DNA of 64,000 nucleotides, from the NCBI GenBank assembly GCA_018389105.1, contig JACATO010002186.1, forward strand, positions 634,501 to 698,500. Direction: 5' to 3'. Shown one piece after another: positions 1-64,000 of this stretch. Position 1 is the stretch's first letter. The number at the start of each line of letters is the position of its first letter. Source of the DNA: Nautilus pompilius (lineage: Eukaryota > Mollusca > Cephalopoda > Nautilida > Nautilidae). A program made the position numbers and the translations under genes. Below the pieces are notes generated by a model. That model was not told where the DNA came from. It did not search any database and worked only from the letters and a program-made list of their open reading frames with translations.

Positions 1-839
1 TGTTTATCGTGCCTGGCATCACGATCATATTCATCTTGAAATCATAAGAGATGCAGATCCCGTATCCCATAACATTATGGACTCTCCATTAAAAAGCGCC
101 TGTTTGGTTGATGTTCTGGTTGTAGTGGTTTTCACCTCACTCTGGACTCTCATCCAACCATCAATGCAGTGTAGCAGGGATCGAATTTTGTCTGACCAGC
201 AGATCCACTTTCATGTCTTCAAGTTTCATTGAGTACATGCTTTGGCTTAAAGATGCTAGTGTTTGTGGTGTTCCTTTAGGCGTGGACGACAATTCTCTTG
301 TCGATTATTGTCAAGGTACATCTGAAGTTAACTGTGCTAGCAAAATGACCGCGTTACGGATATCTTAATAGAGAATCGCTACCCTGCTGGCCGCTCTTGC
401 ACCGTCCTGATCAAGGGCGATCGCCAACAGTATCGAACCGCAGTCTGCCGACATCAGTTACGGAAGATATCCAACTGACGACCAGTATTTCGAGTAGCGA
501 GTTCAGTTGTTTTGGTTCTTTGTCAGACTGATGATCTGCCATCCGTGTTACACCGCTTGAATTTTATTCAGTTTCCGTGATCTTTCTTAACGCTAAATTT
601 CTGTTCTTTTTGACGTTTCGTCGAATTTCATGTGTAAGAATGAAAAGCTCTATACAAGAATCACGTGGTGGTATAGTGCACTGAGATTGGTCATCATGCA
701 AGAAATAAGAAAGTGACACACCTGCAGACGGACTATAAAAGTATAGACCGCGATATCATTGTAACGTGGTGAATACTATGGCTTTTGAGAAGGAAATATC
801 ACATGAGATCTTATAAAAATCAATGTCGTAGCTATTGAA
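1..839. other. Unannotated flank, no gene recognised
   Basis: Moderately GC-rich for this window. All frames are broken and I see no splice-bounded exon. It directly precedes the Tc1 transposase relic and may include its 5' untranslated part, but I could not find a terminal inverted repeat. Confidence 0.4.
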
Positions 840-1740
840 GGGACTTCATGTTTCAGATGGAGCTGCATGCAAGGCTCTGAGGAGGATACGCAAAACTGGT
901 GCTGCTGAAACAGGACGTGGTGGATGAAGAAAACCAAAACTCTCCAAAAGTGATGTTAAGTACCTAGGGATGTTCTTTACGCGATGAACGACGAGCCGGT
1001 AGAGATCTTGTGAATAACCTAGGTAGTAAAATAGACATTAGTACAGAGTCTCAGCGGGTGTGTCGAAAACCTCTGCTGAGGAGAGGCAAAGAAACGGCGA
1101 GGCTGGAATGGGCAGCAAACTGAGACTATGGGAGGACCAAAACTGGATAAAGAAGCTCTGTACAGATAATTTCAAGCTTGAATTGTTTGGCAATAATCAA
1201 TAGCGGTTTGTTCGAAGGCGGACCACGAAGTATTATAGCGGTGTCAGTGTACAACAGCTGCAATAAAGCATGGCGGTTGGTCATTGCAAGTGTGGGGGCT
1301 GCATATCAACTAAGCGTGTGAGTGATTTGCATAAAATCAACGGTATGGCGACTGCCGACAGATGTGGGTTCTCATCTATCAGGTCATTCCTCAGGAAGGC
1401 ATCTCATTACGGAGGGATTCAACCTCCAACTCTACAATGATCCCAAGCAGACAGTTTTTCACCTTATTGACTGTCTGGAACGTAAAGAGGCTGATGGCAC
1501 ACTCACAAAGATGCTTTGGCCTGCATAAAGTCTTGATATGAACATCAATGAGGCTATATGGGGTTAATTGGCTACTGAGAAAGTCAAGCGGCAACTAAAT
1601 TCCTTGGATGAATTGAGGAAAGTGCTATAGGATATTTGGAACAACATTCCACAGTCATACATTGATAACCTGTATGGAAGCATGGAAACAAGGGGTGTCG
1701 GGCTCGACATACAGCAACAGAGCTCACATATCAAATACTA
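840..1740 (+). pseudogene. Tc1-like transposase relic
   Basis: Dead copy of a Tc1/mariner DDE transposase, the enzyme that cuts and pastes its own element at TA sites. Conserved blocks appear in the right order but in different frames. Near 1158-1190 CTDNFKLELFG matches the first catalytic-Asp block. Near 1262-1290 KHGGWSLQVWG matches the usual KHGGGSVMVWG. At 1312-1346 KRVSDLHKINGM follows. Near 1432-1455 YNDPKQT matches the second-Asp block (NDPKHT). At 1519-1560 LWPA then LDMNINEAIWG matches the third block. Near 1637-1684 WNNIPQSYIDNLYGSM is the typical C-terminal tail. A helix-turn-helix part seems present from about 860. There are many stops and frameshifts, so it cannot be functional. 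The family call is secure; the edges are approximate. Confidence 0.85.
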
Positions 1741-1991
1741 TTGCACATTACAGCATATTTATGTTGTTTTTGTATATTTTCTGTAATAATGCAATGTGTA
1801 CGTATTATAAACGTCTCTCGGTTGCAACTTCTCATTATTTGTGCATATTTCGGTACTTCTTGACTCCCTAAATTTACTACACTGTCACCACAAACTCCAG
1901 TTTGCCTCAAAACTCCGTGTGGTTAGGTTCTACACAGCTACATTTGCCTTTTATGAAAGTTGCTAAGTTTTGTTTCCTTTTTTTACCTATT

Positions 1992-1993
<2 letters not shown>
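1741..1993. other. Short spacer between Tc1 relic and CT repeat
   Basis: AT-rich, with no recognisable feature. It may contain the 3' untranslated end of the Tc1 element; no terminal inverted repeat was found by eye. Confidence 0.35.

Positions 1994-2049
<56 letters not shown>
1994..2049. repeat. (CT)n microsatellite
   Basis: Uninterrupted CT dinucleotides. It is followed by TTTATTGACGCCAT spacers that recur twice before the next CT tract. Low-complexity open frames through it (Ser-Leu one way, Arg-Glu the other) are artefacts. Confidence 0.97.
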
Positions 2050-2051
<2 letters not shown>

Positions 2052-2124
2052 ATTGACGCCATATCTCTCTCTCCATCTTTTTCTCTCTTCATCTCTCTCT
2101 TTATTGACGCCATCTCCTATCTAC

Positions 2125-2128
2125 TGAC

Positions 2129-2132
<4 letters not shown>
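2125..2132. promoter_or_regulatory. TGACGTCA palindrome (CRE-like) inside CT repeats
   Basis: A perfect TGACGTCA octamer, the consensus site for CREB/ATF bZIP factors, sits between CT tracts. The surrounding 19 bases (2122-2140) recur exactly in reverse complement at 6686-6704. An imperfect TGACGTCGTCA follows at 2186-2196. No adjacent gene supports promoter function, so this is a sequence match only. Confidence 0.3.

Positions 2133-2182
<50 letters not shown>
2132..2182. repeat. (CT)n microsatellite
   Basis: Second uninterrupted CT tract. The TGACGTCA block flanks it on the left and a variant TGACGTCGTCA on the right. Confidence 0.97.
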
Positions 2183-2184
<2 letters not shown>

Positions 2185-2209
2185 CTGACGTCGTCATCTC
2201 TCTCTCAGA

Positions 2210-4145
2210 AGACCAAAAATGTTATGTCGTAAACTTTCTCTCAGTTTTAATTTTCCATCAATTATCGACTGCACAGAAACTCAGTACAAAAATACTCGCG
2301 ACTTCAGCAGCAAGCTGCGTTCCTCGAAGCTAATTTTTTAAAGTGATTTTCCGAGGTGATGGTTCTACTCTTTCACTATTGAAAAAGAAAGAAAGTGGAA
2401 GAGCGGATTTAAACAGCGAGCGAGGCCCACGAATAGAACGTGAGACAGAAAGGTAAACAAAAGAAATAAATCGCCACTGGGTCATTCCTGCAGATCGATT
2501 CACGCAAGGATTTTCTCACCGAGTGTGGGAGCAGTTGGACAGCACCCAATATATTAGTGTCTTCAGCTGAAACCTACGTGAAGGGGAATCCCTGCTATGC
2601 AAATGAAGCTGCCGGTCTTTGGTTCGAGATTTGGAATCAAGAGAATGAAATTTTCTGTGAGGCAATAAAACCAATTACAGGACCTGGGGCCGTACAAAGA
2701 GAGGGGGAACGGTGGTAAATTATACTAACCCTGTAGCTTTTATTTAACCCGTAATAATATTAATGATAATGTTAATTGAAAAAAAAAAAAAACAAAAACA
2801 GAAGTTTACTTTATTAGTATCATGAGACAGACAATTAAGTGAAATTCGTATGAACTCTTTCAGGACTTGTGACATTTGCTCGTGAACAGAGCGGAGTTTG
2901 AAAATATTTTTCTTACTCGATGCGTGACGACATCGATCCATGATAGGCGCCGTGGAATGTAATTGGAAACCCCGCTGGGAAAAGTGACCTCCATATTAGA
3001 AAAAATTAAGATAAAATTTGAATAAGACAACTTCAGCGTCAGTGTTAAATACAAACGAGTTTGTAATATTGGGTTCAGGAAGGCAGTTGCTATGACGTTT
3101 TACATAATACTCTCAGATGTCACAGAACAAATGGGCGATAACAGTCTGAACGAAGAGATGAAAAGGGAGGAGGATAGCTAGCACGACGGCTCGGGTTCAG
3201 ACAATGGGTGCGGATTCCAAGTTATTGTCAAAATTACTCGGAATCGAACGGTGCCATATAATTTTGAACCTATTAAACCCTTTTCGTGTCGTTACGGCAG
3301 AGAACTGCAAAAGTGGTGTTCAATGGAAAGATGGTGTCAGGCATCAATGTCTGGTGCGTGACTGCCAAGGGCTAAAACATGAATAAAGTTAGCAAATAAG
3401 GGTGGGCATTTTTCAGGGTTAGAGATCGAAAAGTAGGTAACTTCTGTGGCGTTAGCCGGTCGTAAATCGACGGACCTTTTGTGTTAAAATATTTTGCTTC
3501 CGTCAATAGTAAAACGAAAGCGGTCAATTTGATGTTGAAGTCGTCTGCGCGTAGAAAGTTGTCACACATCACTGAACTATGCTCTGCTTAACTTCGACAG
3601 GCGAGCGCAATAATTCGTTTCATGGTTACAGACATGGGGCGTAATAGTCGAGACCGAAACCATTACTGCGGTGACTGATGACGTCAGTCGGGCTGACACG
3701 ACCCGGAAATGACCTTCGCACGAAATTGACACGCGTTCTGAAATTCGGGTTCCCTTCTCAAATGTAAGATTTTACTTTTCAAAATGTTCAGAACCTTTTT
3801 AAAGCATCCCTCATTTACATATAATACTCCATATTCAGTATACGATCTTTTTTATACAACTGAGCAGCAGGTTTGTATTTAACCAATACTAAATGCTTGC
3901 CGAAGGAAAATAAGTGCGTGTTAAAAAAAACGGCGCAGTGATATCAGCTGTCAAAGGTCATCGGTTTGTTAGAGGCTAAGCGAGACGTTACCAAATACGG
4001 ATGTTGGCGTGTGGCCTTGATGTTTTCTAGACCGGTTATGGATGGGTAGTCTGAAGAAACTTTGCCAGGAGACGAACATAATTGGCAAGAGTTTGCCAAG
4101 AGTGACAGCAATGCGGATTAGAACGTCGAGGTCTTCTGAGAGACG
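2210..4145. other. Intergenic DNA, no gene recognised
   Basis: No conserved frame or convincing exon on either strand. A further TGACGTCA octamer lies at 3679-3686. Short open frames here are compositionally unremarkable. Confidence 0.4.
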
Positions 4146-4171
4146 ATATATATATATATATATATATATAT
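4146..4171. repeat. (AT)n microsatellite
   Basis: Short uninterrupted AT dinucleotide run. Confidence 0.95.
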
Positions 4172-4989
4172 GGGGATCTTTGGCAGGATAGCAAGTGTCG
4201 CCCTCTAGTGGATACTAAGCATCAGTACTTACCGATTTGCAAAGATCACCACCCACTGTCGCTTCCCATGCATATAATCTCAGGATTTATTCTTTAGTTT
4301 ACATCTTATTTTGTATCCGGCTAAATAAGGTAATTAGGTGAGTCATGGTGATACATTTGGACAGTTTGACTGAAGAATGGTTTAATAAAGATTCGTACCT
4401 TGCTAATGAAGAAATTCCGTTGGATCACCTTACAAAATTGTTTTATCATTTCGGCCCACTGGTAATTTTTAGTAGTCACGAGGTTTTAGAGATAAGAAAA
4501 AATCTACTCAAGCAAAAATTAGTTTTAAAGCTGTATTTTAAAAATAAAAACTGGCTACAAAATTTGCATTTCCTAACTCTAGCTCATTGACCGAAGCCAT
4601 TTCTTGGGCTGCTGGTTAACCACCAACATATTAGGTGGCGCCCACAATAAACTAACTAGTTCTGCATCTTTAATTACAGACCAGCGTGTCTCCAACTTTA
4701 ACCTAGGTAAGATAATTTTTACTAATGCACGGCTACGAGAGCCCAATAGTTCCATCCCGCCGACGTTCTAATTTTCAAACCACAGATAGATCTTTCATAG
4801 TAAAATGACTTTCAACACCCGTAAAAAAATAAAATTATTATATTGGCATCTGAATGTTAACAACCACAAAATTATACTTAGCTACAAATAGCTTTATTGG
4901 TTTTTCCAAACATTATAAATAATAATAACAATTTTGTTTTCTTAATTCCTCGCGATACCACTTCAGCAACCCGGGATCGTACTTGATGT
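4172..4989. other. Intergenic DNA with one unplaced short open frame
   Basis: An 81-codon + strand open frame at 4345-4590 starts MVIHLDSLTEEWF and is Lys/Leu-rich. It has no family I recognise and no convincing splice sites. It could be a relic of the neighbouring transposon or chance. Nothing else is visible. Confidence 0.3.
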
Positions 4990-5640
4990 GATGATTCTCT
5001 CAAAACTGAATTTTCAGAAAATAATCCAATGCTTGAAAGCCCCACACCGAAATATCCCTTTCCAATTCATATCTATTCCTTAAATGATTTTTTGCATTAT
5101 ACTGCCCATCACTGCCACCATATTTTCAATTAGATTTAAATCAGCAGAATTCCAAGGCCAGTCATCAGACCGATAAATTTTATTGTTTTTGAACCAAGGG
5201 AGGAACCTTCTTTGCTGTGCTGCCTGGTGCCTTATCCTCTAAAATCCAAGAGTTACAGAGAGGGTGGAATTTAGCAGATTCTACAAAATCTGTTTTTAAA
5301 AGTTCAAAATACCAATTTATATTAATTATTGTTCCTTTGGTAGGATTACCAAATTGCTTTTAGCATTATCAGAAAAAAGGTCCGAATGTAAACAAGTTCT
5401 TCATGCTTCTAAGTTAGTCAAATACAGTTTGAATCTTTCACTTGATTTTCATTTAACTTTCAAAGCATCACAATTGCCAAAAAGGTTAAGTGAACTTTCA
5501 TCTACAAATATCCCTTCACTTCGATCTTCTACTTGCCAATTTTGGATTTTCTTATAAAATTGAAGTTTCTTTTGTCTTTGCCCAATAGAAAATCCAGATA
5601 AAAGCAAACACTGAAAATTATTGAGTGAACGAACAGACTG
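4990..5640 (-). pseudogene. Tc1/mariner transposase relic
   Basis: C-terminal half of a decayed Tc1/mariner transposase, read right to left. Around 5560-5480 the peptides KIQNWQVEDRSEGIFVDES and LNLFGNCD match the first catalytic block (usual form W..EDW..VIFSDES.FNLFG). Around 5330-5260 WYFELLKTDF matches the Y...L segment. Around 5250-5205 WILEDKAPGSTAKK matches QQDNAPCHTAKK, with the catalytic Asp kept in EDK. Around 5160-5115 WPWNSADLNLIENM matches WPGNSPDLNPIENLW. Stops and frameshifts separate the blocks. It is a different subfamily from the copy at 840-1740, judging by the different block spellings. Element ends were not located. Confidence 0.75.
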
Positions 5641-6685
5641 GCAAAGGGTTAAGGGAAAATATCTGAATAAAGGAACGCCAATTCTTTGACAATCTGGTGG
5701 GTTCCCCTAAAATCAATTATGACTTCCATCCTGGCATCAGTAACTACTGGAAAACGAAGCTTTTAAGCCTTAAATCTGTATAGGTGGATATAATCATCAA
5801 TCATGGACTTGGGAGAAAACATCTAGACAGGCGAACAACCGAGGAGGTTGACACAGGACAAGTCCAGAGATTTATCGATTGAAATCCATCACGGCACTCA
5901 TGCACCTACCTCCTGTGTGGTGTGGGGATAGTGAGACAAACATAAATCTTGTTCATCACATGGTAAATTTTTAATTTTTACGTCTCTTTTCAAAACTGCG
6001 ATTGCGGGCAACTGGGATGTTACAAAAACTGGAAACATAATAGCAGGAAATTTTTCTACGTGAACACGGCGCCAACTTGCGATAAATTTTTAATTTTGAG
6101 ATATTTTTCCATCACCGTTGAGACTGGCCAAGAGAACTTCCAGGAATCCTTGCCCAGACTCCATAGCCGCTGATGTGTACTAGAAATCCAAAAATCTTCG
6201 AACAGAGCCTCCCGTCTTTCTAACTAAGAGGCGTTGTCTTTATTTCGTTTGAAAGTAAGGGCGAGCGATTGAGAAGAACCTCTCCTTAGACTTAAATTTT
6301 ATGAAAAATCGATATTTTAAAGAATATTTCCCTATTCTGTAGTCGTTGGAACTGCGTAAAACAGAAATTACACAGCAGATAACGAGAGATTATTTAAAGA
6401 AGCTCGGAGACTCTTAGACGGAACTTCTGAGATCTCACAAACGCCGAGAAATTATTAAATTATACACCATTTCACTAAATTTCTGTCAGCTGCTCGGAAT
6501 CGTTTGAAATACAGTCAGTGTAGCAACTCCTTCGATTCGACAACAGACTGCGAGATGTCCCGGCAAAGAAAAAGAAAGATAATTATGGTGAACCTCTGCC
6601 GTAATGAAGTTGTCCGTGGTAGATCAGCAGGTACCAAGCGTCGGCGCCATTCTGTTCCTGGTAATTACTTGACGGACTTCCAGCA
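5641..6685. other. Intergenic DNA, no gene recognised
   Basis: Nothing convincing on either strand. The left end may contain the N-terminal part of the transposase relic, too decayed to read. Confidence 0.35.
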
Positions 6686-6702
6686 GAGAGAGATGACGTC
6701 AG

Positions 6703-6735
<33 letters not shown>
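6686..6735. repeat. (GA)n microsatellite with embedded TGACGTCA
   Basis: A GA tract of about 30 bases preceded by TGACGTCA at 6694-6701. Bases 6686-6704 are the exact reverse complement of 2122-2140, so this is an inverted copy of the composite block near 2.1 kb. A 'RERERE' open frame through it is an artefact. Confidence 0.93.
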
Positions 6736-6736
<1 letters not shown>

Positions 6737-9031
6737 AGCTATTCGCAAAATCCGATATTCAGAAGTCTTGTGATGGCGCAGAGCTGCTATAGGGTCGCTG
6801 GGATGAGGAAGACTAAATAACTGAAACAACGACCGTCAGGCAAATAGCACCCATTTATTTACAGTTTATTCGACTTTCCTTTTTTCTGATTTTAAATAGG
6901 TTCGTGTGCAGGTTGAGAAGTTTCGAGACGGCGACATCATGTACTAATGAGAACGACTACAGCTGTAACCAGGTACACGCATGTCTGTAAAGTTATACAC
7001 AAGGGAGGTCACCCAGTTACGATAGACCCTTCCACACCACCCATTTCGCAGTGTATGTAGTATTTATATTAATTTAATTTTGACGGAATTAATACATTTT
7101 CCCAGTTAATCCAAAGAAGTTAACGCAAGATGATTGATCCCAAGTCTCGCTGATTTACTGATTTTGATCTCTCTGTGTATGAATGCACAGGATTCTTCTT
7201 TGGAATGTTATGTTCCGGACCGGCTGCGGTCACTAGCAGTTGACTGCTGAGCTGTTCACCCCTGACATGGCACTTGTAGGTGTTTCGAATTCTTCAGTCT
7301 GTTGACGTGGCTTCCCATTTGTCTTGATCAAGTCCTCATCTGTATTCTATCTCATTCTTTTTCCACTCGTAGAAACGCGGATTTTCTGTTACACCTGCGA
7401 AAATCTTGATAGTGGCTTATGTCAAGTTCATAGCGATTCTCAAGATATGTAAACGTCTTACACTCGAATATCGGACCCAATGACATCTCAAACACCGTCG
7501 CGTTTCCTTTTGCATTTGTCTCTCAGTTCCGGCACATTAAAGAAAGGAGTAATAATCATTTTCAGTTAAATAATTTATTCTATTAAGTTTAAGTAAGTCA
7601 GGGCACTGATATCGGTCGGAACCAGCTTGTGATTCTCTTGTTTCTTCCGGACTCGACAACAGATCCCTGGCTGTGACATCACATCACGTACCTGTGCAAT
7701 CAGGGCTTCGGCGACATTCCTCTATTCTCAGGTGAACTTCCTTATCATTTTCTCACGCGCATACTCGAATTATTGCACTTTCGGTACAAACTCATCTATA
7801 TAGTTAACCCTTTTCCTGATGTTTCACTATGGTTTAAGATAAATATCTATGTCTTTCGTTGTTTTATGCCAACCCTGCAAAACTAACTACTATCTGAAGC
7901 TTTTTTGCGGCATGGCGCCACTTTGAAGTCTCCAGTTTAAAGTCCTTCAACCCGTGAAGCATAATGGCTTTGATTTACCTAATAAACATGAGGCATATGA
8001 AACCAGATGTTCCCCTTCCAGAATGTATGCTCCTGGCCCTTCAGCTTCTCAACATCATAAAGATTTAAGTGATCATTTCAATTTGTTAAAGCTCGTCAGC
8101 TCTGCAGCCATCTCACTGCTATCTAACATCCTTTTCCGTTCGCTGTATCCAAGGTTAATTGTATTTTTTTTCACAAGTCTCATGAATCATCTGGATTTAC
8201 AATGTATTTTCGGGTGACTCCATCTTCATAACTTCCTCTTTCCTTGGTTTTAATCCTAGTGGACTAGTTATATTGCCTAGGTATTTCTTTAAGTCAAAAT
8301 TTGCACTTTTTTTATTTAGTCTCGAATTCACGTCTTTTATCTTCTGTAGTATTTTTCTTAGCCTGTCTTTCTCTATACTTCCACCCCAAATTATCATGTG
8401 TCTCACTGCAGCCTTTAATGTTTTCTATTTATCTGAAATTGTTCTTTGTAGGACTTCCGGTATTGAGCAGGTTGTTCTTCATGCGTGTATCATACAACTG
8501 GTGTATTAAAGGTGGTTAACTCTGAACTCTTCGCAGCTGACTTTGTTATAAAATCCTGAAAATGCATCCAACTTGCTAAAATTTTTAGTCTTCTCAAAAT
8601 TGGCTGCAACTTCTTTACTGTTTTTACTGGGTATCGTTTTCATACATTGGTTAGGTGTAAGTTACCACTACACTCAGATTGGCCAACTTATGTTCTTATA
8701 ATACATTCTACTTAGCTCTACTTTCGCCTTTTTTCTTAAAATGTAAGAAATCTTGTCTAAGCCATACGTGTACCACCTGAGTTGCATTTGAATCCAACCT
8801 TATTTTAATATCCCACTCCTAGATATTCTAATCCTGTAAAAACTGCTTTATACTCGCCTAAAATCATACTCTGGCTGCATTTCTTCAAAGATGGTATACA
8901 ACAACCGTTCGATTAGTTTTAGTTCTGCGCGCGTCTCCAAGCCTAACACGGGTACAACACCAACGTCTACTACTTGAAATTGTCATGTGAAACATCGCAA
9001 GTGTCACTTTTCCTTACAGGTGTGTCCAGAT
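6736..9031. other. Intergenic DNA, no gene recognised
   Basis: No transposase block, exon or RNA gene recognised. Only low-confidence open frames under 90 codons are present. Confidence 0.35.
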
Positions 9032-9065
<34 letters not shown>

Positions 9066-9081
9066 CACACACACACACACA

Positions 9082-9147
<66 letters not shown>
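9032..9147. repeat. (CT)n-(AC)n compound microsatellite
   Basis: A short CT run passes into about 100 bases of AC repeats, interrupted twice by an extra C. Open frames of Thr-His through it are artefacts. Confidence 0.97.
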
Positions 9148-9149
<2 letters not shown>

Positions 9150-10056
9150 GTCTTGTGTTGATACCAGTATTTCAAAATGTTTTCGTTTTTGTTTAGTCGA
9201 GGCTCGCGAGTATGAAATAATTACCTAGAATTGTGTCGCTGCTATTTCTTGATTTTACTTGATTCTCTTTCGCGCGAAAGATGCTCAAGTTCATCATCTT
9301 GCTCCCTGCTGCTGTCCAGGAAACATTTCAGTAGCTAGGTAAGGTGAGAATTATTCGCCTTACTTATTTTCTTTTTCCTTATAACAACAGCTGGCGCATT
9401 AAATCAGGAAAGATGGCAGCAAGAAAGTGATATTTTCGAGCAAACAATTTTTTCCCCCTTCCTCCTCACTGAGTAGAGGAGGCTTTCTCAGAAATGTTTT
9501 CACAGTTCTGAAGTTTCAGCCATATGCCACCAAACTCCCCTCCAAAGTTAACTGTATTGTTGCTGGTTTGAGAGAAACGGCTATTCATTTAATGGTATTA
9601 CACTTGGCATCTGTGATATGCAGCTAACAATTTGATGCTGCCATATTCTGGTAGAATTCCATCAACTCCAGCAAGCACCCAAGTATATCAAAAGTTAAGG
9701 GCATCTCATAGGACAGTCGGAGCTAAGAATAACCAAGCACGTCTGAATTCGCAACTTTTTGTAGACGGAACGAGCTCCTAGTAACTACAGAGCAATACTT
9801 AAATGCATAATCAACTGTTATAGCTGAAGAGTGTGGCTGGTCAGCTGACACTTGCTTCTGCAACACAAGTATGAAGTTCGCTCAGTGTTGCTTGTTCCAA
9901 TCTACGCATCTGCTTCTTTGTGATCAACCACTACAGCATCAATTATTTCATCCCCAGTTAAGTTTTCTTCTCTTCTCTGTTCGTCGTCAGCATTCTTATA
10001 TTAGACGCACTTCTAGTATATCATGTTCTATACTTGATACACCTGAAATGCAAATT
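9148..10056. other. Flank of the inverted repeat, no gene recognised
   Basis: No family recognised. A 95-codon + frame from 9871 runs across the left boundary of the inverted repeat and has no conserved look. Confidence 0.35.
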
Positions 10057-11322
10057 TACTTAAGATTTAAATGCAAGAACAATTCTGAAACAAAATACTG
10101 TCAAATTATCTGTAAAAATACTTTGAAGATGCTTTCCTTTATACTTATAAACATATAATCAATGAACACTTTTAACTAATACTTTGAAAGCTAGTAGGTT
10201 GGTCAATCTTGTTAGGGCTGTCAGCAATTGCCAACATAAACAACGGTCTAAGTCAAACTCTGACTATTATACTCCATATTCACACCTGTCAGGTGACAGT
10301 ACAGTGTTAAAATTAAGTTTGTACATTGCATTGTTTAAATACCTTAGAACTATAAAATGACGGACCATCCTTAAAGGTATATTATCTTTGTCTGCTTAAT
10401 TACTGATAACTATTAACAAAGGAACAAATTTTATTTTATATAAATTCATTTTTGCTTGTGAATGCCGGAGTACTGGCCCCTGATTCGTTTTTCAAAATGG
10501 CCGTTCTCCCGACCCGAAATCATTGTATAATAGCCATAATTACATTAAACTGTGGTTGTTGAAATTCTAGAACGACAGAGTAAATTATAATCGTATCGCT
10601 GCCGATTGTGAGTAAGAATTCTGGTTTTCGCCATAAGTCTTGAAAGGTCGAGAAATTATTGTTACCCGCCACGTAATGTACATCACACTTTCAACGTAAC
10701 AGCAATTTAGCAAATACTTGAAGAATGAGAGAGGAAAGAACATTCGAGAAAACAGCAGTGGAATAATAATGGTTTCCTGTGTTCACGCAAGAAGAAATTT
10801 AAATATGGTTTTAAAGTCGCGAGCGAGAAGGTACAGTCGAATTAGAGATATCGACCCGTTTGTTCGTAGGTCGGTGTTAGATTCTACCAATCCATATGGC
10901 TCAAGATTTATTAGTCAGACGACCGAGCTGGTCCTTTGACAGGGCCCTGCGCCTCCAACACACGTCCGACCGATTTCCTTTTTCTACCGAGGTTAGTAAA
11001 TACTTTAACAACCGGATTTATCCATGCGCACGGCCATAATCACGAAAGGCCTCACCTGACCTCTGCAGCCGAAACACCTGCCACCTCGTACACGCCGCTC
11101 GAAGTTGTCAGGAACCAGGAACGGACGCATCGTGGCATTCGTTTGTTGGCTGCTTGACGAACAAACGACCACAAACGCAGGATTCTGGACGACTTCACGG
11201 TTCGTTATAGGGCACCTGCTTTAAGGGGGTCGGTTATCTCCCTCTCGTCTAATCGTAATTCCCACCACAAACAGGATCCGATGTCCCGTTGTTGTTTGTT
11301 CCCCACCACGTTGTTGTTGTTG

Positions 11323-11363
<41 letters not shown>

Positions 11364-11405
11364 TTTCGAGGTAATGCGTGGTTTGTTGATTATCTTCATC
11401 GCACA
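10057..11405 (+). repeat. Left arm of a large inverted repeat
   Basis: This segment reappears in reverse complement at 12740-14108. Over the stretches I compared directly, including the whole 10560-10680 region, the arms were identical apart from single substitutions near the outer edge (for example at 10068) and a different length of the trinucleotide run. Outer homology begins at TACTTAAGAT (10057) and inner homology ends at GATGAAGATAATC read on the other strand. The first 400 bases are AT-rich, then GC rises. A 73-codon frame at 10718-10939 and another at 10936-11157 occur identically in the other arm. I recognise neither, and the duplication alone explains their apparent conservation. 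Confidence 0.92.
11310..11363. repeat. (TTG)n-(TTA)n trinucleotide repeat
   Basis: TTG units pass into TTA units inside the left arm. The right-arm copy at 12782-12855 is longer and carries a one-unit slip, as expected for a microsatellite after duplication. Confidence 0.95.
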
Positions 11406-12739
11406 TTTTAATTAAATATTGCCCCTGTTTTCATGTATATAGGGGACCTCTTGTTTTCAGGCTATGTAACCTTGTCTGCGGTTAGTGGTCCGTGATCTGC
11501 CAGCGAAAAAAGCCAGGAAAACAACAACATGTCGACGGGTAATGGACTGCGATCGAGAAGGCTGGTGAAGGATTAGACTCTGGAGCCTTCAAGAGGTTTC
11601 TGAAGATGGGGGTCTGATCGACGATACTTAGGGAGACAGCGAGGCGTACCACAGCGACATGGTGCCCACTTATCCAGAAAAAGAAGACTGGAAGGCTTAA
11701 AATTCCGACGTTCATTGTTCTTTTCGTCCCTCACCCCGACTAGAATATGAAACTTTTCTTGGTAAAGATTAAATGGACGGCTCTTGTAACACCGGCTGTC
11801 AGGGTAAAGAGGAGTTGAGTGACAGCTGAGCTGTAGACGTCTTCATCAGTACGTGATATCGTCGTCCTGAAACTTGACTTGGTGTCAGAAGAGACGGACA
11901 GCCGAGCGCCACCCTCCCCTCCACTCCCAGCGAGCCGGGTTAGACTGGAGAGCCTGCAAAAAGTTAGGAGAAATAAGAGCGAGAAAGTGGAATGTATCCG
12001 ATAGCACGAGACCTCAACGAGAAACTAGATGCTGACGACTGTTTGCGACCAACTAGAGATGAAATCGACCCACGCGAGATAATGGAAAAGCAAAATAAAT
12101 TGAAAACCGAACTAGCGTAACTACGAGAAACGGCAGGCACTGGGCGAGTAGGTAGATCCCCGCAACAACGCGCGCACCTGTGAGTATGGTGCTCTGAGTA
12201 ATTAACTAGGGTTCGCATTATCTGTACTTCTGGGAATGATCAAGTCAGGGCAGACTCCTGGGGGAGCTAGAGTTAACGTCGCGCTGCGGAAGTAAGCGTA
12301 GTGCAAATAAAACCAATTACCTGCTGATAATGAAGGGGAAACCGTCGGCTGAAGGACAGTAACGAAAACAGCTAAACGGTGATGCAATAAGAAATGTCAG
12401 AGGTTCGCTAGAACCGGTACCAACGCTGTCAGGAAACAGCCCTGTAGAGGGCGCAGTAGTTGGCTCTTTGCAACAAACGAAATCGTACGGCAACGGAGAG
12501 CTCATAAAAGCCAGGACAAAACTGATGTTCGGTTGGTACTCTGGAATAAAGTTATCATCTCACACGAAGAACAAAGATATGGAAGTATCAATAGAAAACT
12601 GATGTGGAAATAAACGGACCAAATATACATCTTAAAGTCGAAACAAAATCAGTGTAATGTAATAGCTAAAATACTGTACAAGCGGTTTTTGTCAGTGGAG
12701 GGAGGAGTCGCTACTTTGCCCGATAGTAATAACATGTTT
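11406..12739. other. Unique spacer of the inverted repeat, possible coding relic
   Basis: GC-richer than the surroundings and absent from both arms. On the + strand around 11990-12180 the frame reads like old coding sequence: MYPIARDLNEKLDADDC, then DEIDPREIMEKQNKLKTELA, one stop, and LRETAGTGR. The charged, helix-like composition could be a fragment of a retrotransposon structural protein, but I recognise no diagnostic motif. No terminal repeats, primer-binding site or polymerase motif was seen. Confidence 0.35.
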
Positions 12740-12802
12740 TGTGCGATGAAGATAATCAACAAACCACGCATTACCTCGAAAAATAATAATAATAATAATA
12801 AT

Positions 12803-12833
<31 letters not shown>

Positions 12834-14108
12834 CAACAACAACAACAACAACAACGTGGTGGGGAACAAACAACAACGGGACATCGGATCCTGTTTGTGG
12901 TGGGAATTACGATTAGACGAGAGGGAGATAACCGACCCCCTTAAAGCAGGTGCCCTATAACGAACCGTGAAGTCGTCCAGAATCCTGCGTTTGTGGTCGT
13001 TTGTTCGTCAAGCAGCCAACAAACGAATGCCACGATGCGTCCGTTCCTGGTTCCTGACAACTTCGAGCGGCGTGTACGAGGTGGCAGGTGTTTCGGCTGC
13101 AGAGGTCAGGTGAGGCCTTTCGTGATTATGGCCGTGCGCATGGATAAATCCGGTTGTTAAAGTATTTACTAACCTCGGTAGAAAAAGGAAATCGGTCGGA
13201 CGTGTGTTGGAGGCGCAGGGCCCTGTCAAAGGACCAGCTCGGTCGTCTGACTAATAAATCTTGAGCCATATGGATTGGTAGAATCTAACACCGACCTACG
13301 AACAAACGGGTCGATATCTCTAATTCGACTGTACCTTCTCGCTCGCGACTTTAAAACCATATTTAAATTTCTTCTTGCGTGAACACAGGAAACCATTATT
13401 ATTCCACTGCTGTTTTCTCGAATGTTCTTTCCTCTCTCATTCTTCAAGTATTTGCTAAATTGCTGTTACGTTGAAAGTGTGATGTACATTACGTGGCGGG
13501 TAACAATAATTTCTCGACCTTTCAAGACTTATGGCGAAAACCAGAATTCTTACTCACAATCGGCAGCGATACGATTATAATTTACTCTGTCGTTCTAGAA
13601 TTTCAACAACCACAGTTTAATGTAATTATGGCTATTATACAATGATTTCGGGTCGGGAGAACGGCCATTTTGAAAAACGAATCAGGGGCCAGTACTCCGG
13701 CATTCACAAGCAAAAATGAATTTATATAAAATAAAATTTGTTCCTTTGTTAATAGTTATCAGTAATTAAGCAGACAAAGATAATATACCTTTAAGGATGG
13801 TCCGTCATTTTATAGTTCTAAGGTATTTAAACAATGCAATGTACAAACTTAATTTTAACACTGTACTGTCACCTGACAGGTGTGAATATGGAGTATAATA
13901 GTCAGAGTTTGACTTAGACCGTTGTTTATGTTGGCAATTGCTGACAGCCCTAACAAGATTGACCAACCTACTAGCTTTCAAAGTATTAGTTAAAAGTGTT
14001 CATTGATTATATGTTTATAAGTATAAAGGAAAGCATCTTCAAAGTATTTTTACAGATAATTTGACAGTATTTTGTTTCAGAATTGTTCTTGCATTTGAAT
14101 CTTAAGTA
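12740..14108 (-). repeat. Right arm of a large inverted repeat
   Basis: Reverse complement of 10057-11405, about 20 bases longer because its AAT/AAC run (12782-12855) is expanded. The AT-rich outer part of this arm continues without a visible break in composition into the AT-rich sequence to its right. In the left arm the same AT-rich part abuts GC-richer DNA. This suggests that the right arm is the native copy. Its frames at 13008-13229 and 13226-13447 duplicate those of the left arm. Confidence 0.92.
12782..12855. repeat. (AAT)n-(AAC)n trinucleotide repeat
   Basis: Expanded counterpart of the left-arm trinucleotide run. Asn, Ile or Thr homopolymer frames through it are artefacts. Confidence 0.95.
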
Positions 14109-17100
14109 TACTGGAAATCGTACATGGAAAATCCTTTTGGAACTGATGGGAGGGTGAGCCCCCTTTTTTATGATGCTTGTTTTGCTGCATGATCAAACTT
14201 TGACTTTTCTGCCTTTGTTAACTTTTTTGTTTGTTGTCTTTTCTTTTATTATCTGAATTGACAATGAGGTGCCCAGCAGAACTGATTACAGTAAAGTGTG
14301 CGCCTTTAAAACCTATCTTACAGGTTCATGAATAATTAGGAAATTTGTCAAGACTCAATCAAAAAAGGTTTTCCATTTGAGTGCAACTTATTGACTAGAT
14401 TTATTTTTCCACATAGCTCATTCTTTTCTGCTCTTTGATTTAACTTTATTTCAAGAGCCTCTATAAGAGATGATGCAGCTCATTGCTGGTGAAATTAGCC
14501 AGAAGGCATTCTGTAGAGGCTGAAGAACAACATTCATTTTAAAGCACTTAAAAACTTGAATTTCCATAGACACTGTTGCTTAAATGCAGTGAGAGCTCCT
14601 TGCTGCTATAATTTATACCTTGAGCATCATTGCCACAAAGGTGAAAGTCCAAACATGTATCAGCATTTGCAGAGTGACTATGTGATGCGTTAAAGTTTGA
14701 CTTAAACTACCTGAAGTCTGTGGGTTGGATACAACGGATTCTAGTCAAGAAAATCAAAGATGACTAGAAGCTGTGTAAATACATTTATATAACACCTAAA
14801 AATGCTCACAAAGAAAGGTAATATCCTTGTGATGTGCCATATTTCTACATAAGAAGCTTGCAACAGACTTGTAAAGGCTACCCCGTGGTCTCACATCTTC
14901 CAGAACAAAAGAATTTTTTTTTTTAAATCTGAAATAAAGAAAAGTTTTTTATTAAATTATCATCAAAAATATCTGGATGGTGAGAATTAAAAAAAAAAAA
15001 AAGAAAAACCCCTTTGCTAAATAATGTTGCTGTCAATTTTTGCTACATTTTGCCATTCAGGCTAAGGTGTAAGCCACAGGTACTAAGAGTTCTGCCAGAA
15101 ACTAATCTTGGCATGCAGAAAAAGTTGGGAGTACAAAAGCATCTTCATTTGATGGAGATCATCTTGCATTTCCACAGCACTTGTTTGTGACAAACTTTTC
15201 TAACAAGAGCAGTGTTATAGAATTAACAATGTTCAGCTATGTCTGTCTCGCTTTATCAACTCGTCCAAAAGTGTAATGTAACAGAAATTACCAAATTGTT
15301 GCATGGGACTTCTATTGATTTTGTATTGTGGAATGAATCTCACATGTGCTAGCTGATGCAAACCTTATGATAAATACAGCAGAAATTTCCCTCTCACCTT
15401 CAAAAAAAAAGAAAAAAGAAATATATAGTAGATATAAATAAATGGAAATTCCTGCAATGTAAAGAAACAGCTCAGAACTAGCAAAACTGTTTAAAAGACA
15501 CAACTCTGCCAAAACAAATGTGGTGTCAATTCTAGGTATAACAAAGGCATTAATACTTAGCAACAGAAAATCTAAATTTTAACAAGAAAAGAAACGCAAG
15601 ATTTTTGGTAACAAAGTACATACAATATTATCTACAAATTTATTTAGTTATCCATTTTCAACCAAATATTTTTTTTTAAATTCTGCAATTGGGTTTCCAG
15701 AGAGATGAATATATATATGTATAGTATAATTATTGGTGAGTATGTACATTGTAGGTATCATGGTAAGAAGGAGAAAGAAGAGAAATAATTGAATAAGTGC
15801 AAAAAATGAAGATGTCTGATTGTTAATCTGGGTTTCAACTGCCTGATAAATAGAGATTTCATAATTTTAAATTTTGAATCAGTATAGAGTCTGGATCAAA
15901 TCCTGGTACATTAATTTAAAAATGAGTTTAAAAAAAATCATTGCATCATGGGAATGCTAAACTTTTAATAACTGGGAGGTTTTTTTTAAGATTACATACA
16001 CTTGGTTTAATATTAGACTGTGAGCCAGTTGAAAACCATGTAAAATTACTTTATAATTCATGGTAATTCATGTTTTGCAACATAGAGATTAGTTAATCAT
16101 GATCTGAGCAAAGAATCTTTAGCCCGATGCATATTCATCTAATAAATTGGATGGACTACATATCAGTGGAAAAGAAAAGAGACTATAAGTATGTGTGTGT
16201 GTGTCTGTGCATGTGTTTGTATAATTGCAAAAAATAATTCTAAAATCAAATTTATTTTTAAATGTTTTTAGGAAATTTCTAATCTTTTTGACCTGGGTCA
16301 TCTTAACTTGTAGTATAAGAAGAACAACAGTGCTAATTGAATTCCAAGTTATTAAAATAATTCTGCAGCATGTTAATAAACAGACCTCAGGAGTAAACCC
16401 TAATGGCCAGGATTTTCCCTGTGTTAGTACAACCATAGAACCTAGCCATCTAGGTAACACATTACCAATAATTTCCTCTCTTGCCTAAATTTAATCTACT
16501 CTGTAATTTTTAAAACAAAGTTTGTGATAATTAGCCAATATTATTGATTTCAAGGATTAGTGAATTTAAACTTGCTAAACATTTCAGTTATTTGATGTGT
16601 GCCCTTTATGTTTTATATCAATTTTACATGGCTTCTCTGTAAAATGCAATGGCAGTCAAATTTTTATTTTAAATTTTAAAACAGAGGCAAGACTCAAATA
16701 TTAAAGCTCAAAATCATGACAAACAAGTAGTCAGTGGTTTAGTGCTTTATAAGTACCATAAAAACAATGCTTAAAAACACTATTTTTTTACTTTGTTATT
16801 GTTGTTGTTTAATTAGTATACAATGAAGGTCTTTTAACACTACCACTCGATTTCTGGCTAGAAATCCATTTCTTGATATGCCATTCCATGCTCCATAATG
16901 TTGTACAGAAAGGTAGCTGGAAAGAAGCAGAATAGACCAGCAGCTTCTGGTCAATAAAGCTAATAACTCATAGCTATTCCTTTTATTCTTTGTGACTTAT
17001 ATGTGCAGTGCTAGGGATTTGAGTTGTGGGTTCTGTTGATACAGGACAGATATTTTCTTATCTCTACTGTTCTGATGCTGTTTGCATTTTATGATTGCTA

Positions 17101-18915
17101 GCATCTGGCAGAGTGCTTTCACTGGTAGAGCATGTTTCTATCCACTGTTTATGATTTAGTTGGCAAGGAGGTAGACGTGCACTGGTTACATGAAAGTCGA
17201 ATGCATGTCTGTAGTGCTGAGAGGTTGTCTAAACTGGTAAATTATCTCTTCAAGCTTTATTCAGTTTCATCTTTAGTTATTGAAATTATTCTCTGTGAAA
17301 TATACATTTTAAGGAGCTGAATAAATTTAAAAACAGTCTGTTAATGAACTAACACAATACTATTGTAACAACATATAAAGGTATTGACTGTGTATGTAAA
17401 CAAAAAATCAGGTGCAGAGTTGACTCAAAATTGATCCCGAGAGAAGCAATGGTTCAGATGGGGTAAGGCTGAAAAAAAATTTTTTTTTCAATTTTTATTG
17501 GCTCAGTTTTATTTGTCATTATTTGTATCTCTTTTAAAAAATAAGAAATGTTGTTTAATTTTAATTCCAAGATAGCTTTTAAAAAAGAATTTTAAATGAC
17601 AGCGCTTCAAATGAACTGCAGATTTTTTTTTTTTAATATTGGACCATAGCACCTTAAGCAGGTGATCAGTCGGTAATGCCCCCCCCCCACCAAGTATTAG
17701 CAATGGGAAAGCAAAGGCTTCACAAGAGGAATACTGGAATATGTTCCTCCAGATTTAAAGCAGTTAATTTTCTTTGGAGTAAAGGTGGAAAACCATGAGC
17801 ACAACAAAAATTCTATGACAGAAATTAAAAAAGAACAAAAAGAGAAATCAATTTGTGCAGGCATGTGAATGTGGTGATTATGGCTTTTCCCTTTTACCTC
17901 AATCAGACAAACAAAATCACTGGCTTATGCAATTATGAGAGGAAAGCTGTTATTACCAACATAGGGGAAAATCGACTTTTCCTGTCCTTAAAATTATGTT
18001 AAAACTTCTCTGTTAATTTATAATAGTCTTCTTGCAGAATTAAAGTCTGTGCTGCCAAAATACTTACGTCAGGTAGTCATGGAGACTGTTTTCCTTTTTT
18101 CTCTTTTTTAAAATTTCTTACTATGAAGTGGAAAACAACTGAAGTGCAGTATAATCTGACTTCCTGACAGGTTTAACTTGCAGGATGTTCATTAGGTCGA
18201 TGGCTTAAATGGAGGGGGAAAAAATTACCCTCAATTTTACTGAGATGCATCACTGATACTTATATCTGAATATGTATTTATTATTGATATTGGTTTCAAA
18301 ATTAAATTAAAATATTTATCATTTAAGCAGACAAAATGATAAATAACTCGCATTAGTAATATTATACTAACAATACATTTTTTCCAGTTCTCATGAGCAG
18401 ATAGATTACATGAGTCATACATAAGAAAATTAATTTTGACCACAGATCGTCCATGCTTTGTGGTTCTAAACTAATTACCCAGCCACCAACCGCAGTCATT
18501 CGTGAAGCGGTCACAAGAACCTCTCAGGCATTGGTCAAGAGGTTAAATGGTCACTGCTTTGTCAATGGCAGGCAGGCACTGTAAAACTGGAGGAACTGTG
18601 AAGCTACAACAACAGTACATAATGAAATTAATTTCTGACTCAGTCCTGCTCAAAGTGGAAATGTAAACAACAGATATGCAGCAACATTAAAAACATGAAA
18701 GAGAGTCTGTATCTACTTATTCTGACCTCGTTTGATTGGATCTATTAACAAGGCTGGGTGTACAGATGGAAATACGAGTTGTTAAGAGAACAAGTCATTC
18801 AGTAACATTTTGATGATGGATTTTCTTAATGTACATAAAACTAAATTTTAAAAGAATCAAGATTCAAACATTAACATCTACAGCAAAAGAAAAATTAAAC
18901 CACAGTTATGGGAAC
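14109..18915. other. AT-rich DNA, no gene confirmed
   Basis: About 30% GC with poly-A/T tracts. At 17132-17235 a short + strand frame (VGKEVDVHW, then HESRMHVCSAERLSKL) ends at GTAAAT and looks coding-like, but no upstream acceptor or family supports it. If a minus-strand transcript ends near 18.9 kb, the right part of this stretch would be its 3' untranslated region. Confidence 0.3.
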
Positions 18916-18978
18916 TTAAGGAAGACCAATGTGTGATGTGATGTTGCGCAAGCCATTGCTGTTGGATGGACTGCTGAC
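18916..18978 (-). CDS. Possible terminal exon of an unidentified minus-strand gene
   Basis: On the minus strand a good pyrimidine tract ending TTATCATCTTCCAG precedes 20 open codons (VSSPSNSNGLRNITSHIGLP) and a TAA. The Ser/Asn/Gly-rich tail is typical of a disordered protein C-terminus. The two other frames are also open over this short length, so the phase is not proven. The same strand carries other splice-bounded segments up to 22.5 kb and a candidate start in the CpG island at 31.26 kb. I do not recognise the protein. Confidence 0.3.
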   Translation of the reverse strand, partial: VSSPSNSNGLRNITSHIGLP

Positions 18979-19681
18979 CTGGAAGATGATAATACAAGGG
19001 AGCAAGTGTCAAATCACCAGACAACAGTCTTTTTAGTTGCAGAAGCAACCTGGTTTCATAATTATCATCGTCAATGCAACTCCCATCTGTACATCACACC
19101 ACCTACCATTACCCCCCACACACACACAGCTGTATCTGCATGATCACTAGTAGTAGTTTTGACTCTCTTCTCACTTTGCACTACTTGTTTTAATCGGGCT
19201 CTTCTTAGTGATTCACTTACCCTCCCCCACTCGTTTTAATCCCTCAATACAAAGAAAGCCAATGATGAAACAGAATATGGAGTATCAAGGTAAGGTTGCA
19301 GACATCAGCAGTTTTTTTTTTTAAAAAGAGAGAGAAACAACAATTGTTTACATCTTTGGCTGCTATTTTGGGAGGGTTACATTTGCAGAAGAAGAACTGA
19401 CAAAAAAATACTTAGCTCGTGTGTGCAGCCTGTGCCAGCCATAAAATACCAGAAGGTGTTGATGAATTATAATCTGGTTGTTGAAAGGGTTTCTTTATTT
19501 ATTTAAAGTAACAATAATATTGTCCAATTACTCCAAATCAGAATCAGTACTTAGTTTGACCTCTTTGAGAATAATATCAATGCCCTTTTTTTGGGGGGGG
19601 GATAATTCCACTGGCTTTTAATGGTTGCTTTTTTTCCTCCCACTTCTCCTTTTCAGTGCCTCAGGGTTGAAGTAAGTTAAG

Positions 19682-19855
19682 CCAGAGGTGCCCAATCTTT
19701 TCTTCAGTGTGACCCCCATTAATACAGAGACAAATTTTTGTAACGCTGACTTCCAGCACCATCAGCCTTACTAGGTTGGTCAGGGGGGGGCTGCGGAATG
19801 TTTCCCTGGAATAGTTTGGGAAAAAAAAAGAAGAAAAGTGGGCAATGCACCTGTG
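19682..19855. mobile_element. Possible short non-autonomous hAT-like element
   Basis: The left end reads CAGAGGTGCCCAATCTTTTC followed by GTGACCCCC, like the ends of many hAT-derived MITEs. The right end, reversed, reads CACAGGTGCATTGCCCAC and then CTTTTCTTC, an imperfect match. I found no 8-bp target duplication, so this is a weak call. Confidence 0.28.
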
Positions 19856-19959
19856 TGAACTGTACGGCAGAAATCGGATGCATATAGATATCAACGGTTG
19901 TCAAAAGATTAAATTCTGCATGAAACTAATCTTGATATTGGTTGATTTTGCAAAACCTA

Positions 19960-20110
19960 GTGTGGCCACTGCTGAGTTAAGCCTACGGGTTTCCAATCGG
20001 ACCGGCACTGAAACTTCGAGGAGATATGACTTCAGTGTTTCTTCAATACAATCCATGTTCTCTTTGGTAGGGCGCTATGCTGAAATTCTAAACATGGACC
20101 CATCAGGTTA
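19960..20110. other. CpG-containing patch, coding status unclear
   Basis: Less AT-rich than its surroundings. The + strand has a 106-codon frame (19845-20165) that includes AELSLRVSNRTGTETSRRYD. The minus strand is open too, with MDCIEETLKSYLLEVSVPV. Either could be an old exon or transposon piece. I cannot choose, and no family is recognised. Confidence 0.25.
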
Positions 20111-20256
20111 TGACCACCAGGAGTTGAAAAGAGAAAAAAATGTAGTGGTATTCAATTTTTTTTAAAATAATCCCCTAAGTTTTTACTCTATCTCATATTT
20201 TCAATAAAGACAACTCTATAACACTAATGAACTTCCAGCAGGTGTCGTGGCCTTAC

Positions 20257-20435
20257 CTTTAAACACTCGTCATGGCTGATTGCAATCCTAGAAATATTCA
20301 ACATTCCTTTGACTACAGCTTGGCGCACATGCATGTGTCAGGCTATTATAGGGTGGATCATTCCACTGATCAGTTCGGTCTCTCCTTTATAATGCTTGAA
20401 AATTGGTATTGCTGAAGAGAAAATCTGTAGTGCTA
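20257..20435 (-). CDS. Possible minus-strand exon with an in-frame stop
   Basis: Bounded by TTTTGTTCAG on its 5' side and by a GTAAGG donor on its 3' side, both in phase 0. The frame reads VLALQIFSSAIPIFKHYKG, ETELISGMIHPIIA, a TGA, then HMHVRQAVVKGMLNISRIA and a short tail. The composition is strongly protein-like (helical, mixed charge), yet the TGA breaks it. It could be a pseudo-exon, an alternative last exon, or a real exon hit by a sequencing error. The product is not recognised. Confidence 0.3.
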
Positions 20436-20968
20436 ATACCTGAACAAAACTTGTATTAATTAATTAGATTAAGGAATTATGGACCAAATAAATCATCTGA
20501 TGAACCAGAAAAATTAGACATTGAAAATAAATTATGTAGGTTTTCAATTCTAGGTTTAAATTGAAGTCTCTGTAAATATGTTTGTTGAAATAGCAACAAA
20601 ATCCCAATTAATACCTACATTTTAGATATTGCACTGTTTTTAAGGTGAAAAGGTTGATTTCTTTCTTTCATAACTAAGCTCATTATTGGTAGTGAGTGAG
20701 TTTAAAATTATGACCAGCTCTGTAATATTCTACACTTAAAAAAAACAAAACAACCTATCTGAAGTTCTGCAATTAAGACATTTACCATTGATGGGGATGG
20801 ATTTACTGACTGCTCTTGTGTTATCTGGTTAAAAAGACAACAAAAAAACTTTTACTAATTACATGGTTCTGTTGTCATACCTGGGACTGTTTAGTCAGGC
20901 CACAGACAATCTGATTCGGCGTTAAATGTTGTGTCTACCGGCAAATCAAGAATCCAGAGTTATCTTTA

Positions 20969-21187
20969 GTGACCGCTCAGCAAACCAGTTCTTCCATCCA
21001 GAATTCTGTTTGCCCGAATGAAGACAGATTGTTTGTACTGCTCTGGGAACTACCTGAAATTCCTGGCCAAACTGTGTTTGAATTCATTACTTATAAAAAG
21101 GTGGTTCTGAATTATGCTTTTCTTTTTTTGAAGCAAAGAATAACTGGAGTGGCTGCTGGTTCACAACACTTCATTCTTGCTATTTAA
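20969..21187 (+). other. Unplaced 72-codon open frame
   Basis: The frame includes PNEDRLFVLLWELPEIPGQT and FEFITYKKVVLN, which look coding-like in an AT-rich background. No start context, splice site or family supports it. It may be a transposon relic. Confidence 0.22.
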
Positions 21188-21592
21188 CCATTCTAATCAA
21201 TAACCCTAACCACTAAATGATCTATAATATATGAGAAACCCAAATTTACTTCAGCCAGAGAAAATTTCTGAGCAGTGAGTCATAAGAACTGAAAATGTTT
21301 TACATTTTGCAGAATTTTTCCTTTTTTTTTCTTCCCCATTCATGATTTAATGTAATGATTAAATTCTAGTTAAATGTCTTGAGTTTTTTGCTTAATTTAT
21401 TAAATGTTTTGGTTTTTGTCAAGTTTCGTGGTTAAGCACTTCTCTCTTGCTCATATGTTCACTCACTGACACTAAGTACCTCCCCACCCACCCACCCAGC
21501 CCTGAAAACCAACACTGCTTGGTTTCATTGCTTTTAGGAAAAAATATAAATAATTTCCATGCAGAAACAATTTCTTTCAGTGTTTCTCTTAC

Positions 21593-21696
21593 CAGGATAA
21601 AATCTGTGACTGGCGCAGCAGTGAAGCAAAAAGATTACCAAATCTGATTCTCAGACAGACGAAGCCCATCCATTGAAAAGCAAGCAATGCATGAAG
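21593..21696 (-). ncRNA. Splice-bounded minus-strand segment, coding status unknown
   Basis: An excellent minus-strand acceptor (ATTCTTCTTTTCCCTTTCCC followed by CAG) precedes 104 bases ending in a strong donor, CCTG then GTAAGA. Frame 0 is open throughout (starts LHALLAFQWMGF). Another frame reads CFSMDGLRLSENQIW and then stops. The splice signals are the best on this strand in the window. Whether the exon is coding or part of a long non-coding RNA cannot be settled by eye. Confidence 0.35.
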
Positions 21697-22447
21697 CTGG
21701 GGAAAGGGAAAAGAAGAATGGATATTCAGAGTTGTTTGATACTTAAATAAAGATGCTTGCCTTTGCTGGAGAGTGACTATGTGGAGTAGCCAAGAGAAAA
21801 TGAACTAATAAGAAAAAAACATTTCTGAAGGAAAAAAAATCTGTCCCATCTTGAATGAGAACATGTCCAAACACTAGCAGATGCACTTCTTGCGTTATTT
21901 TCTTCTTAGTTTGAATTAAAAGATTTTCTGAAGACAGTATATTCATCAGTGTAACACCAAGCTGGGTGGCATGGTATTTCACTTAAGCCAATCATGACTG
22001 ACTAGGCAAGAGCAGCAACCATAGGTTCTGAAATTTCCAAAACCCATCCTTTAGAAATAATTCTGTGTGGGTTTGACATATCTCTGACATTTTCCCTGGT
22101 CTTTAAACATTGCATTACTTAAAGTGTTCTGTAAATGAAGACAACAGAAACCGATTTAATCAAGATCAGTGACTACACTGAAACTGGCAAGAAGATAACA
22201 TTTCAGGCTGAGCACTAGTTTGTTGAGAGGGAAACCTGGATTTGATTTTAGCAGCTAAAACCTGCAGTATGCAAATGAACTTGTGGGTTCTTTTTAACCC
22301 AGTAATTCAGAAGTATTTCAAAAGTGCAAGTGTTTATGAATATGCATTCACAAGATCTGAAGAGCAGCAAGCTGCAAATATTCAGGAATATTTGAGTCCT
22401 GTGAATATTTAGGCACCCCTGCTCATCCATCAATTCTAAGCTTTTAC

Positions 22448-22517
22448 CTGCTTGGGTTCAGGGGAGTTAGAAAAGAATGTAATGAGGTTCTGTTTACTTT
22501 GGTGAATTTTACTCTTT
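22448..22517 (-). CDS. Possible minus-strand internal exon
   Basis: A pyrimidine-rich acceptor (TTTTCCTTTTTTTCACTTCTAG) precedes 70 bases ending AAGCAG followed by GTAAAA. One frame is open and protein-like: KSKIHQSKQNLITFFSNSP, then EPKQ, ending in phase 0. A second frame is also open. It sits 0.75 kb upstream of the segment at 21593-21696 on the same strand, so the two may be consecutive exons. I do not recognise the protein. Confidence 0.35.
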
Positions 22518-22997
22518 CTAGAAGTGAAAAAAAGGAAAACATAATACAAAAATACCCTGTTCTCAGTGCACTAGACAAAAAAAAAAAGCTACATTTTTTG
22601 AAAAGGGAATTTATAATGTAAAATAGTTACATTTTCACGAATGATTGGAGTCCGCCCCACTCAGGCTGACTTGTTGGAAACTTAATATTTATTACTATGA
22701 AAACTTCAAACAAGTCTATAATGTTAATCTGCATACTTCTTCTTTAAGCTGGCCATTTCAGTATATTTTTATATTATACCTGCTATCTTTTTTTTTCTAT
22801 TAATGAAAATGAATGAAATCTTTGTTTAAAAATTATATTCAGTCATAATCCTTTGTAAAGATAATTGAAAAATCCAGAACAGCTACTTCTAATTTAATCA
22901 GTTATATTAAATGGAATATCAAACCTTCAAGGATCAAACATTTGGAATCTGTTCGATAAAGAAAAGATAGCACAATATGCCACTTATCTAACCTGTC

Positions 22998-23100
22998 TGT
23001 TTTTGTTTTTTTTCCAGTTTTGACATGCGAGAAAGAAGATGTGCTTTTAACCTTCTGTTAATCAATTCTGAGATGCTGAGAAAGTCTTAATTGAATCTGC
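22998..23100 (+). other. Acceptor-like site with short open frame
   Basis: CTGTCTGTTTTTGTTTTTTTTCCAG is a textbook + strand splice acceptor. It is followed by 23 open codons (FDMRERRCAFNLLLINSEML, then RKS) and a stop. No partner exon was found, and it may be fortuitous in T-rich DNA. Confidence 0.2.
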
Positions 23101-24237
23101 AAATTCTATAGTTTGTGAGTGTGTTTTGGACTTCTGGAGAGCAGTGCACAAAATAATGATGCTCTCTTCAGCTGAATCAGTTGATAGTCTGTCGACATAT
23201 GGCATTTAACTGTTGTCACCCAAACCTTCAAACAGCTTCTCACAACACCCAGCCTGCCAATCTCCTAAAGGAATATTATGCTATTTTGAAAAATTAAAAA
23301 AAAAACACTTCTTTAAAAAAATAAAAACATAAATTAAGGTCTTAAGTTGATTTTATGAAAGCTTTTCCTTTCATTTTTTCATACATCCAATTTTCCAACT
23401 TTAAATTTCTCTACTAAGTCTTCATAAAAGCGGATCAATTACAAAGTGGTTTGCCACCTCAATGGACTGAAGGTAGTATAAGTTTACCTTTTGCTCTCTA
23501 TATCCTTGCAGTGAACTACAAAGAGGGATGGAGATTTCTTACAGAAGTCAAGAAAAAAAAAGATCAACAAGAAGATACTTTCTCTCTTACAGTGATGTAC
23601 AACCATTTACCAGTGTTCTCTAATTGTAAGCTATCAGAATAACCTTGCAGTTATTAATATAAACAACCAGAAATCTGAGTCCTAAATGTGGGATTTCCAA
23701 TTTTTGTTTTGAAGAGAAAGCAACATGGCAAATATTATTTCAACTGAGGGACCAAAAAGTTCAAGATTAAATTTAATTAAAATAAATAGCTAGAGAGCAT
23801 GAAAATCACCATTCAATTGCATAGTTTTGTCAATAGAACATTCCTAAATATCTTAAACTATTTTATATTATTAAAATACATTTTATATTCTTATACTAGT
23901 TTAAATTTCACTCTAAATTAACATGAAACAAACTAGTATGTATGGAATCATCAGGTAATAATAAACAACTGTACAGATAATATAAAAATAGTGCAGGAAG
24001 TGTGTTAGCATCTGTATGTATAGAAGCAATCAACTAATTGTCTGCACAAAGTGAATATAAGAGAGAAAAACAACTAGTAATGACAGTATTACTGCTATTA
24101 CAAAACCTGGAATTGGTGAACCTTCAATATTTTTTTTTTTTACATTGGCCTACAAACCTGTATTAGCCAGGCATGGTAACCTTACATGAAAATAGCTATT
24201 CACATGTATGTGCTGCTAAAGAGCAATGTTAGCTTTG

Positions 24238-25836
24238 TCATATATATATAAGGCAGGGTACTATTTTTGAAGCAGGGGGAGCTGGTAGAAAGGTGGCAAT
24301 AGAGTATATGAAAACTTTGCCAACCAACTCAATTTGCACAGCATCAGAGGCACTTCCGATATTGATGACAAATTGAGATGTGAAGATGGCAATGCTGCTG
24401 CTGTTCAAGTGAAAGTCTAAAAAGTGAGAGGAAAATTTTTCATGAAGGCTTTCAATCTCTTCAGAATACTCCAATATTTGCAGGGATTATTAATGAGAGG
24501 ATGAGCAAATAGACAGTCAACCCTGTTATGGTCTTCACTTTAAATGCTTTCATGTGACCAAATTTGCTGCTAAACTGGTCCTTTCCCTGCAGTTTTAAAT
24601 ACAGGGCATTGAGGTGACATATCAAAGCCAAGTCAAATGGATTGCCAAGCTTGGCCAATGGCTTCCCTTTATCTTGCTGGAAGATGGCCAGCTCTGCATG
24701 CAGTGCAAAGATTCTCTCCAACATTGCCCCTGGCTTATCCAGTTCCCCTCACTAAGTAAAGTAGACTGCCATACTCAGATCGCATTGTCAGGAAAACCAG
24801 AACTGGTGATGGTTCAAGCTTCTTGCACCTATAAGGTTTACCATCTTTATCAAGCTGCACCTGGAAGAACTTTGCACAGAGATTTTCCTGGTGAATGAAA
24901 TAGTGACACCTGGTCATGTTTACATCACCAGCACTATCTTACTGCACAAATGCAACATGCCCCTTTATACGTTTCAACCATCACAGGCAAACTCTCATTG
25001 TAATTTTTCACAAGTCTTAAATTATTCAGTTCAGTCATCCATGGCAGGCTCTCATCCCAAACAGAATTATATTCTCTAGACATAAAATACCTACAGCCAA
25101 AATAAGTCAGTATTGGATAAATGTGGCATCAATGAAAGGCTTGATGTATTGTGATGTAACTTGCCCTCATGGCATTCTCAGCATTAGCAGGGCTCCTTCC
25201 AAGCACGTTTTACTGTTTGGAAAGAAGCCAACAAACAAAATCAGGAATATTAGTTTATTTAAGTATTTAATTTAGTTTGAATTTTGAAGATTAACATAAT
25301 TAGCTCAATTATTGGATTAACATACCCTCAAAAACTTTGCAATCTTGTCTTTCTTCATCTGGCCCAAATATGTCTTGAACTTAGCAGTGTGTTCCTCTCA
25401 TGTTGCTATTCTAAGTTAAACTCTTTGTTCACCACGATAGTCTTTGAGTAGAGGTGATATTCACGTTTCCTTCATGAAAACTCACAAATATTGCACACTC
25501 TGACTTTCATTAAACATGTAACAGTCAGAATCCACCTTTCCCTTCTAAAAAAGAGGGTCAGATTTGGAAGGGGACAGTGGTGTCAACAAAAAAAGCATTT
25601 TGGAAGGATTGGGAAATATGGTCATGACCAGAGCCCAGGCATATTTAGGAGTGCCATGCCAAATCTCTGTGTGTAGGCAAATATGGTTTACTTTTAACAA
25701 AATATTTCAGTATACAACGAGCCAGACCACGCAGTGCACTTTTTCCTGGAAATCGCTGATAGACCAGTAGTGGGTAATTTGAGCACTGCCACCAGTCTAG
25801 AAAAATCCACTTTAACAAAATTAATACACACAACAA
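24238..25836 (-). pseudogene. hAT-family transposase relic (ZBED5/GTF2IRD2-like)
   Basis: Broken gene for a hAT transposase of the type that also gave rise to vertebrate ZBED5-like and GTF2IRD2-like proteins. Reading right to left: near 25800-25745 DWWQCSNYPLLVYQRF resembles the segment just after the first catalytic Asp. Near 24915-24870 CHYFIHQENLCAKFFQ matches the THC.IHRE.L..K block. Near 24770-24740 SEYGSLLY follows. At 24724-24665 LERIFALHAELAIFQQDKG is almost diagnostic. At 24625-24575 LNALYLKLQGKDQF and then MKAFKVK follow. At 24474-24370 EEIESLHEKFSSHFLDFHL continues the family pattern. Several stops and frameshifts separate the blocks. The right-hand limit is the least certain. Confidence 0.75.
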
Positions 25837-26716
25837 GCTTTGCTAAATCAATGTTTTCAATGAACCTGCAAATTATTTATTTATTCTTTAATTAAAACAT
25901 AATGTTGAAGTAGATGGAATCTCATCGCTGTTGCTTTCTTTCTGTTCTTCACTGATGTCGTGTGGTTTTTCTCATGATGTTATGAAAGAAAACTGATAGA
26001 TCTCACCTATAAAAATGGTGGCCTAGCCATAACATCTATTTTGTGTTAGCATACAGGTCTCAGTAAAAAATCAATGACAAATATATTATTATTATTACAA
26101 CTAGCAACTGATATGAAAATGTTTAAGAGAAGATGCTATCTAGATAAAAGTGAAAAGATTGCTAATAAGTCTTGAATTTATAAAGCCAATGTATTCCAGC
26201 TGCTGAGCTATCAACACTAGGAATGACTAGCTAAACCTAGAACAATTTTAATACAAAGACACCTGAGAAGTTTAAAACTATTTTATTTTTTTTCATTGAA
26301 AAAGATAAAGAAGATTACTGCAGTAAATTAGCTAAACTGACTGTGTGACTTAATATTAAATAAACACTTTATTAATAAAGCTACAGATAAGTGGAATGTA
26401 TCATCACTTGTTGTTAATAGTAGCATTGTCATAGGGATCTTGTATAAGGCTGCAGTGGTTTCCCACTATTTTGTATTGATTAAACTAGATCTAGGAGGGA
26501 CAAAGTATATGTATTTCTCAAGTGATGTGCCTAACTGTAATTGGTACTGTGATTTTATTTCTCATTACTAAATTTAACCTATACTGAAATCTATGTTGAC
26601 CTCACTACAATTCACACTTGACAAAGACTTTAATTTACACTAAGACAAATCTTTAAAAAAAATAAGAGAACTCCAGATACCTGGTTAGTTTGAACTAAAT
26701 ATTTTTGGGCACACTG
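25837..26716. other. AT-rich DNA, nothing recognised
   Basis: No block of any transposase, no exon and no RNA gene recognised on either strand. The right part lies just downstream of the broken minus-strand frame that ends at 26717. Confidence 0.4.
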
Positions 26717-27139
26717 CTAACAATCATAATTCTTCCTTATCATCAAGTGTCTTGTAAGTTTATGCAGAACACTCCGCTGTGCTTCATCCACAGGTGTAGT
26801 ATCTAGAACAGGACCTTGATGGCACTTTGCCCACCTACTGTAGTTTTTTTTTAAAAAAACAATTTTAACGTTAGTTTTCTTTCCAAATTTGAGTATTGTT
26901 GTAATTCTCTCAGGTTTATCCTTAAGCTTACCAACAGTCGATGTTACTTATTGATCTGCAGAAAAAATTAACTTGCTTCTTGCCAGCTTGGTTTCTCCCA
27001 CCTCTCCGCTGAGAAATTCTGTGTTAAATGATTCTGAAATGATAAAGAGCAGTTGGTGAGGAAGAATTTTGGAATTTTCGGTAAACTCCATTTCATCTCT
27101 TCCATCGTAGTAATAAGATTTTTGTTTTCCAATTAATTT
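26717..27139 (-). pseudogene. Unidentified coding relic, 141 codons with one stop
   Basis: A single minus-strand frame runs 141 codons with only one internal TAA (26948-26950) and a final TAG. In DNA this AT-rich a stop is expected every 15-20 codons, so this is almost certainly old protein-coding sequence. Segments: SYYYDGRDEMEFTE, KILPHQLLFIISESFNTEFL, GEVGETKLARSKLIF, then after the stop GKLKDKPERITTILKFGKK, and finally GPVLDTTPVDEAQRSVLHKL and HLMIRKNYDC. There is no intron within it, which suits a transposon gene, a retrocopy or an integrated viral gene. I do not recognise the family. Confidence 0.5.
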
Positions 27140-30100
27140 TTAAAATTTTACATGGTTGTTGTCTGGCCTACTAAAAAGGAAAACTTAATTATTCAAACAA
27201 TTTTAAAAGAAGACAGCAATCAAGATTCATTGATGGAATTAGTGGTGCTCATACTAGCTTCATCTCCATCTCACAATAGAAATGTAGGTCAAGAAGATAA
27301 TGCTGATGAAATCAGTGTGAAGAAAATTTAGCGGTGGATAGCCTCACCATGTTTTCTGGAACAAGGCATTCTATTAAATTAGAAAAAAAAAAAAAAACAA
27401 AAGAAAAGAAGCCAATGCCGAGGCACAGAAATAAATAAATAAAACTTTAAAATGGTTAGAATTAGCATTAAAGAAACATTCCAACACAGTGTATTCAACT
27501 TAAATAAATTGCAATCAAACACTTGAAAAAGAAATGCCTTAGTTGTAGAATTTTTCAGGGAGATATTTTTGTAATTGCCTCATAGTTGTGTAAGAAAGAA
27601 AAGAGATGCTTATTATAATTTTTCTAAGGAACCTTTTGGGTGGGGTAATTTTACGTCATTACCAGATGATGGATTGATCAGAATTAATTCTGTTCATATT
27701 TTAGTTTAAGTTTGTCTTTTTTCATTAAATTTTTAAACATATTGTCAAAACTTTAAAAAAACGGAATAGCCTTTAAATTAAAATGTGGTGACAACAGCCA
27801 TTACTTGCATTGCTGTCAAGCTGAACAAAATCAGCAGTCTAAACAGATTGCCAAACCACTGGCCTGATTCACTTCAGTCAAATCTGATACTGAGCATGAT
27901 AGTATTGAAAACTGATTTTACCACTGGAGTTGGTGATGCAGACCCTGGACATTGCAGTCACAATATTCACTGCCATGAAAAGAGAGAGATAGAGAGGCCC
28001 AGCTTCTGTAGCATTGAGTTGTGGGATGTTAACTTTATTAATGGCAAAGGGAAGCTTCATTTAGATTCCACACACCTCCACTTTAATAATTAGTTGAGAC
28101 AAAGCTGTTAGTATTTACTAACACATCTGAATTAGTAAACCAAATTAATTCTAAATTAAAGATTATCTTCAGAAATAAATTACTAAAAAGAGCCAACATG
28201 ATTTCTATTAAAAACAAATATGTTATAGCAGCTGGATATATATATTTTGAGCTGATGTTCTTTAGTTTTTTGTTTGATATTGGTTCTTCTGAAAATTAAT
28301 ATTAAGAAACTAGAAAATTATGCCTATAAATGTTTTTTTCTCAAAAATTAATCTGAGTCACAATGGCTTGCTTGTATATAGTAACAAGATAGTTTCTGAG
28401 ATATTGTTTGAATTGGCAAGAGTTGTGATGTTACTGCACTGATTGACATATTAAAATTAAGGTGAGTGATAGTTTTTGGTTTTACTAAACATATGTTGGA
28501 TATGCAAGGTGTATTTCTAATGGCAACAGTAAAATTGCTCATATTTCTGTGTGACTGTGCATGAAAAAGAAAGAATGAATATGCAGAGTATGCATTTTCT
28601 TTTTAGTAGTGGAGAAATGGGGATGAAAGGTGTAGGAAAAAAGGTGATATATATATATATTAGTAAAGAACATACTTATAATATATGTTCTTAAAATATT
28701 GAGACATACATGTCACACGTTTACACTGGCTCCCAATATGGATAATCCCTTTACATTGAAATAACCACTTAATTATCTTAAACATCTAAGAATTATCAGC
28801 CCCTAAAATTTTCATTGGTCAAAGAGTCTTTCCCTGTTTAGATTTCTTGTATCTGTTGTGTGTCTTCATAATTGATTGTATTTTGTATCCCAAATGTAAC
28901 AATAAAATTTATCAAAAGGATGGATCTTATGATGTGGAATGCCATCTTGCTTCTGTAGCTGACTTTTCAAAAAGAAATTCAATAATTATATAATAATAAA
29001 AGTTTTCTCAATGGGAAATTGAAACCAGATTTGAAAACAGAGATCTGGGGGGGGTTAAATGTTACTAAGGAGGAGGTAGGATTTTAGGGAATCTAGGGGG
29101 TAAAATAATGATAAAGAAGAGCCAAGAGTTTAGGAATAATCCTGACTGAACTAAAATAAAATTAAAGATTCTGTAATTTTGTTTAATAACTATTTTAGGT
29201 TTTAAAAGTTTAGATTTTAAAAACAAAGTTCACTTGCTCGTGTATTTTATGCAACAAGAACTAGAATGATTAAGATAGTGAAGGATTCTATGCAGAGTTT
29301 AAGAGAGGCCAATTCTTACATACATTGTGGTGGCATGTGCTGATTGGTTAGATTCCCATCCTACAACCACCTGTGTGTGCAATGATACTCTCTCTTTTCC
29401 AAAACAAGGGTTTTATTTTCTATCTGGCTGGTGAGCCATAAATCTGTATGTTCTAAATAAGATCATTAAAAGTTACAACAAGCTAACCCAGTATGGTCAA
29501 CAGCCTTAAACAATCTTGCCCAGTTACATGACCTAGCAAGATCTTAGGGGAATACGCTGGGGAAACTACAGATAATTTGCATTGTCAAGCTGTTGAATCT
29601 GACAGACTGATAACTTACATGCCCAGAGAGCAGGGTTATGCTAGTTGTTTATTGAAAGGTTAAAGAAAAGCTAAGAAAGTCCAGCTGCACATCTACAGTC
29701 CATCGCTAAACAGTAGAGAAATGTCATGGAAAATGTATCAGTTCTTTTTTTTTTAAGGAAAAAAAAACTATGCCTCACTGACCTTTCAGGACATTTACAC
29801 ATTTTGTTTGACAAATCTGTATTATCTGAAATGGGATAGTCACTGAAAAATACTAAAAGGGGATAAACAGAATTTAATTATCTTAGTCACCACCTGCTAA
29901 TTACTGTTTAATCTCTATAATTGTCAGGGTTGGTTTCTCCTGTCATCGGTGCAGTTATACAAACTAAGCTTAGAGAGGTTGAATAATTAACTTATTTTTA
30001 GTTTTGCATTTAAAGAATTAACCTAGTTGTTTTCCCCTCTACATTTATTGTACAAAGTACAATGAAGCTAAAAATTATCTCACTTGCTGAATAAAAGATG

Positions 30101-30924
30101 AGAACAGTGTTAATTTGGTTTGCTGATCACTTTGTAAAAAAAACATTAATCTTTTTCTTGTCAGATTTGAATTCGTAGAAGCTCCCCTCTCCAAAAAAAA
30201 AAACAAACGAAAACATTTGTTCCCCTACTTTTTCTCTTTGTTGAGAATTAAGCCAGCTGGTAAGGCTGCTTTTATTATTAAAATACCTGGATATTAGACT
30301 GGTGCAAAGTTTCCCCAAAGCATAAATATTGATAGGGCAGAGAACAAGTCTTGAATTGAAGCCCTTCATGTAATGGTTGACATTGGTCAAGCATTCCAAG
30401 TATCCAGTGTTTCCCTCATCAGTACTAACTCAGTACTGTCCAAGCTATATTTTAAAAAAAGTTAAAATAAGTTTCCACCAACTTTTCTTTATAGTACAAA
30501 AAAAAATAACAAACAACTCATACCAAGCATCAACTTTATTTCATTTAAAAATGCCTTCTAGTTTATAATTATAGAGAACTTTATGAGATCTCTTAAAATG
30601 GCTGCTAGCTAAACTAGGCTGAACAGATATTATTATTAACCTGTCTAAATGATATCATTCTTTAAAAAATAATAAAGACAACAATGCACACTGGCAAGTT
30701 GTGTCCAAGATGTGATTTTAAAAGAAATCTAATTTAATGGCACCAAAATCTGTTTGGTTTTGTTTTATAACCCAGTTGATTAATCTGGAATTGGCTAAAG
30801 GTAGTTTCATATGTATTTCTATTAACAGATAACCAACATCACTGGTTAGTTTAAAGAAAGCTTTGCTACAGAAAATCATTCTTCAATAGGTCATAACTCC
30901 TGAGTTGCTTTTTTTGGTTTTCAT
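27140..30924. other. AT-rich DNA left of the CpG island
   Basis: No gene recognised. The 102-codon + frame at 27785-28093 and the 60-codon minus frame within it have no recognisable family. A minus-strand frame below a CAG acceptor near 28963 (MAFHIIRSILLINFIVTFG onwards, about 36 codons) resembles a signal peptide but has no partner exon. Confidence 0.3.
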
Positions 30925-31420
30925 ACGCCGACGCCTACAAGGGAGACAACACACTGACGGAGAAGCTTAATGCCACGGTTGTCCGTTAGGGAGCGCTGCA
31001 AATTTCGCGCCATGGGGGGGGGTAACCCTTACGAGAACTCTTTCGTTTTACAGATGTGGGAGTCCGGCAGTCGGGTGTGTTCTTCGTTTGTTCTCTTGAG
31101 TGAGAGTGGACCGAGTCCAAACGGAACGGAGTGAAAACTCGACTCGCCTCGCCATTACAGGGAATCACATAACGACTTGGAAAGAAACAAATAGAGGTGT
31201 GTGTGTGCTTAGACTGTTCCTGACTCTCTGTCCCATTGGAGGAATTAGGTGTCGCCATCGGCCTTAACGGCGATATACTGTATATCTCGTATATTCACCG
31301 CGATATGACTTCAGTGGGGGGGGGGTCCCAGACTGCATAGCGCGTATATATGTGTGAAAGTTGTGGGAAATGTGTGTCTCTCGCCTGGCCTTCTGACTCT
31401 GACAAGCAATATTTTGGTCA
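30925..31420. promoter_or_regulatory. CpG-rich island, candidate bidirectional promoter
   Basis: About thirty CpG dinucleotides fall in under 500 bases, against almost none in the tens of kilobases around it. Local GC also rises well above the 30% background. Such islands usually mark transcription starts kept free of methylation. It lies 5.1 kb upstream of the otoferlin-like start codon on the + strand, and a minus-strand ATG in good context lies inside it at 31258. This makes it the best promoter candidate for one or both genes. Several short G runs are present, and no TATA box stands out. An old GC-rich repeat is the alternative. Confidence 0.5.
31033..31258 (-). CDS. Possible first coding exon of a divergent minus-strand gene
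   Basis: Inside the CpG island a minus-strand ATG lies in strong context (GGCCGATGGCG) and opens MATPNSSNGTESQEQSKH. The frame stays open for 90 codons. A candidate donor, TTCTC followed by GTAAGG, ends the exon at 31033. The low-complexity Ser/Thr/Asn-rich start is typical of an N-terminus. No downstream exon has been joined to it in phase, and the CpG-rich sequence alone favours long open frames, so this is tentative. Confidence 0.3.
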
Positions 31421-34400
31421 TTTGACGGAGTTTTCGCAGTTCTTCACCTTATACAACTGTTTTCCTTATAAATTAAGTACCGCTGTTCAGCATAGTATAT
31501 GGCACTCGTCGCCATCAAAAAATCAGTATAGGATCCCTGTCTACCTTGATATAATTGACCCCTGTTTATCCTTTATTTACTTCCCCCCTCTTTGGAGGCA
31601 CGGTTTGAAATATTATACTTCCTACCTGAAGACATGGACGTTTCATATATGTTTACAAACATTTATTCCATGGCCATTTTGGCCTCTGAAGTTTGGTTGA
31701 TTTTTAGTCGCACTTTAAGTGAGGGGAATCCTCATAGGTACAGAACTCTGTAGAAGGTAATGGTGGAATGGTCTTATCCTACTATATTCTGGTTGTATTC
31801 CACATATCAAGATAACAAAAATGTTTATCATGCTTTGCAATTGCTCAATTTAGTATCTATTAAGCTCAAAGTATGGCTTTGTGCACTGTGTGACTTGATA
31901 AAATAAAGCTCTCTTTGTCTAATTTGTGACAAACATAAAATGCTATAGACTGCTTCTGACTTGATATATGGAATCTACATAAAATGCTATTTTCTAGGAA
32001 CTAGGATTTTATGTCAAAGGCTGCCTTGTGCTTGTAGCTACTGATCAATTAATTGTGGATATTTTCATCCGGGAAAAGTAAACCACTTTTTTTTTTTTAA
32101 CCTGAGTGCACTATGGTTGAGGTCCTCTATCTTTGGGACTTTTATGAATTGGGGTAATGCATCATTAGCAGAAGTTTCATCAAAATCTGAGAGAGTAAGA
32201 TTGGGCAATTTTTTATGTAGAATAAGTCTTTTGGAAAGTGCATCTGAGCCAGCTTTATAGTGATTGAAGAGAAACAATATTCCAATGTATTAATTTGAAC
32301 TTTAAATTTTCTTGAATTGTGGTTCATGCACTCTTGAAATCTATATGATTACCTGCCATGACAGAGTAAGTTGAAAATCTATTTTAAAATTTTTTGAGAT
32401 AAACCAATAGGAATTTGATCATTTTAGGTCATGTAAACTTATAAAAATTGATAAAATTAGCCAGATAATTCGATATCAGTAGCATCTATGATTTTAAAAA
32501 AAGCTTTAGGTTGAACATTCTTTAAAAGTCTCTTGATGGTTCAGTAGCTTGGTTGCCAAATAATTCTCTTGGAAATTGTTGAGCAAAAAGTAAATTATGT
32601 AATTTATTTAACCTGTATTATTAAATATGTGGTTAGATTAAATTTAAAATATGATGGGACAGTTATTGTCTGTCATGTTTAAAATAATTTTAGCTTTTGA
32701 TGATGATAAATAATGCAACCACATAACCAGTAATTTGCTTGCTGGTGCTTATTTTTGTCTTGAAGTGTGTTTAGCTATATGGGTGAGTTTATTCAATTTG
32801 CTGTTTGATATTTATCTAAGTGCGATGAACACTGATAAGAACTGTATGTATGCTCTTGGGGTTTTGGTCCGGCTACAGATTGGAATAAGACCCAGACAAA
32901 GATTTTGTTGATTAATTTATACAATGCACATGAATAGAATCAGTTGGTGATTAATTATGAAAAGTTACCCAAAAGTATAACTCCTATGTAAAAAGAAAAT
33001 AAGAAATATTGATTTTCTTTCTTGTTTCTGTTGTCAGGCGGAAGTTTTATTTTACCTTAGCTGGAATTTTGTGATTCAGCATTGGTGCCATGAAAAGTGG
33101 AATGTTGTATTAAATTCTACGCTTTCTTGTCAGGCTTTAAATAAAATTTGAGTACTTAAGCTTTAACAAAAAATAGGAATACCACTATTATCTGTCTTAT
33201 GGAAATATAAGGCAAATATTCTTTCTGTTTTATATATTTCAAAGGCAGTAAATGTTATAGATGCCATTTTCTATGGAGGAGTGGTAAAAGATAAGAAAAT
33301 ACACTCTTCATTATTCAGGCAATGTTTGTTGAGAATTAACATGTTTGATATCAGATCAATGTGACTGCAGAATATGTTAGTTTTATCTGATTAAGTATTG
33401 CTAAATATAAAATAAGATTTAGTTTTATAACTATATTCATTCTAGTATATTCCATAGCTCAGCAATATTTTCATTTTCTCATAATTCAGGTTTCCAGAAT
33501 GTGCATGGGTCTTCGATAAAAAATACTGCTAAATCATAAAGTATTCAATAGATTCTCAAAAACACTTCCCCCTTTTCTTCTTAACATCTTATGCAAGCAG
33601 GTCTTGGTGAGGCCCATTAAAAAACAGAAAAATGTTGTTTTAAAATAAATGTATGAAATAGTTCTTGGTTTTATAATTTTCTGCATTATCCATAACTCTA
33701 TCTCCATTCTAGACACGAGGTTGTAAATAATGCCAATGAATTGTTATATTGAAGGTGAAATTGTCAACGTGTTTGACAAATTAATCTGATTAGCAAATTA
33801 CTTTTTATATACATTTGCTTTTCCTCAACAATTCTGGGACATCAAGTATTTTAATTATATTGAGCTATCATAATTTGTCATCAGCAGCAGCAGGGCTTTT
33901 ATAAAAATATAACTGCTATGCAGCTGAATTTCCATATTGTATGAGTGTAATTTAAAAAAAAAAATTGCTTCACGGAGTATAGGGACGAGGGATTCTTGTG
34001 CTTTGAAAAAGTTGGTGATATTTAAAAATTTTGATTCCTGTTTGTTCCATTAATAAAATTTAATGATTTTTTAGCTTTAACTGATTTTTGATTTGAAATG
34101 AATGCATGCCAGATTGTCATAAAGAACAGAATGGTAAGAGTTAACTGTATTTTGCTCTTAAATGATGAATACAATTTTATCTTTATATTGGTTTACACAA
34201 TTTATGAATACAATAGGGTTTTATTTTATTTTTCTTGTTTCATATTTTTGAGTGTTAGTTTCTTTTCCTAAAAAGGGGGGGGGGATAAATGGTTTATTAA
34301 AAAAAATTTATTAAATGTATGACTGATCTACTAACTGCACGAGGACTTCATTAAAAACTAAAACTGAAATTAATGTAAATCTCTTTTAATTAAGTCTATT

Positions 34401-34464
34401 TTGTCATCATTCATTATACTGTTGGAAAATAAATATTGATAAAACTTCATTTTATTTAACTTAA
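31421..34464. other. AT-rich DNA between CpG island and ferlin exon 1
   Basis: If the CpG island is the ferlin promoter, this is 5' untranslated intron. A donor-like CATAG then GTACAG occurs at about 31735. No coding exon or transposase block is recognised. Confidence 0.35.
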
Positions 34465-34482
34465 GTGGTGGTGGTGGTGGTG
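34465..34482. repeat. (GTG)n trinucleotide repeat
   Basis: Six tandem GTG units. Confidence 0.85.
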
Positions 34483-34560
34483 TGTTGTGATTTATATTTA
34501 TTAATAAGAAATTTCTAGGTGTGAAAAAGTATTGCTATTAGATTACTTCAGTTTGAAAGT

Positions 34561-34860
34561 ACACTGCCTGGTCAAAAGTTTAGAAATCCAGATTTCATGA
34601 ATGAACCTCTATAAACATTGATGCATATTAGCCAACCTTGTGACAGCTATTTTAACTGTCACTAGAATGGGGTAAAAGTGCAGATGCCCACGTTTAAAAG
34701 AGGAGTTTTTGTTGGTAGGCAGGGCTTTGGTACTAGTCTTGACTGCACAGCAGAGATGAAATTGCAGTAAACATCTTCAACTGAGAAAAATTGTGGACAA
34801 GAAACTGATACAGTAGAGGGATAGCCAGCAATACATCATGTGGTCAAATGAGTAATAAAA
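34561..34860 (+). mobile_element. Tc1-like 5' end fragment
   Basis: ACACTGCCTGGTCAAAAGTT resembles the outer end of Tc1-type terminal repeats. About 130 bases on, FKRGVFVGRQGFGTSL resembles the N-terminal helix-turn-helix start of Tc1 transposases (E-R-G.I.G....G.S). No 3' end was found, so this looks like a truncated copy. Confidence 0.42.
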
Positions 34861-36507
34861 GGAAAAGTTTTGTTTGTTTTTATGAAATATAGAAAATTTC
34901 ATTAGTGAGTTTAAAGTGATTGGATAATATTCCATGAGATATGCCTTATTTTAGGATTTTGTTAAAATTGCAATTTATATTTAGAGACTGTTATTACGCT
35001 AAAGTTGCAATTTTTTTTATATAGAGAAATTTTAGTAATTCATTTTAAAGAAATCTTATTTTGTGACTTGACTTATTGGCTTAGCAGAAGAATTTTCTCT
35101 GTCATAAGTGACCAATATAAAATCCTCCCTCTCTTTGTTCTGAGTGATCTTTGTACAGATTAAAAATAATCAATGAAATGATAAGGCTAATCAGCTAATC
35201 GCTGTCACTAACGCTGTTTGACAATTCAGTGAGAAAAGTTATGGCTTCTGTTTTGCCTTAATGTTGTGTTCGTATTAATTGAGATATAATCCTGCTACCC
35301 TAACACATTTATGTAATAAAGTAGTAATAGCATTTCATAGAAAGAAAAGTGATTTCGGTATCAACATTCATCCTGTACCTCCAGGTGACACTAATATATT
35401 TAATGATATTGCACTCTTATATTGCATCCTTCCTTTTAGATGTGGTGGTGGCTTATGCATTTGTCTCTTGTAATATACTCTAAAAATGATGCTTCTCATC
35501 TTTGTTGATTTTGCTTCTGTATATTGTGTGATCAGTCCACCACTGATAATACTTTTGGAGATGAGAACTCATTCAGGTAGTTATTATAAAAAAATAATTT
35601 TTGAGCTTTCACAGTTGGCATCTGCATTTTAAAAAATATATAAATATATTCAACCACATCTCTTCTTAGAAAATAATAACAAAAAAGTAACATACCCTCA
35701 CAAATTTGAAAGTTTAACAATTTTTTTTAATTTATATAATAAAAAGAACTTATTTCAGCATGTGCACAAGTTGGTGGTCTGATAGGTGGGTAAAGATGAC
35801 TATTAGCTGCACTCTGTAGATTGAAGATGCAATGTAATAGGATGACTATATGGGTATTCACAATTTTTTCTGTACTGAAAAAGAAGAGCTTACATTTAAA
35901 TGGAAGTTAACTGAAAGGCAAACAGCAAATAAGCAGTTCTGCAATCTCTCCTATAAAAGATTGGCTTCTTGTTTGTGTCATGGAAACCAGCTATAAATGG
36001 CGGCTTCTGATAGAACTTAATATTACTGTACATGAGAGCTGCCTTGTTTACATGGAAAAATGGCACTGAGCCAGCTAACATGTATTGTAGTGTTCTAATT
36101 ATTATGTGCACATCATTATATAGCAATTAATAGCAATTTCAGAGTTCTAGTGTGAATAAACCAGTATGTTACTTATGTTTAAACCAACTTGCCTTTTTAG
36201 CTTTGAAAAAGTTAGTTACCATAGCAACTATTGGTAATCATATTTGGTAGGAGGGAAGAAGTCCTTGTGAAATTATAAAGCAGTAGCCTGAGTGAGAAGG
36301 AAAATCAATATGGCAGACTGACTGATGCAGAGATAATTCATGCAAACTGATGTTGGTAGTATCTCTCCTTTCCACTATATTGGGTGGAGAAGCATTGTGC
36401 AGAACAGCTATACATAAATCATGCAAATGTCAGTCATTGACTATTAATAATTAATGTGGTTGTATGAATGACTTTAGACTGTTGGCACCAGCGTCTACAG
36501 TGAACAG
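34861..36507. other. AT-rich DNA upstream of ferlin exon 1
   Basis: No feature recognised. TGACTATTAATAA followed by GACTTTAG at about 36445-36477 could be a branch point and weak acceptor for the exon that carries the ferlin start codon. Confidence 0.3.
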
Positions 36508-36555
36508 ATGAACGCACTGGAGGATGGCTCTCATACTTCATCTCAAAAATGTTGA
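36508..36555 (+). promoter_or_regulatory. Upstream open reading frame overlapping the ferlin start
   Basis: An ATG 16 bases before the ferlin ATG, in another frame, opens 15 codons ([15 protein letters not shown]) and stops at 36553-36555, past the main start. If the transcript begins upstream, ribosomes that use it cannot re-initiate at the ferlin ATG, which would damp translation. Both ATGs have a purine at -3 (CAGATGA and AGGATGG), and only the main one has G at +4. Expression effects are inferred. Confidence 0.5.
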
Positions 36556-36602
36556 AAACCTTCGAGGAAGAGCTGACAGGAAAGCTAAAGTGACTTTTAG
36601 AG
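36524..36602 (+). CDS. OTOF: Otoferlin-like ferlin, coding exon 1 (start of C2A)
   Basis: First coding exon of a ferlin of the otoferlin type, a large multi-C2 membrane protein that works as a calcium sensor in vesicle fusion. It encodes [19 protein letters not shown], then KAKVTFR and the first base of a Gly codon, followed by a GTAGGT donor. The residues and exon end match the N-terminal beta strands of the vertebrate otoferlin C2A domain closely (shared MAL, HLK, LRGR, DR, AKVTFRG). Dysferlin and myoferlin begin quite differently. Phase 1 at the donor fits exon 2 at 63714. The start is chosen because family proteins begin exactly here. Insect misfire-type ferlins are the nearest alternative. 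Confidence 0.88.
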
Positions 36603-39024
36603 GTAGGTTATTCATAATGTTTGGTATATTTTTGGAGGACAGATGACATTGCTTCATCAGTGTCCCACAAGTATTTTCCAAACTACACCACACATTTTCG
36701 TGTGCTGTTATTTGGTAGAAATAATTTGAAGAGAGTATGTGTTGAAATTGTAAAGTGTGGATCTGTACTGTGGAGTTTTAGTACAATGGATTGTTACACC
36801 TGTTAATAATGAGTACACAGGTGATGGGGGAAGATTAAAATATTTTGTTTATAAAAATAAAGGTGGAAAGCATTTGAAATTGTTTCTTTCCTCCCTATAT
36901 TTGTTTAAAAAGTTACTTTCAATTACATTTTTAGGATGATATGACTAATTTACAATAAACACAAATTCTCTGATAATATCTTTAAAAAGGAAAGGGAAAA
37001 AAAAGCTTGGTTAGCATAATAAACTCCAGTTTTAAAATTAAAATTATTAAGTTTTTTTTTTTCATTCACCTTGATTAAAATTAATGCATTTTTTGTTTGT
37101 TTTCAGAAAATGTAAAGTAACAATGAAATAGAAAATTTTTTCAGTTAAAACCAACCTCACACTACAGTTTCACTATTAAGTTAAAGTGAATATTTTTATT
37201 GATTTAATTTAATTTTTGAATTTAGTGGAACGCTAACACATTTATCAGTGATTTAAAATTTAACTGTCAAATTTATTATCTTTAATAACAAGACTAGGTT
37301 ATTTTGCATTTATATTTTGTAATTATTGATTACTAGTCACTTCCAGATTCTTACAGATACTAGGTACATTGCCTGAAAATGTATACTATTGATTATTTGA
37401 TAACTGGTTATTTGCAGTATACAATTAGCAGGTATGTACTGAATTGTCACAATAATTGAAAATGAAAGTATTACCACATGACAGACAGCATTTTATCATG
37501 TTGTACGTTGTACACTATATTATGTTATAAAGGGAAAATGTTTGTATAAAACTTAGTTTACATTACTAATAAACTGACCTTCCCATTATCTTAAGCATGT
37601 ATAATTTTGTGTATTAAAAAGGAAATGATTAGAGAGAAGAATCTTTTTTTTTTTTAGACTTTTATGATTTTGCTTGAAAGCTTGCCTTACAGAATTTTCT
37701 TCAGTGTATTGTTTGTAAATACGTAAACAGATTGCGTGTACCCACTGTTTTGTACATGACTTTGCTTGTGTGTTTTTATGTTAAATTATTACGCTTTTGC
37801 TTGTGGTTAGACAATTTTTTAAATCACTGATAAAAGGTTTCCTTTATTTTGTTGATGGCTTATTAAACCAAACATGCATTCTGTTTTTGTTATGCATCAG
37901 TAATACTGTAAAAATTAAACAAATTGACAAAAATTGAAAGAAATGCAGGTACGCATATTGTTGCCTATGTTTAAAAACAAAAGTTTTATTTTATTGTACA
38001 TGAATTGTATATCTATGTTATCATTTGGCAATCTTCTACATTAAAATCCCATAGTTCTAATATTTCTAAAAATTAATAATAATAATAATTAGAATGAAGC
38101 ACTAAAGGAAATGTTTAAAAAAATTCTCTACAAGTACATAAATATAAGGGAAAATACTTAAAATTTGCTTACACTTGATTTAAAGGAAATTACTGTTAGA
38201 AATGGAATTTATCAATTATCAAATGTCTTTTGTTACACTGCTATAAATTATGATTTAACAAAAAAAACATAAATACATTTATACTGTGCAATTTAAAATG
38301 TATTTATTTCTCAGTAAAATATATTAATATACAAAGTATTTAGAATTTAAATTTAGATTATTAAAATTTTTGTAGTTTTTAAAAAGGAAACAAGGTTAAA
38401 ATAAAGAAATGCATTTTGATACCATTATTTACTGGAATAGTGTTGGACTTAATAATTTTTGTAATTTCTTAAACATTAGATTTTAAATTTTCAGGCATGT
38501 GCAGAGTTTGAATTCAATTTTCCATTTAGCTTCATAATCTTACAGTTGAACAAATACCTTACCTCATTGATCAGGTATTTAATCTGTTTTTTAAATGTTT
38601 TCATGCTGTTTATGAGATTTTTCTCTCAACACAAAAGATTCCTGCAAATTAAATTGTTTAGGGAAATAGTTTGTCATTTCAAAGATTGGCATAAAGTAGG
38701 CTAAATAATTTTATTGTTGCTCCTGCTGATTGTTTTTTTAATTATTTACAATAAACTTGATTCAATGCATGTCACCAAATTAACAAGTAATTTAAATCAT
38801 TATTGGTGACTTGTACAGTAGTATAAAATAGTGACAAATTTTAGAAACATTTGTATTTGTTTGAAATAAAATACCTGCATTTCAGCCACAGTGCATCTGA
38901 ATTTCCTCTAATGCATCAAGGTTTGAAATGCACATGAATTTGGTAATTTTTAAATGCTTTTTTTCCAAAATGGCACAACATTAGCAGACATTATGTTTGA
39001 TTATCACAAAGCTTGCCACAGGGA

Positions 39025-39985
39025 CTGGTATGCTGGAGAGTGGAACCACCCAGCATCTAGTGGCAGATAAATTTAGCATAAACCAGAGTATCATTTCTAG
39101 GGTTTGAACTTGGCATCAAACTTTTGGTAGTGCTGCTAAATGACTTTTTAGAGGTCATTCCAAATCATCACTGCATTGCCAGGATCACATTTTGGTTAAG
39201 CAAGTGGGAAGAAATCATTTTCAGACAGTTGAAATCCAATTTTCAAAATGTAACAGGTGTTGCTTTCTCAACACAAACTAATTGAGTTTAGGATAATGGT
39301 ATATAGTCAGGAAGTGTATATCTTTGTACTACTAACCATGGGTCACAGCGGAGTTCAGCAAGATAGATGTAGACCATATTTGGTGGACTTTGAGAGATTG
39401 GACTCTTAAACCTTTCACATATGAGGCCAAATTTTGTCTGAACTTTACAAATTAATGTTTCAAAGCATTAAAGCCAAGGGAGAAGTTTTAGATGGCATCA
39501 TTGTACAACATGGCCAGTATGGTCGTGGTTCATTTATTGTATAAGGTGGGATTAACTCAGTTGGCAAGACTGACCTACCTACCTGTTTCAAAATGGAACC
39601 ATAATTGATGTAAGATACAGGAATAATCCTATATGTCCATGTGAGGTCATATTCTGGTGCTGTTGGGGATAACTTCATTCTTATAGATGATAACACCATT
39701 TACATTGTGCATGAATAGTTGAACAGTTCTTTGAGAAGGAGAAAATTATCAATTGGAGTGGTCTGCTCATTTTCTAGACAATTCATTTTAATGTTTGGAA
39801 CACACTTCAGGTTGCTATTGCAAGATGTACTCTGCTACCATGAATCTGGCAGGAACTTGGTGATGCCTTCATTGAGGAATAGGTCAATCTGACCCAGATC
39901 ATCCATCATTCATGCTAGAGGCTCTCACACAGGATACTAATGAGTTTCTGAATAGTTATTTGCCAGTTTGAAGCAGAAGGAGAAT
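39025..39985 (+). pseudogene. Tc1/mariner transposase relic
   Basis: Nearly full-length but dead Tc1-type transposase. In order: about 39031-39100, peptides QHLVADKFSINQSIISRVW-like read with substitutions (the sequence gives VADKFS, NQS, ISR across frames), the paired helix-turn-helix region. At 39655-39690 GAVGDNFILIDDN matches the second catalytic-Asp block (GDNFILMDDNARPH). About 39835-39905 GDAFIEE and VNLTQI match the C-terminal tail (L...W..IPQ). The WPARSPDLNPIE block is too decayed to read. Multiple stops are present. It lies in the ferlin intron in sense orientation. Confidence 0.7.
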
Positions 39986-42100
39986 GAAAAATCTGACAAT
40001 CTCAATGAGTAAAAATTCTTGTTTTTTTGAGAGGTGCCTCTTGATTTGTGGTGATATCATTATCTAAAAATATCTTTGACATTTAACAACATTAATAATT
40101 CTTTGAAGTATACTTATACATATGTTCAGATTTATTTCCTTGTTGTACCTACCACATTATGACAACAATATTGTATCTCTTGCTCCTTAGCAATTTTGAG
40201 TAGTATATTATTACCTGAACATTATTCATGCTCACAACTTGATAGGATTTAATTTCACATTACTATGGGTCTTTATTCAAAAATAATAATAATTTATGTT
40301 TTAAACCTATGAATATTTGTTTTTTGTCTAACATTATATCTCATAACACTTTCGTTTACATTATAAGTATAACTTCTATGTGAAATGGTCTTTGTGTGCA
40401 TTAGACCGATTAGAGTAAACTGGCAGTAAGCTGAACATTAAGTAGATTTATCAGTCAAATCTATGTCTACACTATTATGAAATCCTTGAATTCTAGCAAA
40501 ATACTTTCAAAATGACTAATTTTTTTAAAAAGTAACAAAAATAACTATCTTCCCCCAGTTTATCAAATGTATTTTTCAAATTTATGGGTAATGCTAATTT
40601 CTAGTCTTTGAAAAGTTTCCAGATTTTGATATACAAATATTATAATGAATCATGTAAATGTATGTCTAGTGCAGCTGAAATGTTTGAAAAAAAAATATCC
40701 TTCAGTTCCCTTTCTCGGCACTCACAAGACAACAACTAATTTGCTTCTAAAGATAGTAAAAATAAATGCTGTATAATTTCAAAGAATATTCTGCAAGTAA
40801 AATCTGGTTTACTGGAACATAAATCCAGCATGTCAATCAAAGTTGGAATTTTCTAGTGCTTAGACGTAGATATGTGAGGCTTAAAAAGAAAAAAAGAGGA
40901 TTGCCACAAATTAATGGAACCTTTCTTGAAACAACTTCACCTCAATATATTTCAATTTATTCTTTTTTATGGAAATATTTTATAATGGGCAAAATTTCAA
41001 ATAATCAGAAATGGAAATCTAATTGGAAGAAAATTATAAATATGGGTATATAAATTGTAATTTTGTGATTTTAATTTTTATCACAAAATTAAAATAAGTA
41101 AATATTTTTTATCCAACAGTATGTACACAACTATTAGTAGTAATAGGTATACAAAATACATCTAACGAATGCATTTTTCTGTGATTTTAGCACGCTAAAA
41201 TAAAAAATGCATATGAATTTAAATTGATCTTTAGTTCACAGTCAACTGCCTTACCAATGACTTTCTATGCTATTTCTCCAAACTAGAATTCTTTTTGTCA
41301 GCTTTTGTCTACTATCAGCTTTGAGTCATGGATCTTCCATCTTAGCTCTGATAATTAATTTACATTTATGTTGATAGAACTGTTATTGTTGATACCATTC
41401 TGCTTTTTAGCCTACTAAAAGTGTTTTTTGCATCACAAGAATACATTTACATACACAATTTATCTAAGAATAACTAAATATACTTTTATTTTTAGATTAT
41501 GTTGTTTTAAATAATAAACAATTAAAACCCACATGTTTTACAAATTTGATTGTCACTGCACTGCATCCCTTAATGGTTCTGGAATGATTTGCGATGTTGT
41601 TGAAGCATTAAGAATGCTGCTTTTTACATTTTTAAGAAGGAAGTCAATAAGAAAAACTGAATTTTTAAGAGAATTACTGAAGCTAAGTTTTTGCCAAATT
41701 TACTTAGTTTTGTCAAAGTAAAATGAAATAAGATAGAGGTTAGCCATTTTTTTTAATAATAATAAAAAATTGTAGCATTTATTGCAAAATGTCTATAATA
41801 AAGTTATCAAGATTTAACAAATAGAATTTGTTACAACAAACCAAATTTGGTGTATTTCTTTCTACATTAAAAGCAGCCTATTTTATGCATCCTCTACATG
41901 CAAGGTATTTTTATCTTGTAGTTATGGTTAAAACCAAAGAAGTAATACCTTAAAATGATATAAACGATGTTTTGGAATAAATAAATTTATTGGCACCTGC
42001 TCGTATAAATGTTCACAGATGTTACAGTATGTTGGGTTGATGGCACAAGAAAAACAGTAGTTGAACTTCACAAAATAGCAATCTAAAATGAGGTAGGCAT
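39986..42100. other. AT-rich intron DNA, nothing recognised
   Basis: Short open frames (for example 40856-41053 and 41533-41721) are Lys/Leu/Phe-rich, as AT-rich non-coding DNA gives. No splice-bounded exon or transposon block was seen. Confidence 0.4.
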
Positions 42101-42960
42101 GTCTAGTACTTTGTGTTTACACAATGGCCCATAGATATCACTAACGATTACCAAACTTAGGGAATATTCCTCTAAGAATGCCTGATCTATCTCGGGTGTT
42201 GGTTTGCAATGTCATAGATGGTAATTATGTTTACTCCAAAAGCGTTTTCACAATTCAGGTCTGTGGTACAAAAGTGCCAGAGTAGCAATTTAATATTGGA
42301 AGGACCTTCACAGGTGGGGGTGGTGCATGAGACCTCATTTTTATACTTGCTTACCAACAGATTTCCTTGTACACAAATGGTATAATGGTTGTAAGATATT
42401 CATCCTATATCACAACACTTCCACTAAAGAGGTTAATGTGATGTACAGTATATAGATGAAGGCATAGTTTTCATTTCTGTGGCAGTAAATAGTCAACCAA
42501 CCTTGCAGGTTGCTTTAATGAACAATACTGGCATTAAGCTAATGTGAGGCTAAATCTTGTACTGTTGACAATATTGGAGCCAAGCTTGCTTATGTGCCTG
42601 GATCAGAATGCTGCTGCATACAGGTTGGTGAGACCAGATGCTAGTCACATCAAGTTGGATGTTGGGTGTAGCCCAATAATACAATGTTGTCAAAGTGTTA
42701 GCAGAAATTTAGTTGAGCTACTCTTTAGTTGTATGTAGTGGTCTTTTGCCTGTGATTGCTCATGATCAACCTGATATCTTGGTCAGTCTCTGGTGAATCT
42801 CATAAGTCATTCCAGCATGCAGATTTCCATCATTTTATTAACATTGGAGGAATCACTGCCAATGTGATATACAGCTCTGTATTTGTAGTTTTATATATAG
42901 CAGAGTATATGGACCAGGTTATGATTTCCTTGTGCAAAATATGGCTGTCACAAGATGTGC
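42100..42960 (-). pseudogene. Possible Tc1-like relic, strongly decayed
   Basis: On the minus strand, TSIWSHQPVCSSILIQAHK followed by QAWLQYCQQ resembles the Tc1 segment with a basic RRP..GP.LT..HR.ARL.WA pattern. No catalytic block could be found downstream. It is less AT-rich than its flanks, consistent with old transposon DNA. Low confidence in the family. Confidence 0.3.
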
Positions 42961-43249
42961 CCATCTGATGATAAGTAACCAAAAAGAATGCATGCTTTGC
43001 TTTGTTATTTTTTTTATCCAATATCAGAAATTTTGAAACAAAAAGTGCAAGTTGTTTTTTGTTTACTTTTTATTTATTAAAGCTTTGATTTCAATATGGT
43101 TCTCAACCTGTTAATAACTGAAATTTGACACAAATGCCACTTATAAATAAAAACTCAAAGCAATTGAAATTTCTATTTCTTAGCCAAATTAGCTTATGAA
43201 ATTCACAATAACAGGTAATGGAAGAATAAGGTAGCAATTTTTATGGGCA

Positions 43250-44060
43250 CTCTTCAGAAATAAATATGCATGGTCAGTATTGGATGTAACTGCCTTTAGA
43301 CTAGATGCAGTTGGCACAACATCTGCAGACAAGCTTGAAATGAAGCAGATACCTAGCATCTCACTTGGTATTGCTTACCACTTTTGGATAAGGCTATCCA
43401 TATTGTGTAAGATCTGTGCACATGGATACCTTAGCCTTATGCATCTGCCAACCAGAGACACTGGTGGCCAGTCTATTGTAGTGATGACGATTGATCTAAG
43501 GAATGCAGTGATAATCCTATTTTGTTCTGGAATGTGAACTCTGCTGTCATTTGCTGATGAAAAGGTAGGACTGTTGCTTTCATATTCTCATCCAAGTAAC
43601 TGTGAATAATGAGGAGACCTTGAACTTTGACCAGGTGGGATGGGTTTGATTCTGCTAGCCATAATCTCTTCTTGCTGTTGCGTGTTCATCTCTTTAACAG
43701 TTGTGCTGAAGATCATTGTTAGCAGCATAGTGCTCTCCCTGCTGTCCTTCCCATGCATTACCTACTATCAGCTTAATCCAAATTAAACTGATTTTCATCA
43801 GAAAATATTTTTTTTCCATTGAATCTTTGTCCAAGGAATATGGCACATTGCCCATTCAATTTTGTTTAGTGATGATAGTTGCTTATTGGGAGACAAATGG
43901 ATGTATTGTGTGCAGTTATGCATGATGAACTCAGCTTCTAATAATTTCTCTGGATACCAAGTTTTTGATGGCCAGTTGAAGTTAAGGGTAATAAATTAAG
44001 CTATTTCCCTGTGTCCTAATTACTCATGATAGATCTGACTTGCAACTGATCTTCAAAACA
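43250..44060 (-). pseudogene. Tc1/mariner transposase relic
   Basis: On the minus strand around 43860-43780 the peptides IEWAMCHIPWTKIQWKK and then, after a one-base slip in an A run, KIFSDENQFNLD match the first catalytic block of Tc1/mariner enzymes (L.WA..H..WT...W..V.FSDE..FNLD). Downstream sequence is broken by stops but keeps a GLLIIHSYLDENMK-type stretch where G.....Y...L is expected. It is inserted antisense to the ferlin gene. Ends not found. Confidence 0.55.
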
Positions 44061-44814
44061 TTTGACAGTGGCTCTCTTTATCATTGTTTATATAGTGAAG
44101 TCCCATATTAAAAGCAAAGAATTTAAATTAAGATTGCATATTTTTAAAAACTGAAATAATTTTATATACATTTTTCATTTGCTGTAAAACTAATTTTCAA
44201 CTTGATAGTTTTTAAATTTAAAGGAATCTGAATATTTAGTAATTTTTCAGTGTAATGCTAAGAACTATTTCTGATAAACCAAACTACTTGGATTCAATAT
44301 TAGATGATCATCTAATTGAAAATTTTCATGTTAATATAAATAAAATGGTGTATTTATTGTAAATCTCATTTGTCATGTAACACATTTGCAGAACAATAAA
44401 CACATTTGACTTTCAGGAAATAATTTAGAGCAAATATTTCTCAGTAGAAGATTTATTTTCTGATTAGTGAAAATTAAAAATTTTAACTTTAGTTAGTAAG
44501 CAAGATGGATAACTAATACTACATTTGAATTGCTTTATATTTGTTTTGCTTTGTAAATGAAAGTGAAAGAATTTTTAAAAGAGAGGAAGCAGCATAACAG
44601 CATATGGCAGATAGACTGGCTTAAATTATTATAAATCCAACTTACTGAGATGTGCTCAAATATGCTTTTATGTAGAAAACATCTATCTTCACTTTCTTAT
44701 TAGTTAATGAAATAACAGCTGAAAAGTAGGCTTCAAATGTAGGAAAAAAATTCTTGGTATTGGGATTTTTGTAAAATGAATTGAGAGTAATTGCCTTTTG
44801 ATATTTGTTGACTA
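44061..44814. other. AT-rich intron DNA
   Basis: Nothing recognised on either strand up to the left terminal repeat of the next element. Confidence 0.45.
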
Positions 44815-46173
44815 CACTGGTCAACAAAATTAAATGTATTATACTCATTATGAATGCAAACCAATTTTTTTAGACTAATTTTTCATGCTGATTTCAAAAT
44901 TTCACTCCATTTGTATGCAGCACGTATCAGTTTTTAAGTAGATACATGCAAATATTTACATATTTGTATACATATATGAAATCATTAACATAATAAATAA
45001 GGACATATTATTTTTAGAAAGTAAATGAGTTTATTGAGTTAAAAATCATCACTATCATTCTACAAAGAGTGAATACACAAAAAATGGGTCAGACAAAACA
45101 GACAAAGTTAGAACAACAGAGTTAGAAACATTGTGACATGGATTTCCTGCGGTGTTCCTGATCTGGTTGATCACGGTAAAGTGTCCAGCAGTAGTCAGTC
45201 AGCTTACTGTCATTCCAGAAGCCTTGGTACCGTTTCTCCATAGCACTAATGTCCTGATGAAATCTTTCACCATGTTCATCAGTCAGACACTGCTCCAAGG
45301 TTATCTGTGAAGAAATCCAGATGGGAGTCCAAGAAGTGAACTTTCAGTGACATGCGACAACCCATTGCTGAGTAACATTTCAGAAGATTCTTGATGCCAT
45401 CCTTGTAGTCCACTGCCTTCTTGTTTTCCAAGAAATTCTCACAGATCCAATTGAAAGCATTCCAGGCAGGCAGTTCCAGTTCATCCAGTGTTGTCTTGAA
45501 GTTGACATCTTTGAGTACTTCTCTAATTTGGGGTCTGACAAAGATACCCTCTTTCAACTTTGCCTGTGTGATTTTGGGAAACTTTTCTACAATATACTCA
45601 AACTCTCTGGCATTTCTCTTCCCTAGTGTCTTTACAAACTGTTTCATCAGTCCAAGCTTTATGTGCGAAGGAGGATCTACAAGAGGTGTATTCTTGACGC
45701 TAGACAGTCCTGGCTGGTATGATGTTCTTGTCTGCCAGTTTGATTCCGAATAATGTCTGTCAGTTGTCCGACTATCCCATATACACAAGAAACAACAGTA
45801 TTTTGTGAAACCTGCCTGCATTCCCATTAACATCAGACCAATTATGACTGGACAATTTGAGATGTTGAAATACCTATTTCATCAGACAAAACTTGATTGG
45901 TTAATTTAAGATGATGAAATATTGCATCTGAACTATGCAGCAATGAATAATGTAGTTTATTTTAAAGGTATATTTCCATATGTAAATGAAATACATGCGT
46001 ACACGTCATTAATTGGAATTTCTATATAATGCATGAGCTAAAACCAAAAAACTTTCTCATCTTGAAAACTGTACATGATGTCAAAAAACTAATTGTATAT
46101 TTGAAATCAGCATTAAAAACTACACTAAGTACACCTTGACATATGCTTGATGAAAAATACTTGTTGACCAGTG
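44815..46173 (-). mobile_element. TIR-bounded DNA element with an uncharacterised gene
   Basis: Perfect 13-bp terminal inverted repeats bound it: CACTGGTCAACAA at 44815-44827 and its exact complement TTGTTGACCAGTG at 46161-46173, 1359 bases end to end. No target-site duplication could be read in the flanks. Inside, on the minus strand, is a broken gene of a family I recall as multicopy and unnamed in several invertebrate genomes. The CACTG ends recall CACTA-type and related superfamilies, but no known transposase motif was identified, so the superfamily is open. The element sits antisense within the ferlin intron. Confidence 0.65.
45122..45880 (-). pseudogene. Transposon-associated protein of unknown function, frameshifted
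   Basis: The main open part (45833-45279, 184 codons) holds KYCCFLCIWDSR, a Cys-x2-Cys pair typical of the family. It then has HIKLGLMKQFVKTLGKR, IFVRPQIREVL, AWNAFNWICENFLENKK and MSLKVHFLDSHLDFF. A short insertion after GAVSD shifts the frame. The family's next block (EHGERFHQDI, YQGFW, DYCWTLYRD) follows in another frame and ends at a TAA at 45122-45124. A second break lies near 45880 on the 5' side, where the frame is closed by a TGA. The N-terminal part of longer family members is not visible. Function unknown; a capture- or transposase-related role is possible only by association. Confidence 0.75.
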
Positions 46174-49100
46174 CAATTAGTGGTGGTGGTAGTAGTACTC
46201 TTCAATAGAGTATATTCATATGGTATAAATATTAATTGGGTATCTGTCTCATTCCTCATTTAAGTACACTTTCTTTTACAACAGAGACCCTGAAATGAGC
46301 AAAAATGAGATTGGCTGAACGTTTTCTGGGTCGTCAGTATTCTCTTACTTTATGTGAGTTTATATTGTGTTTGTATTCAGATATTTCTATTGTCACTTGA
46401 GGTAAAACTGATTATATTCAAAGAATCATTCAGTGACCACTGTACTGTCATTTGTTAACTTTTCATTTCTACTGTTGCTGTTTTGAATTTAAAATATTTT
46501 TAAAGTATTCCTGGTTTAAGATCTCATTATTATGAAACTCTGAGGTAGCTACACAATGAATGTATTTTAAATGCCAAGTTCATAAGCAAATGGAGTTCCA
46601 GATGCTCCTTCCCGATCAACAGTCTGAGGTTTTAACTGAATAACTGTGTACAATTTGAAATGTAAAAAAACATAATTGCATAAGTGTTTGTTTTTGTTTT
46701 TTAATAAGTGAACATCAGTAATCTTATGTAGGGATTTCTCAACATGAAAGAAATAATGTATCTTCATTCTACCAAAACCAAAAATATTTAATCAATCAGC
46801 TTAAATAACAATTGCAAAAAAAAAAAAAAAAAAAATCTAAAATATACACACGCGCACACACGTGCACACACACGCATATATACAGCTGCTTTTATCAAGA
46901 TAACATTTTTTTTGTAAACTACACCTACAAAAAAAGTATTAGGAAGATTTCTGTTATGTAAAGAAAAAAGTTTTACAACTGATTTTTTTGCAAAATATAT
47001 CTGTCTAGTACATTAAAAAATTAGTCTATTCAATTGTATTATAATTTGTATTATTGTTAAAATTTCTGCTTCATATTAAGGTTATTCACAAAATCTCCAA
47101 AATCATGCACTTACTGTTTAGGGAAATAAATTAAGTGGTTGTTTCAGTACATTTTAAAAGCAAAAAATGAGGTTGAAACTAATACATTAATTTAAAAGCT
47201 ATTATTTGTAGAAACCATTGAAATGTCGCACACACCACATACATGCACATGGGAGGAGAATTTTAAGGAATAGAAGAATCTTTTTTCTATTTAATAATTT
47301 TCTATTTAGTTTCTGATGTTTATATTGATAAATTAAATGTCTAATATCTATTAATATTCCAAATGTCAGTTTATTGCATTTATATGCATCTAACTGTAAT
47401 ATGCACTTGCTTTATTGATGTTAATTGTGTATCTGTTTAATATTGCTGGTGAGTTTCTGTGTGTGGGCAGTTCATTGTTCATTCTGATCGGTAGTAGCTT
47501 ATTTACATTGATGGTGTAGACCTTTAAGAGTTGTAATAAAATGAGAACAAATTTTTAGTTTGTATGTTTTAAAGGTGGCTTTTATTAAAAGTTCAGAATG
47601 TATTTATATCGCTTAGTTGTTTTGCGGGCATTAATTAATTTATTTTAATATATAATAATAATAATAATAATAAAATAGATATGAAAAAAATCAGATTTGG
47701 ATAGGTAAAATACTATATTTTCTTTCTACATATTGATTCTCTACTCTTCTGGGCTGAATTATTGTGCAAAGCAGAATATATTGATTGTAATGATACAGAA
47801 TGTCAATTTCAGCAACTAACCTGGTGCTTATATTATCAGGTATTTTCTGACATACTTCTGTTAAAATGATCAACTATGCTGTTAAAAGAAAACACCAGCA
47901 TATTAATAAATCTGATAAATAAAATATAAAACAATTACTATTACTTGTCAGTTCATAATATAAAAACATTCAAGAAAATAAGAAATCTTTAATATATTAA
48001 TATTAATCTTGGTATTGATTGAAAGTAGTTCACACAACAGCTATTTGGCTTAGATTGTCAATCACCAGCTTGGGACTGTGTGTTCTGTATCTTGAAAAAA
48101 TTTATACATTAAACGAATTGGTTTATTATAAATTCATCTTTGAACACAATTCAAAATGTCTATTAATGCCTGTTACAAAAGCATTATAAAATATTACTGG
48201 CATTAGAATTTAATTTTTTTTAAAATTTATTCTTTTCCTTTAAAAAAAATTGATCTTTTACTAAACTGCTCTCCATTTTACTAGACCAAGTCTTTTTGAT
48301 GAGACATTTTATTCTGTTGATTTTAACATTTACATTCTTTTTAAAGATAAGATTTTTATTTAGCAATTTAATGTCACATGTTGATTTTTGACAAAAACAA
48401 GGGCTTGTGTGTCATAATAAATTGAAAAAAAATCAAGAATTTAATAGTCTTTATCACTAATATTTTGGTTAATTCCATATGTTACAGACTGGCAAAACAA
48501 ACAGAATTTAAGGGATATGTCAAGGTCTCCTTATTTGCTGTTTAGGCAGTTCTATTATTTATCTGCTGTGTTATGAGCTGGTTCACCAGTGACAGTTACA
48601 CAGCTCTACTGAATAATTTAAATGATTCAGTTTGTAATATTACTACTGGAAAGCAGTGCACCTGCCCTGTCCCTCATTGCAGATGTTTAAGTTTTTAACT
48701 GAGTATTTCTAGCTTAAAATATTGCATGGTATCCTTGATCAACTCTAACCCTGGACTTTTTGTATCTTTTAAAATCTTTTGATTTGGTTTTAATAGTTAT
48801 AATAAGTGCACACAATGCATTATCTAACAACAAGATTCAAATGAAATATGCCATTTTGTATTAGTTTTCTTCAAGGAATCTAAAGACCATAATGAACATT
48901 AATCTAATTTACACAACAAAGTTTTCAAAAATAATGTACATTGGAATGGATAACAAAAGTATATTTATTTATACATGTAGCCTGCCTTTTTAAAATTGAA
49001 AATTTGCTAGCTTACTTGCTATATTAATTGATCTATATCTAAGAAAAAACTTAGGATCTTGATGATGCACAAATTAATTTGTGTGTTTAAAATGCTAATT

Positions 49101-49900
49101 TGTAAAATACAGAAATATGTGGTAAGGTGCAGTTTTCTCTAAAAATGTTAGTGTCAAAACAAACAAATACTCTCTTATAAATTTAGATTTGAACTGCATA
49201 CACGAAATCTGTCAGATATATAAATTTAAATAATGATATGGTAATAGCAATAAAAGATTTTTCTTTTCATAATGTTTATCATGGGAAGAACATTTTAATA
49301 AATAAAACAAAGAAATGTAGCTGCTGTTCTTGAAGATTTTTAGGAGAATATCCCGTGTTTGAGTGAGGATAAACAAACATCTCCATGTAGATTATAGTAA
49401 ATACATGTTTCATGAAAATATACAGAATAATTTTTGCTGCTGGAAATACTAAGAAATATACGTGTGCACTTATCTGAACAGGAAATATCATATAATATTT
49501 AATATTTTTGCTTGTCCAAATGTGACTTAGGACATTAAAAGTTACTGTTTTAGACAACTGTAATATTTTGGCATTACTCTCTGCCTTAACATTTTGTTTA
49601 TATAATCATTTATCTAAAATAGCTTTACTGTTGTTTTGTTGAAGTTAAGGACAATTTCTGGATTTATCACTCAGCCAGCTGGAATCAATGTTTTTTTCCT
49701 TCCAGTTTCATTTGCAAGATTTTAAGTTTCACTTCTTAGTGTCTTTTGGAAGACGAAATAACAATTAAACACTAAAACCCCTCTAACAGTCAAATGTATG
49801 GACTGGGCTAGTGAGATCAAGGGATGCCAACAAGATGCCTGTATTGGTTAGACATCTTACAGGAATAGGTTTGGTGCACTGGTGCATAATATAGTTTTAT
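46174..49900. other. AT-rich intron DNA, nothing recognised
   Basis: Poly-A/T tracts, a small AC-rich run at 46850-46880 and a short AAT run at 47656-47673. No exon or transposon block recognised on either strand. Confidence 0.4.
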
Positions 49901-52163
49901 TATTCCAGGTGTTAACCTTAGCTTAGCCATTGTGGTTGATGTGTTGCACAATCTTATTTCTCTAATTCTACTCTTTTGCTGCCAAGAAAGTTGAGTCTCA
50001 TTAAAAAGGAACTAAATGTTTTGAAAAAAATAAATTTTGAATCACAATACTCTGGTGGTGATGATTATATTAATATAAGCATAGTGATAAGGAAACTTAA
50101 TTTACTACAATCAATCTTAACTCAAAATCAGAAATGTATCAAAGAATGGATAGTAGAGGTGACTCTTCAGGTCATCATTAAGAGAAAGAGGCACTGAAAG
50201 CAAATTGCAATGTCATAATTATGTGAATATGAAACGTTTCACATGCTATTTGGTATGTAATATTATTTATGTTTAGAGTAATGACTAATGACTTAATTAT
50301 TAATTAGTAATAAAAATTCTTTGTTGAGGGTGTGTGAATAGTTTTTCCCTGAGTACCAAAAGTGCTAACTATGGCTCTGTTCAGAATTCAAGAGAGAATT
50401 TTTTTTTTTAAGTTTGTATTACAGTTTACTCTAATTTAAAATAAAAATGAATGAGTATAATAATTGCAAAAATTTTTTTAAGTGACTGACCAGCTTATCA
50501 AATTCTAACTGAAGAAGAGTGAAATTACCTCATTAACATCTGTCTGTCTTTCCAATTTTGCTTTGGCCATGCTGTGATTTGTTTTCTCCAGCAGAGTATG
50601 GTGGTGTTAGTCTGTACTGTCACTGATCTTTTGCAATCTTACATGATGTGATCATTTTTAAGAATTTCTTACCATGGGTTCTCTACATGATGATTGGAAG
50701 CAGCATTCAGCAGGTAACAACTAAAAAAAAAAGTTCTTTTATCCATGACTTGGTAGAAAAAACTTGTGAAGAATGTGGAGCAGTCATTAGAAATTCTACA
50801 GAATTTTTCTATACATTTGACCAAATTCTAATTAATATTATCTTGCAGATAAGAAAATGATTAAGCATAGTTTTTACAGCATTAAAATATTCAAGATCGA
50901 AATGAAAATATAATTTAAAAAGCCTTGTTAACAACTAAAATGTGCTTTATATTGTAGCAAAAGGTGTCTCCATTTTTTGCTGAAAATTTGTGATATCCAT
51001 CGGTTGTCACAATGTCTTGGGTATGTCAGCTGTTGCTTACATTTGGCAGATTTTTAAAATAATTTTTTTTTTTGTAATTTGCTGGAAATTTTAGTGATCG
51101 TGCACCCATTGAAGTCTGCAGAAAGATTATAAATCATGATTTCTTGCTTTAAAATGGCAGTTAATTTCATTTGTCTTTGACCAATTCTGATACCAAACAA
51201 AAGTGCTGAATATTTGTACACAGTACTTGTAGAACAATGTAAAAGGTATACAAGTTTCTTCCCATTCTTTGGAATACCATGCTTTAAAAGATGGTTAATC
51301 GATGGTCAGAATAGTCACTAAGTAGGGCAGTCTTGCTCTATGCCTTTGGCCTCTGCATGTTGGGGTTAAAAATCACTCAACTCTGGTTGTATGTGGTCAG
51401 TTTTCATTCAGAATGAATCTCTATATATCTTTTAATGCTCTTGGGCTTAGTTTGATGGATTACTTGGAAATAACAGCATAGAAAATTCTTCAGCATGCAT
51501 CAGATTTTCCTTTTCATGTTTACCTGAAATGTCTGAGTTTGAGCACTACTGGTTGTGTAAAACATCCTGAGCAGGCAAACTTTGGATATAATTTATGTAA
51601 TTAAACTATCACCCTAACCACCAGATACCAGAATTAAATGCAAAAACATTCCTTTAAAATAGTAACTTTATTTATTTGGATGAGAGTAAAATGCAAATAG
51701 AAAAGTTAACGTCACCATTGTTTTTATAGCCTGAATATCATAATCAGCATAGTTGATACATTCGATATTAACTACATATTCTTGGAATAGCAAGCAACTG
51801 ATAATTTGTTGGAAGTTTGCTGATTAAAAGAAATACTAAATCCTTTGAGATAAGTATACTTTAGTGTTGTTCAACTTCTATCCTGTGTAAAATATTCAGC
51901 TTTATTACAACTTAGTTGTCGCAACGTTTTTGATCTCTCTCTTTTTTTTTTTTTGTATTTTACTCATTTAAGTTTATCAGGTTTTCTGGCTTTAAGCAGC
52001 TGACACAGCTGTGGTTTTTTTTATTATTTTATTACTATTTTACTGTACTTTGTTTCATCGATTTTTGTTTGCTTTTTTTAAATACTGATTTCATAGGTCA
52101 AATCAGGTATACTGCTGTGTATGAACTCAGAGAGGCTAAGCACGATAGTTTGATGCTTTATGG
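49901..52163. other. AT-rich intron DNA with short unplaced frames
   Basis: Frames at 49976-50197 and 50648-50860 are 70-73 codons and slightly protein-like (KTCEECGAVIRNSTEFF in the latter) but unsupported. Just before the hAT insertion, from about 52100, the frame IRYTAVYELREAKHDSLMLY looks coding-like and continues on the far side of the element. Confidence 0.3.
52156..52163. repeat. 8-bp target-site duplication, left copy
   Basis: CTTTATGG, repeated exactly at 53139-53146 on the far side of the hAT element. Confidence 0.9.
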
Positions 52164-53138
52164 CAGTGGTTCCCAACAACTCAGTGGGTCATGAAATGTT
52201 TTCTGGAGGGTCGGGGAATTCTGGAAGTCTCAATTTTTGTCGTATGACTGAGTCAAGAAACTGTTCATGAGTATGTATTTGTTTTGTTTATATGTACTGT
52301 ATTTGCCGGCTTAGAAGACACTTTTTTCCAGAAAAAACTATACAAAAATTACCCTGCGTCCAATATGCCAGTATCATCGATGGGAGGCTGAGCACCAAAA
52401 GGTGTAAGGCTTGTCTCCCGTGGCAGGCACTCCTGGTTGCATCACCGGCCTCTGTGGTAACACACTTGCATCACCGGGCCCCTGCGGCTTCCTGTCGCTC
52501 TGCCACCCTCATAGAAACACAGACAATATACGCTGGCAACAAAGGCCAGAATTCGAACTGTTACCATAGTAGGACTGATGCAATCGAGCCGCGTTCCCAT
52601 TGGCTAATGCCATTGGGGCCTGCAGCTAAAAGACTCTGACCACGACACCTGGGGTAGAGCACACTACAAGGACTGGACTGTGACTTCGGCAGAGCCAGCT
52701 CGATTTTAGGCAAACTTGGGCACCAACACAACAGACCACACAGCTGTTCTGGTCAGAGGTAGAGTTCACTAATACCAGTATATTTCTGTTGGTTTAGCTG
52801 TTGTGGATTTACTATATGTGCAGATGTTTTCCCTGAAAAATCACTAAAATAATTTTCAATAAATGTATGACAAAATGTACTAAAATTATTTTTTCTGATA
52901 TAATATACAATATATTGTTTCTGTTGTTTTTTAGTTCAGAGAACTAAAATGTTTTTTCCTGGTGAATTTCTCACAAAACTGTCAATATATTCAAATAAAA
53001 CTCTTATGTGATTTTTTTTTTTTTTTTTACTAAATTTATTCCTTGATTTTTTTCCATTAAGGAAGTGTAGCAGGGGGGTCGCAGGTCTTTTGAGTATTAG
53101 AAAAAGGTCCACAAGTCCAAAAAGGTTGGGAAACACTG
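52164..53138. mobile_element. Non-autonomous hAT element, 975 bp, with target duplication
   Basis: Terminal inverted repeats of hAT type: CAGTGGTTCCCAACAACTC on the left, and on the right, reversed, CAGTGTTTCCCAACCTTTTT. GGTC/GGGTCG-type subterminal sequence follows on both sides. Exact 8-bp duplications (CTTTATGG) flank it, the hallmark length for hAT transposases. No transposase is encoded, so it was mobilised in trans. The middle (about 52300-52800) is distinctly GC-richer and starts with TTTGCCGGCTTAGAAGACAC, which may be a nested or captured segment. The intact duplication implies a fairly recent insertion compared with the Tc1 relics. Confidence 0.9.
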
Positions 53139-53280
53139 CTTTATGGCATAAAATGGTGATGACTAGCCAAGATGATGCGCACACACAGACTAGTGAGGAG
53201 TTGGATGCTGAAAGCTTTAGCTTAAACATTGTTGATGCTAGGACGCTAAATGATTGGACAGTTCTTGCTTCTCGCTGGTA
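53139..53280 (+). pseudogene. Coding-like segment interrupted by the hAT insertion
   Basis: To the right of the hAT element the + frame reads MTSQDDAHTQTSEELDAESF, then SLNIVDARTLNDWTVLASRW, and stops. The composition (acidic, few Lys/Phe/Asn) is unlike AT-rich noise. The open stretch on the left side of the element is in a different frame. It may be the C-terminal part of an unrecognised retrocopy or transposon gene split by the insertion. Confidence 0.3.
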
Positions 53281-55000
53281 GAATCACTTTCTGGGCACAA
53301 ACTTCTGATGTTATCTCCTCTAGTCAGGTTAGCGCATCTTTTCTACACAATGGAAGAGACTGCACAGGGCTGTTGATCCAAGAAGTTAAGATTAATTACA
53401 ATAAACGGCCACTGGTGGTCCCCTGAGGTCATCAAAGCAAGTCTTACCATAACAGTACATTATTTACTGATGTTTCATATTTTTTCTTTATACAGCAACA
53501 TTTTTTAGCACCTAATTTTTGAAAGTATTTTGGTACTGAATTCGTTAAATTCATTATCAAATTATGTGCAGTTTACCAAGTTAAGGTGTCCTCCCTTTAA
53601 TAAGTTGTGTACAAATCTGAGTTACACATGAAATCTGATTTAAAAAAAAATGCTTTAGGTTTATTATGTCTCCAAATGTAAGTCACTTCTAGTAGTTCTG
53701 CTTTTGGAAGTACCCTGGATGATTTTCTGCTGGCCTATTTTGTCAGTAGAGAGAGTTTGTTAACAACAAAGTTGCAGGAAGACTAGTATATGTAATGGGG
53801 GCTTTTAACCACCACCTATTTTTAATTCTAAAGACTTTGGCAAAGCAAGAGAGTTCAAAACCAAGAAGACTGCTAAATTGGAATTCCCATTACATGTATT
53901 ACTGACTAATATTACTTAAAAAATCCAATCACTTGGCAGTTAAAATAACATCATTACAAATGTATATTTAAGAAAATAGTTATTTCCATAACTCAGATAA
54001 CTAATTAGTCTTTGAGGAATTTTAAATGCAGAAAATCTTTTAGGGATGTATGGTACCAGCTTCACTATTAAATTTATCTTAAAGATATATAGTTGTTGTC
54101 CTGCCATATTTAGCATTGACATAACCTCAAGTTTCATTTAGAGACCAACTCTTGAAGAATTTAAGGTATTGCAGGTCTGGTGTTGGGAGATTTAGTTATG
54201 ATTCATTTCTCATATTAGTTTATAATTTATTTGGGTATTTTAATAAACTCTTTAAACAAAGTGACTTTATGAAATCAACTGGTAATTTGAAGATGTGAGC
54301 TACAGCTGAAAAGGTTGCTGTTGCGCTGAGGTGATAGTATACATTACATAGCAAATTGCTGAATTTTTTGCTTGACCATATCATTTTTATCTTATTTTTC
54401 CAAATGATAGTATATAACTTGGGTTGTGAAAAGATTCATTTTATTTGATTCAGTATTTGTCCTAAAAAATGAGGCACCCTTCCCTCTATTCCATCAATGG
54501 CATTTGAGCCCATTGGGTGTGCTATAGTTTGAAACAAATTAAGCTAGGGGGAGATTAATCTGAAACTTAACCATTTTTTAAAAGTTTTTATAAATGAATG
54601 AATCTAATACTTATTGACAAAATAAAAATAAAGCTCATTATTTTTAATTACTTTGAAGTATACAAAGATTGATTATAGTAGAAAGTAGATGTTGCAAAAT
54701 CATTCTACTTAAATGTATGTTGTTAGATCCAAGGTTTTAGATCATTATGGACTGTTTTTGGAAAAACTTTATACATTGACATGAACATCAAATAATAAAA
54801 GGTGGATTTACTAATAAGCTTAATAAACATAAATATTTTTGAAAATTAAAATGCATTAAAGGATAAAAATTTGTGAAATAATATGATTAAAAGATGATAA
54901 ATTAAAAATAGGTTTAGAATGCTTAGAATATCAAAATAATGCTGATTCATATTTTAACATGCCCCTCACAAGCCAGGTAGTCACTCTTTACTAGGGGGTT
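53281..55000. other. AT-rich intron DNA, nothing recognised
   Basis: No conserved frame, exon or transposon end seen on either strand. Confidence 0.4.
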
Positions 55001-55620
55001 GTTGAAATTCCCTAGGACATCTTTGCAGAAGCATCCGAAGTGGTGATATTTGAAAGTATCACAGATTTCAACACATCTATTGGAAAGAAAATTGAAAAGG
55101 TTAAAGGCATTTGAGTTTTCAGGACTACACAGTACAAATGTATACTAAAGTATGCAGATATAGTCCCGAGGCAATACAAGATGCGAAGCAGGCAGCACAC
55201 GTGATCAATTCTGACTCTGCACTGCCTCCTGTGCTTCTGTGTCAGGAACTGAAAAAGCTTCTAACTTTACCATCGGTAGGAAAGCTGCTCATCTGACTGT
55301 CGTCCTTTAACTTCATCAGCAATGCCGCGGGACTAATCGCATAGTAATTTCGGGTACTACTATCATTTTACTAGACATTGTTAAGGCTTCACTTGAGTTT
55401 CTACTTACCAAGTTGGGGAAGAGATTTTTCAATAATTTCTCAGGTGATGCACTGAGAATAAAACAGAGACCAGCAAACGGCTTCTCTCCGCCCTCGGAGA
55501 TTCTCAAACAGAAATAAAAGCGAGATCTATTTTTCGGGAATGCCCTGGGTTCTTGTACCAATGAGAAAGTGACCACCTGGCTAGTGAGGGGTTAGGGTTA
55601 AACATTTGTCAATGATCTTA
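55001..55620. other. Less AT-rich patch of unknown origin
   Basis: GC and CpG content rise relative to both sides. An 86-codon minus frame (55316-55576) includes FPKNRSRFYFCLRISEGGEK, and a + frame at 55111-55296 includes SALPPVLLCQELKKLLTL. Neither is recognised. It is probably an inserted repeat older than the hAT element; no terminal repeats were found. Confidence 0.3.
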
Positions 55621-55849
55621 TGAATGACAAAAGTTAAATAAACCCCAGATCCCCTTATACTAGGGATAGACAAAATAATAGGGATGTTTTTGAGAAAGAT
55701 AAGTATCAAATATTATTATTTTCTTTCCATAATCTTGAAATGATATTTAGGATGACTGACTTAGTAAAGACAGAGGTTGTTTGATGAATGGATTCCTTGA
55801 AGATATCATTTAGCCATATCAGTTTTTGTATATATTAAATGTCGATTTA

Positions 55850-58020
55850 TAAAATAAAAATGCGAAGATGATAAAAAAGAATTTGATCTCATCTGAAAAA
55901 AGATTAAAGAAACAACCTTTTGATGAAATAGGAAAGCAAGATTTTTATTCCAGAATAACAAAATTATTTTAGCTGATTATAAATACAAATAAACAGGTGC
56001 ATTTAGCCTTCCACAAAATCTAGTAGCTAAAAAAAAGGACCTGTTTAATCAGGAGAAATATATTTTTGGAGGTAATGAAGTTGAGGCTACTTTACCCTAA
56101 TCATGTAGCAATTATGAAAGAAAGGCTAACTTATGCTGGTTTTAATAAATCTTGGGGTTTAGCTTAGTGTTGATGCAAAAATAATTAATGCAGTGACCAT
56201 GAAAACTAATATTGTGCTTAAAGCAAAGCACGGTAACCTTAGCTTTTGAGTTTGACTGTCTGTTTTATTTTTTGGTTTTGCGAAGAGATTATGGGATGAA
56301 GTATGATGCAATTTTAGAGCTAATGTCATTGCAGTGGGAAAAGTTAATTTAGTGAAGGCAGCACTATATATACCTCATAGACCTGAGCAGCAACTGATTT
56401 ATAAGTTGATTGAAAATAAACAATGTTAAGGGTTTTGCTAACAAATTGTGATTTAGTTGTAATTCTGCAAACTACTAATTTCGATTGGAGGTTAACTATT
56501 ACAGCAGGAGCAGAAAAGCCTATATGTGCTAGGATTTCAAACCATCAAAGATGATAATCAAAAAGCATAACCTTTTATACAACTGAACGTTTAAATATGA
56601 ATGACAATAAATTAGTAAATCTATACTTAACATGATTTTGATGCTATAAACTATGTAACAAAATAGTATTAGATTAGACCTTAAACATATTGTTAATTGG
56701 GACACTGATGTACCTTTTGCTAATACTAGTCTCCTTGGTTTAATATCTGCTCATGTAATGTATGACCTTGATGGAAGAATCACTAAAAGTAACATGGATG
56801 CATATACTTTGGTTTTATAAATATGGTTATAATGAATAATGTTGCTATCAGTTTTACATATGAATTATATGGAGGAGATGCATTAAGTATTTAGGTACTA
56901 TTAATTTACCAAGGAATAATAATATTAGCATTAGGAACAATTCAAATGATATGGAAAACAGTATGCTAATTTTAGATACTTATGAAGGAAGACATGACAA
57001 TTGTTAATAAAAACTGACATTCATTTATATTAAAGCTTCTAAATAATAAATATTAAAAAGAAAAATGATTATACAAAGCAGGGTATGGAGGTTAGCTGCA
57101 TGGCTACCCCAGAAAACTGCTACTAAACTTCTTTATTCTTTTAGATGTGTCAGGAAATTCACATGATTCTCTGTTGGAGAAGAGTGAAGAGAAATCTCAC
57201 TAGGGAAGTGGTACAAATCAAATGATTCCCAACCAGGATTTGAGCTTGGTTCCTAACCATTGTTGCTGAATGCTTAGTTATTGGATCATATTGGTACATT
57301 TGCTAACCCAAATTATCCATTTCCAACAGCTGAATTAATTGGAGCTAAGTGTGACATTCAATAATTGAGTTTAACTAAAAACAAACTCATCGATCTATTT
57401 TTGGAGGATTTAGATTTTAACTATAAGACATGAAACAGAATCCTACTCACAAATAATGGGTGGCATTGTCATCTGTTTTAATGTTGCAATTGATAAAATA
57501 GAAATTTTTGTAAGATTGGAGTTTCTGTTGATGGCATAACTTTACTTAAAAAAAGTTAATTTAATATCGCTACTTGATGTGAGCGGAGAAACAAAAATAG
57601 GAGTGTTTCCCATAAATAATAAATCTGAAAAAAAAATAACATTAAAAGAACTAAACAATATTGTTTAAAGAAAACAAAAGTATTCGTGGCATATGAAATA
57701 AGTAATATTTGTACTGTCAGTATCAAATAATTCTAATGATGAAGTTTGTGCATTGAATCGTCCTAGCGAGCTATTAGATTTGTTGAGGAGCACCTGTACC
57801 CAACAGACTTCATTGTGTATCGAGACCTTAGCAGCTAGATTTCTTATAAGCACTGAAAACTAGAAATGCATAGATAGGATCAGAATCATAATCTGTTGGA
57901 ATAAATTTAATGCATTATATTTGCTGAAAAAAGTGGACAATTTTTTGAGAAATCAGTATGAAGTAAAGTTATTTGAGAATATAATTGATATTGAATTGTA
58001 TATTTTGTATTTATGCAGTA
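55850..58020 (+). pseudogene. Long decayed coding-like region, gene unknown
   Basis: Successive + strand open stretches, each about 50 codons and in shifting frames, have protein-like composition. They include IPHRPEQQLIYKLIE near 56380, a 54-codon stretch at 56659-56820 containing FANTSLLGLISAHVMYDLDG, PNYPFPTAELIGAKC near 57310-57355, a 54-codon stretch at 57702-57863 containing LNRPSELLDLLRSTC, and a roughly 50-codon stretch at about 57893-58040. Together they suggest one or more sizeable intronless genes now broken by frameshifts. Candidates are a large transposon (Maverick-like) or an old integrated large DNA virus. I see no diagnostic motif and make no family claim. Confidence 0.4.
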
Positions 58021-58040
58021 TGACTATTGATTCATATTGA

Positions 58041-59699
58041 ACCAGCTGTATGTAGATCCATATAAATTCTAAAGAGAGGTTTAAGTGGAAAAAAAATTGT
58101 AATTTGAAGCTGATTGCGAACAAAATAAAATGTTGAGTATGATTGCAACTTTTTCTGTTCCTCATTAAAAAGAATTAAATATCATCAGATTTGTTAAGAC
58201 TAAATAAACCCTTTTTTTAGAACTGAATTCATGCATTTACTACAACAAATATATTTAATGGAAAATTATTTCCATTATTATTTTTCTCTAAATGCATTTT
58301 TAAAGCTTAAAAGCATTTGCTTATAGATCCATTTAAAAGAAATATATATTCTGAAGTTTCATTTTATTGTCAAGCAAAAGAGCTGAGTTAAAAAAGAATT
58401 ATTTGATGCTGACTGGTTCCCATATGACTGACTACTGAAGTGATTGATTTCATAGCATTGTGAACATTGTGTTTTTTTTTACTTTTTAAAAAAGTTTCAC
58501 TGATCCATACATTTTGATAACTATATGCCATATCTTTGTTTAGTTTGATTAGCTGCCTGCAAGAACTTATTTTAAAAATATTAGTAATCTTTTTAGCAGA
58601 AGTTGATATGGCTAATTTTGTGCATAAGACTTTTTTAGGTTTCAGTTATATAATCTTATCAAGCTGTAGACCTCCTTGTAGATTGCTTTATATAATATCA
58701 GTGACTTTGTATAAAAATTCATCATATATTTCTATCATCCTTTTTTGACAAAAAATAGTTTTTGTTTTAAATTTAGTTGGTTTTTTTAAAGTTCAGAGTT
58801 TATCTTTGATGCAACTAACTAAGACTGAATTACTTTATAGGATATTTATAAGGAATTTACATTTAAATATTTACTAAAAGAATTTATAAAGATCTATATT
58901 ATATTGCCTTTTTGGATCATAAATATGAAATAAAAATTGGACTTGTTAATTTTCTTTGAAAATTTGCAAAAGGACCAATGTGCACAGATGATAGGTTCCA
59001 ATTTTAAATTCAAAACAAGTTTAATAACATAATTTGACAGGTTTCAGATGAAAAATATGCAAGCATTTTTGTTGGACTAAATTATTTGTACAGAGAATTG
59101 ACATAAGTAAATAGACATTTAAGTTTTTAAAAACACCTGTTTATTTGGTACTATACATTAAATTTTTTTTGTTTTGTGTTGGTATCTATTTTTGGAGACA
59201 TTAGAGTTACATACTAAGTCAGTCATTGTGCAAACTTTGGGCTAACTTATATGAAGATACTGGGTAACTCAATCATCAGTGCCCCCTCTTGGCATCTCTG
59301 GTTTACTCCAAAGGAAGGGCAAACCAAGTACATTTGGCTCCATTTTAACTGCAGGTGCTACCTGAACAATGATTGTTTGGCATCAGTCTTCTTTTGGGGC
59401 TCCACTCTGGATTTTCTGTTAAGATTTACTTCTTTGGCCTTCATCTTTCCTGAAATTTCCACAAGGCATTGTTGCTAATAACCCATGGGAGAGAAATGTC
59501 CTCATTGTGACTTTTTCCACTATAATAGCCCTTGGAAAATTTCTTTATCTACATGTTCTGCTGTTGAAAGTTGCACAAAGAATTTTCATATATTCATCTG
59601 CCCAAAGCCATTGATATCTGAGAATGTAGCTCATCCACTAGTTTCACCACTGAGGGAATATCCCTTCTGTTGATTTTACCATTGACCTTTGCTTGATGC
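58041..59699. other. AT-rich intron DNA with a GC-richer patch
   Basis: The patch at 59230-59700 lies next to the Tc1 relic and may be its 3' end plus another repeat. Frames there are not recognisable. Confidence 0.35.
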
Positions 59700-60330
59700 T
59701 ATATATTACACTAGCAAAATGTGACTTGGGTTCATACTTTGTTGTAGCCCTTTGTTTTATGTATGACAGGATTGTGCTGATACATTTGGATGAGACTGAC
59801 AATCCTGGCACAATCTGTATTAGGGTGTCTTAGCCAGATTCTAGCAGACTTGTATAGTTTCTTTGTGAACTTTAGCACTATTTTTCAAAAATATTCCTCT
59901 TTGGACTGATGATCATTGGCATGGACAGGCAGATTCTTTTGAAAATGAATTGTTAGGTAGAAGAAAATTCTTTCAAAGACTGTTAGCTGTAACATTCAGT
60001 GGCTCAAATTTCACACATCATGTAACACTGCCATATTTTATCATAGCTTGCAGGTGGTTCAATGAAACTTCCCATTTTGGATGGTGCCATGCATAGCCAT
60101 TGTGAAAACATGGACTCTTTGGAAAAAATGACAGTGTTCCAATGCAGTCTGTGACTGATATTGCTTTGTATGAGGAATGGTTTACATCTTGCCACTCTTA
60201 TATTATACCCTATGCTGTAGAGATAATGTCTGATGTTTCTTGTAGACACTTGCATGTTTTGCTACATTTGTAGCTAGTTATTGGAATTCAGTTTCCAGGT
60301 TTCTCTTAGTGCATAGTTTTTATTTTGTTG
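59700..60330 (-). pseudogene. Tc1 transposase relic
   Basis: Minus-strand frame 60255-60004 reads STRNIRHYLYSIGYNIRVAR, then CKPFLI, then LHWNTVIFSKESMFSQW. This matches the Tc1 pattern VSTRTIRHYLHSIGYNSRVA....W..VIFSDESMFSQF almost residue for residue, with the first catalytic Asp changed to Lys. Around 59890-59840, IFLKNSAKVHKETIQ corresponds to the second block (IFQDDNAPVHTA), also with lost Asp residues. It is therefore inactive. The subfamily differs from the other four relics in the window. Confidence 0.78.
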
Positions 60331-63300
60331 TATTTGAACATCCTTGATGCATTTAAATAGTTGTCATGGCTTTTTTTGAACTGCACAAATATCCTGTTGA
60401 CAGAAGAATATCCAATGCTTTGAAAATTTCCTGCTGGTTACCAATGTCTCATTGTTCAACTATTTACCTCCCTTTCAAAGTCCATCAGATTCCTTGAACC
60501 TTCTGTAAAGGCTGAACTGTCTGCAGACTGAATTTTCCTCTGACCTGTACCTGTTGTTACAGTTTTCAATCATATGCTGATCATGTGATTGGAATGGCCT
60601 TTTTTTGAGTCTTATGGATTGTTACTTATATTATCAAGTCTGTATATAATCTAATGCTGTTGTAAGAATTTATAAAATTAAACTCAATAAATATAAAACA
60701 ATGAAGGGTTTTTGACTGCTGATGCATCATAATGGCAAAAAAATTTTTAATGGAAGTCAAGTTTTTTATTAAATATAAATTTTATTCTTCTATTTCTGTA
60801 TCCTTGCACCTTTGATTTTTTGTATTCTCTATAGTATGGTTTTTCTTAGTTTCATTTGATTTTCAATTTTCTTGGAGAGTGCTTGCGTAAACTGTTAGAT
60901 GGTTCAAAGTTTCTGTTATTAGTTGATAGTATTTAGTTATTAAAATTGATATTTATCCATATAGATAATTAACCATAAATTTTGAGAATTTAAAAATTTA
61001 TAACTAAACCCTCAATTTTAATCAGTTTGATCAATTTTTTTTTGGTTTTTCTGGAAAAAATAAGATTACAGAGCTTTTCAGTTTAAATTTTAAAAATGTT
61101 TTTCATTGGTTTTAGTAAATTTATTTAACCAATAATGTCACCAACATTTGTTTATTATTATTTCTAAAGAGACTATCTGATATTTAATTACATATTCTTT
61201 GATTACTGGCACAAACACATTTTTGAACTGGAGGAAGATTTTTAAAATAGCTTCTATCATCAGATGGTATGGAGGTGAGATAGTTTTAGGGAAAGGTGAA
61301 CCTCAGTGAAGCTAATACCATTAAGTAGACCAATTTTACACTTTTATCAACTATTGATCTATTGCTAGTTGGCTGTTTTATAGCAAAAGGAAAACGTTTA
61401 TAAGTAATGGCCGTTAATAATTTGTATTTTACCTGTATAAATCACTTTATCTTTGTGGAACTGCTTAAGTTCTTGAAGTAGTCATAGTTTTCTTTTTTTT
61501 TACATGTTGCTAATAAGAAAAAGGATCTTTTAGTAATTCTTGTAGTTCAAAACAATTTTTGTAGGTAATTTTAGTTAACAAGGATCTTTAATAAGTGTGG
61601 ATTTAATTTTGAATTTCTTTTGGTGTCATTTAAGATTTAACACGATTAAAAATTAAGAACTTATTTGCTGCATATTATATTTATAAAGGATCATAATGGC
61701 TTTATTAAAATTATCAGATAAAATTTTATTGTGAAAGAAAAGGTAGTAGTACAGGAACTACACCTTTTCTGTTTGTATTTGTTTGTTGTTGTTTTTTTTT
61801 TACTTTTTGAGAAAAATGTAATATATAAAATTTAGAAAATTAAAAATATTGTTTTAGTCTTTTTTTTATTTAATTTAAACAATTATAATGCCAAAAAATA
61901 TTTTATGAACATATTAATTAATATCTGTTGCACACATTTAAAACCATAATCATTGTAATTGATTGGGCTCTTGTTGTTTTCACTGAGATGTTTCTAAATA
62001 TTGTTTGGTGAACAACTTTAATGTGGAAGAGTATTCGGTATATGGTTGTTTTTGTAAAATGTAAATATCATCATCATCATCATCATACTTAAAAGAAACC
62101 ATGGAATTCAGAATCATGCATATCAAACAATAATTAAAGACAGTAATAAAAAATGACGGCAACAGTAAATTAAATTTTTTTATTAAGATATAACGTTATT
62201 TCATGAGTACAGAAATAGCTAATGAATTTCTGCAGTAACTGGGCCATCTACTCGACATACTGAGCAATTCTGGTTTGTTGTCACCCCCCCCACCTTAGAT
62301 TGACAACATTCCTTTGTGTGTATTATATATATGACACCAAGCCGCCTACATCACATAGACGGGGCTAAATATTAAGTCTCTGCTTACATTATGTAGTATG
62401 ATGTTTATTCCAAGTCTCATAAAAAAACAAGACAGTTCACAGTTAGTAATTATTAATTAATACTCTACAAGGAAAAGCTAATCATTTGCTTACATGTGCT
62501 ATCCTTTTTCCTAAGATTAAAATCTTTTGAGTTTCTAATATTGCATTGATCCTTCCCTGAGATGCTCTGAAGCCATGGAGTACAAATAGTTAGTTGCATT
62601 ACACTCTCTTAGTTACCTTAATGATTTCCTTTTATTTGCTGTGCCTTAAAGAAACCTGGTGGGAAAACATGGAGAAAAGCGGATTCGAACATATAAGAAT
62701 CTCGATCTACTATTGGTGGGATTGCTTGCTTTATTACTATTAAGAATTCTGAATATAATCTTTAATATGTAAAAGTTTAGGCAAACTAAAAATGGTAAAT
62801 AACTTGTATTGAAATTGTTGTATGATTTAAAACTGCAATAATAAACTTTTGTTGCAGAAATTTAATTGTTTTTATTTGAAGATTAACGAAATAACTGTTG
62901 AAAAATCTCAGCAAATTAAACACGGTGTGGGAATTTAACCCTTGGAAACCTAAAGCCATTGAATGAGTGCTCCTTTGTATTTTGAAAAGGTGTCTAGAAA
63001 ATTTTTCTTTTCAAATTTTTATAGTATTAAGCCCAAGCTTTTTATATCTAATGACTAACCAATAGAAATAAATAAACTAGATTTTAAAAGAAAAAGCTAC
63101 ATTTTTAAAAATAATTTGCAAAACACAAAATTCAGTTTAAAAAGAGTCTGTACTTTGTAAATTGTGCATTTGGTTAACTGGCACTGAGTTGTTGTCAGGG
63201 GTAGAGGAGTTCTGCTGCGATATGTCCTTGGTGAAAGAGTGGTTAAAACTATATTTGATTATTAAAAGTAAGAATAGCAATTTGTATTAAATCAAAGTTT

Positions 63301-63660
63301 GGAAATTTTAAAAATTTAAATTTACTTTATTTACTTAATTACTGAGTGGCTGACAAATATGTTTATTTTTTGAATAAAAGGATATTTGGGAAATGGAACA
63401 ATGTTTCAATAGAGCAAGTGTTTCATCATGTGCACACACGTTCACATCCCCCTCAAGTTTTCAAATCATACTGAATGTTTTCAATTTATTTTACAATATA
63501 TAACAAAATAATTAGTTGAAATTATTTCTTTGATAAAAATTAAAATTACTTTTTGGAAGGTAGGAATCAAATTCTGAATTGGAGTTATAGTATGTTTATT
63601 CTTTTAATGATAAAACTCAAAAACTGCTTTGAATATTTGAAATGGAACTTTTCTTTAGAA
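60331..63660. other. AT-rich intron DNA before ferlin exon 2
   Basis: Poly-T and poly-A runs, a short ATC run at 62067-62086, and nothing else recognised on either strand. Confidence 0.4.
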
Positions 63661-63689
63661 AAATCAATTAAATTTTTCAGTTCTTGATC

Positions 63690-63713
63690 TAATATTTTCC
63701 TTTTTTTCTTCAG
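63690..63713 (+). promoter_or_regulatory. OTOF: Splice acceptor of ferlin exon 2
   Basis: A long pyrimidine tract ends TTTCCTTTTTTTCTTCAG immediately before the exon, with an exact AG at 63712-63713. Confidence 0.85.
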
Positions 63714-63772
63714 GTGTGCCACATTACTCCAAAGTAATTGAAAATGTTGAAGGTAGTGCCTGTTTTAATGAG
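63714..63772 (+). CDS. OTOF: Otoferlin-like ferlin, coding exon 2 (C2A continued)
   Basis: 59-base exon between a strong acceptor and a GTAAGA donor. Only one frame is open: with the last base of exon 1 it gives GVPHYSKVIENVEGSACFNE. This corresponds position by position to the second coding exon of vertebrate otoferlin (shared YS, V, EN, EG, A, F, E) and ends on a codon boundary just before the conserved TF.W strand of C2A. Exons 1 and 2 total 138 bases, exactly 46 codons, with no gap in the domain. The remaining C2 domains, Fer/DysF-type parts and C-terminal anchor lie outside the window. Confidence 0.88.
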
Positions 63773-64000
63773 GTAAGAAAATTCTTTGACCTAATATTTT
63801 TTTTTTTTTTACTCTGGCAGATATGAATGATCAGGTTTAGCCTAAAACACTGCTAGCAGGTATTCTGTTTCACACATCTTATTAAACATATGCTCCAATA
63901 TTAGTAATTGAATGGGGTGCTTGTTTTAATTTAAAGACCACATTCCTACCCTCTGAGAAATTGTACTTAACTCTGTTAAATGTCAGAACTAGTTCTGCAT
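63773..64000 (+). other. OTOF: Start of ferlin intron 2
   Basis: Begins with the GTAAGA donor. No further exon appears before the window ends. Confidence 0.7.

Follow-up and report, generated by a model that had tools for sequence, protein, structure and literature searches.

Two short exons 27 kb apart as the likely start of an apparently intact otoferlin gene in Nautilus pompilius

The 64,000-nucleotide stretch of DNA considered here (the window; C2084:634501-698500, where a window position is the position on contig C2084 minus 634,500) contains two very short plus-strand exons that we judge, with a probability of about 97% and on the strength of sequence comparison, to be the start of the coding sequence in an apparently intact mollusc otoferlin (Type 2 ferlin) gene. 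An earlier note on this DNA had claimed an otoferlin gene start at this place, and the two exons do open a 40-exon otoferlin gene of an invertebrate, with 38 further exons located beyond them on the same contig and strand. The gene as such is of a known kind, otoferlin.

The first two exons and the gene beyond them

Exon 1 (36524..36602, plus strand, 79 nt) runs from the start codon to the first position of codon 27, giving 26 residues and one base, and exon 2 (63714..63772, plus strand, 59 nt) supplies residues 27-46 and ends in phase 0. The first coding intron (36603..63713, plus strand) spans 27,111 nt, interrupts the frame in phase 1 and has GT-AG ends; the donors read GAG/gtaggt at exon 1 and GAG/gtaaga at exon 2, and the acceptor of exon 2 reads cctttttttcttcag/GT (that is, ttcttcag/GT). 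The claimed arrangement, exons of 79 and 59 nt lying 27.1 kb apart, is thus present at these coordinates, in phase and with GT-AG splice sites. The start codon has A at -3 and G at +4, with an in-frame TGA 15 nt upstream, and is overlapped by the out-of-frame reading frame of an upstream ATG (36508..36555, plus strand, 15 codons plus stop).

Joined in frame, the two exons encode a 46-residue peptide (P0001) whose top match in a search of solved-structure sequences is the otoferlin C2A crystal sequence 3l9b_A (E 5.8e-13). The alignment covers all 46 residues without gaps at the very start of 3l9b_A and contains 31 identical positions, divided between 21 of 26 for residues 1-26 and 10 of 20 for residues 27-46, whereas dysferlin C2A reaches an E value of only 0.65 in the same search. 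The otoferlin-type C2A that had been proposed for these residues is therefore borne out, and the translated joined exons, searched against solved structures, gave otoferlin C2A as best match. Against Pfam, the peptide gave no match above the curated cut-off. Across the genome (727,640,739 bases searched), a search scoring its best candidates only yielded, at E up to 10, two matches, exons 1 and 2 themselves.

For the remainder of the gene, we took 260 kb rightward from the window end along the contig, with human otoferlin as bait. The human sequence used as both bait and yardstick agrees with the variants listed in Table 2 of PMC13258488 at 70 of the 71 residues compared, the single disagreeing residue, Ile1967, being one reported on another transcript (a conflicting second label, Val1945, was excluded). 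The resulting gene model comprises 40 exons from 671024 to 952328 of the contig, on the plus strand, a span of 281,305 bases with 5,825 coding bases, no internal stops and GT-AG at all 39 intervals. It extends to a stop codon and a C-terminal hydrophobic (transmembrane) segment in exon 40, recognised by visual inspection and from the alignment with human otoferlin; of 1889 residues aligned with the human protein, 1132 are identical. The next C2A exons, which the earlier note had proposed looking for to the right, follow exon 2 with lengths of 89, 100 and 242 nt, the last extending into the linker.

The reading frame of the model has one break: the linker exon equivalent to human c.4024-4090 did not turn up in the interval that separates exons 27 and 28. 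That interval hides at least one linker exon and hence is not one true intron; the acceptor after the gap is in phase 1, as in human. The linker between C2A and C2B is also shorter here than in human, so another exon may be missing from the model at that point.

Within this gene, the first intron ranks second among the 39 intervals (median 4,642), behind one of 27,373 that may itself hide unfound exons. An intron of 27 kb, which would be spliced out whole, is thus long without being exceptional in this gene, and we see no feature of it that calls for a special explanation. It carries a copy of a dispersed repeat (44804..46180, minus strand) whose 95-97% identical sister copies lie further along the gene, in intron 3 (C2084:706651-708015) and intron 9 (772612-774172). 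At E up to 1e-10, 1,377 of the intron's 27,111 bases have a counterpart elsewhere in the 324 kb. The repeat copy encloses a 199-codon open frame (45279-45878, minus strand) with no Pfam match. More broadly, 9 of the window's 25 long open frames were compared with Pfam and gave nothing above the curated cut-off, and tRNA and Rfam scans returned no matches.

Otoferlin identity and the C2A domain

Above the Pfam cut-offs, the gene product contains C2, FerI, FerB, dsrm_Ferlin (dsRNA-binding-like) and Ferlin_C, and no DysF family appears among its matches at E up to 0.001. Tandem C2 domains, FerI/FerB and a C-terminal hydrophobic segment place it in the ferlin family. Within that family, the lack of a detected DysF domain and the closeness of otoferlin, the nearest solved relative in both C2A and C2D, place it in Type 2, and a C2A of the otoferlin kind is present at the N-terminus. 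The 133 residues of exons 1-5 match 3l9b_A with an E value of 5.1e-39 (65 of 124 identical) as against 9.7e-5 for dysferlin C2A; for the C2D exon, the values are 2.3e-35 for otoferlin, 2.4e-29 for myoferlin and 6.9e-26 for dysferlin. The likeness to vertebrate otoferlin (OTOF, FER1L2) thus extends over domain order, the absence of detected DysF, the presence of C2A and the overall identity given above, while the shorter C2A-C2B linker and a tandem second copy of a C2B exon set the gene apart from it. With dysferlin and myoferlin (Type 1) it shares a superfamily and multiple C2 domains, but theirs are the proteins with DysF domains, and their C2A is only distantly similar to that of the gene here.

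A search for FerI across the genome gave two matches, one in this gene and one on contig C75, the latter probably a candidate Type 1 ferlin. As a separate observation, the same genome carries 14 matches to molluscan-type haemocyanin units, in two runs of seven, which mark it as that of a mollusc. Part of one unit scores 300 bits against 4yd9_C and 281 against 1js8_A, both single-unit chains, and 235 against 8tnv_A; these are squid, octopus and gastropod haemocyanins, respectively.

Three other readings of the first exons and of the gene have to be weighed. Both exons are short, and residues 27-46 are identical to 3l9b_A at only 10 of 20 positions, so one might suppose that they are chance open frames beside splice-like signals, with a fortuitous likeness to C2A. 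To gauge this, we scored all splice-bounded candidates of equal length and phase on both strands of the window: exon 1 scores 100 (runner-up 4) and exon 2 scores 46 (runner-up 7), and without the splice-site requirement the runners-up reach 20 and 28. The best splice-bounded scores from 100 first-order Markov shuffles average 2.2 and 5.9, with maxima of 16 and 27, well below the observed 100 and 46. The remaining otoferlin exons then appear in their proper sequence, on the same strand, and it is these downstream exons that refute a chance origin, leaving it a negligible probability. That the gene encodes a DysF-type (Type 1) ferlin, or some other multi-C2 protein, might be entertained on the grounds that myoferlin and dysferlin match the C2D exon too. 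Yet otoferlin is ahead in both C2D and C2A, DysF was not detected, and the genome's other FerI locus, on contig C75, offers its own Type 1 candidate; the preference in C2A and C2D, together with the absence of detected DysF, refutes this identity, which we regard as extremely improbable.

The remaining alternative concerns the C2A exons and is best seen against the published record. In the statement of Lek et al. 2010 (PMC2923515), C2A is kept among Type 2 ferlins only by human otoferlin and its sea anemone orthologue, and the table of that survey leaves C2A blank for the limpet (Lottia gigantea) and louse (Phum) genes. Contrary to that statement, C2A is present here in a mollusc Type 2 ferlin. 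The limpet and louse genes are described as protostome otoferlin orthologues with C2B to C2F strongly conserved (PMC2923515), and the present gene is probably another of that kind; unlike it, they are reported there to lack C2A, whereas here the domain is split over five exons, the 5'-most of a long gene. The sea anemone FER1L2 is alike in being a Type 2 ferlin with C2A (PMC2923515), but it is a cnidarian gene. The limpet and louse entries, and the shortness of the first two exons and their distance from the rest, could be read to mean that exons 1 and 2 are a relic, with transcripts starting at an internal promoter and skipping C2A. A relic would decay, however, and exons 1-5 retain intact splice sites, phases and frame, with 65 of 124 residues still identical to the mammalian C2A. 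The 2010 result also has a commonplace explanation: with 23.9 bits, the C2A here lies just above the Pfam C2 cut-off of 22, and a general C2 model easily misses a domain that barely exceeds its cut-off. We therefore consider a relic unlikely and hold to the reading of exons 1 and 2 as the working start of the coding sequence. The 2010 survey likely lacked a mollusc C2A because its short, far-upstream exons and weak profile score let it slip past either gene models or profiles. In the literature searched, which takes in few subscription journals, we found no later correction of the 2010 statement on C2A and, apart from that survey, no account of the mollusc C2A or of where introns lie in mollusc otoferlins; sequence databases may well hold mollusc otoferlins with C2A.

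By homology, the product would be a vesicle protein, tail-anchored by its C-terminal segment and working like vertebrate otoferlin. Its C2 domains would bind lipid, Ca2+ being bound mainly by the later ones, and the multi-C2 protein as a whole would couple Ca2+ to membrane fusion. The human protein is needed for hearing, and OTOF is a deafness gene. Human C2A is described as having no Ca2+-coordinating residues (PMC2923515). A neural role for otoferlin in molluscs is plausible, because otoferlin expression in the pleural-pedal ganglia of Aplysia shifts with CO2 and training in the results given by PMC11296145.

A second copy of a C2B exon

Downstream of the window, exon 9 is present in two copies, at 764012-764096 (copy 1) and, 4.4 kb farther on, at 768464-768548 (copy 2) of contig C2084, both on the plus strand. 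Each is 85 bases long, is entered in phase 0 and left in phase 1, and is bounded by AG and GT. Between the copies, 15 of 28 residues and 44 of 85 bases are identical, and the differences fall 11, 9 and 21 times at first, second and third codon positions, respectively (chance of at least 21 at third positions, 0.014). Taken on its own, copy 2 gives only a weak tblastn match (E 0.029 and 0.058). When every 85-base candidate with splice-site borders in the 324 kb is scored (976 on the plus strand, 940 on the minus), copy 2 reaches 63 against copy 1 (runner-up 11) and 71 against the human segment (runner-up 5), while the control scores of 50 shuffles never rise above 32 and 33. When the final model was compared with the 324 kb to look for duplicates, 43 matches touched the 40 exons, all of which were hit, and the exon 9 copy was the only duplicated exon besides them.

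The reading frame is kept by either copy alone, and inclusion of both or of neither leads to an early stop. Since frame and splice sites are kept and both or neither breaks the frame, the pattern is that of mutually exclusive exons, and we consider it fairly probable that the two 85-nt exons are alternatives that would swap a 28-residue segment of C2B and so provide two forms of a vesicle-fusion sensor. The segment (human residues 321-348) probably comprises the third membrane-facing loop and the adjoining strands, a placement that we take from the C2 fold. Copy 1 is the more similar to the human segment (19 of 28 residues, as against 15 of 28 for copy 2); both donors are off consensus (gtagat and gtattt), and copy 2 could be out of use. 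The alternative exons of human OTOF that PMC10394277 names are 6, 31 and 47/48, and a tandem C2B exon is not among them. A literature search judged by titles found no mutually exclusive ferlin exons.

Intron positions relative to human OTOF

The first two junctions of the gene would coincide with human junctions at c.79 and c.138; for these two positions, and for a human junction at c.227, no printed source was found in the literature searched. For the gene as a whole, we relied on junctions with a printed source, beginning with the 12 distinct positions of OTOF splice-site variants in Table 2 of PMC13258488. Nine of the 12 are reproduced exactly to the base (c.765, 897, 1579, 2214, 2406, 2523, 3570, 4227 and 4960), as compared with at most 3 of 12 coinciding in 20,000 draws of random positions. 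As to the other three, c.4023 is exact if the residues on the gap side are aligned without an indel and lies one codon off in the automatic alignment; c.4090 falls at the gap between exons 27 and 28 and allows no call, the next acceptor found having the same phase; and c.5291 has no counterpart, the intron here lying at the equivalent of c.5342.

Four more positions are exact: c.1392 (PMC7755797), c.5813 (PMC9019055), and c.960 and c.5103 (both PMC10557071). The first two are a biased sample, having come from a search for five positions named beforehand, of which two were found, and such a search finds matches only; the last two were met by accident during the search for c.79 and c.138. Across the four papers, 13 of 16 sourced junctions are therefore exact, one is exact if ungapped, one (4090) allows no call and one (5291) is absent. 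The earlier note's proposal that intron positions in this gene predate the split of the lineages thus holds for the gene as a whole, and we infer from these alignments that most of the positions go back to the ancestor that molluscs and vertebrates share. Ancient introns common to distant animals are already known, so this conclusion is sound but unsurprising.

For the family, a mollusc otoferlin that keeps C2A stands against the 2010 ferlin survey, and suggests that otoferlin starts are missed where first exons are very short, introns run to tens of kilobases and C2A barely reaches the C2 profile. Most of the tested OTOF introns can be traced to an ancestor common with molluscs, and the duplicated C2B exon, if it is used, would constitute a natural experiment on the role of the segment that it encodes.

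Otoferlin start and introns

At the 5' end of the otoferlin gene, the start codon is overlapped by an upstream ATG frame of 15 codons (window 36508-36555), which is out of frame with otoferlin itself. Introns 1, 3 and 9 of this single gene each carry an insertion of one dispersed repeat, with 95-97% identity; its copy at window 44804-46180 contains a minus-strand open frame of 199 codons.

Other repeated sequence in the window and assembly

Two arms of approximately 1.35 kb each (window 10057-11405 and 12740-14108), separated by 1.33 kb, form a large inverted repeat with 98.5% identity between the arms (1 mismatch and 2 gaps; perfect over 1309 nt), and this structure is either a foldback element of recent origin or an artefact of the assembly. 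At window 24461-24898, open frames that overlap on the two strands resemble a relic of a hAT-type transposase; a Pfam search with these frames returned nothing above the cut-off. Elsewhere in the same assembly, the contig pairs C2019/C2314 and C557/C1362 gave twin matches in the C2 family and haemocyanin searches, the scores within these pairs being equal or near-equal, and this suggests either uncollapsed haplotypes or genuine gene duplicates.

Tandem copies of the C2B exon

Exon 9 of otoferlin is present as two tandem copies (L015 and L016), which lie beyond the window at contig positions 764012-764096 and 768464-768548 (129512-129596 and 133964-134048 on the window scale). Both copies are 85 nt long and have the same phase, with 15 of 28 residues in common, and they are probably mutually exclusive alternative exons within C2B.
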